A stretch of DNA of 45,367 nt. It comes from an uncultured Bacteroidaceae bacterium. GTDB taxonomy: Bacteria > Bacteroidota > Bacteroidia > Bacteroidales > Bacteroidaceae. Shown piece by piece: positions 1 through 45,367 of this stretch (position 1 is its first letter; each line of letters opens with the position of its first letter). Both the position numbers and the translations under genes were made by a program. The DNA is taken from positions 1-45,367 of the forward strand of contig CAJOLC010000034.1 of NCBI GenBank assembly GCA_905235305.1. The letters are read 5' to 3'. The notes under the pieces were generated by a model that saw nothing but the letters and a program-made list of their open reading frames with translations, did not search any database and was not told the origin of the DNA.

Positions 1-1
1 G

Positions 2-52
2 ATTAAGCCACTGTTCGACATTAAAGCCATCCTCGAGAACATGCAAAATTAA
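2..52 (+). CDS. Possible 3' end of an unidentified gene cut by the window edge
   Basis: The first bases read in frame 2 as sixteen residues ending in ILENMQN followed by TAA at 50-52. The codons look ordinary, so this could be the C-terminus of a plus-strand gene that begins outside the window. Sixteen residues are too few to identify a family, and an open frame this short can occur by chance. Confidence 0.25.
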   Translation: MKPLFDIKAILENMQN

Positions 53-232
53 AATAACAGGCGCACACGTGAACTGGGTGACGCATCGCCGAAGTCAGGG
101 GATATTCCTCTCGTGGCAAAGAGCGAGTAATCGGCACATCTCCTTCTTTCTTCAAGTGTGTTTCGAGGCAGTTATCATACTTGGTTACATAACATGCCAT
201 GCCAATTTCCTCAACGCATTAGGGAGGAGTGA
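53..232. other. Intergenic stretch with no supported gene
   Basis: Nothing convincing is seen here. A 73-residue open frame (69-290, plus) runs through it and into the tandem repeat at 241-284, but its sequence has no recognisable domain and its end is made of repeat units, so I do not call it a gene. Confidence 0.5.
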
Positions 233-298
233 TTGCAGCATCATGAACCTGCAATTGAATATTCATGAACCTGCAATTGAATATTCATGATGCTGCAA
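233..298. repeat. 22-bp tandem array 1 inside a 15-bp inverted repeat
   Basis: Two identical 22-bp units lie at 241-262 and 263-284. Each contributes to a TGAATATTCA palindrome followed by CATGA. The pair is enclosed by perfect 15-bp inverted arms, TTGCAGCATCATGAA at 233-247 and its reverse complement at 284-298. The short spacer between palindromes reads CCTGCAAT. The period and the palindromic word plus short spacer design match five other arrays in this window, although the word itself is different. Confidence 0.8.
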
Positions 299-302
299 GC
301 AA

Positions 303-360
303 CTCACACTAATGCATCGGCTGTTCCGATGTGGTGAGCGTCCTGAACCTCATGGCTGAG
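303..360. other. Two consecutive hairpins
   Basis: CATCGG (315-320) and CCGATG (326-331) form a stem with a 5-nt loop. It is nested within CTCAC (303-307) and GTGAG (334-338). A second small hairpin, CTCA-TGGC-TGAG, follows at 349-360. With the inverted repeat at 233-298 and the long hairpin at 374-432 this makes an unusually structured 200-bp stretch. It could be a 3' structure of the GH2 transcript or a small RNA; the sequence alone does not decide. Confidence 0.35.
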
Positions 361-373
361 TGGTGGGACAAAC

Positions 374-432
374 AAGGAAGAGCAACGCCTCGTGGAAGCA
401 GAATGTCTGCTGCACGGGCGTTGCTCTTCCTT
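374..432. terminator. Long perfect hairpin downstream of the GH2 gene
   Basis: Arms AAGGAAGAGCAACGCC (374-389) and its exact reverse complement (417-432) form a 16-bp stem. Inside is a second hairpin, AGCAGA-ATG-TCTGCT (397-411). It lies 53 bp beyond the GH2 stop codon on the minus strand, where a terminator or 3' stabilising structure would be expected. Neither side has a good T-run, so a classical intrinsic terminator is not proven. Confidence 0.45.
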
Positions 433-484
433 CGTCGAGAGCGGGAACTCGTTCCCTCCCAGCTATTGTAGCGGGATAGCTCCC

Positions 485-2260
485 TTATTTCTTCTGATAA
501 TAGTCGTGGATGATGTACCAGGCTTGCTTGCGTTCGCCTTTGTCGCCGACGAGTCCCTTGCGGTTGAAACCTTCCTGGAAGGTCTGATGCAGGCGGGTGG
601 GGCTGCGGAAGTCGAAGAGTATCCAGGGACTGATGCCTGCAAGGTTGGGGATGTTCTGGAACATCTCAAGGTTCATGCGGTACAGCTTTGCCTGGAAGTC
701 CTCACTCCAGCTGCCCGCCACATCCTCCTGTCCTCGGATGCCGGCCTTGGCTTCGGCACCGAACTCGCTGATGAAGATGGGCTTGTCCGTCGCTACCTCC
801 CAATGGATGTCCTTAGGTGCCTTAGGCCAACCTTCGTACCATCCCATGTACTTGTTTATGCCGACCATGTCGAGGTTCTGGTAGAAGTCGTCGTTCATAA
901 GGAACTTGTCGGCCTTGCGGTCAAAGTAGGCGAGGTCGAAGGCTGCTACGAAGAGTCGCGTCGTGTCAATGTCCTTGCCGGTCTGAAGCAGACTGGAGAG
1001 GAACTTGTTGCGTTCAGGCGTGTTGCGTGTCTCGTTGGCAATGCCCCAGAAGCAGTCGGCGCATCGGTTCTTGTCGCGTTGGATGGTTTCGGAGAGCATA
1101 CGCTGCGCCTTCTCCAGCGTCTTGATGTTCTTGAAGTCGATGGCTTGCCATACGGGTATCTCCTGCCATATCATGATGCCCCGACGCTCTGCTCCGCGTA
1201 CCATGTGGCGGCTCTGCTGGTAGTGAGCCAAACGTATCACGTTCACACCCAGTGCCTGTGCTTCGTTGAGGAGCAAGTCGGCGTCTGCTTCCGTACAGGC
1301 ACGCCGCTTCTGCATCGGTATTTCTTCGTGGATGCTGATGCCTTTGAGGAAGATGGGCTCGCCGTTGAGCAGCACCTGCGTGCCCTGCACTTCTATGTTG
1401 CGGAAGCCTATCTCGTCCGTCACTTCGTCGTCAGCAGTGCGCAGTTCCACCTTATATAGTTTGGGGTTGGCAGGGCACCATCTCGTGAGCTTCTTCACAG
1501 GGATGTCTGCCGAGGCAATGCCGGCATCGTCGGTTGTCATCTTGATAGTCTTCTTCAACTCTGGTATGGAAAGCGTCACGGTCTGTCCGGCAACGGCTTC
1601 CGAAAGGTTGATGCGGGCGTGGATAAGGTCGCTGCGATGCTTGTCGAGCTGTATGAAGTAGTCGCTGATGTAGCGTTGCGGCACGATGCGAAGCGTAACG
1701 TCTCGGGTGATGCCGCCGTAGTTGAACCAGTCGAAGCTCATGGCCGGGATGGCATCCACCTCGCGACGGTTGTTCACGCGCACTGCCACGAAGTTGTCGC
1801 CGTCCTTCAGCAGTTCGGTGATGTCCGTGGTGAACTCTGTGAAGGAGCCTTCGTGAGTGCAGGCTTCCTTGCCTCCCACATAGACTTTCGCCCTGTAGCT
1901 GACGCCTCCGAAGCAGAGCAGATAGCGTCGGCCAGCCTCTGGCTTGATGTCGAAATGGCGGCCATACCAGACCGTGCCTTCGTAGTATTTGAGGTCTTCC
2001 CGCTGGGAATTCCAGTCGCCCGGCACGCGGAGTGTCTCGGCGTCGTCAATGGAATACTCCTCTCGGTCGTTCTTTCCCCAGGCACGGTCACCACGGGCAA
2101 TGCCCCTGTCGGCATCGTATTGGTCGATTACAAAGTTCCAGTCGCCATTGAGCGAAACTTCGCGGCGTGCGTCGTCCGTCGCTGCTTCGGCTCGAAGCGT
2201 TGCCCACGAAGACGGACAAAGCATGGCAGCCAGCAGCACAAAACCTACTTTACAGTTCAT
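485..2260 (-). CDS. Secreted glycoside hydrolase family 2 protein
   Basis: A 591-residue protein with an N-terminal signal peptide (hydrophobic stretch about residues 5-20, likely cleavage near residue 26). The usual GH2 order is visible: a jelly-roll sugar-binding domain (about 35-190, with VWYGRHF and YGGITRDV), an immunoglobulin-like domain (about 195-290) and a TIM barrel (about 290-585). The acid/base is Glu410 in GIANETRN and the nucleophile is Glu499 in ISEFGAEA. GH2 enzymes of this size include beta-glucuronidases and beta-galactosidases; the substrate cannot be told from sequence alone. It lies 97 bp downstream of the other glycosidase gene on the same strand and is probably co-transcribed, suggesting joint breakdown of one glycan. 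No SusC/SusD pair is in the window. Confidence 0.9.
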   Translation of the reverse strand: MNCKVGFVLLAAMLCPSSWATLRAEAATDDARREVSLNGDWNFVIDQYDADRGIARGDRAWGKNDREEYSIDDAETLRVPGDWNSQREDLKYYEGTVWYGRHFDIKPEAGRRYLLCFGGVSYRAKVYVGGKEACTHEGSFTEFTTDITELLKDGDNFVAVRVNNRREVDAIPAMSFDWFNYGGITRDVTLRIVPQRYISDYFIQLDKHRSDLIHARINLSEAVAGQTVTLSIPELKKTIKMTTDDAGIASADIPVKKLTRWCPANPKLYKVELRTADDEVTDEIGFRNIEVQGTQVLLNGEPIFLKGISIHEEIPMQKRRACTEADADLLLNEAQALGVNVIRLAHYQQSRHMVRGAERRGIMIWQEIPVWQAIDFKNIKTLEKAQRMLSETIQRDKNRCADCFWGIANETRNTPERNKFLSSLLQTGKDIDTTRLFVAAFDLAYFDRKADKFLMNDDFYQNLDMVGINKYMGWYEGWPKAPKDIHWEVATDKPIFISEFGAEAKAGIRGQEDVAGSWSEDFQAKLYRMNLEMFQNIPNLAGISPWILFDFRSPTRLHQTFQEGFNRKGLVGDKGERKQAWYIIHDYYQKK

Positions 2261-2357
2261 AATAGCTATTTACGATTTGTCAAATTGTTGTTTGCGATTA
2301 GTTTGAAGCCTCAGGGGACAAACCTTTCCCTGCCTCTTCTCGCCCCTTTTCATTCTT

Positions 2358-4070
2358 TCATTTTTTCATTATCTCATTATTCTTCGTCACCTTGATGAAT
2401 GCCACTTCTTTGTTGGAGATGTTGATGTAGAAGACTTTCCCTTTGGCGGCTGGCAGGTTCTCCTTGTGCGTTTCGGTCAGGATGCCGTCCTTGTATATCT
2501 CAATCCTATAGCCGCCGGCCTCGTTGACCCTGACCTCTACGGGTATGTCGATACGGTTTTCCTTCGTCTCGTCTGGCATGTCGTCGGGGAAATGGAGTAT
2601 GCCGAGCGTCTGTTCGTTACCGTTGTGCAGGCAGCTGACCTTGCCGCCGCCGTAGGTAGCGGTGATGGAGATGTTGTCACCCGTGCCGGGCAATCCCGGC
2701 CAGATGATGTCCTCGTTTGCTGCAACCATTGCCATAAACTTCCTGTAATACTCGCCATATTCGTTGGTTTCCCCCTCGGGATTGCCCACATGGCCGTAGG
2801 AATAGACTGCAAACCCTTGCGAGCCTCGTTCGAGGAAGCCAACCATGTACTCTTGGGTATAAGGCCATGTGTTGAGACTCCTAATGCCTATCTCCGTACT
2901 CATCAGGAGGGGGAGTCGGGTAGGGTAGCTCCAAGTGTCGTTAACCCTGTAAACCTGGTCGAGATTCTTCCAGATGTTCAGGGCGGAAGGCCAGTAGAAC
3001 ATCGTGGCAATGGCGTCTATCTTACTGTCGCGGAACGTGGTGGCATCGGTGCCGCTACGGTCGATGATGCCCGTCTCGCCCTTTTCCGGACCACCGGCAA
3101 TCGGGTTCATCATGGTGATTTTATATGGGTCTTGCAGGTGAAAGGCAGTAGTGAATCTCGAGAACCACAGTTTGACGATGCCCAACTTGAAGCGGTTCCA
3201 TGAGGTTTCGCCTGTCTCTTCCTTCCACTTCTCAAAGGCTTCCAGCGTGTAGGGGTTGAAGTCTGCGTCTTCTCCCTGGTAGCTGATGTGCTCCTCATTA
3301 CCAATCTGTACGCCGATCACGTCTTCCGAATCCTTGTAATGGCTGGCAAGCTGTCCCAGCATCCTTACTATCCTTCCATAGACAACGGGGTGGGAGTAGC
3401 ACGGCATAATTTCAGAGTATTTCCTTTCTCGCTGTGTCTTGATGTCCTTGATGATGTTGCCTTCCTTGTCCTTCACCCATTGTATGGCGTAGTTGTCGCC
3501 GTCCCTTGTGTCGAGATTGTACATCCAGAGATCCTCGGGAGCCGTTAGGAATGGCATGTCGAACTGCTCGTGCATGAACAGCACCCACACGATTTTCACG
3601 CCGTGACGCTTGGCCTTCTCCAGTATCCCGTCGGTATATGTGAAGTCGAACCTACCGTCCTGAGGCTCGATGTCGCTCCAGTGTATCATGAACATGGCAG
3701 CGTTCGCGCCCAGTTTGCTGTAGGCTTCGAAGACTTTGTCGTAGTCGGTGTCGCTGCCTTTCCTTCTCGTGTCCCAGAAACCCACCTCGATGCCTCTCAT
3801 GTAGAAAGGTTGCAACTCGCCGTCAGCACCTTTGGCCATGATTGCCAGCTTCTCGTTGCTGTTGCGCACCAATGCCAAGGGGACGCCTTTCTTCCGAGCC
3901 TCTTCCTTCGACAGAATCGTTGCGGTCTTCACCTCGAATGCAGTGTCAAACAGGCACTCGACGTTTTCTATCGCCTTACTTCCCGTGCCGGCTTTCTTCT
4001 TGTTCTGTGCTCCGGCACACCATGCCGAGCAGAATGCTGAGAACAGCATAATAATAATCGTTCTTTTCAT
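2358..4070 (-). CDS. Secreted GH42/GH35-like glycosidase
   Basis: A 570-residue protein with a signal peptide (hydrophobic residues 4-20, ending CAGAQ). The body is a TIM barrel of the GH-A clan: WSDIEPQDGRFDF (about 131-143) is the strand-loop typical of GH42/GH35 beta-galactosidases. Glu259 in IGNEEH fits the acid/base and Glu393 in STEIG fits the nucleophile. Family placement is by motif and fold resemblance, so the substrate (possibly a beta-galactoside) is an inference. It is first in a two-gene minus-strand unit with the GH2 gene. A TAACTTTG box at 4098-4105 sits upstream of its start and a TGTG-N5-CACA dyad lies just behind that box, so catabolic control is possible. Confidence 0.8.
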   Translation of the reverse strand: MKRTIIIMLFSAFCSAWCAGAQNKKKAGTGSKAIENVECLFDTAFEVKTATILSKEEARKKGVPLALVRNSNEKLAIMAKGADGELQPFYMRGIEVGFWDTRRKGSDTDYDKVFEAYSKLGANAAMFMIHWSDIEPQDGRFDFTYTDGILEKAKRHGVKIVWVLFMHEQFDMPFLTAPEDLWMYNLDTRDGDNYAIQWVKDKEGNIIKDIKTQRERKYSEIMPCYSHPVVYGRIVRMLGQLASHYKDSEDVIGVQIGNEEHISYQGEDADFNPYTLEAFEKWKEETGETSWNRFKLGIVKLWFSRFTTAFHLQDPYKITMMNPIAGGPEKGETGIIDRSGTDATTFRDSKIDAIATMFYWPSALNIWKNLDQVYRVNDTWSYPTRLPLLMSTEIGIRSLNTWPYTQEYMVGFLERGSQGFAVYSYGHVGNPEGETNEYGEYYRKFMAMVAANEDIIWPGLPGTGDNISITATYGGGKVSCLHNGNEQTLGILHFPDDMPDETKENRIDIPVEVRVNEAGGYRIEIYKDGILTETHKENLPAAKGKVFYINISNKEVAFIKVTKNNEIMKK

Positions 4071-4097
4071 CTTTAATTCTTTTTATCTTTTCTCCTA

Positions 4098-4105
4098 CAA
4101 AGTTA
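4098..4105 (-). promoter_or_regulatory. Bacteroidetes -7 box upstream of the GH42-like gene
   Basis: The minus strand reads TAACTTTG, matching TAnnTTTG, 27 bp upstream of the start codon. No clear TTTG is found 19 bp further upstream. Instead the segment around 4121-4133 holds a TGTG-N5-CACA dyad, which resembles a Crp-type site and could help recruit polymerase. Confidence 0.5.
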
Positions 4106-4216
4106 ATAATAATCCTAATTGTGTGAATCACATTGCGGTATAAAATATCCTTTACTGGCAAAACTTAAGTGATGCTGGATATAGGATTCCCCACTGGCTT
4201 CTTATCATCCTATCTC

Positions 4217-4885
4217 TTACTGATAGACTCTTTCCCCAAATATAAGGCTGCCAATACGAACCATGTTCGAGCCGTGGCGGACGGCAATTGAGTAGTCGTG
4301 GCTCATGCCCCAGGAACATATGGAACGCTTGCCTTTGAACACTGAGTATTGACTGCTTATTGTCTCGAAGAGCAGCCTTGCCTGTTCGAATTCACTGGCT
4401 ATCTGGGCTTCGTCGTCCGTGTTGGTTGCCATGCACATAAGGCCCTCTATGCTGACGTTTTCGTACAGTTGCCATGTGCCACTCGCAATGAATGCAAGCA
4501 ACTCCTCGGGAAGGAAACCGAACTTTGTCTCTTCCTTGGCAATATGTACTTGCATGAGCACGGGTATGACTCGCCCATTCTTCTTCGCTTGCTTATCGAT
4601 TTCCTTCAGCAAGTGTTCCGAATCAACAGCATGGATAAGGCTAATGAATGGTGCGATGTATTTCACCTTATTCGTCTGCAGATGCCCTATGAAGTGCCAT
4701 TCAATATCCTTTGGCAATGCCTCGTACTTCTGCACGAGCTCCTGCACATGGCTCTCGCCGAAGATGCGCTGCCCATTGTCGTATGCTTCTTGAATCATTA
4801 TGGCAGGATGGTACTTACTGACAGCCACCAACTGCACACCTTTGGGCAATGTCTGTCTAATGCTGTTTATCTTTTCAACAACCAT
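4217..4885 (-). CDS. yggS: YggS/PROSC family PLP homeostasis protein
   Basis: A 222-residue single-domain alanine-racemase-fold protein that binds pyridoxal phosphate and buffers its supply; the family has no known catalytic activity. Lys24 in AVSKYHP is the PLP lysine. Other family signatures are FGESHVQEL, WHFIGHLQTNK, and the C-terminal SWGMSHDYSIAVRHGSNMVR and FGER. Length is normal for the family. It is followed upstream by the DUF4494 gene with only 15 bp between them, so the two are probably one transcript. Confidence 0.95.
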   Translation of the reverse strand: MVVEKINSIRQTLPKGVQLVAVSKYHPAIMIQEAYDNGQRIFGESHVQELVQKYEALPKDIEWHFIGHLQTNKVKYIAPFISLIHAVDSEHLLKEIDKQAKKNGRVIPVLMQVHIAKEETKFGFLPEELLAFIASGTWQLYENVSIEGLMCMATNTDDEAQIASEFEQARLLFETISSQYSVFKGKRSICSWGMSHDYSIAVRHGSNMVRIGSLIFGERVYQ

Positions 4886-4900
4886 TTGCTATGGGATAGA

Positions 4901-5347
4901 TTATAGGTCAGAGGCTTTGAACTTAAACACATCGATGATGGCCGTCTCAGTAATAGAGACGATGACCCATTCGCCAAGGGTGCCTTTCATGGCTTCATCG
5001 AGCCTGGCAACAGCGCGGTGAAAGTCGTTGGCCTGGATGAGTGCCGATTGTACGGTACGCTTCTCCACGGCCGTCTTTTCGTCGATTGAAATGTAGGCGA
5101 TGCGTGCTTTGAACCAATGATCATCGTTTAGGTCTTCACTGTCGAATAGGTCGGACAGCCGCGCCCGCTTGATGTCGGTCACGATGAACTCGCCTGTCAT
5201 GAAAGGTGTAATCTCTTCGATGAACCGTTTCTCAGCTTCAGTGAAACTGATGGCATCTACTAAATATGTCTCCGTGGTCTTCTTGACGAGACCGCTCTCC
5301 AAGGTCTTGTCGTAACGGACCTTGCATTCAAACCATTCGCTTTGCAT
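4901..5347 (-). CDS. DUF4494 domain protein
   Basis: A 148-residue soluble protein recognisable as DUF4494, a family largely confined to Bacteroidetes and without a known function. It begins MQSEWFECKVRYDKT and is rich in beta and charged segments, with no signal peptide or membrane segment. It sits between yggS (15 bp downstream) and the radical SAM gene (41 bp upstream) on the same strand, so it may belong to that transcript. Function unknown. Confidence 0.85.
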   Translation of the reverse strand: MQSEWFECKVRYDKTLESGLVKKTTETYLVDAISFTEAEKRFIEEITPFMTGEFIVTDIKRARLSDLFDSEDLNDDHWFKARIAYISIDEKTAVEKRTVQSALIQANDFHRAVARLDEAMKGTLGEWVIVSITETAIIDVFKFKASDL

Positions 5348-5388
5348 ATAAATGAATTAGATATTTTTAATGTATTATCAATTTGTAC

Positions 5389-7200
5389 TTACTTTTTGTA
5401 CCAGAAGAAGTAGCTGTTCTGCTTCCGCTTTTCCTCAGGTGTCTTAGCACTGAATACTTTTTCGAGCGTGTAGGGATGATAGCCGGTTGCCCAACATGTT
5501 GTGCTGACAGTCATAGGCGTAGGCGTGAAGTCCTGAACCTGCTCGAGTTTGAAGTTCATCTCTCTTGTCAGTTTGGCAAGCTCTGCCATGTCTTGCTCAG
5601 TACAACCTGGGTGCGAACTAATGAAGTAGGGAATAAGTTGCTGCCTCAGTCCTGCCTTGCTGCAAGTAGCATCGAAGATGTTCTTAAACTCTCTGAAAAG
5701 CTTGAAGGAAGGCTTTCGCATTATATTTAGAACAGTATCGCTTGTATGCTCTGGAGCCACCTTCAGCCGCCCACTCACGTGCTTTATGATAAGTTCCTTA
5801 GTATATTCTCTTGCTGCATGGTTCATGGCTTCATTTTTCCAGTCATGGAGCAACATGTCGTAGCGAACGCCACTGCCTATAAAACTTTTCTTGATGCCAG
5901 GCAGAGCATCAACAGCCCTATATATGTCGAGCAGAGGACGGTGGTCTCCGTTCAAGTTCGGACAGATGGCAGGATGGATGCACGACGGGCGTTTGCACTT
6001 CTCGCACACCTCCTGGCGTTTTCCTCTCATCCTATACATATTGGCACTCGGCCCCCCTAAGTCACTCAAATAGCCTTTGAAGTCTGGCATCTGAGTAATG
6101 GCCTTTACTTCTTTTAATATACTTTCTTTCGAACGGCTCACGATGAACTTCCCTTGATGAGCACTGATTGTGCAGAATGCACAACCCCCAAAGCATCCGC
6201 GATGCAATGTAACGCTGAAGCGTATCATATCGTAGGCCGGTATGCGTTTGCCATTGTACTTGGGATGAGGTAGTCGTGTATAAGGTAAGTCGAAACTGTG
6301 ATCCAGTTCCTCCGATGTTAGAGGAGGATAGGGAGGATTAATAACGACCCACTTGTCTTTGGTCTGTTGCAGAAGTCGCTGAGCCTGGATTTTGTTGCTT
6401 TCTTCCTCTATATGTCGGAAGTTCTCGGCATGAAGTCGAGGTTGTTTCAAGCAATCCTCATAGCTGTGCAGCACGATGTCATCCTCCGTAATGCCTCCAG
6501 GTATGTCTTCCAACTTGCAGACGAATGCAATCTGGTGAGACATCTTTGCGATTACCTCACGAAGCACATCTCTTGTTATACAGGCTTCACCATTTTCGTC
6601 GTAATGGAGTAGGGGATGGAAATCTTCTATTGCATCGCTAAGCAGACGAACGAGTTCCAGCGTTGGCTTCTCGCCCATTCCGTATGTAATGAGGTCGCCA
6701 TCGCAGTCCATGAGGATGCTTGGACGAAAACTTTCCTGCCAGTAGTCGTAGTGCATCACCCTTCGCAAACTTGCTTCGATGCCTCCAAGTACAATGGGCA
6801 CATCGGGAAAGAGCTTCCTCAGTATGTTTGTATAGACGATGGTAGGGTATTCCGGACGCATATCGTGACGTCCGTCAGGACTATATGCATCTTCACTTCT
6901 CAGACGACGCGCAGCTGTGTACTTGTTCACCATGCTGTCCATGCATCCAGGCGAGATACCAAAGAAGAGACGTGGCCTGCCAAGCTTCTTGAAATCACGG
7001 AAATCTCCATGCCAGTCGGGTTGTGGCACGATGGCAACTCGTAAGCCTTCCGCTTCAAGCAAGCGTCCGATGACGGCAGCGCCGAAGGCAGGATGGTCCA
7101 CATAGGCATCTGCACTGAAGAGTATTACGTCAGCATGATTCCAACCACGCAAATCCATCTCCTTGCGTGTGGTCGGCAGCCAATCCGTCAAGTTTGCCAT
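5389..7200 (-). CDS. ygiQ: YgiQ family (UPF0313) radical SAM protein
   Basis: A 603-residue protein close to full length for the family. An N-terminal B12-binding-like Rossmann region (about 20-180, with VIVLGGIEASLRR-like text) precedes a radical SAM core whose CxxxCxxC is Cys336, Cys340 and Cys343 in RGCFGGCAFC. A family-specific cysteine cluster (CEKCKRPSCIHPAIC) follows near residue 400, and the typical DFTPTPMTVSTT and Y-HPYT segments lie near the C-terminus. The reaction catalysed by this family is not established. The gene is 18 bp downstream of a small unknown gene on the same strand. Confidence 0.93.
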   Translation of the reverse strand: MANLTDWLPTTRKEMDLRGWNHADVILFSADAYVDHPAFGAAVIGRLLEAEGLRVAIVPQPDWHGDFRDFKKLGRPRLFFGISPGCMDSMVNKYTAARRLRSEDAYSPDGRHDMRPEYPTIVYTNILRKLFPDVPIVLGGIEASLRRVMHYDYWQESFRPSILMDCDGDLITYGMGEKPTLELVRLLSDAIEDFHPLLHYDENGEACITRDVLREVIAKMSHQIAFVCKLEDIPGGITEDDIVLHSYEDCLKQPRLHAENFRHIEEESNKIQAQRLLQQTKDKWVVINPPYPPLTSEELDHSFDLPYTRLPHPKYNGKRIPAYDMIRFSVTLHRGCFGGCAFCTISAHQGKFIVSRSKESILKEVKAITQMPDFKGYLSDLGGPSANMYRMRGKRQEVCEKCKRPSCIHPAICPNLNGDHRPLLDIYRAVDALPGIKKSFIGSGVRYDMLLHDWKNEAMNHAAREYTKELIIKHVSGRLKVAPEHTSDTVLNIMRKPSFKLFREFKNIFDATCSKAGLRQQLIPYFISSHPGCTEQDMAELAKLTREMNFKLEQVQDFTPTPMTVSTTCWATGYHPYTLEKVFSAKTPEEKRKQNSYFFWYKK

Positions 7201-7218
7201 AAATTAAACCACTGCTAA

Positions 7219-7545
7219 TTAATCATCCCTCTGTGATGTCTTCAATGCCTCAATCTGTTCTTTCTTCCAATCGATGAAGAGCAGGATAAGTTGATGTAAG
7301 CCAAAAGCCTTCATGTCGTTATGGAAGATAATGTGTTCGCAAAGGTCAAGCAAATCAGAATCTGGCTTATCATTTGAAAGCAAGCCACGCACGTTGAGAC
7401 GTAACTTCTCAAGGACATTCTCTTCAACAATGCCGTTGCTATCAAGTAAGTCCGAGAAAAGGGAGTAGCGGTCGATGGTCTTCAAGTGAGAGTCTTCGAC
7501 AGAAAGTTGTCGAGAACCCTTCATGTTGCAAAGTATTGTATACAT
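7219..7545 (-). CDS. Small hypothetical protein
   Basis: A 108-residue soluble, mostly helical protein I do not recognise. Its codon use is ordinary and it sits 18 bp upstream of the radical SAM gene in the same direction, which supports a real gene. A second in-frame ATG (residue 8, start at 7524) is equally plausible. There is no signal peptide, membrane segment or cysteine motif. No function can be assigned. Confidence 0.6.
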   Translation of the reverse strand: MYTILCNMKGSRQLSVEDSHLKTIDRYSLFSDLLDSNGIVEENVLEKLRLNVRGLLSNDKPDSDLLDLCEHIIFHNDMKAFGLHQLILLFIDWKKEQIEALKTSQRDD

Positions 7546-7617
7546 CTTGTGAAAGAAGAATTATAAATGATGAGTAAGGACTTTTTAAACAAAGCAGGTA
7601 TTTAAAAGGATCTGTCT

Positions 7618-10530
7618 TTATTTCCCCAGCAAGTAATCAATAGCGATGCCTATGATGTCCCGCCTGGATTGTGTCTCTTTGATACATTCAAGTGGGAAGC
7701 CAAATGCTAAGACGCGATATTCCGGACCGGGATAGGCAATAGCTGCCGAATGGTTGCCTGCCGTATATACCATCGTGTTGAAAGCTCCATTCACGCCCTC
7801 GATGACATCAGTACTCCTTACCCAATAGTTTACTTCGCTTGGGTTGCAGAAGATGCTTGCTGTGTTGTTTAGACCTTGAACAGAACAGATGCTGTCCGTT
7901 GGAACATTTGATACAAAACGGTATTTTAACTTTTCTGCCACGAAAGCATCTTGCTGGGCATTGTGCATGTCACTTCCGATAAATGCTCCACTCACCATGA
8001 TTGATGTTTTTTGAAGCGTGAGTTGTGATATGGCAGAAAGCATTTCGTCGGTATAGGCTTTCCGACGCGTCAGGGAGTAGCCGTCGTCCTTTTGTGCGCC
8101 GAGAATAAAGTTTGCGATACGATAGCTACGGAGGTCAAGCTTTGGTAGCTGAACTGGCGTACAACTGCTTATGTTACAATCTGGATGCTTTGCAAGGATA
8201 TCTGCGGCATAACGAACACTATAGTCGTGGGTATTGCCCATCAGGAACAGTCCCTCGAAGTCGTCGCTGCTCACGCCAAAACCATCACCTGTTTCCTTGC
8301 CATAGTTGGCCTTGTCGAAGCTTATCTGTGGTCCGCAGAAGCCAGGAGACATTACGTCAATCACTCCCGGGTCTGTGTTGAAATCGAATCCACCGGTTTT
8401 CTCATTGTCAAATGGCAGAGGACTGGCAAGCCTTTGAAAGGCATCAACAAGCAGGATAGTTGGAGCATTGTCTGTCTCAGCAACAGCGGCACAAACCTCG
8501 TCGCTTGGCAAACTAGCTCCGCCTTCGTTGACGGCTTCCACACGGAAGCTGTAGAGCACGCCAGGTATGGCTTCCGTCTTGAACATACAGTCATGTCCGT
8601 TTACATAATGTCCGTTGTCGAAGTCCTTTCCTGCCTTTTTCATGTAAACGACATAACCATCTGGATTTGCAGTGGGCTCGGATGGATCTTGTGTAGGTGT
8701 CCATCGGACAGTGATTTCATTCGTTTCCTTGTTGGATTCAGCACTGATACCAGTCACAGGCAACGGCTGAACCACAACATCTTTACCTCCGTGAGTTGTA
8801 GCAACGAACCGAAGCATGGCCTTGTATATGGCACGCGACATGAGGAACTTGAAATATGGGTCGTGACCGAAACGCATGTCAGCCCAGTTCTGGTGGCTAA
8901 GCATTTCGAAGATGATGGAAGGCACCTGCGGGTCACGAGTCTCACCGTAATTCTTGTCGTAGAGGTCTCTTCTGTTCCAAAAGCCAAGCTCCCTCGACAA
9001 ATCATTTGTGACTTGTGTCATTACCATATCTGCGAGGTCGCGACTGACAAGCCTTGAAAGTCCAGCAGCGGTCTTGCCGTCGTAGAAGTCTGTCGAATAG
9101 ATTCCGAGTGAACCAACAAGTGTGTTGTCTGTTCTGTATCCAGCATCGCTATGAACTGACATGTAGAGTTCGATGGGAACATTCAGCCCGCTGTCTCCTT
9201 TCAAGTAGTTACTGCCACGAGTGACATGGTTTACTGTTAATGGACGGGAATTCACATCGTCCTTGCTGTCATCGTTCCCCCGACGGGAATATACGCTGTC
9301 AGGCATTCCATACCATTGTGCCGAGTAACGGGCTGCCTCAAGGCATCGTGGCAAATCGCTGCTGAGCGGCAAGGCCATTGTTGAATCTCCACGAACAATA
9401 TTACCCATTCCGCCGCCAAGTCGCACGGCATCTGCTGTGATGACGCCTTTGTAGTTGCTTAGGTTGGTTAGGGAAATGTAATTATCATCTGCTTTATCTT
9501 TTGTGAAGTGGAATGTCCCCAGATATACCCATGTACCTCCACCCATTTGCTGATTAACGCGGAATTGACTCTCGATGCCTCCGTGCTTGACGGTATAGGT
9601 TGCATCCGATACGCTACCTGGTACGGTTTGGTAGGCAATATAGACGGCATAATCGTCCTCGACAAGTACTTCAGGAATCCATAGCACTTCGCTTGTCATC
9701 CTTTTGTTCTGTGTTGATTCAATCATGCGATATGTTCCTATCTTGAAAGGATTCTCGCCATTCTCATAGCCTTCCTCATTGTGTCCGAAGCCTACGCCAC
9801 CATATTGCCAGCGAAAGTTGCTGACGCGTTCCTCGTAGCGACTGCCGTCCCAGATGTAATCATTGTCGACGATGATTTCCTGTTTCTGCCAGTCTCGTTC
9901 TCTCGGGGTAAAGACTACGGCTCCAGCATTTTGAAGCATTGGGATGAGATAGGGCACAACGAAGGTTTGTGTGAACATGTCTTCGGTGGTACAAAAGAGT
10001 CTGGGGCGTTGCCATACCCACTCCTGCTTGTCGAAATTGTAGTATTTGCCGTGACTGTGGCAGACGCTGAGATGGCGACCTTGTAAGCCTTTTTTGATGT
10101 TGTAGGGGCGATTCATAGGAGTTACCCATGGATTGCCTTTGTAAAGTTCACGTTTATAGACGCGAGCAGTATCAGCCCTGTCCATCATACTTGTTGGGAT
10201 GAGCTGCTCGATAGGTGTATCTTTTGCAAAGATGCTGATGTCGTATGTATTGTAGGGCATTGGCAGAAGCCGCTTGATTTCGGTATAGAGGTCACCCACA
10301 ACAAGCGGTGTAAGGGGCTGGGCGATAAAATTGTCGCTCAGGACGATAGTAAGGTGCTTCTCTTTGCTGTTTGTTATAATGTCCTCGATTTTTATCGTTT
10401 TGAGGTTTGGAAAGCTTGGGTTGGTGTACGAGGCCATGTATTCACGCAGGTTCTGGAAGCCGTCGTTCTGTGCCAAAGCCATTGAACATTGAATATATAA
10501 GAGTAAGAGTAAGGGAAGTGTTCGTTTCAT
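7618..10530 (-). CDS. Large secreted amidase-like protein with golvesin-type and FnIII domains
   Basis: A 970-residue exported protein (signal peptide 1-20, ending MALAQ). In order there are: a unique N-terminal region; a beta-rich module with GGTWVYLGTFHF and NYKGVITADAVRLGGG (about 300-380), which resembles the golvesin/xanthan-lyase C-terminal domain; a zinc-amidase-like segment (about 380-600) with YMSVHSDAG and IIFEMLSHQN; a fibronectin type III domain (about 605-700); and a C-terminal region ending in IDYLLGK. In Bacteroidales, proteins of this build are often named xanthan lyase or golvesin-like, but activity is untested. I infer action on peptidoglycan or on a surface polymer in the periplasm or at the cell surface. 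The acyltransferase gene lies 68 bp upstream. Confidence 0.75.
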   Translation of the reverse strand: MKRTLPLLLLLYIQCSMALAQNDGFQNLREYMASYTNPSFPNLKTIKIEDIITNSKEKHLTIVLSDNFIAQPLTPLVVGDLYTEIKRLLPMPYNTYDISIFAKDTPIEQLIPTSMMDRADTARVYKRELYKGNPWVTPMNRPYNIKKGLQGRHLSVCHSHGKYYNFDKQEWVWQRPRLFCTTEDMFTQTFVVPYLIPMLQNAGAVVFTPRERDWQKQEIIVDNDYIWDGSRYEERVSNFRWQYGGVGFGHNEEGYENGENPFKIGTYRMIESTQNKRMTSEVLWIPEVLVEDDYAVYIAYQTVPGSVSDATYTVKHGGIESQFRVNQQMGGGTWVYLGTFHFTKDKADDNYISLTNLSNYKGVITADAVRLGGGMGNIVRGDSTMALPLSSDLPRCLEAARYSAQWYGMPDSVYSRRGNDDSKDDVNSRPLTVNHVTRGSNYLKGDSGLNVPIELYMSVHSDAGYRTDNTLVGSLGIYSTDFYDGKTAAGLSRLVSRDLADMVMTQVTNDLSRELGFWNRRDLYDKNYGETRDPQVPSIIFEMLSHQNWADMRFGHDPYFKFLMSRAIYKAMLRFVATTHGGKDVVVQPLPVTGISAESNKETNEITVRWTPTQDPSEPTANPDGYVVYMKKAGKDFDNGHYVNGHDCMFKTEAIPGVLYSFRVEAVNEGGASLPSDEVCAAVAETDNAPTILLVDAFQRLASPLPFDNEKTGGFDFNTDPGVIDVMSPGFCGPQISFDKANYGKETGDGFGVSSDDFEGLFLMGNTHDYSVRYAADILAKHPDCNISSCTPVQLPKLDLRSYRIANFILGAQKDDGYSLTRRKAYTDEMLSAISQLTLQKTSIMVSGAFIGSDMHNAQQDAFVAEKLKYRFVSNVPTDSICSVQGLNNTASIFCNPSEVNYWVRSTDVIEGVNGAFNTMVYTAGNHSAAIAYPGPEYRVLAFGFPLECIKETQSRRDIIGIAIDYLLGK

Positions 10531-10598
10531 TTAACTGTGAATATGAATTGTAAATTATCTACTGTGAAGTATTGGGCTTGAAGCGAATCAACTATACA

Positions 10599-11147
10599 CT
10601 ACGAACTGACGAACTGTTCCGGATGCAGTCCTTTATAGTTGGCAAAGTATTTTTTTATTTCCTTCATTTGTGTTTCGATATCGCCATTTGGTACGATTGT
10701 CTTCGTGCAAGCAATCTTCCTTTCGGCATAGTCGAGTCCATATAGCAGTATGGGAATTTCTGCCTTAAGGGCGATGTAGTAGAAGCCCTTTTTCCAATCA
10801 GCTTGGGCTTTACGCGTACCTTCTGGGGTGATGCAGAGCCTGAACTTCTTGGCTTGTTTTGCTTGCTGGGCAATGATGTCGGTGGAGTGCATTTGCTTGC
10901 TGCGATAGACGGGGATTCCGCCAAGCTTTCGCATCAGGATGCCCACGGGCCAGAAGAACCATTCTTTTTTCATGAGGAAGTCGCAATGAAATCCTTTGGC
11001 ACGACTGTAGAGGTTGCCGACGATGAAGTCCCAGTTGCTTGTGTGCGGGGCAAGTGCTATGATGCATTTATCGGGCAAGGGTTCCGTGATGATTTCCGTG
11101 AAATGGAACCAGTCAAACAGAATCTTTCTGGCAAGTTTGTTGAACAT
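10599..11147 (-). CDS. PlsC-like 1-acyl-glycerol-3-phosphate acyltransferase family protein
   Basis: A 182-residue acyltransferase with the HX4D catalytic motif HTSNWD (35-40) and the substrate-binding EGT motif in PEGTRK (108-113). The family transfers acyl chains to lysophosphatidate or related lipids at the inner membrane face. This short form lacks an obvious N-terminal membrane anchor but has hydrophobic patches near 62-72. Substrate is not determined. It is followed 68 bp later by the amidase/golvesin gene on the same strand. Confidence 0.88.
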   Translation of the reverse strand: MFNKLARKILFDWFHFTEIITEPLPDKCIIALAPHTSNWDFIVGNLYSRAKGFHCDFLMKKEWFFWPVGILMRKLGGIPVYRSKQMHSTDIIAQQAKQAKKFRLCITPEGTRKAQADWKKGFYYIALKAEIPILLYGLDYAERKIACTKTIVPNGDIETQMKEIKKYFANYKGLHPEQFVSS

Positions 11148-11248
11148 TTATTCCTATTTATGATTTGACGATGTACTGCTTATGTACCATTTTCGGGGAT
11201 TCGCACATGTCATGTACATTATACCTCGCTTTATGATACATAAAATGT

Positions 11249-11512
11249 TTAGAGGTTTTGTATCTGGTCAATAATCTCGTCTGTGCGCTTCTGCATATCA
11301 TCACGTAGTTTTTTGAAGAAGAGCTGCGTGCTACCAAGTTCGACGTGAGAGAGACGGCAAATCAAGTCGCTCTGCATCTTCATGATGCTGAGCATCACAT
11401 TTTCTACATCCTGCTTGTTGTCCTTCTTTGAGAAGTCCGAAGCAGCCATACACTCTGCCAGCAGTTCGCCACACAGATAGTTGATGTGTTTTTTCAGGTC
11501 TTTGCGTTTCAT
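11249..11512 (-). CDS. Small conserved hypothetical protein
   Basis: An 87-residue, charged, helical protein beginning MKRKDLKKHINYLCGEL. An earlier in-frame ATG at 11554 exists, but the -7 promoter box lies at 11559-11566, so that start would give virtually no leader. The ATG at 11512 leaves roughly 40 nt and is preferred. I recall similar short proteins in Bacteroidales without a known role. No membrane segment is seen. It is first in a minus-strand unit that continues into the acyltransferase gene about 100 bp on. Confidence 0.7.
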   Translation of the reverse strand: MKRKDLKKHINYLCGELLAECMAASDFSKKDNKQDVENVMLSIMKMQSDLICRLSHVELGSTQLFFKKLRDDMQKRTDEIIDQIQNL

Positions 11513-11558
11513 AAGTGTACAAATATATATATAAGGTATGGTGACTTTATTCAAAGGT

Positions 11559-11589
11559 CAAAGGTACATATTTTTTCCGACTTCACAAG
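11559..11589 (-). promoter_or_regulatory. Promoter of the 87-residue hypothetical gene
   Basis: The minus strand carries TACCTTTG (11559-11566), a full TAnnTTTG match. A near -33 box, CTTG (11586-11589), lies 19 bp upstream, one mismatch from TTTG. It fires divergently from the pfp promoter. Confidence 0.6.
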
Positions 11590-11787
11590 GGAAACGGTCA
11601 AAACTTTCAGCTTATTTCACATTTTCTGCTTCGAGCAGGATAAATACGTGTACAGATGCTTGCCAAATACCTTAGCCTATCAATCTTGGTAAACAATACC
11701 TCTTTGCTCAACAAGGTATGCCTCTTTATTTAATGCGGATAGCATGTTAATTTAACTTGTCGGCAATCAACTTTGCAAAGCATAAAT

Positions 11788-11818
11788 TTTGTATTTCGAA
11801 TTAAATGTTGTAACTTTG
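11788..11818 (+). promoter_or_regulatory. pfp promoter
   Basis: TTTG at 11788-11791, a 19-bp spacer, then TAACTTTG at 11811-11818: an exact Bacteroidetes promoter. The leader to the pfp start is about 35 nt. The rest of 11567-11787 holds no gene that I can see. Confidence 0.8.
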
Positions 11819-11859
11819 CCGCCGAAAACATTTAACTCATTATAATAAACACAATAATC

Positions 11860-13494
<1,635 letters not shown>

Positions 13495-13496
13495 AC

Positions 13497-14372
13497 TTGG
13501 CAAAAGAAAGAAGTAGGACCGTGTCGCATTCTCAAAAGAGAAAGACGAACGGCAAGAAAAGGCAGACCCGCGGGAAGCAAAAGCAGACTTCCCGTGGGTT
13601 CCGCTTATTGCGCATATTCCGAGGCTTACCTTCATGGACGCTTTGGCTTGGCGGCCTGCTGATTACGGCGGTATATGTTGGTTTGTTCTACCACTTCTTT
13701 GTCGACCCATTCAGTTTTAGATGGCGTGCCATCTATGGCGAAATGGCATTCCCCGAGGGCTATGAGGTTCGTGGTATTGACATCAGCCACTACCAGGAAC
13801 GCGTCAACTGGGAGAAACTTCGCAATGCTTCAATGGGAGATGCACCTGTCAGCTTCGTGTTTATCAAAGCTACAGAAGGCGAAAAACTGTTCGACGAAAG
13901 CTTTAATCGTAACTTTGCTAATGCCAGGCGAAATGACTTAATCAGAGGTGCTTACCATTTCTTTGTGCCTGGCATCAACCCGAGAAAGCAAGCGGACTTT
14001 TTTATTTCTATAGTTCAACTTGAACCTGGCGACTTGCCTCCCGTCCTTGATATTGAGAAGAAAGGCAACTTGACACCAGAGCAACTACGTCGGGACGCTA
14101 AGGTTTGGCTTGATATAGTAGAGAAGGAATACGGCGTGAAGCCCATTCTATACACGGGCTACAAGTTTAAGGTCGACTATCTTAACACACCTGAATTTGA
14201 TGCATATCCTTATTGGATAGCACACTACTACGTCGATAAACTTTCATATAAAGGTGAGTGGACATTCTGGCAGCACACCGATTGTGGCAAAGTCGCTGGC
14301 ATAAACGGCTTTGTGGATTGTAATATCTTCAACGGGACGTTAGAAGATCTTCAGAAGTTAACGTTGCAATAA
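13497..14372 (+). CDS. Membrane-anchored GH25 lysozyme-like protein
   Basis: A 291-residue protein with a very basic N-terminus (residues 3-43), one membrane segment (about 47-68) and a GH25 (Cellosyl-type muramidase) barrel: GIDISHYQ with Asp95, IKATEG, AYHFF, and DIEKK with Asp185 and Glu187 as the catalytic pair. It should cleave the MurNAc-GlcNAc bond of peptidoglycan, anchored in the inner membrane and facing the periplasm. No ATG precedes the membrane segment. TTG at 13497 and GTG at 13521 are the possible starts. It begins right after pfp with no promoter between, so it may depend on pfp transcription. Confidence 0.85.
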   Translation: MAKERSRTVSHSQKRKTNGKKRQTRGKQKQTSRGFRLLRIFRGLPSWTLWLGGLLITAVYVGLFYHFFVDPFSFRWRAIYGEMAFPEGYEVRGIDISHYQERVNWEKLRNASMGDAPVSFVFIKATEGEKLFDESFNRNFANARRNDLIRGAYHFFVPGINPRKQADFFISIVQLEPGDLPPVLDIEKKGNLTPEQLRRDAKVWLDIVEKEYGVKPILYTGYKFKVDYLNTPEFDAYPYWIAHYYVDKLSYKGEWTFWQHTDCGKVAGINGFVDCNIFNGTLEDLQKLTLQ

Positions 14373-14424
14373 GGATTAGAGATTGGGGCTTAGGTTTTGG
14401 TTGCATTGCAGCTATTTTAAAGCC

Positions 14425-16128
14425 TTAATGCATCTTTGTCCCTGTGCGGGCTTCTACCACATTGACTACATAGTCTCCCAGTTTTTCGCAGGCATTGACG
14501 AGGTCCATGTATATGGTTCCGATGCCATAGGTGTATTTGTGGTTGTTGATGTCGATGATGTTCTGCGACTTCAACTGGTCGCGATAGTTGTTTATCTCCG
14601 TTTCGATGTTGTAGCTTTTGTACACGTCGAAGTAGTCTTTCCTGCCGCTCATCAACTGATTCATTTGGGTGAGAGCCTGATTTGTGAGCCCCATCATGGC
14701 ATGGAGGTTCTTGTATTGCTCCTCAGTAAAGTGCTCTTTCTTGCCCTGAACCTTAGAGTTGATGGTCTGAGCCATGTGGTAGCATGAATCACCGATGCTT
14801 TCCACCTCGGAGATTTCCCTGAGCATGGCACGAATCTTTGCCTTTGTCTCGTCGCTCAGATGTGCGTCGCTCACCTGGTCCAGATAGTCGGCAATGCTGA
14901 TTTCCATGTTGTCGGCAATGTTTTCATACTTTTCTATCCGGCTGAGAAGCTTGCTGAACTTGTTGTGGTCCTTTTCTGTAAGCAGTTCCTGAACCATACC
15001 GAACATACGTTGTATGCGTTCGCTGAACGAGACAATCTCCTTTTGTGCCTCAAGGACAGACAACTCGGGGGTCTTCATGATGCCGGACGTAATGAAATGC
15101 AGACGGAAGTCCTCTTCTTCGCCAGCGTTCTTTGGCTTGATAACCCAGCAGACGAACTTCTCTATTTGAGGCACGAACCAGATGAGCAACAACGTATTGC
15201 TTATGTTGAAGGCAGAATGGAAAGTGGCAAGGGCAACGCTTGCTTTGATGGCAAAGTCTGGTGCATCGGGAGTCATCTCGGGGTCGAAGCCGGAGATGTT
15301 ACATACTATCATGAAGAAAGGTTTCATTAGGAGAAGAACCCAAAAGACGCCTACGGCATTGAAACTCAAGTGGGCAAAGGCAGCTCTTCTGGCTTGTGTG
15401 TTGGCACTGAGAGCAACGATGTTCGACGTGATGGTCGTACCAACATTCTCGCCTAACACGAGCATCACACCTTGTTCTATCTGCAAAACACCAGTCGAAC
15501 AGAGCATCATCGTGATTGCCATGATGGCAGCCGACGACTGCACACAGAGTGTCAATATCGTTCCAATGAGAAGGAAGAACAGATTTACGATGAAACCTCC
15601 GTCCGCATATTCTTCGAAGAAAGCGGAGATGGCTTCTTTCGAAGCAGGGGAGTCCACCAGCGAGAAGCCCGTCTCTTTCAAAGTTGCAAGGCCGAGGAAT
15701 AGGAATGCTACGCCAAAAAGGAAGTCGCCTACGATGCGACGCTTCTTCATGTAAATCAGGATAATACCCAAAAAGAAGGCTGGATATACAAAATCTGCGA
15801 TGTTGAATCCCATTCCAAGCGACATAATCCATGCTGTAAGTGTCGTACCGATGTTGGCGCCCATAATGACACTAATGGCCTGCACAAGTGTCAGCAAGCC
15901 AGCGTTTACGAACGAAACGGTCATCAATGTCGTTGCGGTTGAGCTTTGTACGGCAGCCGTCACACACATACCTGTGAGCATGCCGGTGAATCGATTCGTC
16001 GTCATTGCACCAAGAACATGGCGAAGTTGCGGACCAGCCATCTTTTGGAGCGCTTCACTCATCGATTTCATACCGAACATCAAAAGCGCCAGAGAGCCCA
16101 AAAGTTTAAAGATTACTAACAATGTCAT
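14425..16128 (-). CDS. Na/Pi cotransporter family protein with PhoU-like tail
   Basis: A 567-residue inner-membrane protein. The start at 16128 (MTLLVIFKLLGSLALLMFGMK) is chosen because the family begins this way and because an upstream ATG at 16200 would lie behind the -7 box at 16167-16174. The N-terminal half has two inverted repeats of a Na/Pi-cotransporter domain, with the paired QSSTATT and QSSAAIM motifs. The C-terminal 200 residues are helical and PhoU-like (about 350-560), which in this family may sense or regulate phosphate flux. It is convergent with the GH25 gene, 52 bp away. It probably exports or imports phosphate with sodium; direction is not known. Confidence 0.88.
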   Translation of the reverse strand: MTLLVIFKLLGSLALLMFGMKSMSEALQKMAGPQLRHVLGAMTTNRFTGMLTGMCVTAAVQSSTATTLMTVSFVNAGLLTLVQAISVIMGANIGTTLTAWIMSLGMGFNIADFVYPAFFLGIILIYMKKRRIVGDFLFGVAFLFLGLATLKETGFSLVDSPASKEAISAFFEEYADGGFIVNLFFLLIGTILTLCVQSSAAIMAITMMLCSTGVLQIEQGVMLVLGENVGTTITSNIVALSANTQARRAAFAHLSFNAVGVFWVLLLMKPFFMIVCNISGFDPEMTPDAPDFAIKASVALATFHSAFNISNTLLLIWFVPQIEKFVCWVIKPKNAGEEEDFRLHFITSGIMKTPELSVLEAQKEIVSFSERIQRMFGMVQELLTEKDHNKFSKLLSRIEKYENIADNMEISIADYLDQVSDAHLSDETKAKIRAMLREISEVESIGDSCYHMAQTINSKVQGKKEHFTEEQYKNLHAMMGLTNQALTQMNQLMSGRKDYFDVYKSYNIETEINNYRDQLKSQNIIDINNHKYTYGIGTIYMDLVNACEKLGDYVVNVVEARTGTKMH

Positions 16129-16166
16129 AGTGTACGCGAAATGGGTTGTTATTTTCGTTGACGCTG

Positions 16167-16174
16167 CAAAAATA
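16167..16174 (-). promoter_or_regulatory. -7 box upstream of the Na/Pi transporter gene
   Basis: The minus strand reads TATTTTTG (TAnnTTTG) 38 bp upstream of the start. The -33 position is only GTTG-like. The 22-bp repeat array 16266-16397 begins about 90 bp behind this box. Confidence 0.55.
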
Positions 16175-16265
16175 CAAAAAACGCTTTTTATATGCAACAT
16201 TTAATCGAGAAAGTTTTTATACAGTTAAAAGCTTCGCACGCGAATCGCTATGGAGATGCCAAAAT

Positions 16266-16397
16266 ACGCGACGCGTCATGTTGCCAAACGCGACGCGTCA
16301 TATTGCCAAACGCGACGTGTCATGTTGCCAAACGCGACGTGTCATGTTGCCAAACGCGACGTGTCATGTTGTCAAACGCGACGTGTCATGTTTTGTG
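16266..16397. repeat. 22-bp tandem array 2, six units
   Basis: Six head-to-tail 22-bp units start at 16266, 16288, 16310, 16332, 16354 and 16376. Each begins ACGCGACG. Units 1-2 contain the perfect palindrome GACGCGTC, and units 3-6 carry GACGTGTC, a C-to-T change at the centre. The spacer is TTGCCAA (TTGTCAA in unit 5), and the last unit decays at its 3' end. It lies between the divergent promoters of the Na/Pi transporter (16167-16174) and leuA (16505-16535), upstream of both. Confidence 0.95.
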
Positions 16398-16504
16398 AGA
16401 TGGCTGAGGATGTTTGTTTCGCAGTTGGTCAGCTTCTATCAAAACGATATATTTGAAGAAAATACTCCTGCTTGACAATTTAGGCGAAAAACATATCATT
16501 TTCT

Positions 16505-16535
16505 TTTGCTTTTCCCCCATTTATTCGTACCTTTG
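16505..16535 (+). promoter_or_regulatory. leu operon promoter
   Basis: TTTG (16505-16508), 19 bp, then TACCTTTG (16528-16535): an exact Bacteroidetes promoter. Only about 20-25 nt of leader remains before leuA, too short for a leader-peptide attenuator or T-box. Confidence 0.8.
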
Positions 16536-16562
16536 CACACGCAATTCTAATATATATATAAT

Positions 16563-18065
16563 ATGTGTGACAAATTGTTTATTTTCGACACGACGCTTCG
16601 CGATGGCGAACAGGTGCCAGGCTGCCAGCTCAATACGGTCGAGAAGATTCAGGTCGCCAAGCAGTTGGAAGCCCTCGGCGTGGACGTCATCGAGGCAGGT
16701 TTCCCTATCAGCAGTCCCGGCGACTTCAATAGCGTAATAGAAATCAGTAAGGCTGTGACGTGGCCCACGATTTGTGCTTTGACCAGAGCGGTCGAGAAAG
16801 ACATCGATTGTGCGGCCGAAGCTCTGCAATATGCCAAGCATAAGCGCATTCATACGGGTATCGGCACGAGTGAGAGCCATATCCGATATAAGTTCAACTC
16901 TACGCCCGAGGAGATTATCGAACGTGCCGTTGCTGCCGTGAAGTATGCCAAGCGTTATGTGGAAGATGTGGAATTCTATGCTGAGGATGCTGGCAGAACT
17001 GACAACGAGTACCTGGCTCGCGTCATAGATGCCGTGACTAAGGCCGGAGCTACGGTCTGCAACATTCCCGACACGACAGGCTTCCGCACGCCTTACGAGT
17101 ATGGTGAGAAGATAAAATACCTCTACGAACATGTTGATGCTTTTGCTGCTGGCAAGAGTATCCTCTCAACACATTGCCACAACGATCTCGGCATGGCAAC
17201 CGCCAACACAGTGGCTGGAGTGCTGAATGGAGCAAGGCAGGCAGAGGTAACGATTAACGGCATTGGCGAAAGAGCCGGCAATACCTCGCTCGAAGAGATT
17301 GCCATGATATTCAAAACGCATCCCGACCTTGGCATCAATACGAACATCAACACAACGAAAATCTTCCCGACCAGCCGCATGGTAAGCTCCTTGATGAACA
17401 TGCCGGTGCAGCCCAACAAGGCGATTGTCGGCAGAAACGCTTTCGCTCACAGCAGCGGCATACATCAAGATGGCGTATTGAAGAACGCTTCAACCTACGA
17501 GATCATGAATCCCAAGGACGTAGGTATTGACGATAACGCTATCGTCCTGACGGCGAGAAGCGGTCGTGCTGCTTTGAAGCACCGCCTGAGTGTTAATGGC
17601 ATCGACATTGAAGGCGAGCGTCTCGACAAGGTTTACGACGAGTTCCTCAAGCTTGCTGACAAGAAGAAGGAAATAACGGATGATGACATCATGGTCCTGG
17701 CTGGTGCCGACCGCTCCGTATCGCATAATGTGAAACTTGATTACTTGCAGGTCACAACGGGCAAAGGTGTCCGCAGCGTTGCCAGCATCGGTCTCGTTAT
17801 TGCCAATGAGAAGTTCGAGAGCGCAGCTTCTGGAAATGGTCCTGTCGATGCTGCAATTAAGGCTTTGAAGACCATTATCAAACGTCAGATGACGCTACGG
17901 GAGTTCACAATCCAAGCCATCTCAAAGGGCAGCGACGATATGGGTAAGGTTCACATGCAGGTGGAATACGATGGCAAGATCTATTATGGCTTTGGCGCCA
18001 ACACTGATATTGTGACGGCTTCTGTGGAAGCTTACATTGATTGTATCAACAAATTCAAGTCTTAA
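16563..18065 (+). CDS. leuA: 2-isopropylmalate synthase
   Basis: A 500-residue cytosolic enzyme condensing acetyl-CoA with 2-oxoisovalerate, the first committed step of leucine synthesis. The HMGL-like TIM barrel (1-270) has [13 protein letters not shown] (8-20) with the metal Asp and catalytic Arg, and the metal-binding HCHNDLG motif near 201-207. A linker (about 270-370) with GIHQDGVLK leads to the C-terminal leucine-sensing LeuA dimer domain (about 370-500), so feedback inhibition by leucine is expected. It opens a five-gene operon, with leuC 24 bp downstream. Confidence 0.96.
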
Positions 18066-18089
18066 TCTAAATTTTATAAGTACAAAAGA

Positions 18090-19478
18090 ATGAAGACACT
18101 CTTCGATAAGATATGGGAAGCTCATGTTGTCCAAAACATTGACGACGGGCCAACACAACTTTATATTGACCGCCTCTATGCTCATGAGGTGACAAGTCCA
18201 CAGGCTTTCGACACGCTTCGTGATAAAGGCATCAAGCCTTTCCGTCCCGACCACATCGTAGCTATGCCCGACCATAACACGCCAAGCGACCAGCAAGACC
18301 ATATCGATGATCCAGTAGGACGCAAGCAAGTAGAGACACTTGCTGCCAATTGCAAGGAGTTTGGCATCCGTCATTTTGCAATGGGAACAAAGGATAACGG
18401 CATCATTCATGTTGTTGGTCCCGAAAAAGGCCTCTCCTTGCCTGGCATGACAATTGTATGCGGTGACTCACATACCAGCACTCACGGAGCGGTAGGCGCC
18501 ATTGCAATGGGCATCGGTACCAGCGAAGTGGCTCAGGTTCTCGCTTCTCAATGCATCCTACAGCAGAAGCCCAAGACCATGCGCATCAATATCGAGGGCG
18601 AACTCCTGCCATGCGTGACATCTAAGGATGTTGCCCTCTACATCATGGCACAAATGACAACCAGTGGTGCCACGGGTTATGCCGTAGAGTACGCAGGTAG
18701 CACTATTCGCAATATGTCTATGGAAGGCCGCCTTACGCTCTCAAACCTATCAATCGAGATGGGTAGTCGTGCTGGCATCATTGCCCCGGATGAGACAACC
18801 TTTGCATATCTGAAGGGACGTGAATATGCTCCTAAAGGTGAAGCTTGGGACAAGGCTGTTGAAGAGTGGAAGAAGCTTAAGAGTGATGATGATGCTGTCT
18901 TCGATAAGGAAGTCACCTATCGTGCTGAGGACATCAAGCCACGCATTACCTATGGCACAAATCCCGGCGCAGGTATTGCTATTGACGAATGTATCCCGAC
19001 GCTCGACAATATCCCCGAAGCTGACCAAGCTCAGTTCCTTTCTCAGCTCGAGTATATGAAGTTCAAGCCTGGACAGAAACTTGAAGGCACGCCTGTAGAT
19101 TACTGTTTCCTTGGCGCTTGTACAAACGGTCGCATTGAGGATTTCCGAGCTTTCGCTTCTGTAGTTAAAGGCAAGAAAAAAGCAGAGAATGTGGTGGCTT
19201 GGCTCGTTCCTGGCAGTTGGTTGGTGCGCCAACAAATCATAGATGAGGGCATTGACAAGGTGCTTGAAGAAGCTGGTTTTGAACTTCGCCTGCCCAGTTG
19301 CTCTTCTTGTCTCGCAATGAATCCCGATAAAGTACCTGCAGGAAAGCTCAGCATATCTACATCAAACAGAAACTTCGTCGGTCGCCAAGGTCCAGGTGCC
19401 CGCACCATTCTTGCTTCCCCGCTCGTTGTGGCAGCTTCTGCAGTCACAGGTGTTATTACAGACCCCCGAAAGATGTAA
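18090..19478 (+). CDS. leuC: 3-isopropylmalate dehydratase large subunit
   Basis: A 462-residue aconitase-family subunit that with LeuD isomerises 2-isopropylmalate to 3-isopropylmalate. The [4Fe-4S] ligands are Cys344 (ACTNGR), Cys404 and Cys407 (SCSSC). [10 protein letters not shown] (125-134) and the [11 protein letters not shown] active-site segment are intact and length is normal. The same enzyme can act on citramalate in organisms using the citramalate route to isoleucine, which fits the extra LeuA-like gene downstream. leuD starts 4 bp after its stop. Confidence 0.96.
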
Positions 19479-19482
19479 AGCT

Positions 19483-20100
19483 ATGAAACAGAAATTTGAC
19501 ATCATACAATCCACTTGTATTCCCATAGAGATAGACAATTGCAACACTGATCTCATCATTCCTGCACGTTATTTGGCAAGCACAACTCGCGACCCCAAGT
19601 TCTTTGGCGATGCCTTTATGCACGACCTTCGATATGATGCAGAAGGCAAACCAGTCGAGGACTTCGTGATGAATCGGCCTGCTTATAATGAAGCTCCGAA
19701 GAAAGGAATACACGAGATCATCATTGGCGGACAGAACTGGGGCTCGGGTTCAAGTCGTGAACATGCCGCTTGGGCCATCGCCGGTTATGGTGTTAGAGTC
19801 GTGATTAGCAGCAGCTTTGCTGACATCCATCGCAACAACCTCCTGAATTGTTTTGTGCTTCCTGTGGTAGTGAGTCAGGAGTTTCAGAAGGAACTCTTTC
19901 AAACTGTTAAGGAGAATCCGAATGCCGAAGTAAGGGTTGATGTGCCAAGTCAGGTCGTCACCAATCTTACGACAGGTCGCAGCGAGCAGTTTCCTATTAA
20001 CAGTTACAAGAAATACTGCTTGATGAATGCCTACGACGACATCGACTTCCTCCTCTCCAACACGGATAAGATAGAAGAATGGGAAAAGGAAAGGCCATAG
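19483..20100 (+). CDS. leuD: 3-isopropylmalate dehydratase small subunit
   Basis: A 205-residue swivelling-domain partner of LeuC. The start at 19483 (MKQKFDIIQ) is chosen because it follows the leuC stop by 4 bp and matches the family N-terminus. An earlier ATG at 19396 would lie inside leuC. Signatures are DNCNTDLIIPARYL, GGQNWGSGSSREHAAWA and SSSFADIHRNN. Its 3' end overlaps the next gene by 22 bp, a sign of translational coupling. Confidence 0.95.
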   Translation: MKQKFDIIQSTCIPIEIDNCNTDLIIPARYLASTTRDPKFFGDAFMHDLRYDAEGKPVEDFVMNRPAYNEAPKKGIHEIIIGGQNWGSGSSREHAAWAIAGYGVRVVISSSFADIHRNNLLNCFVLPVVVSQEFQKELFQTVKENPNAEVRVDVPSQVVTNLTTGRSEQFPINSYKKYCLMNAYDDIDFLLSNTDKIEEWEKERP

Positions 20101-21641
20101 AGATTATGGACACTACGCTGCGCGATGGTGAGCAGACCAGCGGCGTAAGCTTTATGCCTCACGAGAAGCTCATGATTGCTCGTGCGTTGTTGCAGGACCT
20201 TAATGTCGACAGGATTGAGGTGGCAAGCGCCCGTGTCTCGGAAGGCGAGATGGAGGCCGTCAAGAATATATCTCGTTGGGCGAGTCAGAACGATAAGCTC
20301 GATAGGGTAGAGGTGCTCGGTTTCGTGGATGAGATGAAGAGCGTAGACTGGATTGTGGAAAGCGGCTGCAAGTGTATGAATCTCCTATGCAAAGGGAGCC
20401 GAAAGCATTTAGAAGGTCAACTGCACAAGACACTCGAGGAACATGCCTGCGATATCTGTCGCACGATTGACTACGCAAAGTCGAAGGGCGTCTGCGTCAA
20501 TGTTTACCTCGAGGACTGGAGCAATGGCATGAAAGACAGTCCTGACTATGTCTTTTCCTTGATGGATAAGCTTAGCGAGATGCCGATAGAGCGCTTCATG
20601 CTGCCCGACACGCTTGGCATCCTCAATCCCATGGTACTTGCGGACTTTATGAAGCAGATGGTGGAACATTATCCGTCGTGTCGCTTCGACTTCCATGCCC
20701 ATAATGATTACGACCTTGCCATTAGTAATGTGCTTGCCGCTGTTAGTGCTGGCTGCCAAGGAGTACATACGAGTGTCAATGGTTTGGGTGAGAGGGCAGG
20801 CAATGCTCCCCTTGCCAGCGTTCAAGCAGTACTGAAGGACCACCTCCATGTTAACACTCATATTGACGAAAGTCGTTTGGGCGAGGTGTCGAGACTTGTG
20901 GAGAGTTATAGCGGCATTGCTATTCCGCCCAATAAACCCATTACCGGCGAGAGCGTCTTTACTCAGGTTGCTGGTGTTCATGCTGATGGTGATAACAAGG
21001 CCGGACTGTATCAGAATGCCCTTCTACCCGAGCGTTTCGGTCGCAAGCGGGAGTATGCTTTGGGCAAGAACTCAGGCAAAGCCAACATCCTTCGCAACCT
21101 TGAAGAGCTTGGCCTGGAGCTTTCGTTGGAGCAGACGAAACGTGTTACGGAGCGCATCATTGAGCTTGGTGACAAGAAAGAACTCGTCACGCAGGAAGAC
21201 CTGCCCTATATTGTCAGCGATGTGCTGAAGCATGGCGCACCCGAAGAGCATGTCAAACTGCTCTCTTATGTGGTGACGACGGCTTATGGCCTCAAGCCTT
21301 TGGCAAGCGTCCGACTCGAAGTGAATGGCGAGACCTACGAGGAAAGTGCTAAGGGTGACGGTCAGTTCGACGCCTTTGTCCGCGCTATTCGTCATATCTA
21401 CAAGAACCGTCTGGGCCGCAGTTTCCCATGGTTGACCAACTATACCGTCAGCATTCCGCCAGGCGGGCGCACTGATGCCCTTGTGCAAACGGTTATCACA
21501 TGGAACTGGAATGACCGCATCCTCCGCACCAGGGGGCTCGATGCCGACCAGACGGAAGCTGCCATCAAGAGCACCATCAAGATGCTCAACCTCCTTGAAG
21601 ACGAGAATAAAAATCAAATAAAGACACAACATGAATCTTAA
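20079..21641 (+). CDS. Citramalate synthase-like LeuA paralogue with regulatory domain
   Basis: A 520-residue protein of the 2-isopropylmalate/homocitrate/citramalate synthase family: [13 protein letters not shown] near residues 10-22, catalytic and metal site [21 protein letters not shown], linker [13 protein letters not shown], and a C-terminal LeuA dimer/allosteric domain (about 390-515). It is clearly different from LeuA upstream, and its position between leuD and leuB argues for (R)-citramalate synthase: pyruvate plus acetyl-CoA to citramalate, which LeuCD and LeuB would turn into 2-oxobutyrate for isoleucine. Specificity is inferred from context. It overlaps leuD by 22 bp and leuB by 11 bp. 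Confidence 0.85.
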
Positions 21642-22710
21642 AATTGCAGTGTTGGCCGGCGATGGTATCGGTCCGGAGATTATGGAGCAGGGTGTTGCCG
21701 TGCTCAGTGCAGTTGCCGAGAAGTTCGGCCACGAAGTTAGTTATAAGGAAGCTCTCTGTGGTGCTCATGCCATCGACGAAGTGGGCGATCCCTTCCCCGA
21801 AGAGACATTCCAGATTTGCGAGCAGGCTGATGCAGTCCTCTTCGCCAGCGTTGGAGACCCAAAGTTTGACAACAATCCATCGGCTAAAGTGCGTCCTGAG
21901 CAGGGTTTGCTTGCCATGAGAAAGAAGCTTGGCCTTTATGCCAACATCCGTCCTGTAGAGACTTTCGACTGTTTGGTGCATAAATCTCCCCTAAAGGATG
22001 AGTTGGTTCGCGGAGCCGACTTTGTTTGCATCCGCGAGTTGACGGGTGGCATGTACTTCGGAAAGAAGCAAGAGCCGACGGTTAATGCAGAGGGTGTGGA
22101 AGATGCCCTTGACACGAACTACTACAGCCGCCCCGAAGTGGAGCGAATCTTGCGGGTGGGTTATCAATATGCACGAGCTCGCAGAAAGCATCTGACGGTG
22201 GTCGACAAGGCCAACGTGCTGGCATCCAGCCGTCTGTGGCGCAAAGTGGCACAGGAGATGATGGGCGAGTATCCCGATGTCGAGACGGACTTCATGTACG
22301 TGGATAACGCTGCGATGAGGATGATACAAGACCCTCGTTTCTTTGATGTCATTGTGACAGAGAACACTTTCGGTGATATCCTGACCGATGAGGGCAGTTG
22401 CATCACCGGCTCTATGGGCTTGCTTCCCAGCGCATCCACTGGCAGTTCGACTCCCGTATTTGAGCCTATTCATGGCAGCTGGCCGCAGGGCAAGGGCTTG
22501 AACATCGCCAATCCGCTGGCTCAGATACTTTCCGTAGCCATGCTCTTCGAGTATTTCGGCCTGAAGAAGGAAGGTGCCCTCATCCGCGAGGCAGTGAATG
22601 CAAGTCTCGACAAAAATGTCCGTACGCCCGAGATTCAGATCGAAGGCGGCGAGAAATACGGCACCAAAGAGGTGGGCGCCTGGATAGTTGATTACATTAA
22701 GCGTGCTTAG
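21631..22710 (+). CDS. leuB: 3-isopropylmalate dehydrogenase
   Basis: A 359-residue NAD-dependent decarboxylating dehydrogenase converting 3-isopropylmalate to 2-oxoisocaproate. It shows AGDGIGPE near the N-terminus, the catalytic ELTGGMYFG tyrosine region, [14 protein letters not shown] with the second-subunit lysine, and the metal aspartates in [12 protein letters not shown] and [13 protein letters not shown]. Length is normal. It ends the leu operon and overlaps the citramalate synthase-like gene by 11 bp, so the whole leucine/isoleucine set is probably translated in fixed ratio. Confidence 0.96.
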
Positions 22711-22719
22711 TCGCAAAAC

Positions 22720-22785
22720 ATGGCACGCCGAGTTTGCAAAGATGGCACGCCGAGTTGACCAAGATGGCATGCCGAGTTTTCGAAC
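22720..22785. repeat. 22-bp tandem array 3, three units
   Basis: Units start at 22720, 22742 and 22764. The 15-bp word ATGGCACGCCGAGTT is conserved, with one change making a perfect GGCATGCC palindrome in the third unit. The 7-bp spacers differ: TGCAAAG, GACCAAG and TTCGAAC, and a similar TCGCAAAAC precedes unit 1. It fills nearly all of the gap between the leuB stop and the porin gene. The conserved word with variable spacers shows it is not a simple slippage repeat. Confidence 0.92.
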
Positions 22786-22807
22786 TTAAAATATGACGTT
22801 CGTATTC

Positions 22808-23974
22808 ATGAAGTACAATAAGACATTACTTGCTGTATTTCTGGTACTTGGCTGTGCTGTTTCTCCAGTCAAGGCGGAAGGTGAAGATGAGTATCAGGAA
22901 GGCTTTCTGACGGCCTATTTGAACAACGCCATTGAAAAGGCAATGTCGAATGATGAGGATAAAGACGAGCCGCTTCGCTATGGTCGGAACATTACGAACT
23001 ACGTCTCGGCTCCCCAGTTCGGAGGCTTTATCATAGGAAAGTACAGCTATTCGAGCAAGGATGGTGCCGACGAGAATGGCTTCGAGTGCAGGATGGTCAG
23101 GATGTATGTCTCCGGAACCATCCTTAGGGACTTCAAGTATCGCGTCCAGTTGGAGTTGAAGAACCCGGCTATGCGCGACTATACGCTGGAGTGGGTGCGC
23201 TTCAAGGAGTTCCAAGTCAAGCTGGGACAATTTAAGCGTTGCTTCACTTACGATAATCCTTTGAATCCATGGGACGTGGGACTGGGTAGTTATTCGCAAA
23301 TTGGTCAGCGCATGACGGCTTTGACCCTGGATGATCCGAGCGGTGAAGTGGGGCAGAATGGCCGCGACCTCGGCTTCCAACTGCAAGGTGACCTCTTTCC
23401 CGTGGGCAAGGACAAGCGCCGTCTCATTCGCTATCAGGCGGCAATCTTCAATGGCAACGGGCAGAACAAGAAAGACAATAACAAGCAGAAGGACTGGATG
23501 GGCAACATCCAGATTCAGCCCGTCAAAGACCTCTATATCGGTCTCTTTGGCTGGACAGGCACATTTACAGGCTCGAATGATGTAAGCGTCAGGCGCAACA
23601 GATGGGCCCTCAGCAGTATCTACGAGCATAAAGACTGGAGCTTCAGGGCGGAATATGCGCATCATTCGGGACGCAACGTGAATGACTTCGACACAGAAAC
23701 ACAGTCCTGGAAAGAAGCCGCTTCCGGCAGAGCAGACGGCTGGTATGCCCTCGTCGGCGTGCCGTTCACGTCATGGTTGAAGGTCTATTGCTGCTACGAT
23801 GTGTTCCGAAAGGATGCAACTTGGGGGTCAATGAAGAGCATCTACAGCATCTGTCCGAACTTCCAACTGCACAGAAACCTCAAGTTCCAGCTGCAATACA
23901 ACTACGTAAACGACAGGACTTCGACCGATCAGAACTACCATGAGCTATGGGCACAAGCGTACGTAAGGTTCTAA
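22808..23974 (+). CDS. Phosphate-selective porin O/P-like outer-membrane protein
   Basis: A 388-residue protein with a signal peptide (MKYNKTLLAVFLVLGCAVSP, cleavage near KAEG). The start at 22808 gives a clean signal; an ATG at 22793 would add five residues. The mature part is beta-barrel-like with alternating hydrophobic/polar strands, the OprO/OprP-type segments GNGQNKKDNN and NIQIQPVKDLYIGLFGW, and a C-terminal Phe (QAYVRF) typical of outer-membrane barrels. It probably passes phosphate or another anion; selectivity is inferred from family only. Its end overlaps the next gene by 28 bp, so the three genes 22808-27375 look like one unit. Confidence 0.82.
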   Translation: MKYNKTLLAVFLVLGCAVSPVKAEGEDEYQEGFLTAYLNNAIEKAMSNDEDKDEPLRYGRNITNYVSAPQFGGFIIGKYSYSSKDGADENGFECRMVRMYVSGTILRDFKYRVQLELKNPAMRDYTLEWVRFKEFQVKLGQFKRCFTYDNPLNPWDVGLGSYSQIGQRMTALTLDDPSGEVGQNGRDLGFQLQGDLFPVGKDKRRLIRYQAAIFNGNGQNKKDNNKQKDWMGNIQIQPVKDLYIGLFGWTGTFTGSNDVSVRRNRWALSSIYEHKDWSFRAEYAHHSGRNVNDFDTETQSWKEAASGRADGWYALVGVPFTSWLKVYCCYDVFRKDATWGSMKSIYSICPNFQLHRNLKFQLQYNYVNDRTSTDQNYHELWAQAYVRF

Positions 23975-25842
23975 AAGCAGAGAAGGATAAGAAACTTAAA
24001 AGAAAAGAAAAACGGGAAACGACAATATGTGTTGCATCACCAATTATCTTCTTCCTCTCGTTTCTTATGTTATGTTGGTACTTCCTATATGTGAGGAATG
24101 CCGACACAATGTACTTCCTGCAGGACCGCGGATGGTGGAACAGCACGAGCCTCTACCTTAAGGAATGCATGTCAGTGCCCGGAGGCTTACTCGCATGGAC
24201 AGGTTCTTTCCTGACACAATTCTTCTATTATCCGGCTCTTGGAAGCATAATGTTCATTGCCCTTATGGCTATGACGTTTGCCTTAGCCAAGTGGTCCTTC
24301 CGCGTTCCCAGCGAGTGGAGTTTCCTCCTCACCATCCCTTTGGCCGCATTGCTGTGCAGTGATATCCAACTTGGCTATTGGGTCTATATCCTCACGGACG
24401 TGGATTATGTCTTCTATCACCCCTTAGGACTCTTCGCGTCTCTGCTTCTCTCCGTTCCCTTCTGGCAGTATCTGCCTGTCAGCGGAAAAGCGAAGCATTG
24501 GATATCACTTGCATGGATACCCCTCGTCGCTGCTTTGTTCTATTATCCTCTCGGTATTTATGCCCTGCTTGCAGCCGTGCTTGTAGCCCTCAGGACATCA
24601 TGGAAGTCGCTCATCCTTCTCGTGCCTGTCTTATGGCTTGTGCCGATGCTGGAGACATCAGGCAGTACCTTGATGCGCCCCGACGAGGCCTGGCTCTATG
24701 GCTTCCACAAGTTCGAGCTTAACTCTCTGCGCGACTACTCTCTCGAAATTCCATTCTATCTCGTGCTCATCGTCCCTATCTTCTTCCCTTTCTTCAAGAA
24801 ACTTCCTTCAGGGCACTTACTTCTTAGCCAAGGTACTATGGCAGTTGTGGCGGCATCAATCTGCCTATGTCTCGCTCAACGCGACTTTAGAGATTACAAC
24901 TTCCATGCCGAGATGCGTATGCAGAGAGCGGTGGAAGAGTGCTGCTGGGAGGATGTCCTCCGAGAAGCAGAGGCAGCGAAGACTCCGGTCACTCGCGAGA
25001 TGATCATGCTTCGCAACATTGCTCTCATCAATCGCGGGGAGTTGTGTTCTAAACTATATAAATATAATAATGTAAGCATACCGCCTGCTGTGGTCAGTGA
25101 CTCCATACACATTCGCATCGCAGACCAGGCTGCCGATCTCATCTATTATAATTACGGAGAGACAATCTTCGCTATCCGTCGAGCCATTGAGCGTTGCATG
25201 CATTATGGTTACTCACATTATACACTCAGGATGCTTACTCAGTGTGCCATCGTGAATGGCGAGACAGAGAACGCCCTTAAGTATCTCCGCCTCTTAAGTC
25301 GTTCGACGTTCCAGAGGAAATGGGCAGAGGAGACGCAACGTTATGTGGATGACCGGTCGCTTCTCCCTAAGTGTGAGCGTTTCCGCATGCCCTTGCACCT
25401 CTACAACTGCGGTTCAGAGTTGGTTGGCGTGGACGATAAGTATGTCGAACTGACCATCATGAACAAGTGGAAGAGTACGCTCACAGATGACCCGCTGGCT
25501 CAGGAGGTAGCGCTTGGTTGTGCAATGATGCTAAGAGACAGGAATTGTTTCTGGGCGCAGGTGCAACGGTACTATAACATCCATGGCGACGGAGTGTTCC
25601 CAACGCATGTGCAGGAGGCGATGCTGTTCGATGTCTATGAACTCGGGATGAAAGGCGTGAACCTCTCCTTCGTCAAGTTCGACCAAACTGTGCTCGACAG
25701 GTACCAGGCTTTCTTTACCCGTCTGAACCAGTATTCCAGCCAAGGTATGAACGATCAAGCACTTGGCAATGCACTCCGGCCTGAATTTGGAGATACCTAT
25801 ATGTGGGACTATTGTGTACTTAGGGAAGTGCAGACTAACTGA
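23947..25842 (+). CDS. DUF6057 family multispanning membrane protein
   Basis: A 631-residue inner-membrane protein recognised as DUF6057, a Bacteroidales family of unknown function. A basic N-terminus (5-24) is followed by about nine to ten hydrophobic segments up to residue about 320, then a soluble helical, TPR-like C-terminal half (about 325-625) with repeated A/L-rich helices and one more short hydrophobic stretch absent. Tightly coupled to its neighbours (28-bp overlap with the porin gene, 9 bp before the PD40 gene), it may form an envelope complex with the PD40/haem protein; this is an inference from synteny. Confidence 0.8.
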   Translation: MGTSVRKVLKAEKDKKLKRKEKRETTICVASPIIFFLSFLMLCWYFLYVRNADTMYFLQDRGWWNSTSLYLKECMSVPGGLLAWTGSFLTQFFYYPALGSIMFIALMAMTFALAKWSFRVPSEWSFLLTIPLAALLCSDIQLGYWVYILTDVDYVFYHPLGLFASLLLSVPFWQYLPVSGKAKHWISLAWIPLVAALFYYPLGIYALLAAVLVALRTSWKSLILLVPVLWLVPMLETSGSTLMRPDEAWLYGFHKFELNSLRDYSLEIPFYLVLIVPIFFPFFKKLPSGHLLLSQGTMAVVAASICLCLAQRDFRDYNFHAEMRMQRAVEECCWEDVLREAEAAKTPVTREMIMLRNIALINRGELCSKLYKYNNVSIPPAVVSDSIHIRIADQAADLIYYNYGETIFAIRRAIERCMHYGYSHYTLRMLTQCAIVNGETENALKYLRLLSRSTFQRKWAEETQRYVDDRSLLPKCERFRMPLHLYNCGSELVGVDDKYVELTIMNKWKSTLTDDPLAQEVALGCAMMLRDRNCFWAQVQRYYNIHGDGVFPTHVQEAMLFDVYELGMKGVNLSFVKFDQTVLDRYQAFFTRLNQYSSQGMNDQALGNALRPEFGDTYMWDYCVLREVQTN

Positions 25843-25851
25843 TAGGATGCC

Positions 25852-27375
25852 ATGAAGAATCGACCGAAACTCTTTCTTACAGCACTGATAATGGTTGTGC
25901 TGGCTGCCGTTTCCCTTCTGTTGTTGCAGAAGATGCGGCATGATAATTCCTTGCCGACGCATTATACACAGGTGGATGCCTTACCTCGAATCTTCCCCGA
26001 CTATGTTGATGTAACAGTCCCGCCAAACATTGCACCCCTCAACTTCATGGTGGACAGCGTGGAAGATGTTGTTTGCCTTATTGCCAGTCCCGTTGGAGAG
26101 CAGACTTTTGGAGGCGATGCTAACAAGGTGGAAATAAGGGAAAAGGAATGGCACGCCATGCTTGCGTCAGCCAAGGGGCATAGCCTGTTGGTCACTGTCT
26201 TTGCGAAGAGAGACGGCAAGTGGCTTGCCTACAAACCTTTCTCCATATATGTGTCGGAGGATGAAATAGACCCTTATATATCCTATCGTGTATTGCCGCC
26301 GACGTTTGTAGGCTATGATAAACTCGCCATTCGCCAGCGTAACCTTACCAACTTCGAGGAAACAGACATCTACAACAATCGTCAGATAAGTCGCGGGCTG
26401 GAGGGTCAATGCATAAACTGCCATTCTTATCAAAACTACGGAACAAGTAATATGATGTTCCATACCCGTATGCAAAACCCTGGCACTATGATAGTCTACG
26501 ATGGAAAGCTAACCTTCGTGGATCTTAAGGACCAGAGCATGATATCCGCTGCTGCCTATAACTCATGGCATCCCACGCTCCCTATCATCGCTTTCAGCAC
26601 CGACCATACCATGCAGAGCTTCCATACCCGAGACGTCTCGAAGGTTGAGGTGATGGAGTCGGCTAGCGACCTCATTATATACGACGTAAAGCAGAACCGC
26701 GTACAGACTGTCTTGAATGATTCCTCGGAACTGGAGCTCTTTCCTTCATGGAGCCCTGATGGCAAATGGCTCTACTATTGCTCTGCCCACTACGAGTATC
26801 AGGAGAAGTATGAGGATACGGATGAACTGCTTCGCAACTATAAGATGTTGCAGTACAACCTCTACCGCCTTGCCTTCGATGCAGAGTCGATGACATTTGG
26901 TGAGCCGGAACTTATCTATGATGCGCGTAGCAAGAACCGCAGTGCCGTGCAGCCACGTGTGTCGCAGGATGGCAGGTATGTGCTTTTTGCCGAAGGTCCC
27001 TGGGGCCTCTTCCACATTTGGCATACCTCTGCCGAGGTGCAGATGCTTGACCTCCAAACAGGCGAACTCGTTGATGTCAGCCAGCTGAATAGTTCCTTGC
27101 CCGAGAGCTATCCGTCCTTCTCATCGAAAGACCGATGGATACTCTTCGAGAGTCGACGTGATGACGGGAACTATACCAGAACCTATTTTGCTTATTTCGA
27201 CAGACAAGGCAAGGTGCACAAAGCCTTTATGGTGCCAGAAAAAGACCCAGAGTACTTCCGCCTGCTACTACGCAGTTGGAGTCGACCCGAGTTCATGAAG
27301 GAGCCGGTCAGAATCACACCAAGTCAGTTCTACGAGAAGATGCTCACGGAACCCATCAAGGTTTCCAATCACTAA
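25852..27375 (+). CDS. PD40 (TolB-like propeller) protein with one c-type haem motif
   Basis: A 507-residue protein with an N-terminal membrane anchor or signal (residues 6-26), a beta-rich domain (about 40-180), a single CxxCH haem-attachment motif CINCH at 187-191 followed by Met-rich text (MMFHTRMQNPGTM) that could supply the distal ligand, and then PD40/TolB-type propeller blades (PSWSPDGKW, PRVSQDGRY, PSFSSKDRW). Such proteins in Bacteroidales are often labelled cytochrome c biogenesis or TolB-like, without proof. It is probably periplasmic and held at the inner membrane. It is coupled to the DUF6057 gene, 9 bp downstream of its stop. Role unknown; electron transfer or redox sensing are possible. 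Confidence 0.8.
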   Translation: MKNRPKLFLTALIMVVLAAVSLLLLQKMRHDNSLPTHYTQVDALPRIFPDYVDVTVPPNIAPLNFMVDSVEDVVCLIASPVGEQTFGGDANKVEIREKEWHAMLASAKGHSLLVTVFAKRDGKWLAYKPFSIYVSEDEIDPYISYRVLPPTFVGYDKLAIRQRNLTNFEETDIYNNRQISRGLEGQCINCHSYQNYGTSNMMFHTRMQNPGTMIVYDGKLTFVDLKDQSMISAAAYNSWHPTLPIIAFSTDHTMQSFHTRDVSKVEVMESASDLIIYDVKQNRVQTVLNDSSELELFPSWSPDGKWLYYCSAHYEYQEKYEDTDELLRNYKMLQYNLYRLAFDAESMTFGEPELIYDARSKNRSAVQPRVSQDGRYVLFAEGPWGLFHIWHTSAEVQMLDLQTGELVDVSQLNSSLPESYPSFSSKDRWILFESRRDDGNYTRTYFAYFDRQGKVHKAFMVPEKDPEYFRLLLRSWSRPEFMKEPVRITPSQFYEKMLTEPIKVSNH

Positions 27376-27498
27376 CTGACATTGTCGGGCTAAAAATTAA
27401 ACCTGAACAGGTCATTAGACCTATTCCACCTTCCATCTTTCCACTTTCCTTCACACTTCTCCGAACTTTGCGTCAGAGGACACAGCTTAGTGGGTTGT

Positions 27499-27542
27499 TT
27501 GCACATACATGTATATTCAATTGCACATACATGTATGTTCAA
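27499..27542. repeat. 22-bp tandem array 4, two units
   Basis: Two 22-bp units (27499-27520 and 27521-27542) differ by one base. The word TTGCACATACATGTAT contains the perfect palindrome ATACATGTAT, extended to CATACATGTATG in unit 2. The spacer is TTCAATTG-like. The pair is bordered by GTTGTTTG and CAAGCAAC, an imperfect inverted repeat around the whole array. It sits about 180 bp upstream of the xseA -7 box. Confidence 0.85.
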
Positions 27543-27724
27543 GCAACGCACTATGCCATGTTGATGAATGGAGGGTAATATTTAAGAATGCAAATATGAG
27601 GAATCAGCGAAAGATAGGGGAGAGGTGTAGACAAGGTAGGCAAGTCTAATGACCGATTCGGGTTAAAAGAGTCCGATTGCATGAGTTTTCTAAGGATTCA
27701 TGCATTTTTATTGCAAAATATGAT

Positions 27725-27732
27725 TATCTTTG
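27725..27732 (+). promoter_or_regulatory. xseA -7 box
   Basis: TATCTTTG matches TAnnTTTG, 22 bp upstream of the xseA ATG at 27755. No TTTG at the ideal -33 distance. Confidence 0.5.
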
Positions 27733-27754
27733 CATCAAAATAGATGCAAGGACG

Positions 27755-29002
27755 ATGAATGAGGTCTTGACTTTATTTGAGTTGAACAGCCTGGTGCGCG
27801 ATGTCCTCGAAGGAAACTTCGACGATGAGTACTGGGTTACAGGTGAGTTGAGTGACGTCAGCACTCCTGCTTTCGGCGGACACTTCTACGGAGAACTAGT
27901 CCAAAAAGATGAAGAAAGCGACCGCATCGTGGCTAAGGCGCGCATCACTTGCTGGGCTCGCAACTATAATATGATAAGGTTACGCTTCCAGAAGGAAGCA
28001 GGCGAGACGCTTCGCAAGGGTTTGCAGGTGAAGCTGCTGGTCAAGGTTAGCTTTCATGAGCAGTATGGTTATTCACTCAATGTCATCGACATCGACTCCA
28101 CATTTACACTTGGCGACCTCGCAAAAAGGCGCCGCGAGATACTTCTCCAGCTTGAGAAGGACGGCATTCTGCACGACAATCAAAGCCTCCCCTTGCCCCG
28201 TCTGCTCCGACGCATCGCTGTTGTCAGCAGTGCGACTGCTGCCGGATACGGCGACTTCTGCAATCATCTGGAGCAGAACGACTACGGTTTCCACTTCGAC
28301 GTGCAGCTCTTTCCGGCCGTCATGCAAGGTCAGCAGGCACCGGAAAGCATCATCGCCGCCTTGCAGGATGTTGTTTCGGCAGGAACTTTCGACCTTGTCG
28401 CCATCATCCGTGGCGGTGGGGCAAGCAGCGACTTGAGTGACTTCGACAGTTACAAACTGGCTGCCTGCATCGCCATGTACCCTTTGCCCGTGCTGACAGG
28501 CATTGGCCATGAACGCGACGAAACGGTTCTCGACTATGTGGCACACACGCGAGTCAAGACGCCAACTGCCGCTGCCGCCTTCATCATTGAACATCAGGCG
28601 CAGGAAGCTACTATGCTTGACGACTTGTATCAACGCATCACGCACGCAGCCAAAGAGCAGATTCAGCATGAGAAAGGCAGGTTGGAACGCCACGAGGCTC
28701 TCTTGCCGTTGCTCTTTACCAACATGTTTCGCGACTGGCAAGTCAAGCTGACCCTTCTTCATCAAAGGATTGTGACGGCAGTCGACCGACGGATTATGAC
28801 TGAAAAACACGGCCTTCAACTCTTGAAACAACGGCTTGAAGCGCTCGACCCGATGCTCTTGTTGCGCCGAGGCTACAGCATCACGACTTGCAGAGGAAAG
28901 ATTGTCCGAGACATCAAAAGCCTTTCCGAAGGCGAAGTCCTCACAACTCAAACAGAAAAAGGAGAAATATATTCAAAGATAATACTATGCAAGAAAAAAT
29001 GA
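27755..29002 (+). CDS. xseA: Exodeoxyribonuclease VII large subunit
   Basis: A 415-residue cytosolic nuclease subunit acting with XseB on single-stranded DNA. The start at 27755 (MNEVLTLFELNSLV) is taken because the -7 box is at 27725-27732 and the family begins here; an ATG at 27677 precedes the promoter. The N-terminal OB-fold (about 1-100) has the YWVTGELSDVS segment, and the catalytic domain (about 120-310) has RGGGASSDLSDF, GIGHERDETVLDYVA and KTPTAAA. A coiled-coil (about 290-370) precedes RRGYSITT. The stop overlaps the xseB start region. Confidence 0.95.
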   Translation: MNEVLTLFELNSLVRDVLEGNFDDEYWVTGELSDVSTPAFGGHFYGELVQKDEESDRIVAKARITCWARNYNMIRLRFQKEAGETLRKGLQVKLLVKVSFHEQYGYSLNVIDIDSTFTLGDLAKRRREILLQLEKDGILHDNQSLPLPRLLRRIAVVSSATAAGYGDFCNHLEQNDYGFHFDVQLFPAVMQGQQAPESIIAALQDVVSAGTFDLVAIIRGGGASSDLSDFDSYKLAACIAMYPLPVLTGIGHERDETVLDYVAHTRVKTPTAAAAFIIEHQAQEATMLDDLYQRITHAAKEQIQHEKGRLERHEALLPLLFTNMFRDWQVKLTLLHQRIVTAVDRRIMTEKHGLQLLKQRLEALDPMLLLRRGYSITTCRGKIVRDIKSLSEGEVLTTQTEKGEIYSKIILCKKK

Positions 29003-29187
29003 CTTACGAACAGGCTATGCAGAAGCTCGAAGAGATGGCATCGCAAATGGAACAAGGCACGATAAGCATCGATGAGATGTCCGAACGCCTTCGCGAAGCA
29101 CAAAAGTTGATGAAGTATTGTCACGAAAAGCTCTATGAGGCAGAAAAAAACTGCAAATCCTTGCTAAATATCGAGGAAAATCAGTAA
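28987..29187 (+). CDS. xseB: Exodeoxyribonuclease VII small subunit
   Basis: A 66-residue helical partner of XseA, normal in size, with the family core TYEQAMQKLEEMASQME. Two starts are possible: ATG at 28987 (overlapping xseA by 16 bp) or ATG at 28999, whose ATGA is shared with the xseA stop. The second gives the more typical family N-terminus (MTYEQA). Translational coupling to xseA is evident either way. Its TAA stop forms the first bases of the ilvE -7 box. Confidence 0.92.
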   Translation: MQEKMTYEQAMQKLEEMASQMEQGTISIDEMSERLREAQKLMKYCHEKLYEAEKNCKSLLNIEENQ

Positions 29188-29192
29188 CTTTG
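29185..29192 (+). promoter_or_regulatory. -7 box of ilvE
   Basis: TAACTTTG overlaps the xseB stop codon, 26 bp before the ilvE ATG, so ilvE can be transcribed apart from xseAB. The -33 position has only a partial match (TTGC). Confidence 0.5.
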
Positions 29193-29218
29193 CACAAGTT
29201 ACGCAAAACAAAGAAACG

Positions 29219-30244
29219 ATGAAACAGGAAATTGATTGGAGTAACCTCTCCTTTGGTTACATGAAGACAGACTATAATGTGCGTTGTTACTACCGCAACG
29301 GCGCATGGGGGGAAATAGAGGTCAGCAGCGAAGAAACCATTCCCTTGCATATGGCAGCGACGTGCCTTCACTATGGACAGGAAGCTTTCGAAGGACTGAA
29401 GGCCTATCGTTGTCCCGATGGAAAGGTACGCGTGTTCCGCAGTGACGAGAACGCTGCCAGGCTGCAAAGCACTTGCCGAGGCATACTGATGCCTGAGCTT
29501 TCTACGGAGAAATTCAACGAAATGGTGGACAAGGTTGTACGCCTCAATGAACGTTTCATCCCTCCATACGAGAGTGGAGCAACGCTATATATCCGTCCCT
29601 TGCTAATAGGTACGAGTGCTCAGGTTGGCGTTCATCCTGCCAATGAATACCTCTTCCTCATCTTCGTCACACCCGTCGGCCCGTACTTCAAAGGCGGATT
29701 TGCCACGAATCCTTATGTCATTATCCGTGAGTACGACCGCTCTGCCCCTCTTGGCACTGGCATCTATAAGGTGGGCGGCAACTATGCTGCCAGCCTCAGA
29801 GCCAACAAGATGGCGCACGACCTTGGATACAGCTGCGAGTTCTACCTTGATGCGAAGGAGAAGAAGTACATGGATGAATGTGGAGCTGCCAACTTCTTCG
29901 GTATTAAGGACAACACCTATGTTACGCCGAAGAGCACCAGTATCTTGCCAAGCATCACAAACAAGAGTCTGATGCAGCTTGCCATGGACATGGGCATGAA
30001 GGTGGAACGTCGGCAAATCCCAGAGGATGAACTTGCCACATTCGAAGAAGCCGGAGCCTGCGGCACAGCGGCAGTCATCAGTCCAATTGAGCGCATTGAT
30101 GACCTCGATACCAAGCAAAGCTTCATCATCTCCAAGAACGGCGAGCCTGGTCCAATATGTCGAAAGCTCTATGAAAAGCTTCGCGGCATCCAATACGGCA
30201 CCGAACCCGACGAGCATGGCTGGACAAGAGTAGTCATCGAATAA
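29219..30244 (+). CDS. ilvE: Branched-chain amino acid aminotransferase
   Basis: A 341-residue class IV PLP aminotransferase of the longer eukaryote-like type. The PLP lysine is Lys184 in YKVGGNYAAS, the catalytic and substrate regions include LHYGQEAFEGLKAYR and YIRPLLIG, and the C-terminal ACGTAAVISP binds the cofactor phosphate. It carries out the last step of Leu, Ile and Val synthesis, so it complements the leu operon 7 kb upstream. It has its own -7 box and is followed by a bidirectional hairpin. Confidence 0.95.
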   Translation: MKQEIDWSNLSFGYMKTDYNVRCYYRNGAWGEIEVSSEETIPLHMAATCLHYGQEAFEGLKAYRCPDGKVRVFRSDENAARLQSTCRGILMPELSTEKFNEMVDKVVRLNERFIPPYESGATLYIRPLLIGTSAQVGVHPANEYLFLIFVTPVGPYFKGGFATNPYVIIREYDRSAPLGTGIYKVGGNYAASLRANKMAHDLGYSCEFYLDAKEKKYMDECGAANFFGIKDNTYVTPKSTSILPSITNKSLMQLAMDMGMKVERRQIPEDELATFEEAGACGTAAVISPIERIDDLDTKQSFIISKNGEPGPICRKLYEKLRGIQYGTEPDEHGWTRVVIE

Positions 30245-30271
30245 GTAAGAACTTGTTAATTAAGTAGAAAA

Positions 30272-30317
30272 AGAGAAGAGTGCTGCCTGAGATTTGTTCT
30301 CGAGCAGCATCTTCTTT
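30272..30317. terminator. Bidirectional terminator between ilvE and ribH
   Basis: An inverted repeat built on TGCTGC (30281-30286) and GCAGCA (30304-30309) has an inner GAG/CTC. It extends outward through AAGAGAAGA and TCTTCTTT with one bulged G. The A-rich left flank serves the minus-strand ribH transcript and the T-rich right flank the ilvE transcript. Confidence 0.65.
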
Positions 30318-30343
30318 ATGATTATGGGTTCAGGCGGCAGTTT

Positions 30344-30763
30344 CTACTCCCATCCCTTCACCATCTTGATGGCTGTGACTGCGCACTCGTCGCCTTTGTT
30401 TCCAAGCATACCGCCACTTCGTTGCTCGGCCTGTTCCAGTGTGTTACAAGTGAGCAAGCCATAGATGACTGGTACTTTGCCTTCGCGGTTCAGGTCGGCA
30501 AGGCCTTGTGTTACGCCTTGACAGATGTAGTCGAAGTGAGGAGTGTCGCCTTTTATGACGCAACCGATGGCAATGACTGCATCGACGAGACCTGAGCTGG
30601 CAAATCGTGCTGAGCCATATATCAGCTCAAAACTGCCGGGAACAGTCTTGACGGAGATATTCTCCTCCTTTACTCCATGCTTGACGAGAGTGGTGAAAGC
30701 TCCTTCGAGCAAAGCACTTGTTATCTTTTCGTTCCATTCGCTGACAACGATACCTACTCTCAT
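30344..30763 (-). CDS. ribH: 6,7-dimethyl-8-ribityllumazine synthase, N-terminus frameshifted
   Basis: The 139-residue open frame carries the lumazine synthase fold that condenses 5-amino-6-ribitylaminouracil with dihydroxybutanone phosphate in riboflavin synthesis: [32 protein letters not shown] with the catalytic His, and [14 protein letters not shown]. It starts [11 protein letters not shown], about 20 residues later than usual. The missing leader peptide is present just upstream in another frame (30764-30822). Internal initiation at this ATG would still give a near-complete fold. It lies downstream of the TPR gene on the same strand. Confidence 0.93.
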
Positions 30764-30822
30764 GTTGCATCGGGCACAGAATTGATGTCGTAGTCGCTGA
30801 GATTATGTAGGGAAGAAGCCAT
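30764..30822 (-). other. Out-of-frame N-terminal segment of ribH
   Basis: From an ATG at 30822 the minus strand encodes [19 protein letters not shown] followed by ACA TGA. This is the typical Bacteroidetes RibH N-terminus (xxYHNLSxYDxNSVPxA). It runs into a stop exactly where the main frame's ATG begins. A loss of 1 or 4 bases near 30764 would restore one continuous protein; four fits the family better, as two residues normally stand between this Ala and the Met. Confidence 0.8.
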
Positions 30823-30878
30823 CTGTGGAGCTCAAATTTCAGATTTCATAATACAGGTTCTGATTATGAAGTCAGGGA

Positions 30879-31553
30879 TTATTGCTGGGCAGCTTCGATG
30901 TACTTATCGATTTCGTAGTAGAGACTACTCTGCTGGTACTTGTTCTTGATTTGATTGAAGCAATCTATGGCCTTGTCCTTCTGACCGAGAGCAATGAACA
31001 GCTGTCCGGCTTGCAGAAGACATGTGGGGCTGACAGTGTTGTTGTCGGCTTCCTTGGCTGCTTTAAGGAGCAATTCTGCTGCCTTTTCGTTCTCGCCGAG
31101 CTCAGCGTAGCAGTTGCCTTTCAGTGCAGTAGCGGCTGGACTGATCATGGCATCTCCGCAGCCATCATACTTGTTCAGCATGTCGATTGCCTCTTGATAT
31201 TTCTCGGTGGCTGCATAGCACTTGGCTGCATAGAGGCAAGCAATGTTGCCGGCTTTCGTGTTACCATATTGGTTGATGACAGCGAGGAAGCCCAAGTTTG
31301 TGCCGTCGCCGTTCAGCGCTTTGTCATAGTTGCCGTCCAGGAAAGCCTGTTCTGCGGGGAAGATGCTCTCGTTGGCGTGATTGTTGCGAGGTGTGATGTA
31401 GAACTGATGAATGAGTAAAACGATGATGATGATGGCAAGAACGCCGCCAATGCCCCAAAGGATTGCTTTCTTGTTTTTCTCATAGAATGAGATAGAGGTG
31501 GAGAGTTTCTCGTCGAACTCATTTGCCTGTTTCGTTACTTTTTTCTTAGACAT
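30879..31553 (-). CDS. TPR-containing membrane-anchored protein
   Basis: A 224-residue protein with a lysine-rich cytosolic start (MSKKKVTKQANEFDEKL), one membrane helix (about 30-50) and a periplasmic-type run of tetratricopeptide repeats (about 70-220: FLAVINQYGNTKAGNIACLYAAKCY, YQEAIDML, NEKAAELLLKAAKEA, KDKAIDCFNQIKNKY). The start at 31553 is favoured because the -7 box is at 31587-31594. Such proteins resemble YfgM, which helps envelope protein folding, but that link is only by architecture. ribH lies about 56 bp downstream; recF is divergent. Confidence 0.85.
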   Translation of the reverse strand: MSKKKVTKQANEFDEKLSTSISFYEKNKKAILWGIGGVLAIIIIVLLIHQFYITPRNNHANESIFPAEQAFLDGNYDKALNGDGTNLGFLAVINQYGNTKAGNIACLYAAKCYAATEKYQEAIDMLNKYDGCGDAMISPAATALKGNCYAELGENEKAAELLLKAAKEADNNTVSPTCLLQAGQLFIALGQKDKAIDCFNQIKNKYQQSSLYYEIDKYIEAAQQ

Positions 31554-31586
31554 TTTGTTTTTTGTTATTAATTTCAAATTTGCCTG

Positions 31587-31594
31587 CAAAGATA
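31587..31594 (-). promoter_or_regulatory. -7 box of the TPR-ribH unit
   Basis: The minus strand reads TATCTTTG, 33 bp before the TPR protein start at 31553. No convincing -33 TTTG. Confidence 0.5.
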
Positions 31595-31720
31595 CAAAAA
31601 AATGAAGAATGAGAGATGAAGGATGAGGAATTATTTTTGCTGAAAGCTGAAAATAGGTGATTTTCGGGCTCAAAAGCAGTAATTGTGTATCGCGAGTTGT
31701 GATTTGTGAATTAATTTCTG

Positions 31721-31728
31721 TACCTTTG
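31721..31728 (+). promoter_or_regulatory. -7 box of recF
   Basis: TACCTTTG, 9 bp ahead of the recF ATG at 31738. The message would start at or a few bases before the start codon, so recF may be leaderless or nearly so. A GTTG at 31696-31699 is a weak -33 candidate. Confidence 0.5.
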
Positions 31729-31737
31729 TGGTCGAAT

Positions 31738-32835
31738 ATGAGACTTACCGACCTTACAATATTTAATTATAAGAACATCGCGGAAGCAGAGTTGTGCTTC
31801 TCGTCGAAGTTAAATTGCTTCATTGGCAACAACGGAGAGGGCAAGACGAATGTGCTCGACGCCATCCATTTCCTCAGTTTCTGCCGCAGCTACAACAGCA
31901 GTGTCGACTTGCTGTGTGTCAAGCACGGACAGGAGTTCATGTCTTTGCAAGGGCTTTACGAACACGAGGATGGCTCGAGGGAAGACATCCATATCGGCCT
32001 GAAGACGGGACAAAAGAAGGTGGTTCGCAGGGGAAAGAAGGCATATCGACGTATCTCGGAGCACATCGGACTGGTTCCGCTCGTGATGGTCTCTCCAGCC
32101 GACCAGATTCTTGTCAATGGAGGAAGCGACGAGCGTCGTCGGTTCATCGACATGGTTATCTGTCAGTACGATGCTGCCTACACGGAGTCTCTGCTCCGCT
32201 ATAACAAGGCCTTGCTGCAAAGGAATGCTATGCTGAAGCAGGAAGACGAGGCAGACCCGGAGGTTTTTCTTGTCTTCGAGGAGCAGATGGCCAGAGAGGG
32301 CGACTACATTTTCAGGAAACGCAGTGAGTTCATATCGGAGCTGATACCTATCTTCCAGCAATTCCATAACCAGATTTCGCAGGGACACGAGAAGGTGGAA
32401 CTGCGCTATGTGTCTCAGTTGCAAAGAGGTCCGTTGCTGGAGCAGCTGACGAAGGACCGCTTTAAAGACAAGGCTGTGGGCTATTCCTTGCATGGAATCC
32501 ACAAGGATGACCTCGAGATGTTGCAAGGCGGATACCTTGTCCGAAGGGAAGGTTCGCAGGGACAGAGCAAGACTTTCTTCATCGCCTTGAAGCTCGCCCA
32601 GTTTGATTTCCTTCGGAGAACCGGCAGCCGGACCACACCTTTACTGCTCTTGGACGATATCTTCGACAAGTTGGATGCGGAGAGGGTTGAGCAGATCGTG
32701 AAGCTCGTCAGCGGTGATCGCTTCGGACAGATATTCATAACGGACACGAATCGTGACCATCTGGATGCAATCCTCTCCTCAATGCAGGGCGACAATAAGA
32801 TATTCTTCGTAAAGAATGGAGTGATAAGCTCATGA
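31738..32835 (+). CDS. recF: DNA replication and repair protein RecF
   Basis: A 365-residue SMC-like ATPase that loads RecA at gaps together with RecO and RecR. Walker A is GNNGEGKT (about 29-36), the signature motif lies in EGSQGQSKTFFIALKLAQ, and Walker B is LLLLDDIFDKLD. The start at 31738 (MRLTDLTIFNYKN) matches the family; an ATG at 31657 precedes the promoter. Its stop shares ATGA with the next gene, so the two are coupled. Confidence 0.95.
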   Translation: MRLTDLTIFNYKNIAEAELCFSSKLNCFIGNNGEGKTNVLDAIHFLSFCRSYNSSVDLLCVKHGQEFMSLQGLYEHEDGSREDIHIGLKTGQKKVVRRGKKAYRRISEHIGLVPLVMVSPADQILVNGGSDERRRFIDMVICQYDAAYTESLLRYNKALLQRNAMLKQEDEADPEVFLVFEEQMAREGDYIFRKRSEFISELIPIFQQFHNQISQGHEKVELRYVSQLQRGPLLEQLTKDRFKDKAVGYSLHGIHKDDLEMLQGGYLVRREGSQGQSKTFFIALKLAQFDFLRRTGSRTTPLLLLDDIFDKLDAERVEQIVKLVSGDRFGQIFITDTNRDHLDAILSSMQGDNKIFFVKNGVISS

Positions 32836-33122
32836 TACACAACAAGTCGCAACAGTTACGTGATGCTTTGCTTGCATTCCTGAGGCAAGCAGGACTCGAG
32901 ACGCCTCTGCTGGAATATCGCATCACAGAAGCTTGGCCGGAGGTGATGGGAACGACTATTTCCCGCTACACCAAGCAGGTGTTCGTGCGCGATGGAAAGC
33001 TGCATGTAAAGCTCTCGAGCGCTCCACTTCGTCAGAACCTGATGATGGAGCACAAGCGTATTGCCCAGAAACTCAATGAGCACGTGGGTTCTTACGTCAT
33101 CAGCGACGTCTCTTTCTTCTGA
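32832..33122 (+). CDS. DUF721 (DciA-like) protein
   Basis: A 96-residue basic protein of the DUF721 family, which includes the DciA helicase loader factor: ITEAWPEVMGTTISRYTKQVFVRDGKLHVKLSSAPLRQNL is the family core (about 30-70). It overlaps recF by 4 bp (ATGA), consistent with a role tied to replication or repair. Only the KH-like core is present, and whether it interacts with DnaB is not known. Confidence 0.85.
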   Translation: MIHNKSQQLRDALLAFLRQAGLETPLLEYRITEAWPEVMGTTISRYTKQVFVRDGKLHVKLSSAPLRQNLMMEHKRIAQKLNEHVGSYVISDVSFF

Positions 33123-33130
33123 TTCCGACT

Positions 33131-33154
33131 CGAGGCGTGGCCTCGTTTCTCTTT
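33131..33154 (+). terminator. Intrinsic terminator of recF-DUF721
   Basis: CGAGGC-GTG-GCCTCG (33131-33145) followed by a T-rich run TTTCTCTTTT, 8 bp after the DUF721 stop. Compact stem of 6 GC-rich pairs. Confidence 0.55.
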
Positions 33155-33242
33155 TCCCCAGGCGAAGGATTCCGCTTTTCTTTATAAAAGTTCCCGAGAC
33201 AAATTGTAAGCCGAAACGCGTGTTTTGCTATCAGAATGCCAG

Positions 33243-33271
33243 TTTTTGCACACTGCCTAAAGTGTGAAAAA
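33243..33271. other. Symmetric hairpin before repeat array 5
   Basis: TTTTT-g-CACACT, a GCCTAA loop, then AGTGTG-AAAAA: an almost perfect inverted repeat with T and A tracts at its outer ends. It could terminate transcription from the minus side or mark the edge of the adjoining array. Confidence 0.4.
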
Positions 33272-33276
33272 AGGGC

Positions 33277-33386
33277 ACGTTTCACGTCCTTTCGGCCAAC
33301 TTCTCGTGAGGCGTTCGCAAAGATCACGTGTCAACTTTCCAAAGATCTCGTGTCCCGTCCGGAATCTTCTCTTGTGGATTCAGTGG
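33277..33386. repeat. 22-bp array 5, five degenerate units
   Basis: Units of 22 bp start at 33277, 33299, 33321, 33343 and 33365. In register, each holds a variant of [AT]CNTC[AT]CGTG, for example AGATCACGTGTC and AGATCTCGTGTC; unit 3 has the perfect palindrome CACGTG. The other roughly 10 bases differ widely, but most units end in a CCAA/GCAA/GGAA spacer. The fixed period despite strong divergence suggests that spacing, not sequence, is under selection, or that the array is old. Confidence 0.7.
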
Positions 33387-33732
33387 ACATCATGCGTTGA
33401 AAAGTGTGCAATCTCAGCAGAAAACGGCTGATTTTGCCATGTTTGGATAGCAATCTGTAGAGTGAAGTTTGAAGACGGGATACAGGGCGTCGAAGCTAAC
33501 TTCTTGTGGAACAGTATATTCTGAAATATCGTTCGATTTAAGGCCATATTTTTCCTCAGAGGTCAAAAAACATGGAGTGGGGCATTTCGAGCGATTCTGG
33601 CGCGTCTGTCCAAAATTGGTGTGTAAGCAAAAGTGGCGTAATTCTGACAATCTGTCAATCTCATATCGTGCGAGTTATGCCGTTTGGGGAATAATTCTCA
33701 GCCTTCAACTTTCAATTCTTGATTAATTGTTG
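33387..33732. other. Gene-free stretch before the his operon
   Basis: Nothing supported. Two short overlapping open frames on opposite strands (33469-33726 plus and 33414-33650 minus) lack domains and are probably chance. Confidence 0.5.
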
Positions 33733-33740
33733 TATCTTTG
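33733..33740 (+). promoter_or_regulatory. -7 box of the his operon
   Basis: TATCTTTG (TAnnTTTG), 47 bp before the hisG start. The leader is about 40 nt and contains no run of His codons, so classical attenuation is unlikely. Confidence 0.55.
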
Positions 33741-33787
33741 CACCCGCAAAAAGATAATCGTTAACAGCAAATACGCAAATAAACAAG

Positions 33788-34639
33788 ATGTTAAGAATCG
33801 CAGTACAATCGAAGGGACGTCTCTTCGAAGATACAATGGCACTGCTTGCAGAAGCAGGTATCAAGGTGAGCAGCAGCAAGAGAACTCTCCTGGTTCAAAG
33901 TAGCAACTTCCCAATCGAGGTGTTATATCTCCGCGACGACGACATCCCGCAAAGCGTGGCAAGCGGAGTCGCCGACCTCGGAATCGTAGGTCAAAACGAG
34001 TTCGACGAAAGGGCAGAGGATGCGAGGATAGTGCGGCCACTTGGCTTCAGCAAGTGTCGCCTCTCGCTGGCCGTGCCGAAAGGTTGCGGCTATTATGGCT
34101 TGAAATGGTTCGAAGGAAAGAAGATTGCCACCTCATATCCCAACATCCTGCGCCGTTTCCTCGAGGAGAATCGTCTCGTTGCAGACGTGCACGTCATCAC
34201 CGGCAGCGTAGAAATCAGCCCGGGCATCGGCTTGGCAGATGCCATCTTCGACATCGTCAGCAGCGGCTCGACGCTGGTCAGCAACAACCTTGTCGAGGTG
34301 GAGACAGTGATGAAAAGCGAGGCCATCCTGATTGCCAACAAAGACCTCAATGAAGAGAAGCAGTCTGTGCTGGACGAACTGCTGTTCCGCATAGAAGCCG
34401 TCAAAGCAGCCGAGGACAAGAAATACGTCCTGATGAACGTCCCGACAGACAAGTTGAAGGAGATAGTCGACGTGTTGCCAGGCGTGAAGAGTCCCACGGT
34501 GATGCCCCTTGCAACTGAAGGATGGAGCAGTGTTCACACGGTCATCGAGGAAAAACGTTTCTGGGAAATCATCCGTGAGCTGAAAGGACTCGGCGCAGAA
34601 GGCATCTTGGTCGTACCCATCGAAAAGATGATACCGTAA
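33788..34639 (+). CDS. hisG: ATP phosphoribosyltransferase, long form
   Basis: A 283-residue enzyme joining ATP and PRPP, the first step in histidine synthesis. It is the long hexameric type: a bilobal catalytic domain (1-210) with VQSKGRLFEDTM, the PRPP loop VSSGSTLVSNNLVE, and a C-terminal ACT-like regulatory domain (about 215-283) that binds histidine for feedback control. No HisZ is therefore needed. It leads the hisGDCB order; hisD starts 74 bp on, after a small CCTCTC/GAGAGG hairpin. Confidence 0.95.
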   Translation: MLRIAVQSKGRLFEDTMALLAEAGIKVSSSKRTLLVQSSNFPIEVLYLRDDDIPQSVASGVADLGIVGQNEFDERAEDARIVRPLGFSKCRLSLAVPKGCGYYGLKWFEGKKIATSYPNILRRFLEENRLVADVHVITGSVEISPGIGLADAIFDIVSSGSTLVSNNLVEVETVMKSEAILIANKDLNEEKQSVLDELLFRIEAVKAAEDKKYVLMNVPTDKLKEIVDVLPGVKSPTVMPLATEGWSSVHTVIEEKRFWEIIRELKGLGAEGILVVPIEKMIP

Positions 34640-34713
34640 GTCTTCACTTCAGAACTTCCCTCTCGCCTCACAAGAGAGGAGAATATTATTCAACTTTCAA
34701 CGCCCATTATTTA

Positions 34714-35994
34714 ATGAAAACATACGTCTATCCAGCCAAGGAGGAACTCGACGCCTTGCTGAAACGGCCGGTTCGAGACGCCTCGGAACTGAATGCCACA
34801 GTCGCTGCGGTACTGCAGGACATAAAGCAACGCGGCGATGATGCCGTCAGGGAATACGAGGAACGTTTCGACAAAGTCCGTCTCGAGACACTTGCCGTCA
34901 CCGAAGCCGAAATGGCAGAGGCAGAAAAACTTGTCGGCGAAGAACTCAAGGAAGCCATTCGCATCGCCCATCGGAACATCGAACGCTTCCATGCGGCACA
35001 GAAATTCCAGGGTGAACACATCAAAGTAACCGAGGGAGTGGAGTGCTGGCAAAAGGCCGTGGCAATAGAAAAGGTAGGTCTCTACATACCAGGCGGCACG
35101 GCACCTCTCTTCAGCACAGTGCTGATGCTTGCCACGCCTGCACAGATAGCAGGCTGTAAAGACATCATTCTCTGCACCCCGCCTGCCCGGGATGGAAGCG
35201 TCAACCCTGCCATCCTCATAGCAGCACGCACGGCTGGCGTCAGCAGAATCTACAAGATTGGTGGCGTCCAGGCTATCGGCGCGATGGCTTACGGCACCGA
35301 AAGCGTCCCGAAGGTCTACAAGATTTTTGGTCCCGGCAATCAGTATGTCATGTGTGCCAAGCAGCAAGTGAGCCTGCATGACGTCGCCATCGACATGCCG
35401 GCTGGACCAAGTGAAGTGGAGGTCTTGGCAGACGAGACGAGTGATGTCGCATTTGTTGCTGCCGACCTCCTCAGCCAGGCAGAGCACGGCGTGGACAGCC
35501 AGGTGCTTCTCCTTTGCAAAAGTGTCGAGACAGCAAAGCAGGTGGAAGCCGAGGTGGAACGTCAGCTCTCACTTCTGCCAAGGAAGGACATCGCGGCTCA
35601 AGCCCTGGAACATAGCAAGGCGATAGTCGTCCACAATGATGAAGAGATGATGGAAATCACCAATCGCTATGCGCCCGAACACCTCATCATCGAGACTTCG
35701 AACTATATGGACCTCGCACAAAAGGTTATAAATGCCGGCAGTGTATTCCTCGGCCCACTCACCCCCGAGAGTGCCGGCGACTATGCCAGCGGCACAAATC
35801 ACACGCTGCCTACCAACGGCTATGCCGTGGCATACAGTGGCGTCAACCTCGACAGCTTCTGCCGCAAGATAACTTTTCAGCACATTCAGCCCGAAGGCAT
35901 TCGTTCCATCGGCAGAGCCGTGGAGTTAATGGCCGAGGCAGAAGGGCTGGAAGCACACAAGAATGCAATGACTTTGAGAAAAGAAAGCCTATGA
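34714..35994 (+). CDS. hisD: Histidinol dehydrogenase
   Basis: A 426-residue zinc- and NAD-dependent enzyme oxidising histidinol to histidine in two steps. Signatures include [51 protein letters not shown] with catalytic Glu-His, and the zinc-site AEHL-like YAPEHLIIE. Length is normal. Its TGA stop lies within the ATGA that starts hisC. Confidence 0.96.
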
Positions 35995-37028
35995 AGACCC
36001 TGGAATCATTAGTTCGTCCTAACATCTGGGCGCTCGAACCTTACAGCTGTGCACGCGACGAATTCAAAGGCATGACTGCTCATGTCTTTCTTGATGCAAA
36101 CGAGAATCCCTTTAATGATCCCATCAACCGATATCCCGACCCGCTGCAAGAGAAACTGAAAGAGCGGCTTGCTCCGCTGAAGGGAGTGCGCCCCTCGCAG
36201 ATGTTCTTGGGTAATGGCAGTGATGAAGCCATCGACCTCGTCTATCGTATATTCTGCAACCCGGGCGAAGACAATGTAGTCGCCATCGCACCAACCTATG
36301 GAATGTATAAGGTTTGTGCCGACATCAATAACGTCGAGTACAGAAGTGTGCCGTTGACCGAAGGGTGGCAACTCGACATTCAAGGTTTGATGAATGCCGT
36401 CGATACACATACAAAGGTGCTGTGGATTTGCTCTCCCAACAACCCAACTGGCAACGATTTCCCTCGCGAAACCATACATGAACTGCTTGTCTCCTTTGAA
36501 GGTATCGTGGTGATTGACGAGGCATATTCAGACTTCTCGACAAATCAGCCCTTTCGCAACCTGCTCGACAACTACCCGAATCTCGTCGTCCTTAACACGT
36601 TCAGCAAAGCTTGGGCGTCGGCAGCCATCCGTCTCGGCATGGCATTTGCAAGCGAAGAAATCATCGGGTTGTTTAACAAGGTGAAATATCCCTATAATGT
36701 CAACCTGCTGACTCAGGAGAAAGCCATGAGCTTGCTTGCAGACCTCGCCACCATCGATGGCTGGCTTGCGCAGATTCGTCGTGAGCGCGAACACGTCTTG
36801 CCGGCTTTGGCCGAACTGCCAATCGTGTTGAAAGTGTTCCCGACCGATGCCAACTTCGTGCTTGTCAAGGTGACCGATGCCAACAAGATCTATCATTATC
36901 TCATAGAACAAGGCATCGTAGTGCGCAACAGGACACGTGTTCAGCTATGCAAAGACTGCTTGCGCATCACGATAGGCACACGTCAGGAAAACAACGAACT
37001 GCTCGGAGCTTTGAGATTCTTCAAGTAG
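35991..37028 (+). CDS. hisC: Histidinol-phosphate aminotransferase
   Basis: A 345-residue fold-type I PLP aminotransferase. The PLP lysine is in [15 protein letters not shown], the PLP-binding Asn/Asp/Tyr lie in CSPNNPTGN and VIDEAYSDF, and the C-terminal arginine in [11 protein letters not shown] binds substrate. It overlaps hisD by 4 bp (ATGA) and precedes hisB by 45 bp. Confidence 0.95.
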
Positions 37029-37073
37029 GTCTCCGCAATCTTCTTCAGTGAAAACAATTGAATACACTGCCAA

Positions 37074-38138
37074 ATGAAACAGATACTTTTCATCGATCGA
37101 GACGGAACAATACTTCGGGAGCCGTCGGACGAGCAGATAGACAGCTTCGAGAAATTCAGCTTCGTGCCCGGAGCCATCAGTGCCTTGCGCTTCCTTCGCC
37201 AGCATACCGACTTCCTTTTTGTCATGGTCAGCAATCAGGACGGACTTGGCACTGACAGTTATCCCGAGGAAACTTTCTGGCCGACACACAACCTAATGCT
37301 CGACATCCTGAAAGGTGAGGGCATCTGCTTCGACGCAATTCATATCGACAGAAGTTTCCCGCAGGACAATTTGCCTACTCGCAAGCCCGGAACAGCCATG
37401 CTGACTGACTACATGACTGGTGACTACGACCTGGCTGGCAGCTTTGTCATCGGCGACAGACAAACGGATGCCAAGCTCGCGGAAAACCTCGGTTGCCGCA
37501 GCTTCATTCTTTCCGATGACATGGACTGGCAAAAGATTGCGGAACTTCTTTTCGCCGGAGAACGGACTTCTGCAGTCAAGCGAACCACAAAGGAAACAGA
37601 TATCGAGGTGCGCATCAACTTGGATGGCAACGGAAAAGCAGACATTCAGACTGGACTGGGCTTTTTCGACCACATGCTCGAGCAGATTGCCAAGCATGGT
37701 ATGACTGACCTCTTTGTCCGTTGCAACGGCGACCTCCAGGTGGATGAACATCATACGATCGAGGATGTGGCACTTGCCATGGGCGAATGTATCCGTAAAG
37801 CTTTGGGCGACAAACGCGGTATAGAACGCTACGGCTATTGTCTCCCGATGGATGACTGCCTGTGCCAAGTGGCACTTGATTTCGGCGGAAGGCCTTGGTT
37901 GGTGTGGGATGCCGAGTTCCGTCGCGAGAAAGTCGGCGAACTGCCTACCGAGATGTTTCTGCACTTCTTCAAGAGTTTGTCCGACAGCGCCGCAATGAAT
38001 CTCAACATCAAAGCAGAGGGTATCAACGAACACCACAAAATAGAGGGCATCTTCAAAGCGTTTGCAAGGAGCTTGCGAATGGCTGTCCGACGAGACATCA
38101 CACATTTCCAGCTCCCATCAAGCAAGGGAGTGTTGTAA
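37074..38138 (+). CDS. hisB: Bifunctional histidinol-phosphatase / imidazoleglycerol-phosphate dehydratase
   Basis: A 354-residue fusion. The N-terminal HAD phosphatase (1-160) has FIDRDGT with Asp8 and Asp10, [10 protein letters not shown] and IGDRQTD. The C-terminal dehydratase (about 175-354) has [15 protein letters not shown] and the two manganese motifs DEHHTIED (224-231) and NEHHKIEG. The zinc cysteines of the E. coli phosphatase (CxH..CxC before RKP) are missing here; the stretch reads [16 protein letters not shown], as I recall for other Bacteroidetes. Fusion explains why one gene covers two histidine steps. Confidence 0.95.
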
Positions 38139-38228
38139 TCGGGAGAACAGTCGTTTAGGAATTATACCAGCGATGACAGCTGAAATGTCTAAACCACAAA
38201 ATAAAGAACTACCAATCGACCAATTTTG

Positions 38229-38843
38229 ATGTTCAATAACAGATACTCTTCTTCGCTGCTTGAGAAAGCTGTAACAGAAATCAACCGACTGCCTGGCATT
38301 GGCAGCAAGACTGCTCTTCGCTTGGCTCTCCATCTGCTTCGACAGGACGAAGAGAGGGTAGCGGCGTTGGCCGAGAGCTTGGTTGAAATGCGTCGAGGAG
38401 TGCATTACTGCAATGTCTGCTACAACATCTGCGATGATGAACGATGCGAAATCTGCAGTAATCCGACCAGGGACAGCAGTCTCGTCTGCGTTGTCGAGAA
38501 TGTTCAGGATGTGATGGCTATCGAGAATACGATGCAGTACAGAGGTCTCTATCATGTCCTTGGCGGCGTCATCAGCCCGATGGATGGTATCGGACCGAGC
38601 GATTTGCAGATAGAAAGTCTCGTGGAACGAGTAAGAAAAGGAGGCGTGGATGAAGTCATCCTTGCTCTTAGCCCTACAATGGAAGGCGATACAACCAATT
38701 ATTATATCTATAGGAAACTGGAAGAAACGGGTGTGAAGGTGACAGTAATTGCCCGAGGCATCGCGCAAAACGATGAACTGCAATACACTGATGAAGTGAC
38801 CTTGGGCAGGGCTCTTGCAGGAAGAATCCCGTTTGGTGCGTAA
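38229..38843 (+). CDS. recR: Recombination mediator RecR
   Basis: A 204-residue DNA-repair protein. Order: helix-hairpin-helix ([17 protein letters not shown], about 17-33), C4 zinc finger (CNVCYN...CEIC, about 58-80), Toprim domain ([16 protein letters not shown], about 85-100) and a C-terminal Walker-B-like segment. The ATG at 38229 is the natural start. A TTG codon directly precedes it. It acts with RecF, also in this window. The gene's stop codon is followed at once by repeat array 6. Confidence 0.95.
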
Positions 38844-38961
38844 AATACCTTAACCTATCTGCTCAAATACCTTAAGGTAATTGGCAAACTTAACACGTTA
38901 AATTGCTCAACTTAACACGTTAAAATGACAAACTTAACACGTTAACTTTTCAAACTTCACC
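38843..38961. repeat. 22-bp array 6 with two different palindromic words
   Basis: Five 22-bp units begin at 38843, 38865, 38887, 38909 and 38931; a sixth (from 38953) breaks off at the ATG of the next gene. Units 1-2 share AAATACCTTAA, and unit 2 has the perfect palindrome TACCTTAAGGTA. Units 3-5 share AACTTAACACGTTAA, a near-perfect palindrome. Spacers are CTGCTC, TTGGCA, TTGCTC, ATGACA and TTTTCA. The array fills the entire recR-membrane protein gap. Two unrelated words in one register is the clearest evidence that the period is the conserved property. Confidence 0.92.
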
Positions 38962-39201
38962 ATGATAACTTATATCCTTACCCTGTTATGTGCTGCAACT
39001 ATCCTGTTGGCAGCGTTCATTGCGATACGTTATAGGAATGTGAATGCCTACATTCGTTTGGCCGCAATCGCACTTGCAGCTGCTTTTGTGCTCTGTCTCT
39101 ACTTCAAGTTCGACGACACATCTCAGCTCTACGGACTTGGCATTTTGGCCATTGCCCTTGTGTTCCCAGTGATAGATATCAAGAGAAATGCTAAAGAGTG
39201 A
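38962..39201 (+). CDS. Small membrane protein of unknown function
   Basis: A 79-residue protein with two to three membrane helices (about 3-22, 31-49 and 55-72) and charged ends (DIKRNAKE). I do not recognise a family. It lies between recR and a GNAT acetyltransferase, overlapping the latter by 14 bp, so it is likely translated. Its start is unusual in being preceded directly by repeat array 6. Confidence 0.65.
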   Translation: MITYILTLLCAATILLAAFIAIRYRNVNAYIRLAAIALAAAFVLCLYFKFDDTSQLYGLGILAIALVFPVIDIKRNAKE

Positions 39202-39700
39202 CAAGTTGAAGCTGAGAGCAGTTGAGCCCGAGGACCTCGATTTGATGTATCTCGTCGAGAACGATACCGAGTTGTGGCCTCTCGGTCAATCTTCTGTGCC
39301 GTTCTCCCACTATGCTCTCAAACAGTATATTGCCGAGAGTACGAATGACTTTTTCCATGACCGACAGCTTCGTCTCGTTATTGAAACTGCCGAAGGCAAC
39401 AGCATAGGTTTCGTCGATCTGCAGAACTATGACCCCAGGCACCATCGAGCCGAAGTGGGAATCGTCGTGGTCCCCGAGCAGCAACGAAAGGGGATGGCGA
39501 CAGAAGCCCTTCGTCTGCTCAATGATTATGCGTCAAGGCACCTGGGCATTTATCAACTCTATGCCCTCGTTCCGACGTGCAATATAGCATCAATTAGACT
39601 TTTCAGGAAATGTGGATACAAAGAAACTGCCACCCTTCAGGACTGGATAAAGAGTCCAGAAGGATGGCAGTCGGTAGTAGTTTTCCAATTAGTTGTTTAG
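39188..39700 (+). CDS. GNAT family N-acetyltransferase
   Basis: A 170-residue RimJ/RimL-type acetyltransferase: substrate side L-RAVEPEDLDLMY, the acetyl-CoA loop VVVPEQQRKGMATEAL (Q/RxxGxA), and ALVPTCNIASIRLFRKCGY near the C-terminus. The target (protein N-terminus, amino acid or small amine) is not evident. It overlaps the small membrane protein by 14 bp and ends convergent with rubrerythrin, 51 bp away. Confidence 0.85.
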   Translation: MLKSDKLKLRAVEPEDLDLMYLVENDTELWPLGQSSVPFSHYALKQYIAESTNDFFHDRQLRLVIETAEGNSIGFVDLQNYDPRHHRAEVGIVVVPEQQRKGMATEALRLLNDYASRHLGIYQLYALVPTCNIASIRLFRKCGYKETATLQDWIKSPEGWQSVVVFQLVV

Positions 39701-39755
39701 TGGACGAATGACTGTTTAGTTGTTTAGTGAACGCATTGGTCTCTTAAACGACTAA
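39689..39755. repeat. 27-bp-spaced duplication and hairpin between convergent genes
   Basis: TTAGTTGTTTAGTG occurs at 39689 and again at 39716, so the last codons of the acetyltransferase gene have been copied into the gap. The second copy pairs with TAAACGACTAA (39745-39755) to give an 11-bp stem with one GU pair, a likely end structure for both converging genes. The 27-bp spacing differs from the 22-bp arrays. Confidence 0.55.
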
Positions 39756-40180
39756 CCGAAATACCTCTTCAGCAAGCCAGCAAAGCCAGCACCGTGGCGT
39801 GCTTCGTCCTTTGCCATCTCGTGAACTGTATCGTGAATAGCGTCGAAGCCGGCAGCCTTGGCGTTCTTCGCGATGCGGAACTTGTCTTCGCAAGCACCAG
39901 CTTCTGCTGCAGCACGCTTCTCCAGGTTAGTCTTTGTGTCCCAGACACACTCGCCCAACAGCTCGGCGAAACGGCTCGCGTGGTCAGCCTCTTCGAAAGC
40001 ATAGCGTTTGAAGGCTTCGGCAATTTCGGGATAACCTTCGCGGTCGGCCTGACGAGCCATTGCCAGATACATGCCAACTTCGCCGCATTCTCCGTTGAAA
40101 TGGTTGCGCAAATCTTGAATCATCTCTTCAGAAACGCCTTCGGGCTTGCCGTCACCAATCTGTAGCGTAAGTCGTCTCAC
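39752..40180 (-). CDS. rbr: Rubrerythrin, ferritin-like part (gene broken by frameshift)
   Basis: This frame (GTG at 40180) holds the diiron ferritin-like domain of a reverse rubrerythrin, which reduces hydrogen peroxide in anaerobes: [34 protein letters not shown] and [12 protein letters not shown] supply the Glu/His iron ligands. The normal protein (about 190 residues) begins with a rubredoxin-like domain, which is encoded just upstream in another frame (40152-40298). [15 protein letters not shown] marks the point where the two parts should join. Read as it stands, the enzyme would lack its electron-input domain, unless the break is a sequence error. Confidence 0.9.
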
Positions 40181-40298
40181 CTTCGTCTTTCAGTTCAGAG
40201 AACTTCGAGGCAGGAGCCTTGCAGATGGGGCACTTCTCGGGTGCTGCATCGCCTTCGTAGATATATCCACAAACGGCGCAAATAAACTTTTTCTTCAT
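40152..40298 (-). pseudogene. rbr: Rubrerythrin N-terminal rubredoxin domain, out of frame
   Basis: From ATG at 40298 the minus strand encodes 48 residues beginning [16 protein letters not shown], with both CxxC knuckles (CAVC and CPIC) of the FeS4 centre. It ends GETTYATDW and a TGA. GETTYAT should continue into TLQIGDGK of the other frame. A missing 5-base copy of GCTAC (GCTACGCTAC collapsed to GCTAC) would explain it, or one extra base. Both parts look under normal coding constraint, which argues for a recent event or a sequence error. Confidence 0.85.
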
Positions 40299-40362
40299 AA
40301 TCTTAATCAATTTTAGTTAATAATATGATAATGTATGCGCGTCAAGTCATAGCTTCTAAGTA

Positions 40363-40370
40363 CAAAGATA
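40363..40370 (-). promoter_or_regulatory. -7 box of rubrerythrin
   Basis: The minus strand reads TATCTTTG, 64 bp upstream of the ATG at 40298. No clear -33 box or operator is seen. Confidence 0.45.
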
Positions 40371-40434
40371 AACTTTTTTCTGCATACATAGAATGTTTTT
40401 TCTAATAATTTATCATCTATTAACTATTTTTTTG

Positions 40435-40442
40435 TACCTTTG
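40435..40442 (+). promoter_or_regulatory. -7 box of tRNA-Gly
   Basis: TACCTTTG ends 14 bp before the mature tRNA, a typical Bacteroidetes stable-RNA promoter position. Confidence 0.6.
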
Positions 40443-40456
40443 CACAAAGAAATAAC

Positions 40457-40529
40457 GCGATAGTAGCTCAGTTGGTAGAGCTTTGGCTTCCCAAGCCAAA
40501 GGTCGCGGGTTCGAGCCCCGTCTATCGCT
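40457..40529 (+). tRNA. tRNA-Gly (anticodon CCC)
   Basis: A full cloverleaf can be drawn: acceptor GCGATAG/CTATCGC, D arm GCTC-AGTTGGTA-GAGC, anticodon stem TTGGC/GCCAA with loop TTCCCAA (anticodon CCC), T arm GCGGG-TTCGAGC-CCCGT, discriminator T. CCA is not encoded. It reads the GGG codon. Confidence 0.97.
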
Positions 40530-40583
40530 CTTAGTAATTTTCCCGAAAAGGACTTCTTCTTTATCGGAAAAACGCACACATTT

Positions 40584-40622
40584 GATTTCGGAGGCAAACG
40601 ATGTTGCCTCCGAAATCTTTTT
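40584..40622 (+). terminator. Intrinsic terminator downstream of tRNA-Gly
   Basis: A perfect 14-bp stem, GATTTCGGAGGCAA (40584-40597) with TTGCCTCCGAAATC (40604-40617), loop ACGATG, then TTTTT. It ends the tRNA transcript 54 bp after the tRNA. Confidence 0.9.
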
Positions 40623-40661
40623 ATTATGATCTTTTAGAGACTTTGACGGCGGGGGACATTT

Positions 40662-40687
40662 TATGAAAGGAAATGTTACCTTTCATA
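40662..40687. other. Hairpin at the 3' side of the FMN-binding gene
   Basis: TATGAAAGG (40662-40670) and CCTTTCATA (40679-40687) form a 9-bp stem with an 8-nt loop, 22 bp beyond the stop of the minus-strand gene. Without a T-run it is only a possible end structure. Confidence 0.4.
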
Positions 40688-40709
40688 TAAATGCAGAAAC
40701 GCTATTACC

Positions 40710-41114
40710 TTACTTCTTGTTCTTGTAATTGTAATAGCTTATGCCGCGACGGACATTTTCAATAACTGCTTCGGAAGAGAGTGTCGCACCAGTTACGACA
40801 TCAACTTTCTGCTTTTCAGCAGTCTTGACAGGCATTCCGTTCCACTTCTTCATCAGTCCCTTCACGACCATATCGAAGTATTTTGGGGTTTCTTCGTTTT
40901 CAAGGGCTTCAACTTTCAGTACTTTACCCGCTTTGATATAAACCTTGACGGGTGTTGTGCCGACATATCCTTCGATGTCTGTGGCCAGTGATGTTGTGTT
41001 GATAATGGTTATGTCTTTCTGCTTTGTCATGACAGGTTCACCTGTTGTCTGGCTAGTCAGAAAGAGGAATGCTCCGATAAGAGCAGTTGTGGTAAGTATT
41101 TTGTTCTTGTCCAT
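40710..41114 (-). CDS. FMN-binding domain protein
   Basis: A 134-residue exported protein (N-terminal hydrophobic segment about 8-20) with the FMN-binding domain shared with RnfG/NqrC: VKVYIKAGKVLKVEALENEETP and the flavin attachment motif VTGATLSSEAV, whose Thr would carry covalent FMN if a flavin transferase is present. It is 10 bp downstream of the Fe-S aldo/keto reductase gene, so the two probably form a redox pair in the periplasm. Confidence 0.85.
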   Translation of the reverse strand: MDKNKILTTTALIGAFLFLTSQTTGEPVMTKQKDITIINTTSLATDIEGYVGTTPVKVYIKAGKVLKVEALENEETPKYFDMVVKGLMKKWNGMPVKTAEKQKVDVVTGATLSSEAVIENVRRGISYYNYKNKK

Positions 41115-41124
41115 AAGTTACTAA

Positions 41125-42513
41125 TTATGCTTGTTTTTTTCTTGTCATTTCAACGAGTTTGTTTAGATGCGTAGGGATAGGGAGCTGTTGAGGGCATTTT
41201 GACAGACATTCTCCGCAGTCCTGACATCTGTTAGCTCGTGCCTTGCTGGGAATGGCTTCTTGATAAGCAGCAAGATATGCCTGACGTTTCTCTTCAAAAT
41301 CTGGTGCGGAAGCATCAGGAAGAGGCAAGCGTCCGTCAACTACAGCTTTGTTGTAGAAGGCGAAATTACCTGGAATATCGACGCCATGCTTGCAGGGCAT
41401 ACAGTAGGCACACGTGGTGCAACCGATAGTTGGCATGCCTGACATCTTGTCTGCGATGCGTTCTAAGAGTTCGTTCTCTATGTTTGTGCAAGGATCGAGA
41501 GGTGAGAATGTTTCCAGGTTCTCTTTGAGATGCTCCATTCTGTTCATTCCGCTCAATGCAGTCAGTACATTTGGCTTTGACCCCACCCAACGGAATCCCC
41601 AACGAGCTGGTGTATCGTCCTTGCGAGCATGAGCAAGCTGTTCGCGAACATCGTCCTGAACATTTGCCAGACCACCACCTCTGAGTGGTTCCATGATAAC
41701 GGCTTGGATTCCCAACTTCTCAAGTCTTCCATAGAGATATTCTGCATTGGCATCGCCACGACGTCGTCCTCTACCTCTCTGAGCATGTGTCCAATCGAGG
41801 TAGTTCATCTGAATTTGTACAAAGTCCCAATGGTACTTGTCGTTATTATCGAGAAGCCAATCGAACACACTCACATCGCCATGATAGCTGAAACCAAGGT
41901 GACGGATGCGTCCTGCTTTACGCTCCTCCATGAGAAAGTCCAGCAGTCCATTGTCGATGAAGCGAGCCTTGAGGTTGTCTATTCCACCTCCGCCAACGCT
42001 ATGCAACAGGTAGTAGTCGATGTAGTCCACTTGCAACTTGCGGAACGAGTTGTCGTACATCTCCTTAGACTTCTCGAAACTCCACAGGCTTTCATTCTGG
42101 TTCGACATCTTTGTTGCCACATAATACTTGTCGCGCGGATGGCGACTAAGGGCATTGCCAGTAGCTGTTTCGTTGCTGCCGCCACCATAGATAGGAGCAG
42201 TATCGAAGTAGTTTATGCCGTGAGCAAGTGCATAATCAACGAGCTCGTTTACCTGTTCCTGTTCGCGAGGTAAGCGCATCATGCCAAATCCAAGCAACGA
42301 GATGTGTTCGCCGGTGCCGTTCTGGACACGATATGTCATTTTTATCTGTTCAGGTGCATCGCCATCAAGTGCATTACCGGCTTTTTTTGTTGAACCAATG
42401 ACTTGCAGAGAGCCTACTGTAATAAGCGAAAATGCTGTTGCTGAACCAAGTCCCAGTCGTTCTATGAACTGGCGACGATTCATCTTATGTTGCTGATTGT
42501 TGTTCTTCTTCAT
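41125..42513 (-). CDS. Tat-type aldo/keto reductase with C-terminal Fe-S clusters
   Basis: A 462-residue protein. N-terminus MNRRQFIERLGLGSATAFS has a twin-arginine RRxF motif and hydrophobic core, so folded export is expected. The aldo/keto reductase barrel (about 60-350) has the catalytic tetrad in YFDTAPIYGG (Asp, Tyr), ATKM (Lys) and LLHS (His). The C-terminal part has cysteines in CTTCAYCMPCKHGVDIP and CQDCGECLSKCP, fitting two [4Fe-4S] sites. Substrate unknown. With the FMN-binding protein 10 bp downstream it suggests electron delivery to a periplasmic reductase. Confidence 0.88.
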   Translation of the reverse strand: MKKNNNQQHKMNRRQFIERLGLGSATAFSLITVGSLQVIGSTKKAGNALDGDAPEQIKMTYRVQNGTGEHISLLGFGMMRLPREQEQVNELVDYALAHGINYFDTAPIYGGGSNETATGNALSRHPRDKYYVATKMSNQNESLWSFEKSKEMYDNSFRKLQVDYIDYYLLHSVGGGGIDNLKARFIDNGLLDFLMEERKAGRIRHLGFSYHGDVSVFDWLLDNNDKYHWDFVQIQMNYLDWTHAQRGRGRRRGDANAEYLYGRLEKLGIQAVIMEPLRGGGLANVQDDVREQLAHARKDDTPARWGFRWVGSKPNVLTALSGMNRMEHLKENLETFSPLDPCTNIENELLERIADKMSGMPTIGCTTCAYCMPCKHGVDIPGNFAFYNKAVVDGRLPLPDASAPDFEEKRQAYLAAYQEAIPSKARANRCQDCGECLSKCPQQLPIPTHLNKLVEMTRKKQA

Positions 42514-42541
42514 ATATTATTTTATTATACATTATATATGA

Positions 42542-42549
42542 CAAACGTA
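42542..42549 (-). promoter_or_regulatory. -7 box of the aldo/keto reductase gene
   Basis: The minus strand reads TACGTTTG in the 48-bp gap after the GH92 gene, 28 bp from the start codon. It indicates that the reductase pair can be transcribed separately from GH92. Confidence 0.45.
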
Positions 42550-42561
42550 ATCGAGAAAGGT

Positions 42562-44886
42562 TTAATCGCTAAGTGAATATGGTTTGCCTGTAGTGATACA
42601 GCGCTTCTTGTTTGGCGTGCTACTCATCTTGAAACTGAGAACGCCACCAGCCATGATGTCTTTGTGGGTGATGTAAAGCTTGTCATAGGGTTTGCCGTTC
42701 AACCTGACTTCCTTAACATAACGGTTCTTGTCGCTTACCCCAGGAGCCTTGATGAAAAATGCCTTTCCATTCGGCAGACTCAGTTTGCAACTTGGCAGAT
42801 AAGGCGCTCCAAGCACATACTGGTCAGAGCCTGGACAAACAGGATAGAAGCCCATTGCCGTGAAGATGTACCATGCTGACATCTGTCCGCAATCATCATT
42901 GCCATGAAGGCCATCTATGTTGTTGACATACATACGATTCATGATTTCACGAAGCCAATACTGAGCTTTCCATGGCTGTGACGTCCAGGCATAGAGATAA
43001 GGCACATGATGGCTGGGCTCATTGCCATGAACATAGCCGCCAAGCAGACACTCTTCCTCGATGTCCTCATTATCCTCGTAGTATTTTTTGCCGAGAGGCT
43101 CGGCAAAAAGATTGTCGAGGCGCTGGATGAACTTCTTGTCGCCGCCAAAGCATGCAATCATGCCTTTCACGTCGTGAGGAACATGGAACGAATAGTTGGC
43201 ACTGTTGCCTTCGATGAAACCTTCGCCATAGGTTTGGAGAGGCGAGAAATCCTTCTTCCAACTGCCATCCTTGTACTTCGGGCAAGCGAGTCCAAGAGCA
43301 GGATTGAACACATTCTTATAATTAAAGGCACGCTTCTTGAACGTCTCTGCCATTTCCTTGTCTCCGGCATCAAGTGCAGCCTGATAGATTGTCCAGTCAT
43401 CGTAGGCATATTCCAGCGTGTTGCTGGCGCTTGTGCCACATCTGTCGTAGGGAACATACCCATACTTAATATAGTCGGTCATGCCTTCCATCCATTTCGA
43501 ATTGGCAGTGGCTTGCATTGCTTCAAGCATTGCTTTCTTGTCCTTTATGCCAAGTTTCTTGGCAACGTCCGAGAGGACTGCTACTGAATGATAACCGCTC
43601 ATGCACCAGCCTTCGTTGGCCATGAGATACCAGACAGGCAGGAGATGGAGTGCGCTCTGCTGCTGGATGCGAATCATGCTCTCGGCCATATCCTGTCCCT
43701 GCTTGGGCTTGATGAGGTTAAGCAACGGATGTTCTGCACGATAGGTATCCCATAGAGAGAAGATGGTGTAGTTCGTGAAGCCCTTTGCCTCGTGGATTTC
43801 CATATCATTACCGCGATACTTTCCGTCAACATCCATATAGACGCTTGGGTTAATCATGGTGTGATAGAGCGAGGTATAGAAGAGGGCTTTCTGGTCGTCT
43901 GTGCCTTCAATTTCGATGCTGGATAGTTCTTTGTTCCATTGCTCTGTCGCTTTTGCCTTTGCCTGTTCGAAGGTGAGACATGCCCCTTCTGCCTTGAGGT
44001 TGGCAAGGGCTCCGCTTTGGCTGACTGCGGAGAGTGCCACCTTGATGGTCAGTTCATGGTCTGTCGGAACTTGTAGCTGGAAGTATGCTACAATCTCACG
44101 TCCTGCCATGTCGGGGAAATTGTGGTGGATGTCATTCTTTCGCCAGAAGCCAGAATATTTCATGCGCTGCTTGTCCTTGTACCCATAGTTCTGAATGGGA
44201 TGGGAGAGCGAGATGGCGAAATAAGTGTAGTTTTGCCGAGCCCAGCCATTTGTGATGCGATAGCCAGTCAGCAGCGTGTCGTTCTCAACGCGAAGATAAC
44301 TCCACAACGTCTTGCCTTCGTAGTTGTAGATACCATGACCGAGGTCGAGAATGAACTGTGCTTCTTCCGTCGGGAAGGTGTATTGATGCACGCCAACACG
44401 TTGGGTTGCCGTGAGTCTGGCCAGGATGTCGTAGTCCTCGAGCTTGACTTCATAGTAGCCTGGCGAGCAGTGTTCCGTGTCATGAGAGAAGCGTGAACGA
44501 TACCCGCTTTCTGGATTGTCGGCGGTACCTGGATTGGTGTGGACCTTGCCGGTTATGGGCATGATTAGGATATCGCCCAGATCGCTGTGACCTGTACCAG
44601 ATAAGTGTGTGTGCGAGAAGCCTACGATTGTCTTGTCGCTATGCTGATAGCCGGCACAGTACTCATAGACTTTTCCCTGATAGCGTCCGTCAATGTTGTG
44701 CGGGATGGTGTCTGTCTCAGGGGAAAGCTGGACGATGCCGAAGGGAACACAGGCTCCGGGGAAGGTGTGCCCCATACCGTTAGTGCCAATAATAGGGTTG
44801 ACATAGTCTATAATGCTTTGCGCCCGAAGGGAGAAGAGAGATGTGTGAAGAACCAGACAGATAATAAATAAGGTGTATTTCCTCAT
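42562..44886 (-). CDS. GH92 family alpha-mannosidase, secreted
   Basis: A 774-residue enzyme with a signal peptide (1-22, ending SLRAQ). GH92 enzymes are calcium-dependent exo-alpha-mannosidases that trim N-glycans or yeast mannan. N-terminal beta domain: VNPIIGTNGMGHTFPGA and FSHTHLSGTGHSDLGD. Catalytic (alpha/alpha)6 part: LWDTYRAEHPLLNL, GNEPSHHVPYLYAW (near 620) and GNDDCGQMSAWYIFTAMGFYPVCPG (near 662). Both conserved acidic loops are present. Linkage specificity (alpha-1,2, 1,3 or 1,4) cannot be told. It is upstream of the reductase pair on the same strand. Confidence 0.95.
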   Translation of the reverse strand: MRKYTLFIICLVLHTSLFSLRAQSIIDYVNPIIGTNGMGHTFPGACVPFGIVQLSPETDTIPHNIDGRYQGKVYEYCAGYQHSDKTIVGFSHTHLSGTGHSDLGDILIMPITGKVHTNPGTADNPESGYRSRFSHDTEHCSPGYYEVKLEDYDILARLTATQRVGVHQYTFPTEEAQFILDLGHGIYNYEGKTLWSYLRVENDTLLTGYRITNGWARQNYTYFAISLSHPIQNYGYKDKQRMKYSGFWRKNDIHHNFPDMAGREIVAYFQLQVPTDHELTIKVALSAVSQSGALANLKAEGACLTFEQAKAKATEQWNKELSSIEIEGTDDQKALFYTSLYHTMINPSVYMDVDGKYRGNDMEIHEAKGFTNYTIFSLWDTYRAEHPLLNLIKPKQGQDMAESMIRIQQQSALHLLPVWYLMANEGWCMSGYHSVAVLSDVAKKLGIKDKKAMLEAMQATANSKWMEGMTDYIKYGYVPYDRCGTSASNTLEYAYDDWTIYQAALDAGDKEMAETFKKRAFNYKNVFNPALGLACPKYKDGSWKKDFSPLQTYGEGFIEGNSANYSFHVPHDVKGMIACFGGDKKFIQRLDNLFAEPLGKKYYEDNEDIEEECLLGGYVHGNEPSHHVPYLYAWTSQPWKAQYWLREIMNRMYVNNIDGLHGNDDCGQMSAWYIFTAMGFYPVCPGSDQYVLGAPYLPSCKLSLPNGKAFFIKAPGVSDKNRYVKEVRLNGKPYDKLYITHKDIMAGGVLSFKMSSTPNKKRCITTGKPYSLSD

Positions 44887-44956
44887 TGTGATATTTGATT
44901 TAGGTTTCGCATGTTATGGTGTTTGCATCAGGCCTTTATGAGTTGTCAAAGAGAAC

Positions 44957-44983
44957 AAAAAAGCTCTCCTTTTGGGGGAGAGC
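44957..44983 (-). terminator. Intrinsic terminator of the HU gene
   Basis: On the minus strand GCTCTCC and GGAGAGC (plus-strand arms 44963-44969 and 44977-44983) form a 7-bp stem followed by TTTTTT. It lies about 70 bp after the HU stop codon. The space between (44991-45046) is very rich in CCTCCC/GGGAGG text that can fold in several ways. Confidence 0.75.
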
Positions 44984-45051
44984 AAGTATGATGAGCGCCT
45001 CCCTTGAGGCACTTCCCGATGGGGAGGAGCGGGGAGGGAGCTATGTGTCCT

Positions 45052-45330
45052 TTATGCCTTAGCTACCTGTTCCAAGAAGTCCTTGCAGGGCTTGAAGTAT
45101 GGAATGTCGTGTGCAGGGATAACGAGAGTAGTGTTCTTGCTGATGTTGCGGGCGGTTTTCTTAGCGCGATGCTTGAGTGTCCAGGTGCCCCAGCCACGGA
45201 TATATACATTTTCCTTATTAATGAGAGACTCTTTGAGAGTGTCGATGATGCCTTCCACGGCAGCCAATGCAGTGGGCTGGTCAATGCCTGTCTTTTCGGC
45301 GACAGCTTTTACCAATTCAATCTTTGTCAT
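45052..45330 (-). CDS. HU-family DNA-binding protein
   Basis: A 92-residue nucleoid protein: MTKIELVKAVAEKTGIDQPTA (helix-turn-helix start), GIIDTLKESLINKENVYIRGWGTW (dimer core) and a beta arm with RAKKTARNISKNTTLVIPA that inserts into the DNA minor groove. The Pro in the arm (VIPAHDIPYFKP) is typical. It bends DNA as a dimer. Genomes of this group have several copies, so it need not be the main HU. Its promoter would be near or beyond the window edge. Confidence 0.95.
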   Translation of the reverse strand: MTKIELVKAVAEKTGIDQPTALAAVEGIIDTLKESLINKENVYIRGWGTWTLKHRAKKTARNISKNTTLVIPAHDIPYFKPCKDFLEQVAKA

Positions 45331-45367
45331 AATCGTTTGTTATTTGTGTTAATGATTTGTTTTGCGA

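Follow-up and report, generated by a model that had tools for sequence, protein, structure and literature searches.

Intergenic arrays with a constant 22-bp period and varying words in some rumen-type Bacteroidales: putative phased binding sites at gene ends

Closest described repeat systems

REP elements are dispersed, intergenic and palindromic repeats with species-specific words and a bias to gene 3' ends. The arrays analysed here resemble REP/BIME elements and their RAYT (TnpA-REP) system in these features, as they are intergenic and biased to gene 3' ends both in the source genome of the window (the whole analysed stretch of 45,367 nt) and in G102, a sister genome of another species. They differ by a fixed 22-bp tandem register occupied by unlike words. 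Plasmid iterons are direct Rep-binding repeats of ~17–22 bp; here the likeness lies in gapless runs of direct repeats, each spanning some two helical turns (in iterons bound by an initiator), whereas the arrays occur in a chromosomal-type setting, at ~110 per Mb and with many words. A plasmid search with array 6 (see below) and a search of viral contigs with three exact array patterns gave no match, and the window arrays lie among housekeeping-type genes; a phage or plasmid origin was rejected on these grounds. The MerR-like BldC of Streptomyces reportedly binds head-to-tail to direct repeats of ~10 bp without dyads. The parallel would be cooperative multimers on repeated sites, whereas the array units are 22 bp long and carry dyads. 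LAGLIDADG endonucleases have 22-bp sites, hence a further likeness, which was set aside upon zero matches to PF14528 and PF00961 in the source genome (88% complete).

Within Bacteroidales, the accessible part of PMC4596501 describes the BrickBuilt MITE of Porphyromonas gingivalis as a 23-nt unit (consensus AGAYCATARTATCCTCTCRTRTG) in 1 to 22.8 copies, with one word family, leader and tail, and IS5-like TIRs. As far as this description reaches, BrickBuilt shares with the arrays the taxonomic order, intergenic short tandem repeats and species restriction. Membership was rejected, as the arrays are set apart by period 22 (none at 23 in the source genome or G102 at the score used) and by differing words. 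The same part of that paper mentions 22-nt tandem direct repeats in P. gingivalis W83, which by description resemble the arrays in unit length and order and may be a distant member of the class. Among the matches listed in the open-access literature no title names 22-bp arrays in Bacteroidales, and the accessible part of PMC5771137 holds nothing on a 22-bp repeat.

REP end tags are given as GTAG/CGTC in the accessible part of PMC3733652. The source genome yielded one Y1_Tnp match, with GGGGCGATGCCCC and TGGCTTCCAGCCA palindromes beside the Y1 transposase gene; the nearest array (959–1041 of stretch L016) is ~700 bp away, past another gene at 1061–1537. A RAYT/REP system was rejected because the sole Y1 transposase found in the 88% complete genome is flanked by these other hairpins and not by array palindromes.

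Six arrays in the window and the 22-bp period

A gapless lag-22 scan of the window (score at least 12) returned exactly six arrays, confirming all six loci of the original prediction and their period of exactly 22 bp.

Array 1: 233–298, no strand assigned; three units with core CATG and halves TTGCAGCAT / TTGAATATT / TTGCAGGTT; variant of the dispersed T family.
Array 2: 16266–16397, no strand assigned; six units ACGCGACG[C/T]GTCATGTTGCCAA with core CGCG/CGTG; flanked by a Na/Pi cotransporter gene and a leuA-like gene, which are divergent.
Array 3: 22716–22785, no strand assigned; three units with core CACG/CATG; fills the intergenic space that separates leuB from a porin-like gene.
Array 4: 27499–27542, no strand assigned; T element of two units.
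Array 4, outer 22-bp slots: 27477–27564, no strand assigned; AGGACACAGCTTAGTGGGTTGT before and GCAACGCACTATGCCATGTTGA after, roughly inverted to one another.
Array 5: 33277–33386, no strand assigned; composite of unlike words in one register, cores CACG, CGTG, CGTG and CGTG.
Array 6: 38843–38961, no strand assigned; composite after a recR-like gene, with a TACCTTAAGGTA slot followed by three TTAACACGTTAA slots.

TRF lists five of the six; array 5 is absent from TRF and was recovered by the gapless scan. An Rfam search of the window at the gathering score returned only a tRNA (tRNA-Gly by ARAGORN), and no array was matched. The initial impression of a different word at every locus was not borne out: words form dispersed families, with the array 4 word recurring (see below) and the array 1 word found at several loci of the source genome.

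The spectrum of gapless tandem arrays with periods 11–60 was recorded over 585 kb of non-overlapping source stretches. Period 22 accounts for 64 arrays and its harmonic 44 for 24, and no other period has more than one; the corresponding numbers for G102 are 42, 18 and at most two. Array density is ~110 per Mb in both genomes. A smaller scan of 445,367 bp of the source genome (lag scan, score at least 18, ORF-masked versus intergenic) placed 47 period-22 arrays in intergenic and two in ORF-masked DNA. The harmonic 44 gave 17 intergenic arrays, and none of the remaining periods from 11 to 60 gave more than one. Three copies of the source DNA shuffled within 50-base blocks held no lag-22 array. 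The sharp intergenic 22-bp peak that had been anticipated, with zero in shuffles, is thus evident in the spectra of both genomes and common to near relatives. In 20 further genomes sampled from the family no clear peak emerges (three arrays at lag 22, two at lag 21, two at lag 54), which counts against the binding reading. Arrays of constant 22-base length and varying word are found in some rumen-type Bacteroidales, and the class is larger than first noted from the single window. A sub-period filter removed low-complexity arrays from the spectra and from the dyad, register, orthologous-gap, palindrome-arm and gene-position counts, and was left out of the window scan at score at least 12 and the crude-ORF scan.

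Gene calls were made in-house, from crude ORFs in the early scan and hexamer-scored ORFs later; 11 period-22 arrays appeared coding in the early scan because its ORFs were crude. Inside called genes lie 0 of 66 arrays in the source genome and 1 of 44 in G102. Frequent places are right behind stop codons and in convergent gaps: in co-directional gaps the array is nearer the upstream stop in 28/36 (source) and 17/22 (G102) cases, and an array is present in 15/29 (source) and 8/16 (G102) convergent gaps. Divergent gaps are depleted in the source genome (p 0.019), with no depletion in G102 (9/28, p 1).

Many units are pseudo-palindromes on C-R-Y-G with a second dyad 11 bp off. At least eight matching pairs were found in 21 of 49 source arrays versus 4.4% of shuffled units, a count that includes T copies, which are not independent. 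The proposed palindromic words centred on C-[AG]-[TC]-G are hence recovered in their dyad symmetry and cores, but the palindromes are regularly imperfect. Their alignment on one face of the helix holds only approximately, with ~34 degrees of drift per unit (22 bp are 2.1 turns of B-DNA). Arrays also reach past their repeats, and unlike words there keep the 22-bp register: the C-R-Y-G core occurs in the same phase in 90 of 624 slots beyond the repeated part versus 1.2% (107 arrays, those without an in-phase core left out). Therefore, unlike words share a single register. This test replaced a strict palindrome-pair test, in which pairs of unlike words fell at multiples of 22 in 7/9 cases in G103 (a further sister genome of another species), 4/5 in relatives and only 2/11 in the source genome. 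Two source stretches overlap others (L184 with L008 over 4.5 kb, L189 with L013 over 5.7 kb), so that a few non-T arrays are double-counted in the register test, the palindrome-pair and palindrome-arm counts and the N-type half-site count; the overlaps hold no T copy, and the 585-kb spectrum and gene-position counts use non-overlapping source stretches.

The T family and orthologous gaps

T is a dispersed family, normally of three units (26 of the 28 source copies examined), which has both near-invariant contact-like positions and hypervariable ones. The word pattern of array 4 has 41 forward and 40 reverse matches in the source genome and none in 100 other genomes of the family. In the G103 half-sites, the TTGCA and TACA positions carry 1.93–2.00 bits and positions 6–7, where ten dinucleotides occur, no more than 0.34 and 0.41 bits, for stretches which, like most T stretches of G102, were retrieved with patterns fixing part of the word. 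The outer five bases read TTGAA/TTGCA in the source genome, TTGCA in G103 and mostly TTATA in G102, a shift observed for one family in three genomes. Plain inter-locus copying would not give the diversity of positions 6–7 in G103 next to uniform outer bases. The 28 source arrays, by contrast, vary little: 14 are distinct in half keys and there are four half types, a uniformity consistent with recent inter-locus copying. Many T copies share GGGTTGT/ACAACCC-like outer ends. A MITE would be marked by terminal inverted repeats, target-site duplication and empty sites in relatives; many T copies have outer ends inverted to one another, and some orthologous gaps are without T. The P family (CCGCRYGCGG) comprises 18 arrays in the first G102 sample.

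Orthologous gaps were compared between species, part of the stretches having been picked for carrying T (L184–L196 in the source genome, L164–L183 in G103, L241–L260 in G102). From G103 to the source genome, five of seven gaps hold T and two another 22-bp array; from G103 to G102, six of seven hold T and one another 22-bp array. From G102 to the source genome, two of four hold T and two are empty, and in the reverse direction two of ten hold T, five other arrays, and three are empty. Several gaps hence hold an array in one species and are empty in another, and the T loci not shared between the source genome and G102 count against a binding function. The expected change of word at the same gap under a constant period is seen between species; the array 3 gap holds three units of a different word in G102 (stretch L028). 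Spread by a mobile mechanism, as also suggested at the outset, is not the whole story, T often being shared at orthologous gaps, while the empty gaps speak in its favour.

Phased binding sites and competing readings

With a probability of roughly 0.5, we regard the arrays as putative phased dsDNA binding sites at gene ends, which a sequence-specific protein, dimeric or polymerising, or a few related proteins would recognise. The dimer-binding scaffold of the original prediction is still the best reading in view of the 22-bp peak and the dyad-symmetric words; no binding protein was identified, and the presence of seven HU-HIG family matches in the source genome does not discriminate. The in-register cores beyond the repeats, the conserved contact-like T positions, the T loci common to species, the shift in outer bases, the missing strand preference of T and the location near stop codons also speak for it; the stem-like covariation of T in G103 (below), the uniform source copies and the missing depletion of divergent gaps in G102 speak against it. 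The protein would bind each 22-bp pseudo-palindrome as a dimer, with adjacent dimers packing along the array, and would set the geometry through a dyad every 11 bp and contacts at C-R-Y-G and the CAA/TTG junction; putative contact words in T are TACATGTA and TTGCA. Bases between the contacts could drift freely, and a lineage shift in protein specificity would change the contacted bases together at all its sites. Because arrays prefer transcription ends, the likeliest role would be architectural, namely insulation between adjacent transcription units, a block to read-through or an anchor for the nucleoid. Such roles have been proposed for REP/BIME elements.

It is unlikely that the arrays work instead through folding of one strand, with units 1 and 3 pairing to give a bidirectional terminator, a stabiliser of mRNA 3' ends or a DNA cruciform. 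In favour, folding energies of the listed T copies, 20-bp flanks included, range from −27.9 to −60.7 kcal/mol, and gene ends are favoured. In G103, R1 equals L3 in 67% of 18 copies versus 16% expected, with 16 doubly changed R1/L3 cells versus 8.1 shuffled, a stem-like covariation; in the source genome the match is between L1 and R3, at 81% of 26 copies where 27% is expected, and at 67% when the 12 distinct arrays are counted. Still, the strongest long-range match varies by species (R1=L3 in G103, L1=R3 in the source genome, R1=R2 in G102), local hairpins anti-covary, and the T loop unit is conserved as much as the stem units. Moreover, there is no strand preference, the sense strand folding better in 12/20 source and 6/12 G103 co-directional copies, and the four arrays within 22600–39200 contain none of the 20 terminator-like sites listed in that interval. 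As a general function the RNA hairpin was rejected: T in G103 seemed persuasive, but the matches in the source genome and G102 differ and strand bias is missing.

Selfish or MITE/REP-like dispersed repeats, whose units are gained and lost by slippage and serve no host function, are likewise a doubtful explanation. High-copy lineage-specific families such as T and P, the nearly exclusive intergenic location, gaps that are empty in one species but not in another, and the uniform source T copies are in line with it. A single period is not given by slippage alone, however, and many T loci are shared between species, with contact-like positions kept and, in G103, positions 6–7 diverse. The sole Y1 transposase found has hairpins of its own, and the searches of viral contigs (three exact patterns) and plasmids (one array) were empty. 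Conventional operator clusters, in which several unrelated transcription factors share a spacing by coincidence, would accommodate several word families in one genome and the divergent promoter gap of array 2, but are very improbable given one 22-bp register across unlike words within single arrays, ~110 arrays per Mb in two genomes and a bias to stop codons rather than starts. Chance, assembly artefact or simple slippage minisatellites have a negligible probability despite the fragmentation of array-dense genomes (89 contigs and 88% completeness for the source; L028 and L029 records from uncultured isolates), as arrays occupy orthologous gaps in independent assemblies of different species and the period spectra of independent genomes, with no array in shuffled DNA and next to none at adjacent periods, refute them.

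Returning to protein-bound arrays, a bolder and rather speculative extension is a chromatin-like addressing by geometry in Bacteroidales, in which a polymerising protein family would read in-register pseudo-palindromic slots of 22 bp at gene ends, its specificity turning over by lineage together with dozens to hundreds of sites, and adjacent half-sites, actively kept unlike, would provide direction or a barcode for each array. Dispersed bacterial repeats are usually defined by sequence, whereas here length and register are conserved while words vary by locus and species; one family has dozens of copies per genome with the same altered outer bases. If a protein stands behind the arrays, these chromosomes would have an abundant organiser that has gone unrecognised, and its specificity shift could be tested directly on the three T dialects (source, G102, G103).

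Adjacent half-sites are identical in 6 of 392 cases. This near-absence is not predicted by a plain homodimer, counts against the binding reading and needs a mechanism. A general intolerance of perfect palindromes was rejected, as palindromes with arms of at least 8 outside arrays exceed a first-order model in the source genome (9 versus 1.4) and G102 (5 versus 1.2), but not in G103 (0 versus 1.2). Inside arrays, one such palindrome was found in the source genome, one in G102 and three in G103; the ceiling on perfect palindromes therefore belongs to the arrays in the source genome and G102.

Period of the intergenic arrays

The original prediction placed six arrays with a 22-bp period in the window, and all were recovered in place with a period of exactly 22 bp:

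233–298: 22-bp array
16266–16397: 22-bp array (array 2), in a divergent gap
22716–22785: 22-bp array, downstream of leuB
27499–27542: 22-bp array
33277–33386: 22-bp array
38843–38961: 22-bp array

A gapless self-match scan at lags of 11–60 was applied to a first sample of the window's genome (the window and twenty 20-kb stretches, 445,367 bp). At lag 22 it returned 47 intergenic arrays and 2 that were ORF-masked, at the harmonic lag of 44 it returned 17, and each remaining lag gave at most one intergenic array; three block-shuffled copies gave none. The sample was then enlarged by seven stretches picked irrespective of arrays.

Table. Arrays by lag (sample; lag 22; lag 44; each remaining lag)
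Window's genome, 585,367 bp; 64; 24; ≤1
Sister genome G102 (the genome of L028), 380 kb; 42; 18; ≤2
13 near relatives, 206,557 bp around leuB; 13; 8; ≤2
67 more distant relatives, 1.14 Mb; 15; 12; ≤7
Five same-genus genomes, 395 kb sampled; 12; 6; ≤3

It had been proposed that a period distribution lacking a 22-bp peak would refute the claim of a shared period; as the lag spectra do peak at 22 in the window's genome and its near relatives, the claim stands there. The 12 same-genus arrays are not all palindromic, and no clear lag-22 peak was seen in 328 kb from 20 other genomes of the family (3 arrays at 22, ≤2 elsewhere). Separately, TRF identified period 7 as a second common, shorter period in the window and stretches L007–L026 of its genome (24 intergenic arrays).

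Unit anatomy and asymmetric half-sites

Units from 43 arrays outside the dispersed T family (a few counted twice) read roughly C-M-A-A-M-N-N-R-A-[C-R-Y-G]-T-Y-N-N-K-T-T-K-G, the core itself being demanded by the alignment, with A at positions 3 and 9 as the strongest columns outside it. A second dyad lies 11 bp from the core, at TTTGCAAA or CAATTG junctions. Slots adjoining the repeated part, beyond the matched repeat, carried an in-phase C-R-Y-G core in 90/624 cases versus 1.2% at other phases, although these slots do not count as independent cases and probably include some diverged copies. Smaller peaks, at +5 and −5 (plus, 27 counts; minus, 32 counts), came mostly from the window's genome. 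In some arrays, e.g. window 33277–33386 and L179 555–646, every slot holds a different word. The 22-bp period also occurs with other cores, in several families of the window's genome (CAAGGTAATAGTATTC..., GGCGGCCGCC..., CCCTATAGGG...) and in distant relatives (AAAAGGTGACCTTTT). The 22-bp arrays at L047 8835–8935 and L063 9715–9795, from two relatives at greater distance, have AAAAGGTNACCTTT words in common; their dyads are odd-centred, and no C-R-Y-G dyad core is present.

T copies comprise three units in 26/28 cases in the window's genome, 17/20 in the sister-species genome G103 and 26/28 in G102. The G103 half-site is TTGCA-NN-TACA, with 1.93–2.00 bits at positions 1–5 and 8–11 and 0.34 and 0.41 bits at positions 6–7; the loci were retrieved with a pattern fixing part of the conserved positions, and the alignment agrees across all three units. 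T halves are exclusively TTGAACA, TTGCACA, TTGAATA or TTGAATG in the window's genome and chiefly TTATACA, TTATAGA or TTAAATG in G102. The window genome's T pattern had no match in 100 other family genomes, and T-like arrays (≤2 mismatches) were present in 9/13 leuB relatives. With free outer bases, the T pattern gave 84 forward matches in G104 (the genome of L030) and 87 in G102.

Perfect symmetry of T, expected from composition at 16–28%, was found at the core in 0/84 (window's genome), 1/61 (G103) and 0/82 (G102) units, and at the junction in 0/56, 1/41 and 0/54. After removal of duplicate arrays, identical adjacent half-sites numbered 0/70, 2/102 and 0/101, and 4/119 in P, a G102 family unrelated to T, against within-array permutation means of 12.6, 14.2, 19.8 and 24.9. 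Part of this asymmetry is accounted for by units having been duplicated directly; the window's genome has only 5 unit types. The cleanest case is G103 (26 unit types, 1 homotypic), where re-pairing of L and R half-sites across arrays gave a mean of 9.0 (P 0.0007). Perfect palindromes with arms of at least 8 are near-absent within arrays of the window's genome and G102 but not outside them; G103 has 3 within arrays and 0 outside. N-type units are centred on CACG or CGTG in 161/195 cases, and these form the majority core in 43/50 N-type arrays (a few arrays counted twice in both). The P family, abundant in G102 (L209–L223), consists of arrays of CCGCRYGCGG whose junctions are CAA..TTG and whose halves vary (AACG/ATCC/ATTT/ATCG/ATCT); it was not among the arrays listed for the window's genome.

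Position relative to genes and turnover of words

By hexamer-scored gene calls, 0/66 arrays of the window's genome and 1/44 of G102 lie within genes.

Table. Gaps of at least 90 bp with an array; p against share of gap bases (window's genome; G102)
Convergent; 15/29, enriched, p 0.0035; 8/16, p 0.13, not significant
Co-directional; 36/128; 22/67
Co-directional, array closer to the upstream stop; 28/36; 17/22
Divergent; 6/42, depleted, p 0.019; 9/28, no depletion, p 1

The window's leucine biosynthesis cluster, leuA-like to leuB (16563–22710), has an array at each end (16266, 22716).

Downstream of leuB, the window carries three GGCACGCCGAG units, G102 three GGCACGTTAAG units and L027 a mixed set, and L029 has no array. 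Arrays also closely follow leuB in L038, L078 and L090; most remaining relatives lack one at that place. In the gap following the PD40 gene, arrays of the window, L028, L029 and L036 differ in word, L031 has yet another, and in L027 four slots in phase, their words unlike one another, were read by eye and left unflagged by the scan; none was found in L032, L033, L034, L035, L038, L039 or L104. The leuB and PD40 gaps therefore bear out the proposed change of word at constant period, in that site and period can outlast the word; nonetheless, empty gaps are common. Among orthologous gaps, the window's genome and G103 had arrays in both for 4, in the former only for 3, in G103 only for 1 and in neither for 16; with G102 the counts were 3, 2, 3 and 21.

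Table. State of the orthologous gap where the first genome has T; T matches are inflated because some compared stretches were chosen for T
G103 to window's genome; 5/7 T, 2/7 other array
G103 to G102; 6/7 T, 1/7 other array
Window's genome to G103; 5/6 T, 1/6 other array
G102 to G103; 6/8 T, 2/8 empty
G102 to window's genome; 2/4 T, 2/4 empty
Window's genome to G102; 2/10 T, 5/10 other array, 3/10 empty

Candidate roles and known systems

We give roughly even odds (about 0.5) to the arrays being double-stranded DNA sites for a putative protein whose dimers would pack every 22 bp, because contact-like conservation, the fixed register, the lack of any strand bias and the lineage-wide shift of outer bases fit such binding. 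A selfish, MITE- or REP-like dispersed repeat without host function would account for the high, lineage-specific copy number, the uniform T copies of the window's genome and the gaps left empty in some relatives, and is judged unlikely; a MITE origin of the arrays may apply. Action as a folded hairpin is likewise improbable: covariation in T of G103 speaks for it, but support is inconsistent in the window's genome and G102.

If dimers do occupy the arrays, the bias towards gene ends suggests that they could serve in insulation, as a roadblock or in nucleoid anchoring. No trans-acting gene was identified among the candidates checked in the window's genome: no LAGLIDADG protein was found in this 88% complete genome, the 7 HU-HIG matches are not informative on array binding, and the Y1 transposase is unrelated to the arrays.

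The arrays depart in a tested feature from each of REP/RAYT, BrickBuilt, iterons and LAGLIDADG sites. Among the titles listed by searches of an open-access library, none described phased arrays with a 22-bp period in Bacteroidales. Section 7 of one paper mentions 22-nt tandem repeats in P. gingivalis, there with no positions given (PMC4596501), which may be distant relatives of the present arrays. The single Y1 (RAYT-like) transposase ORF detected in the window's genome (1743–2162, within L016 1680–2360 on contig C9) is adjoined by repeated GGGGCGATGCCCC and TGGCTTCCAGCCA palindromes, and together they probably form a separate small REP-like system.
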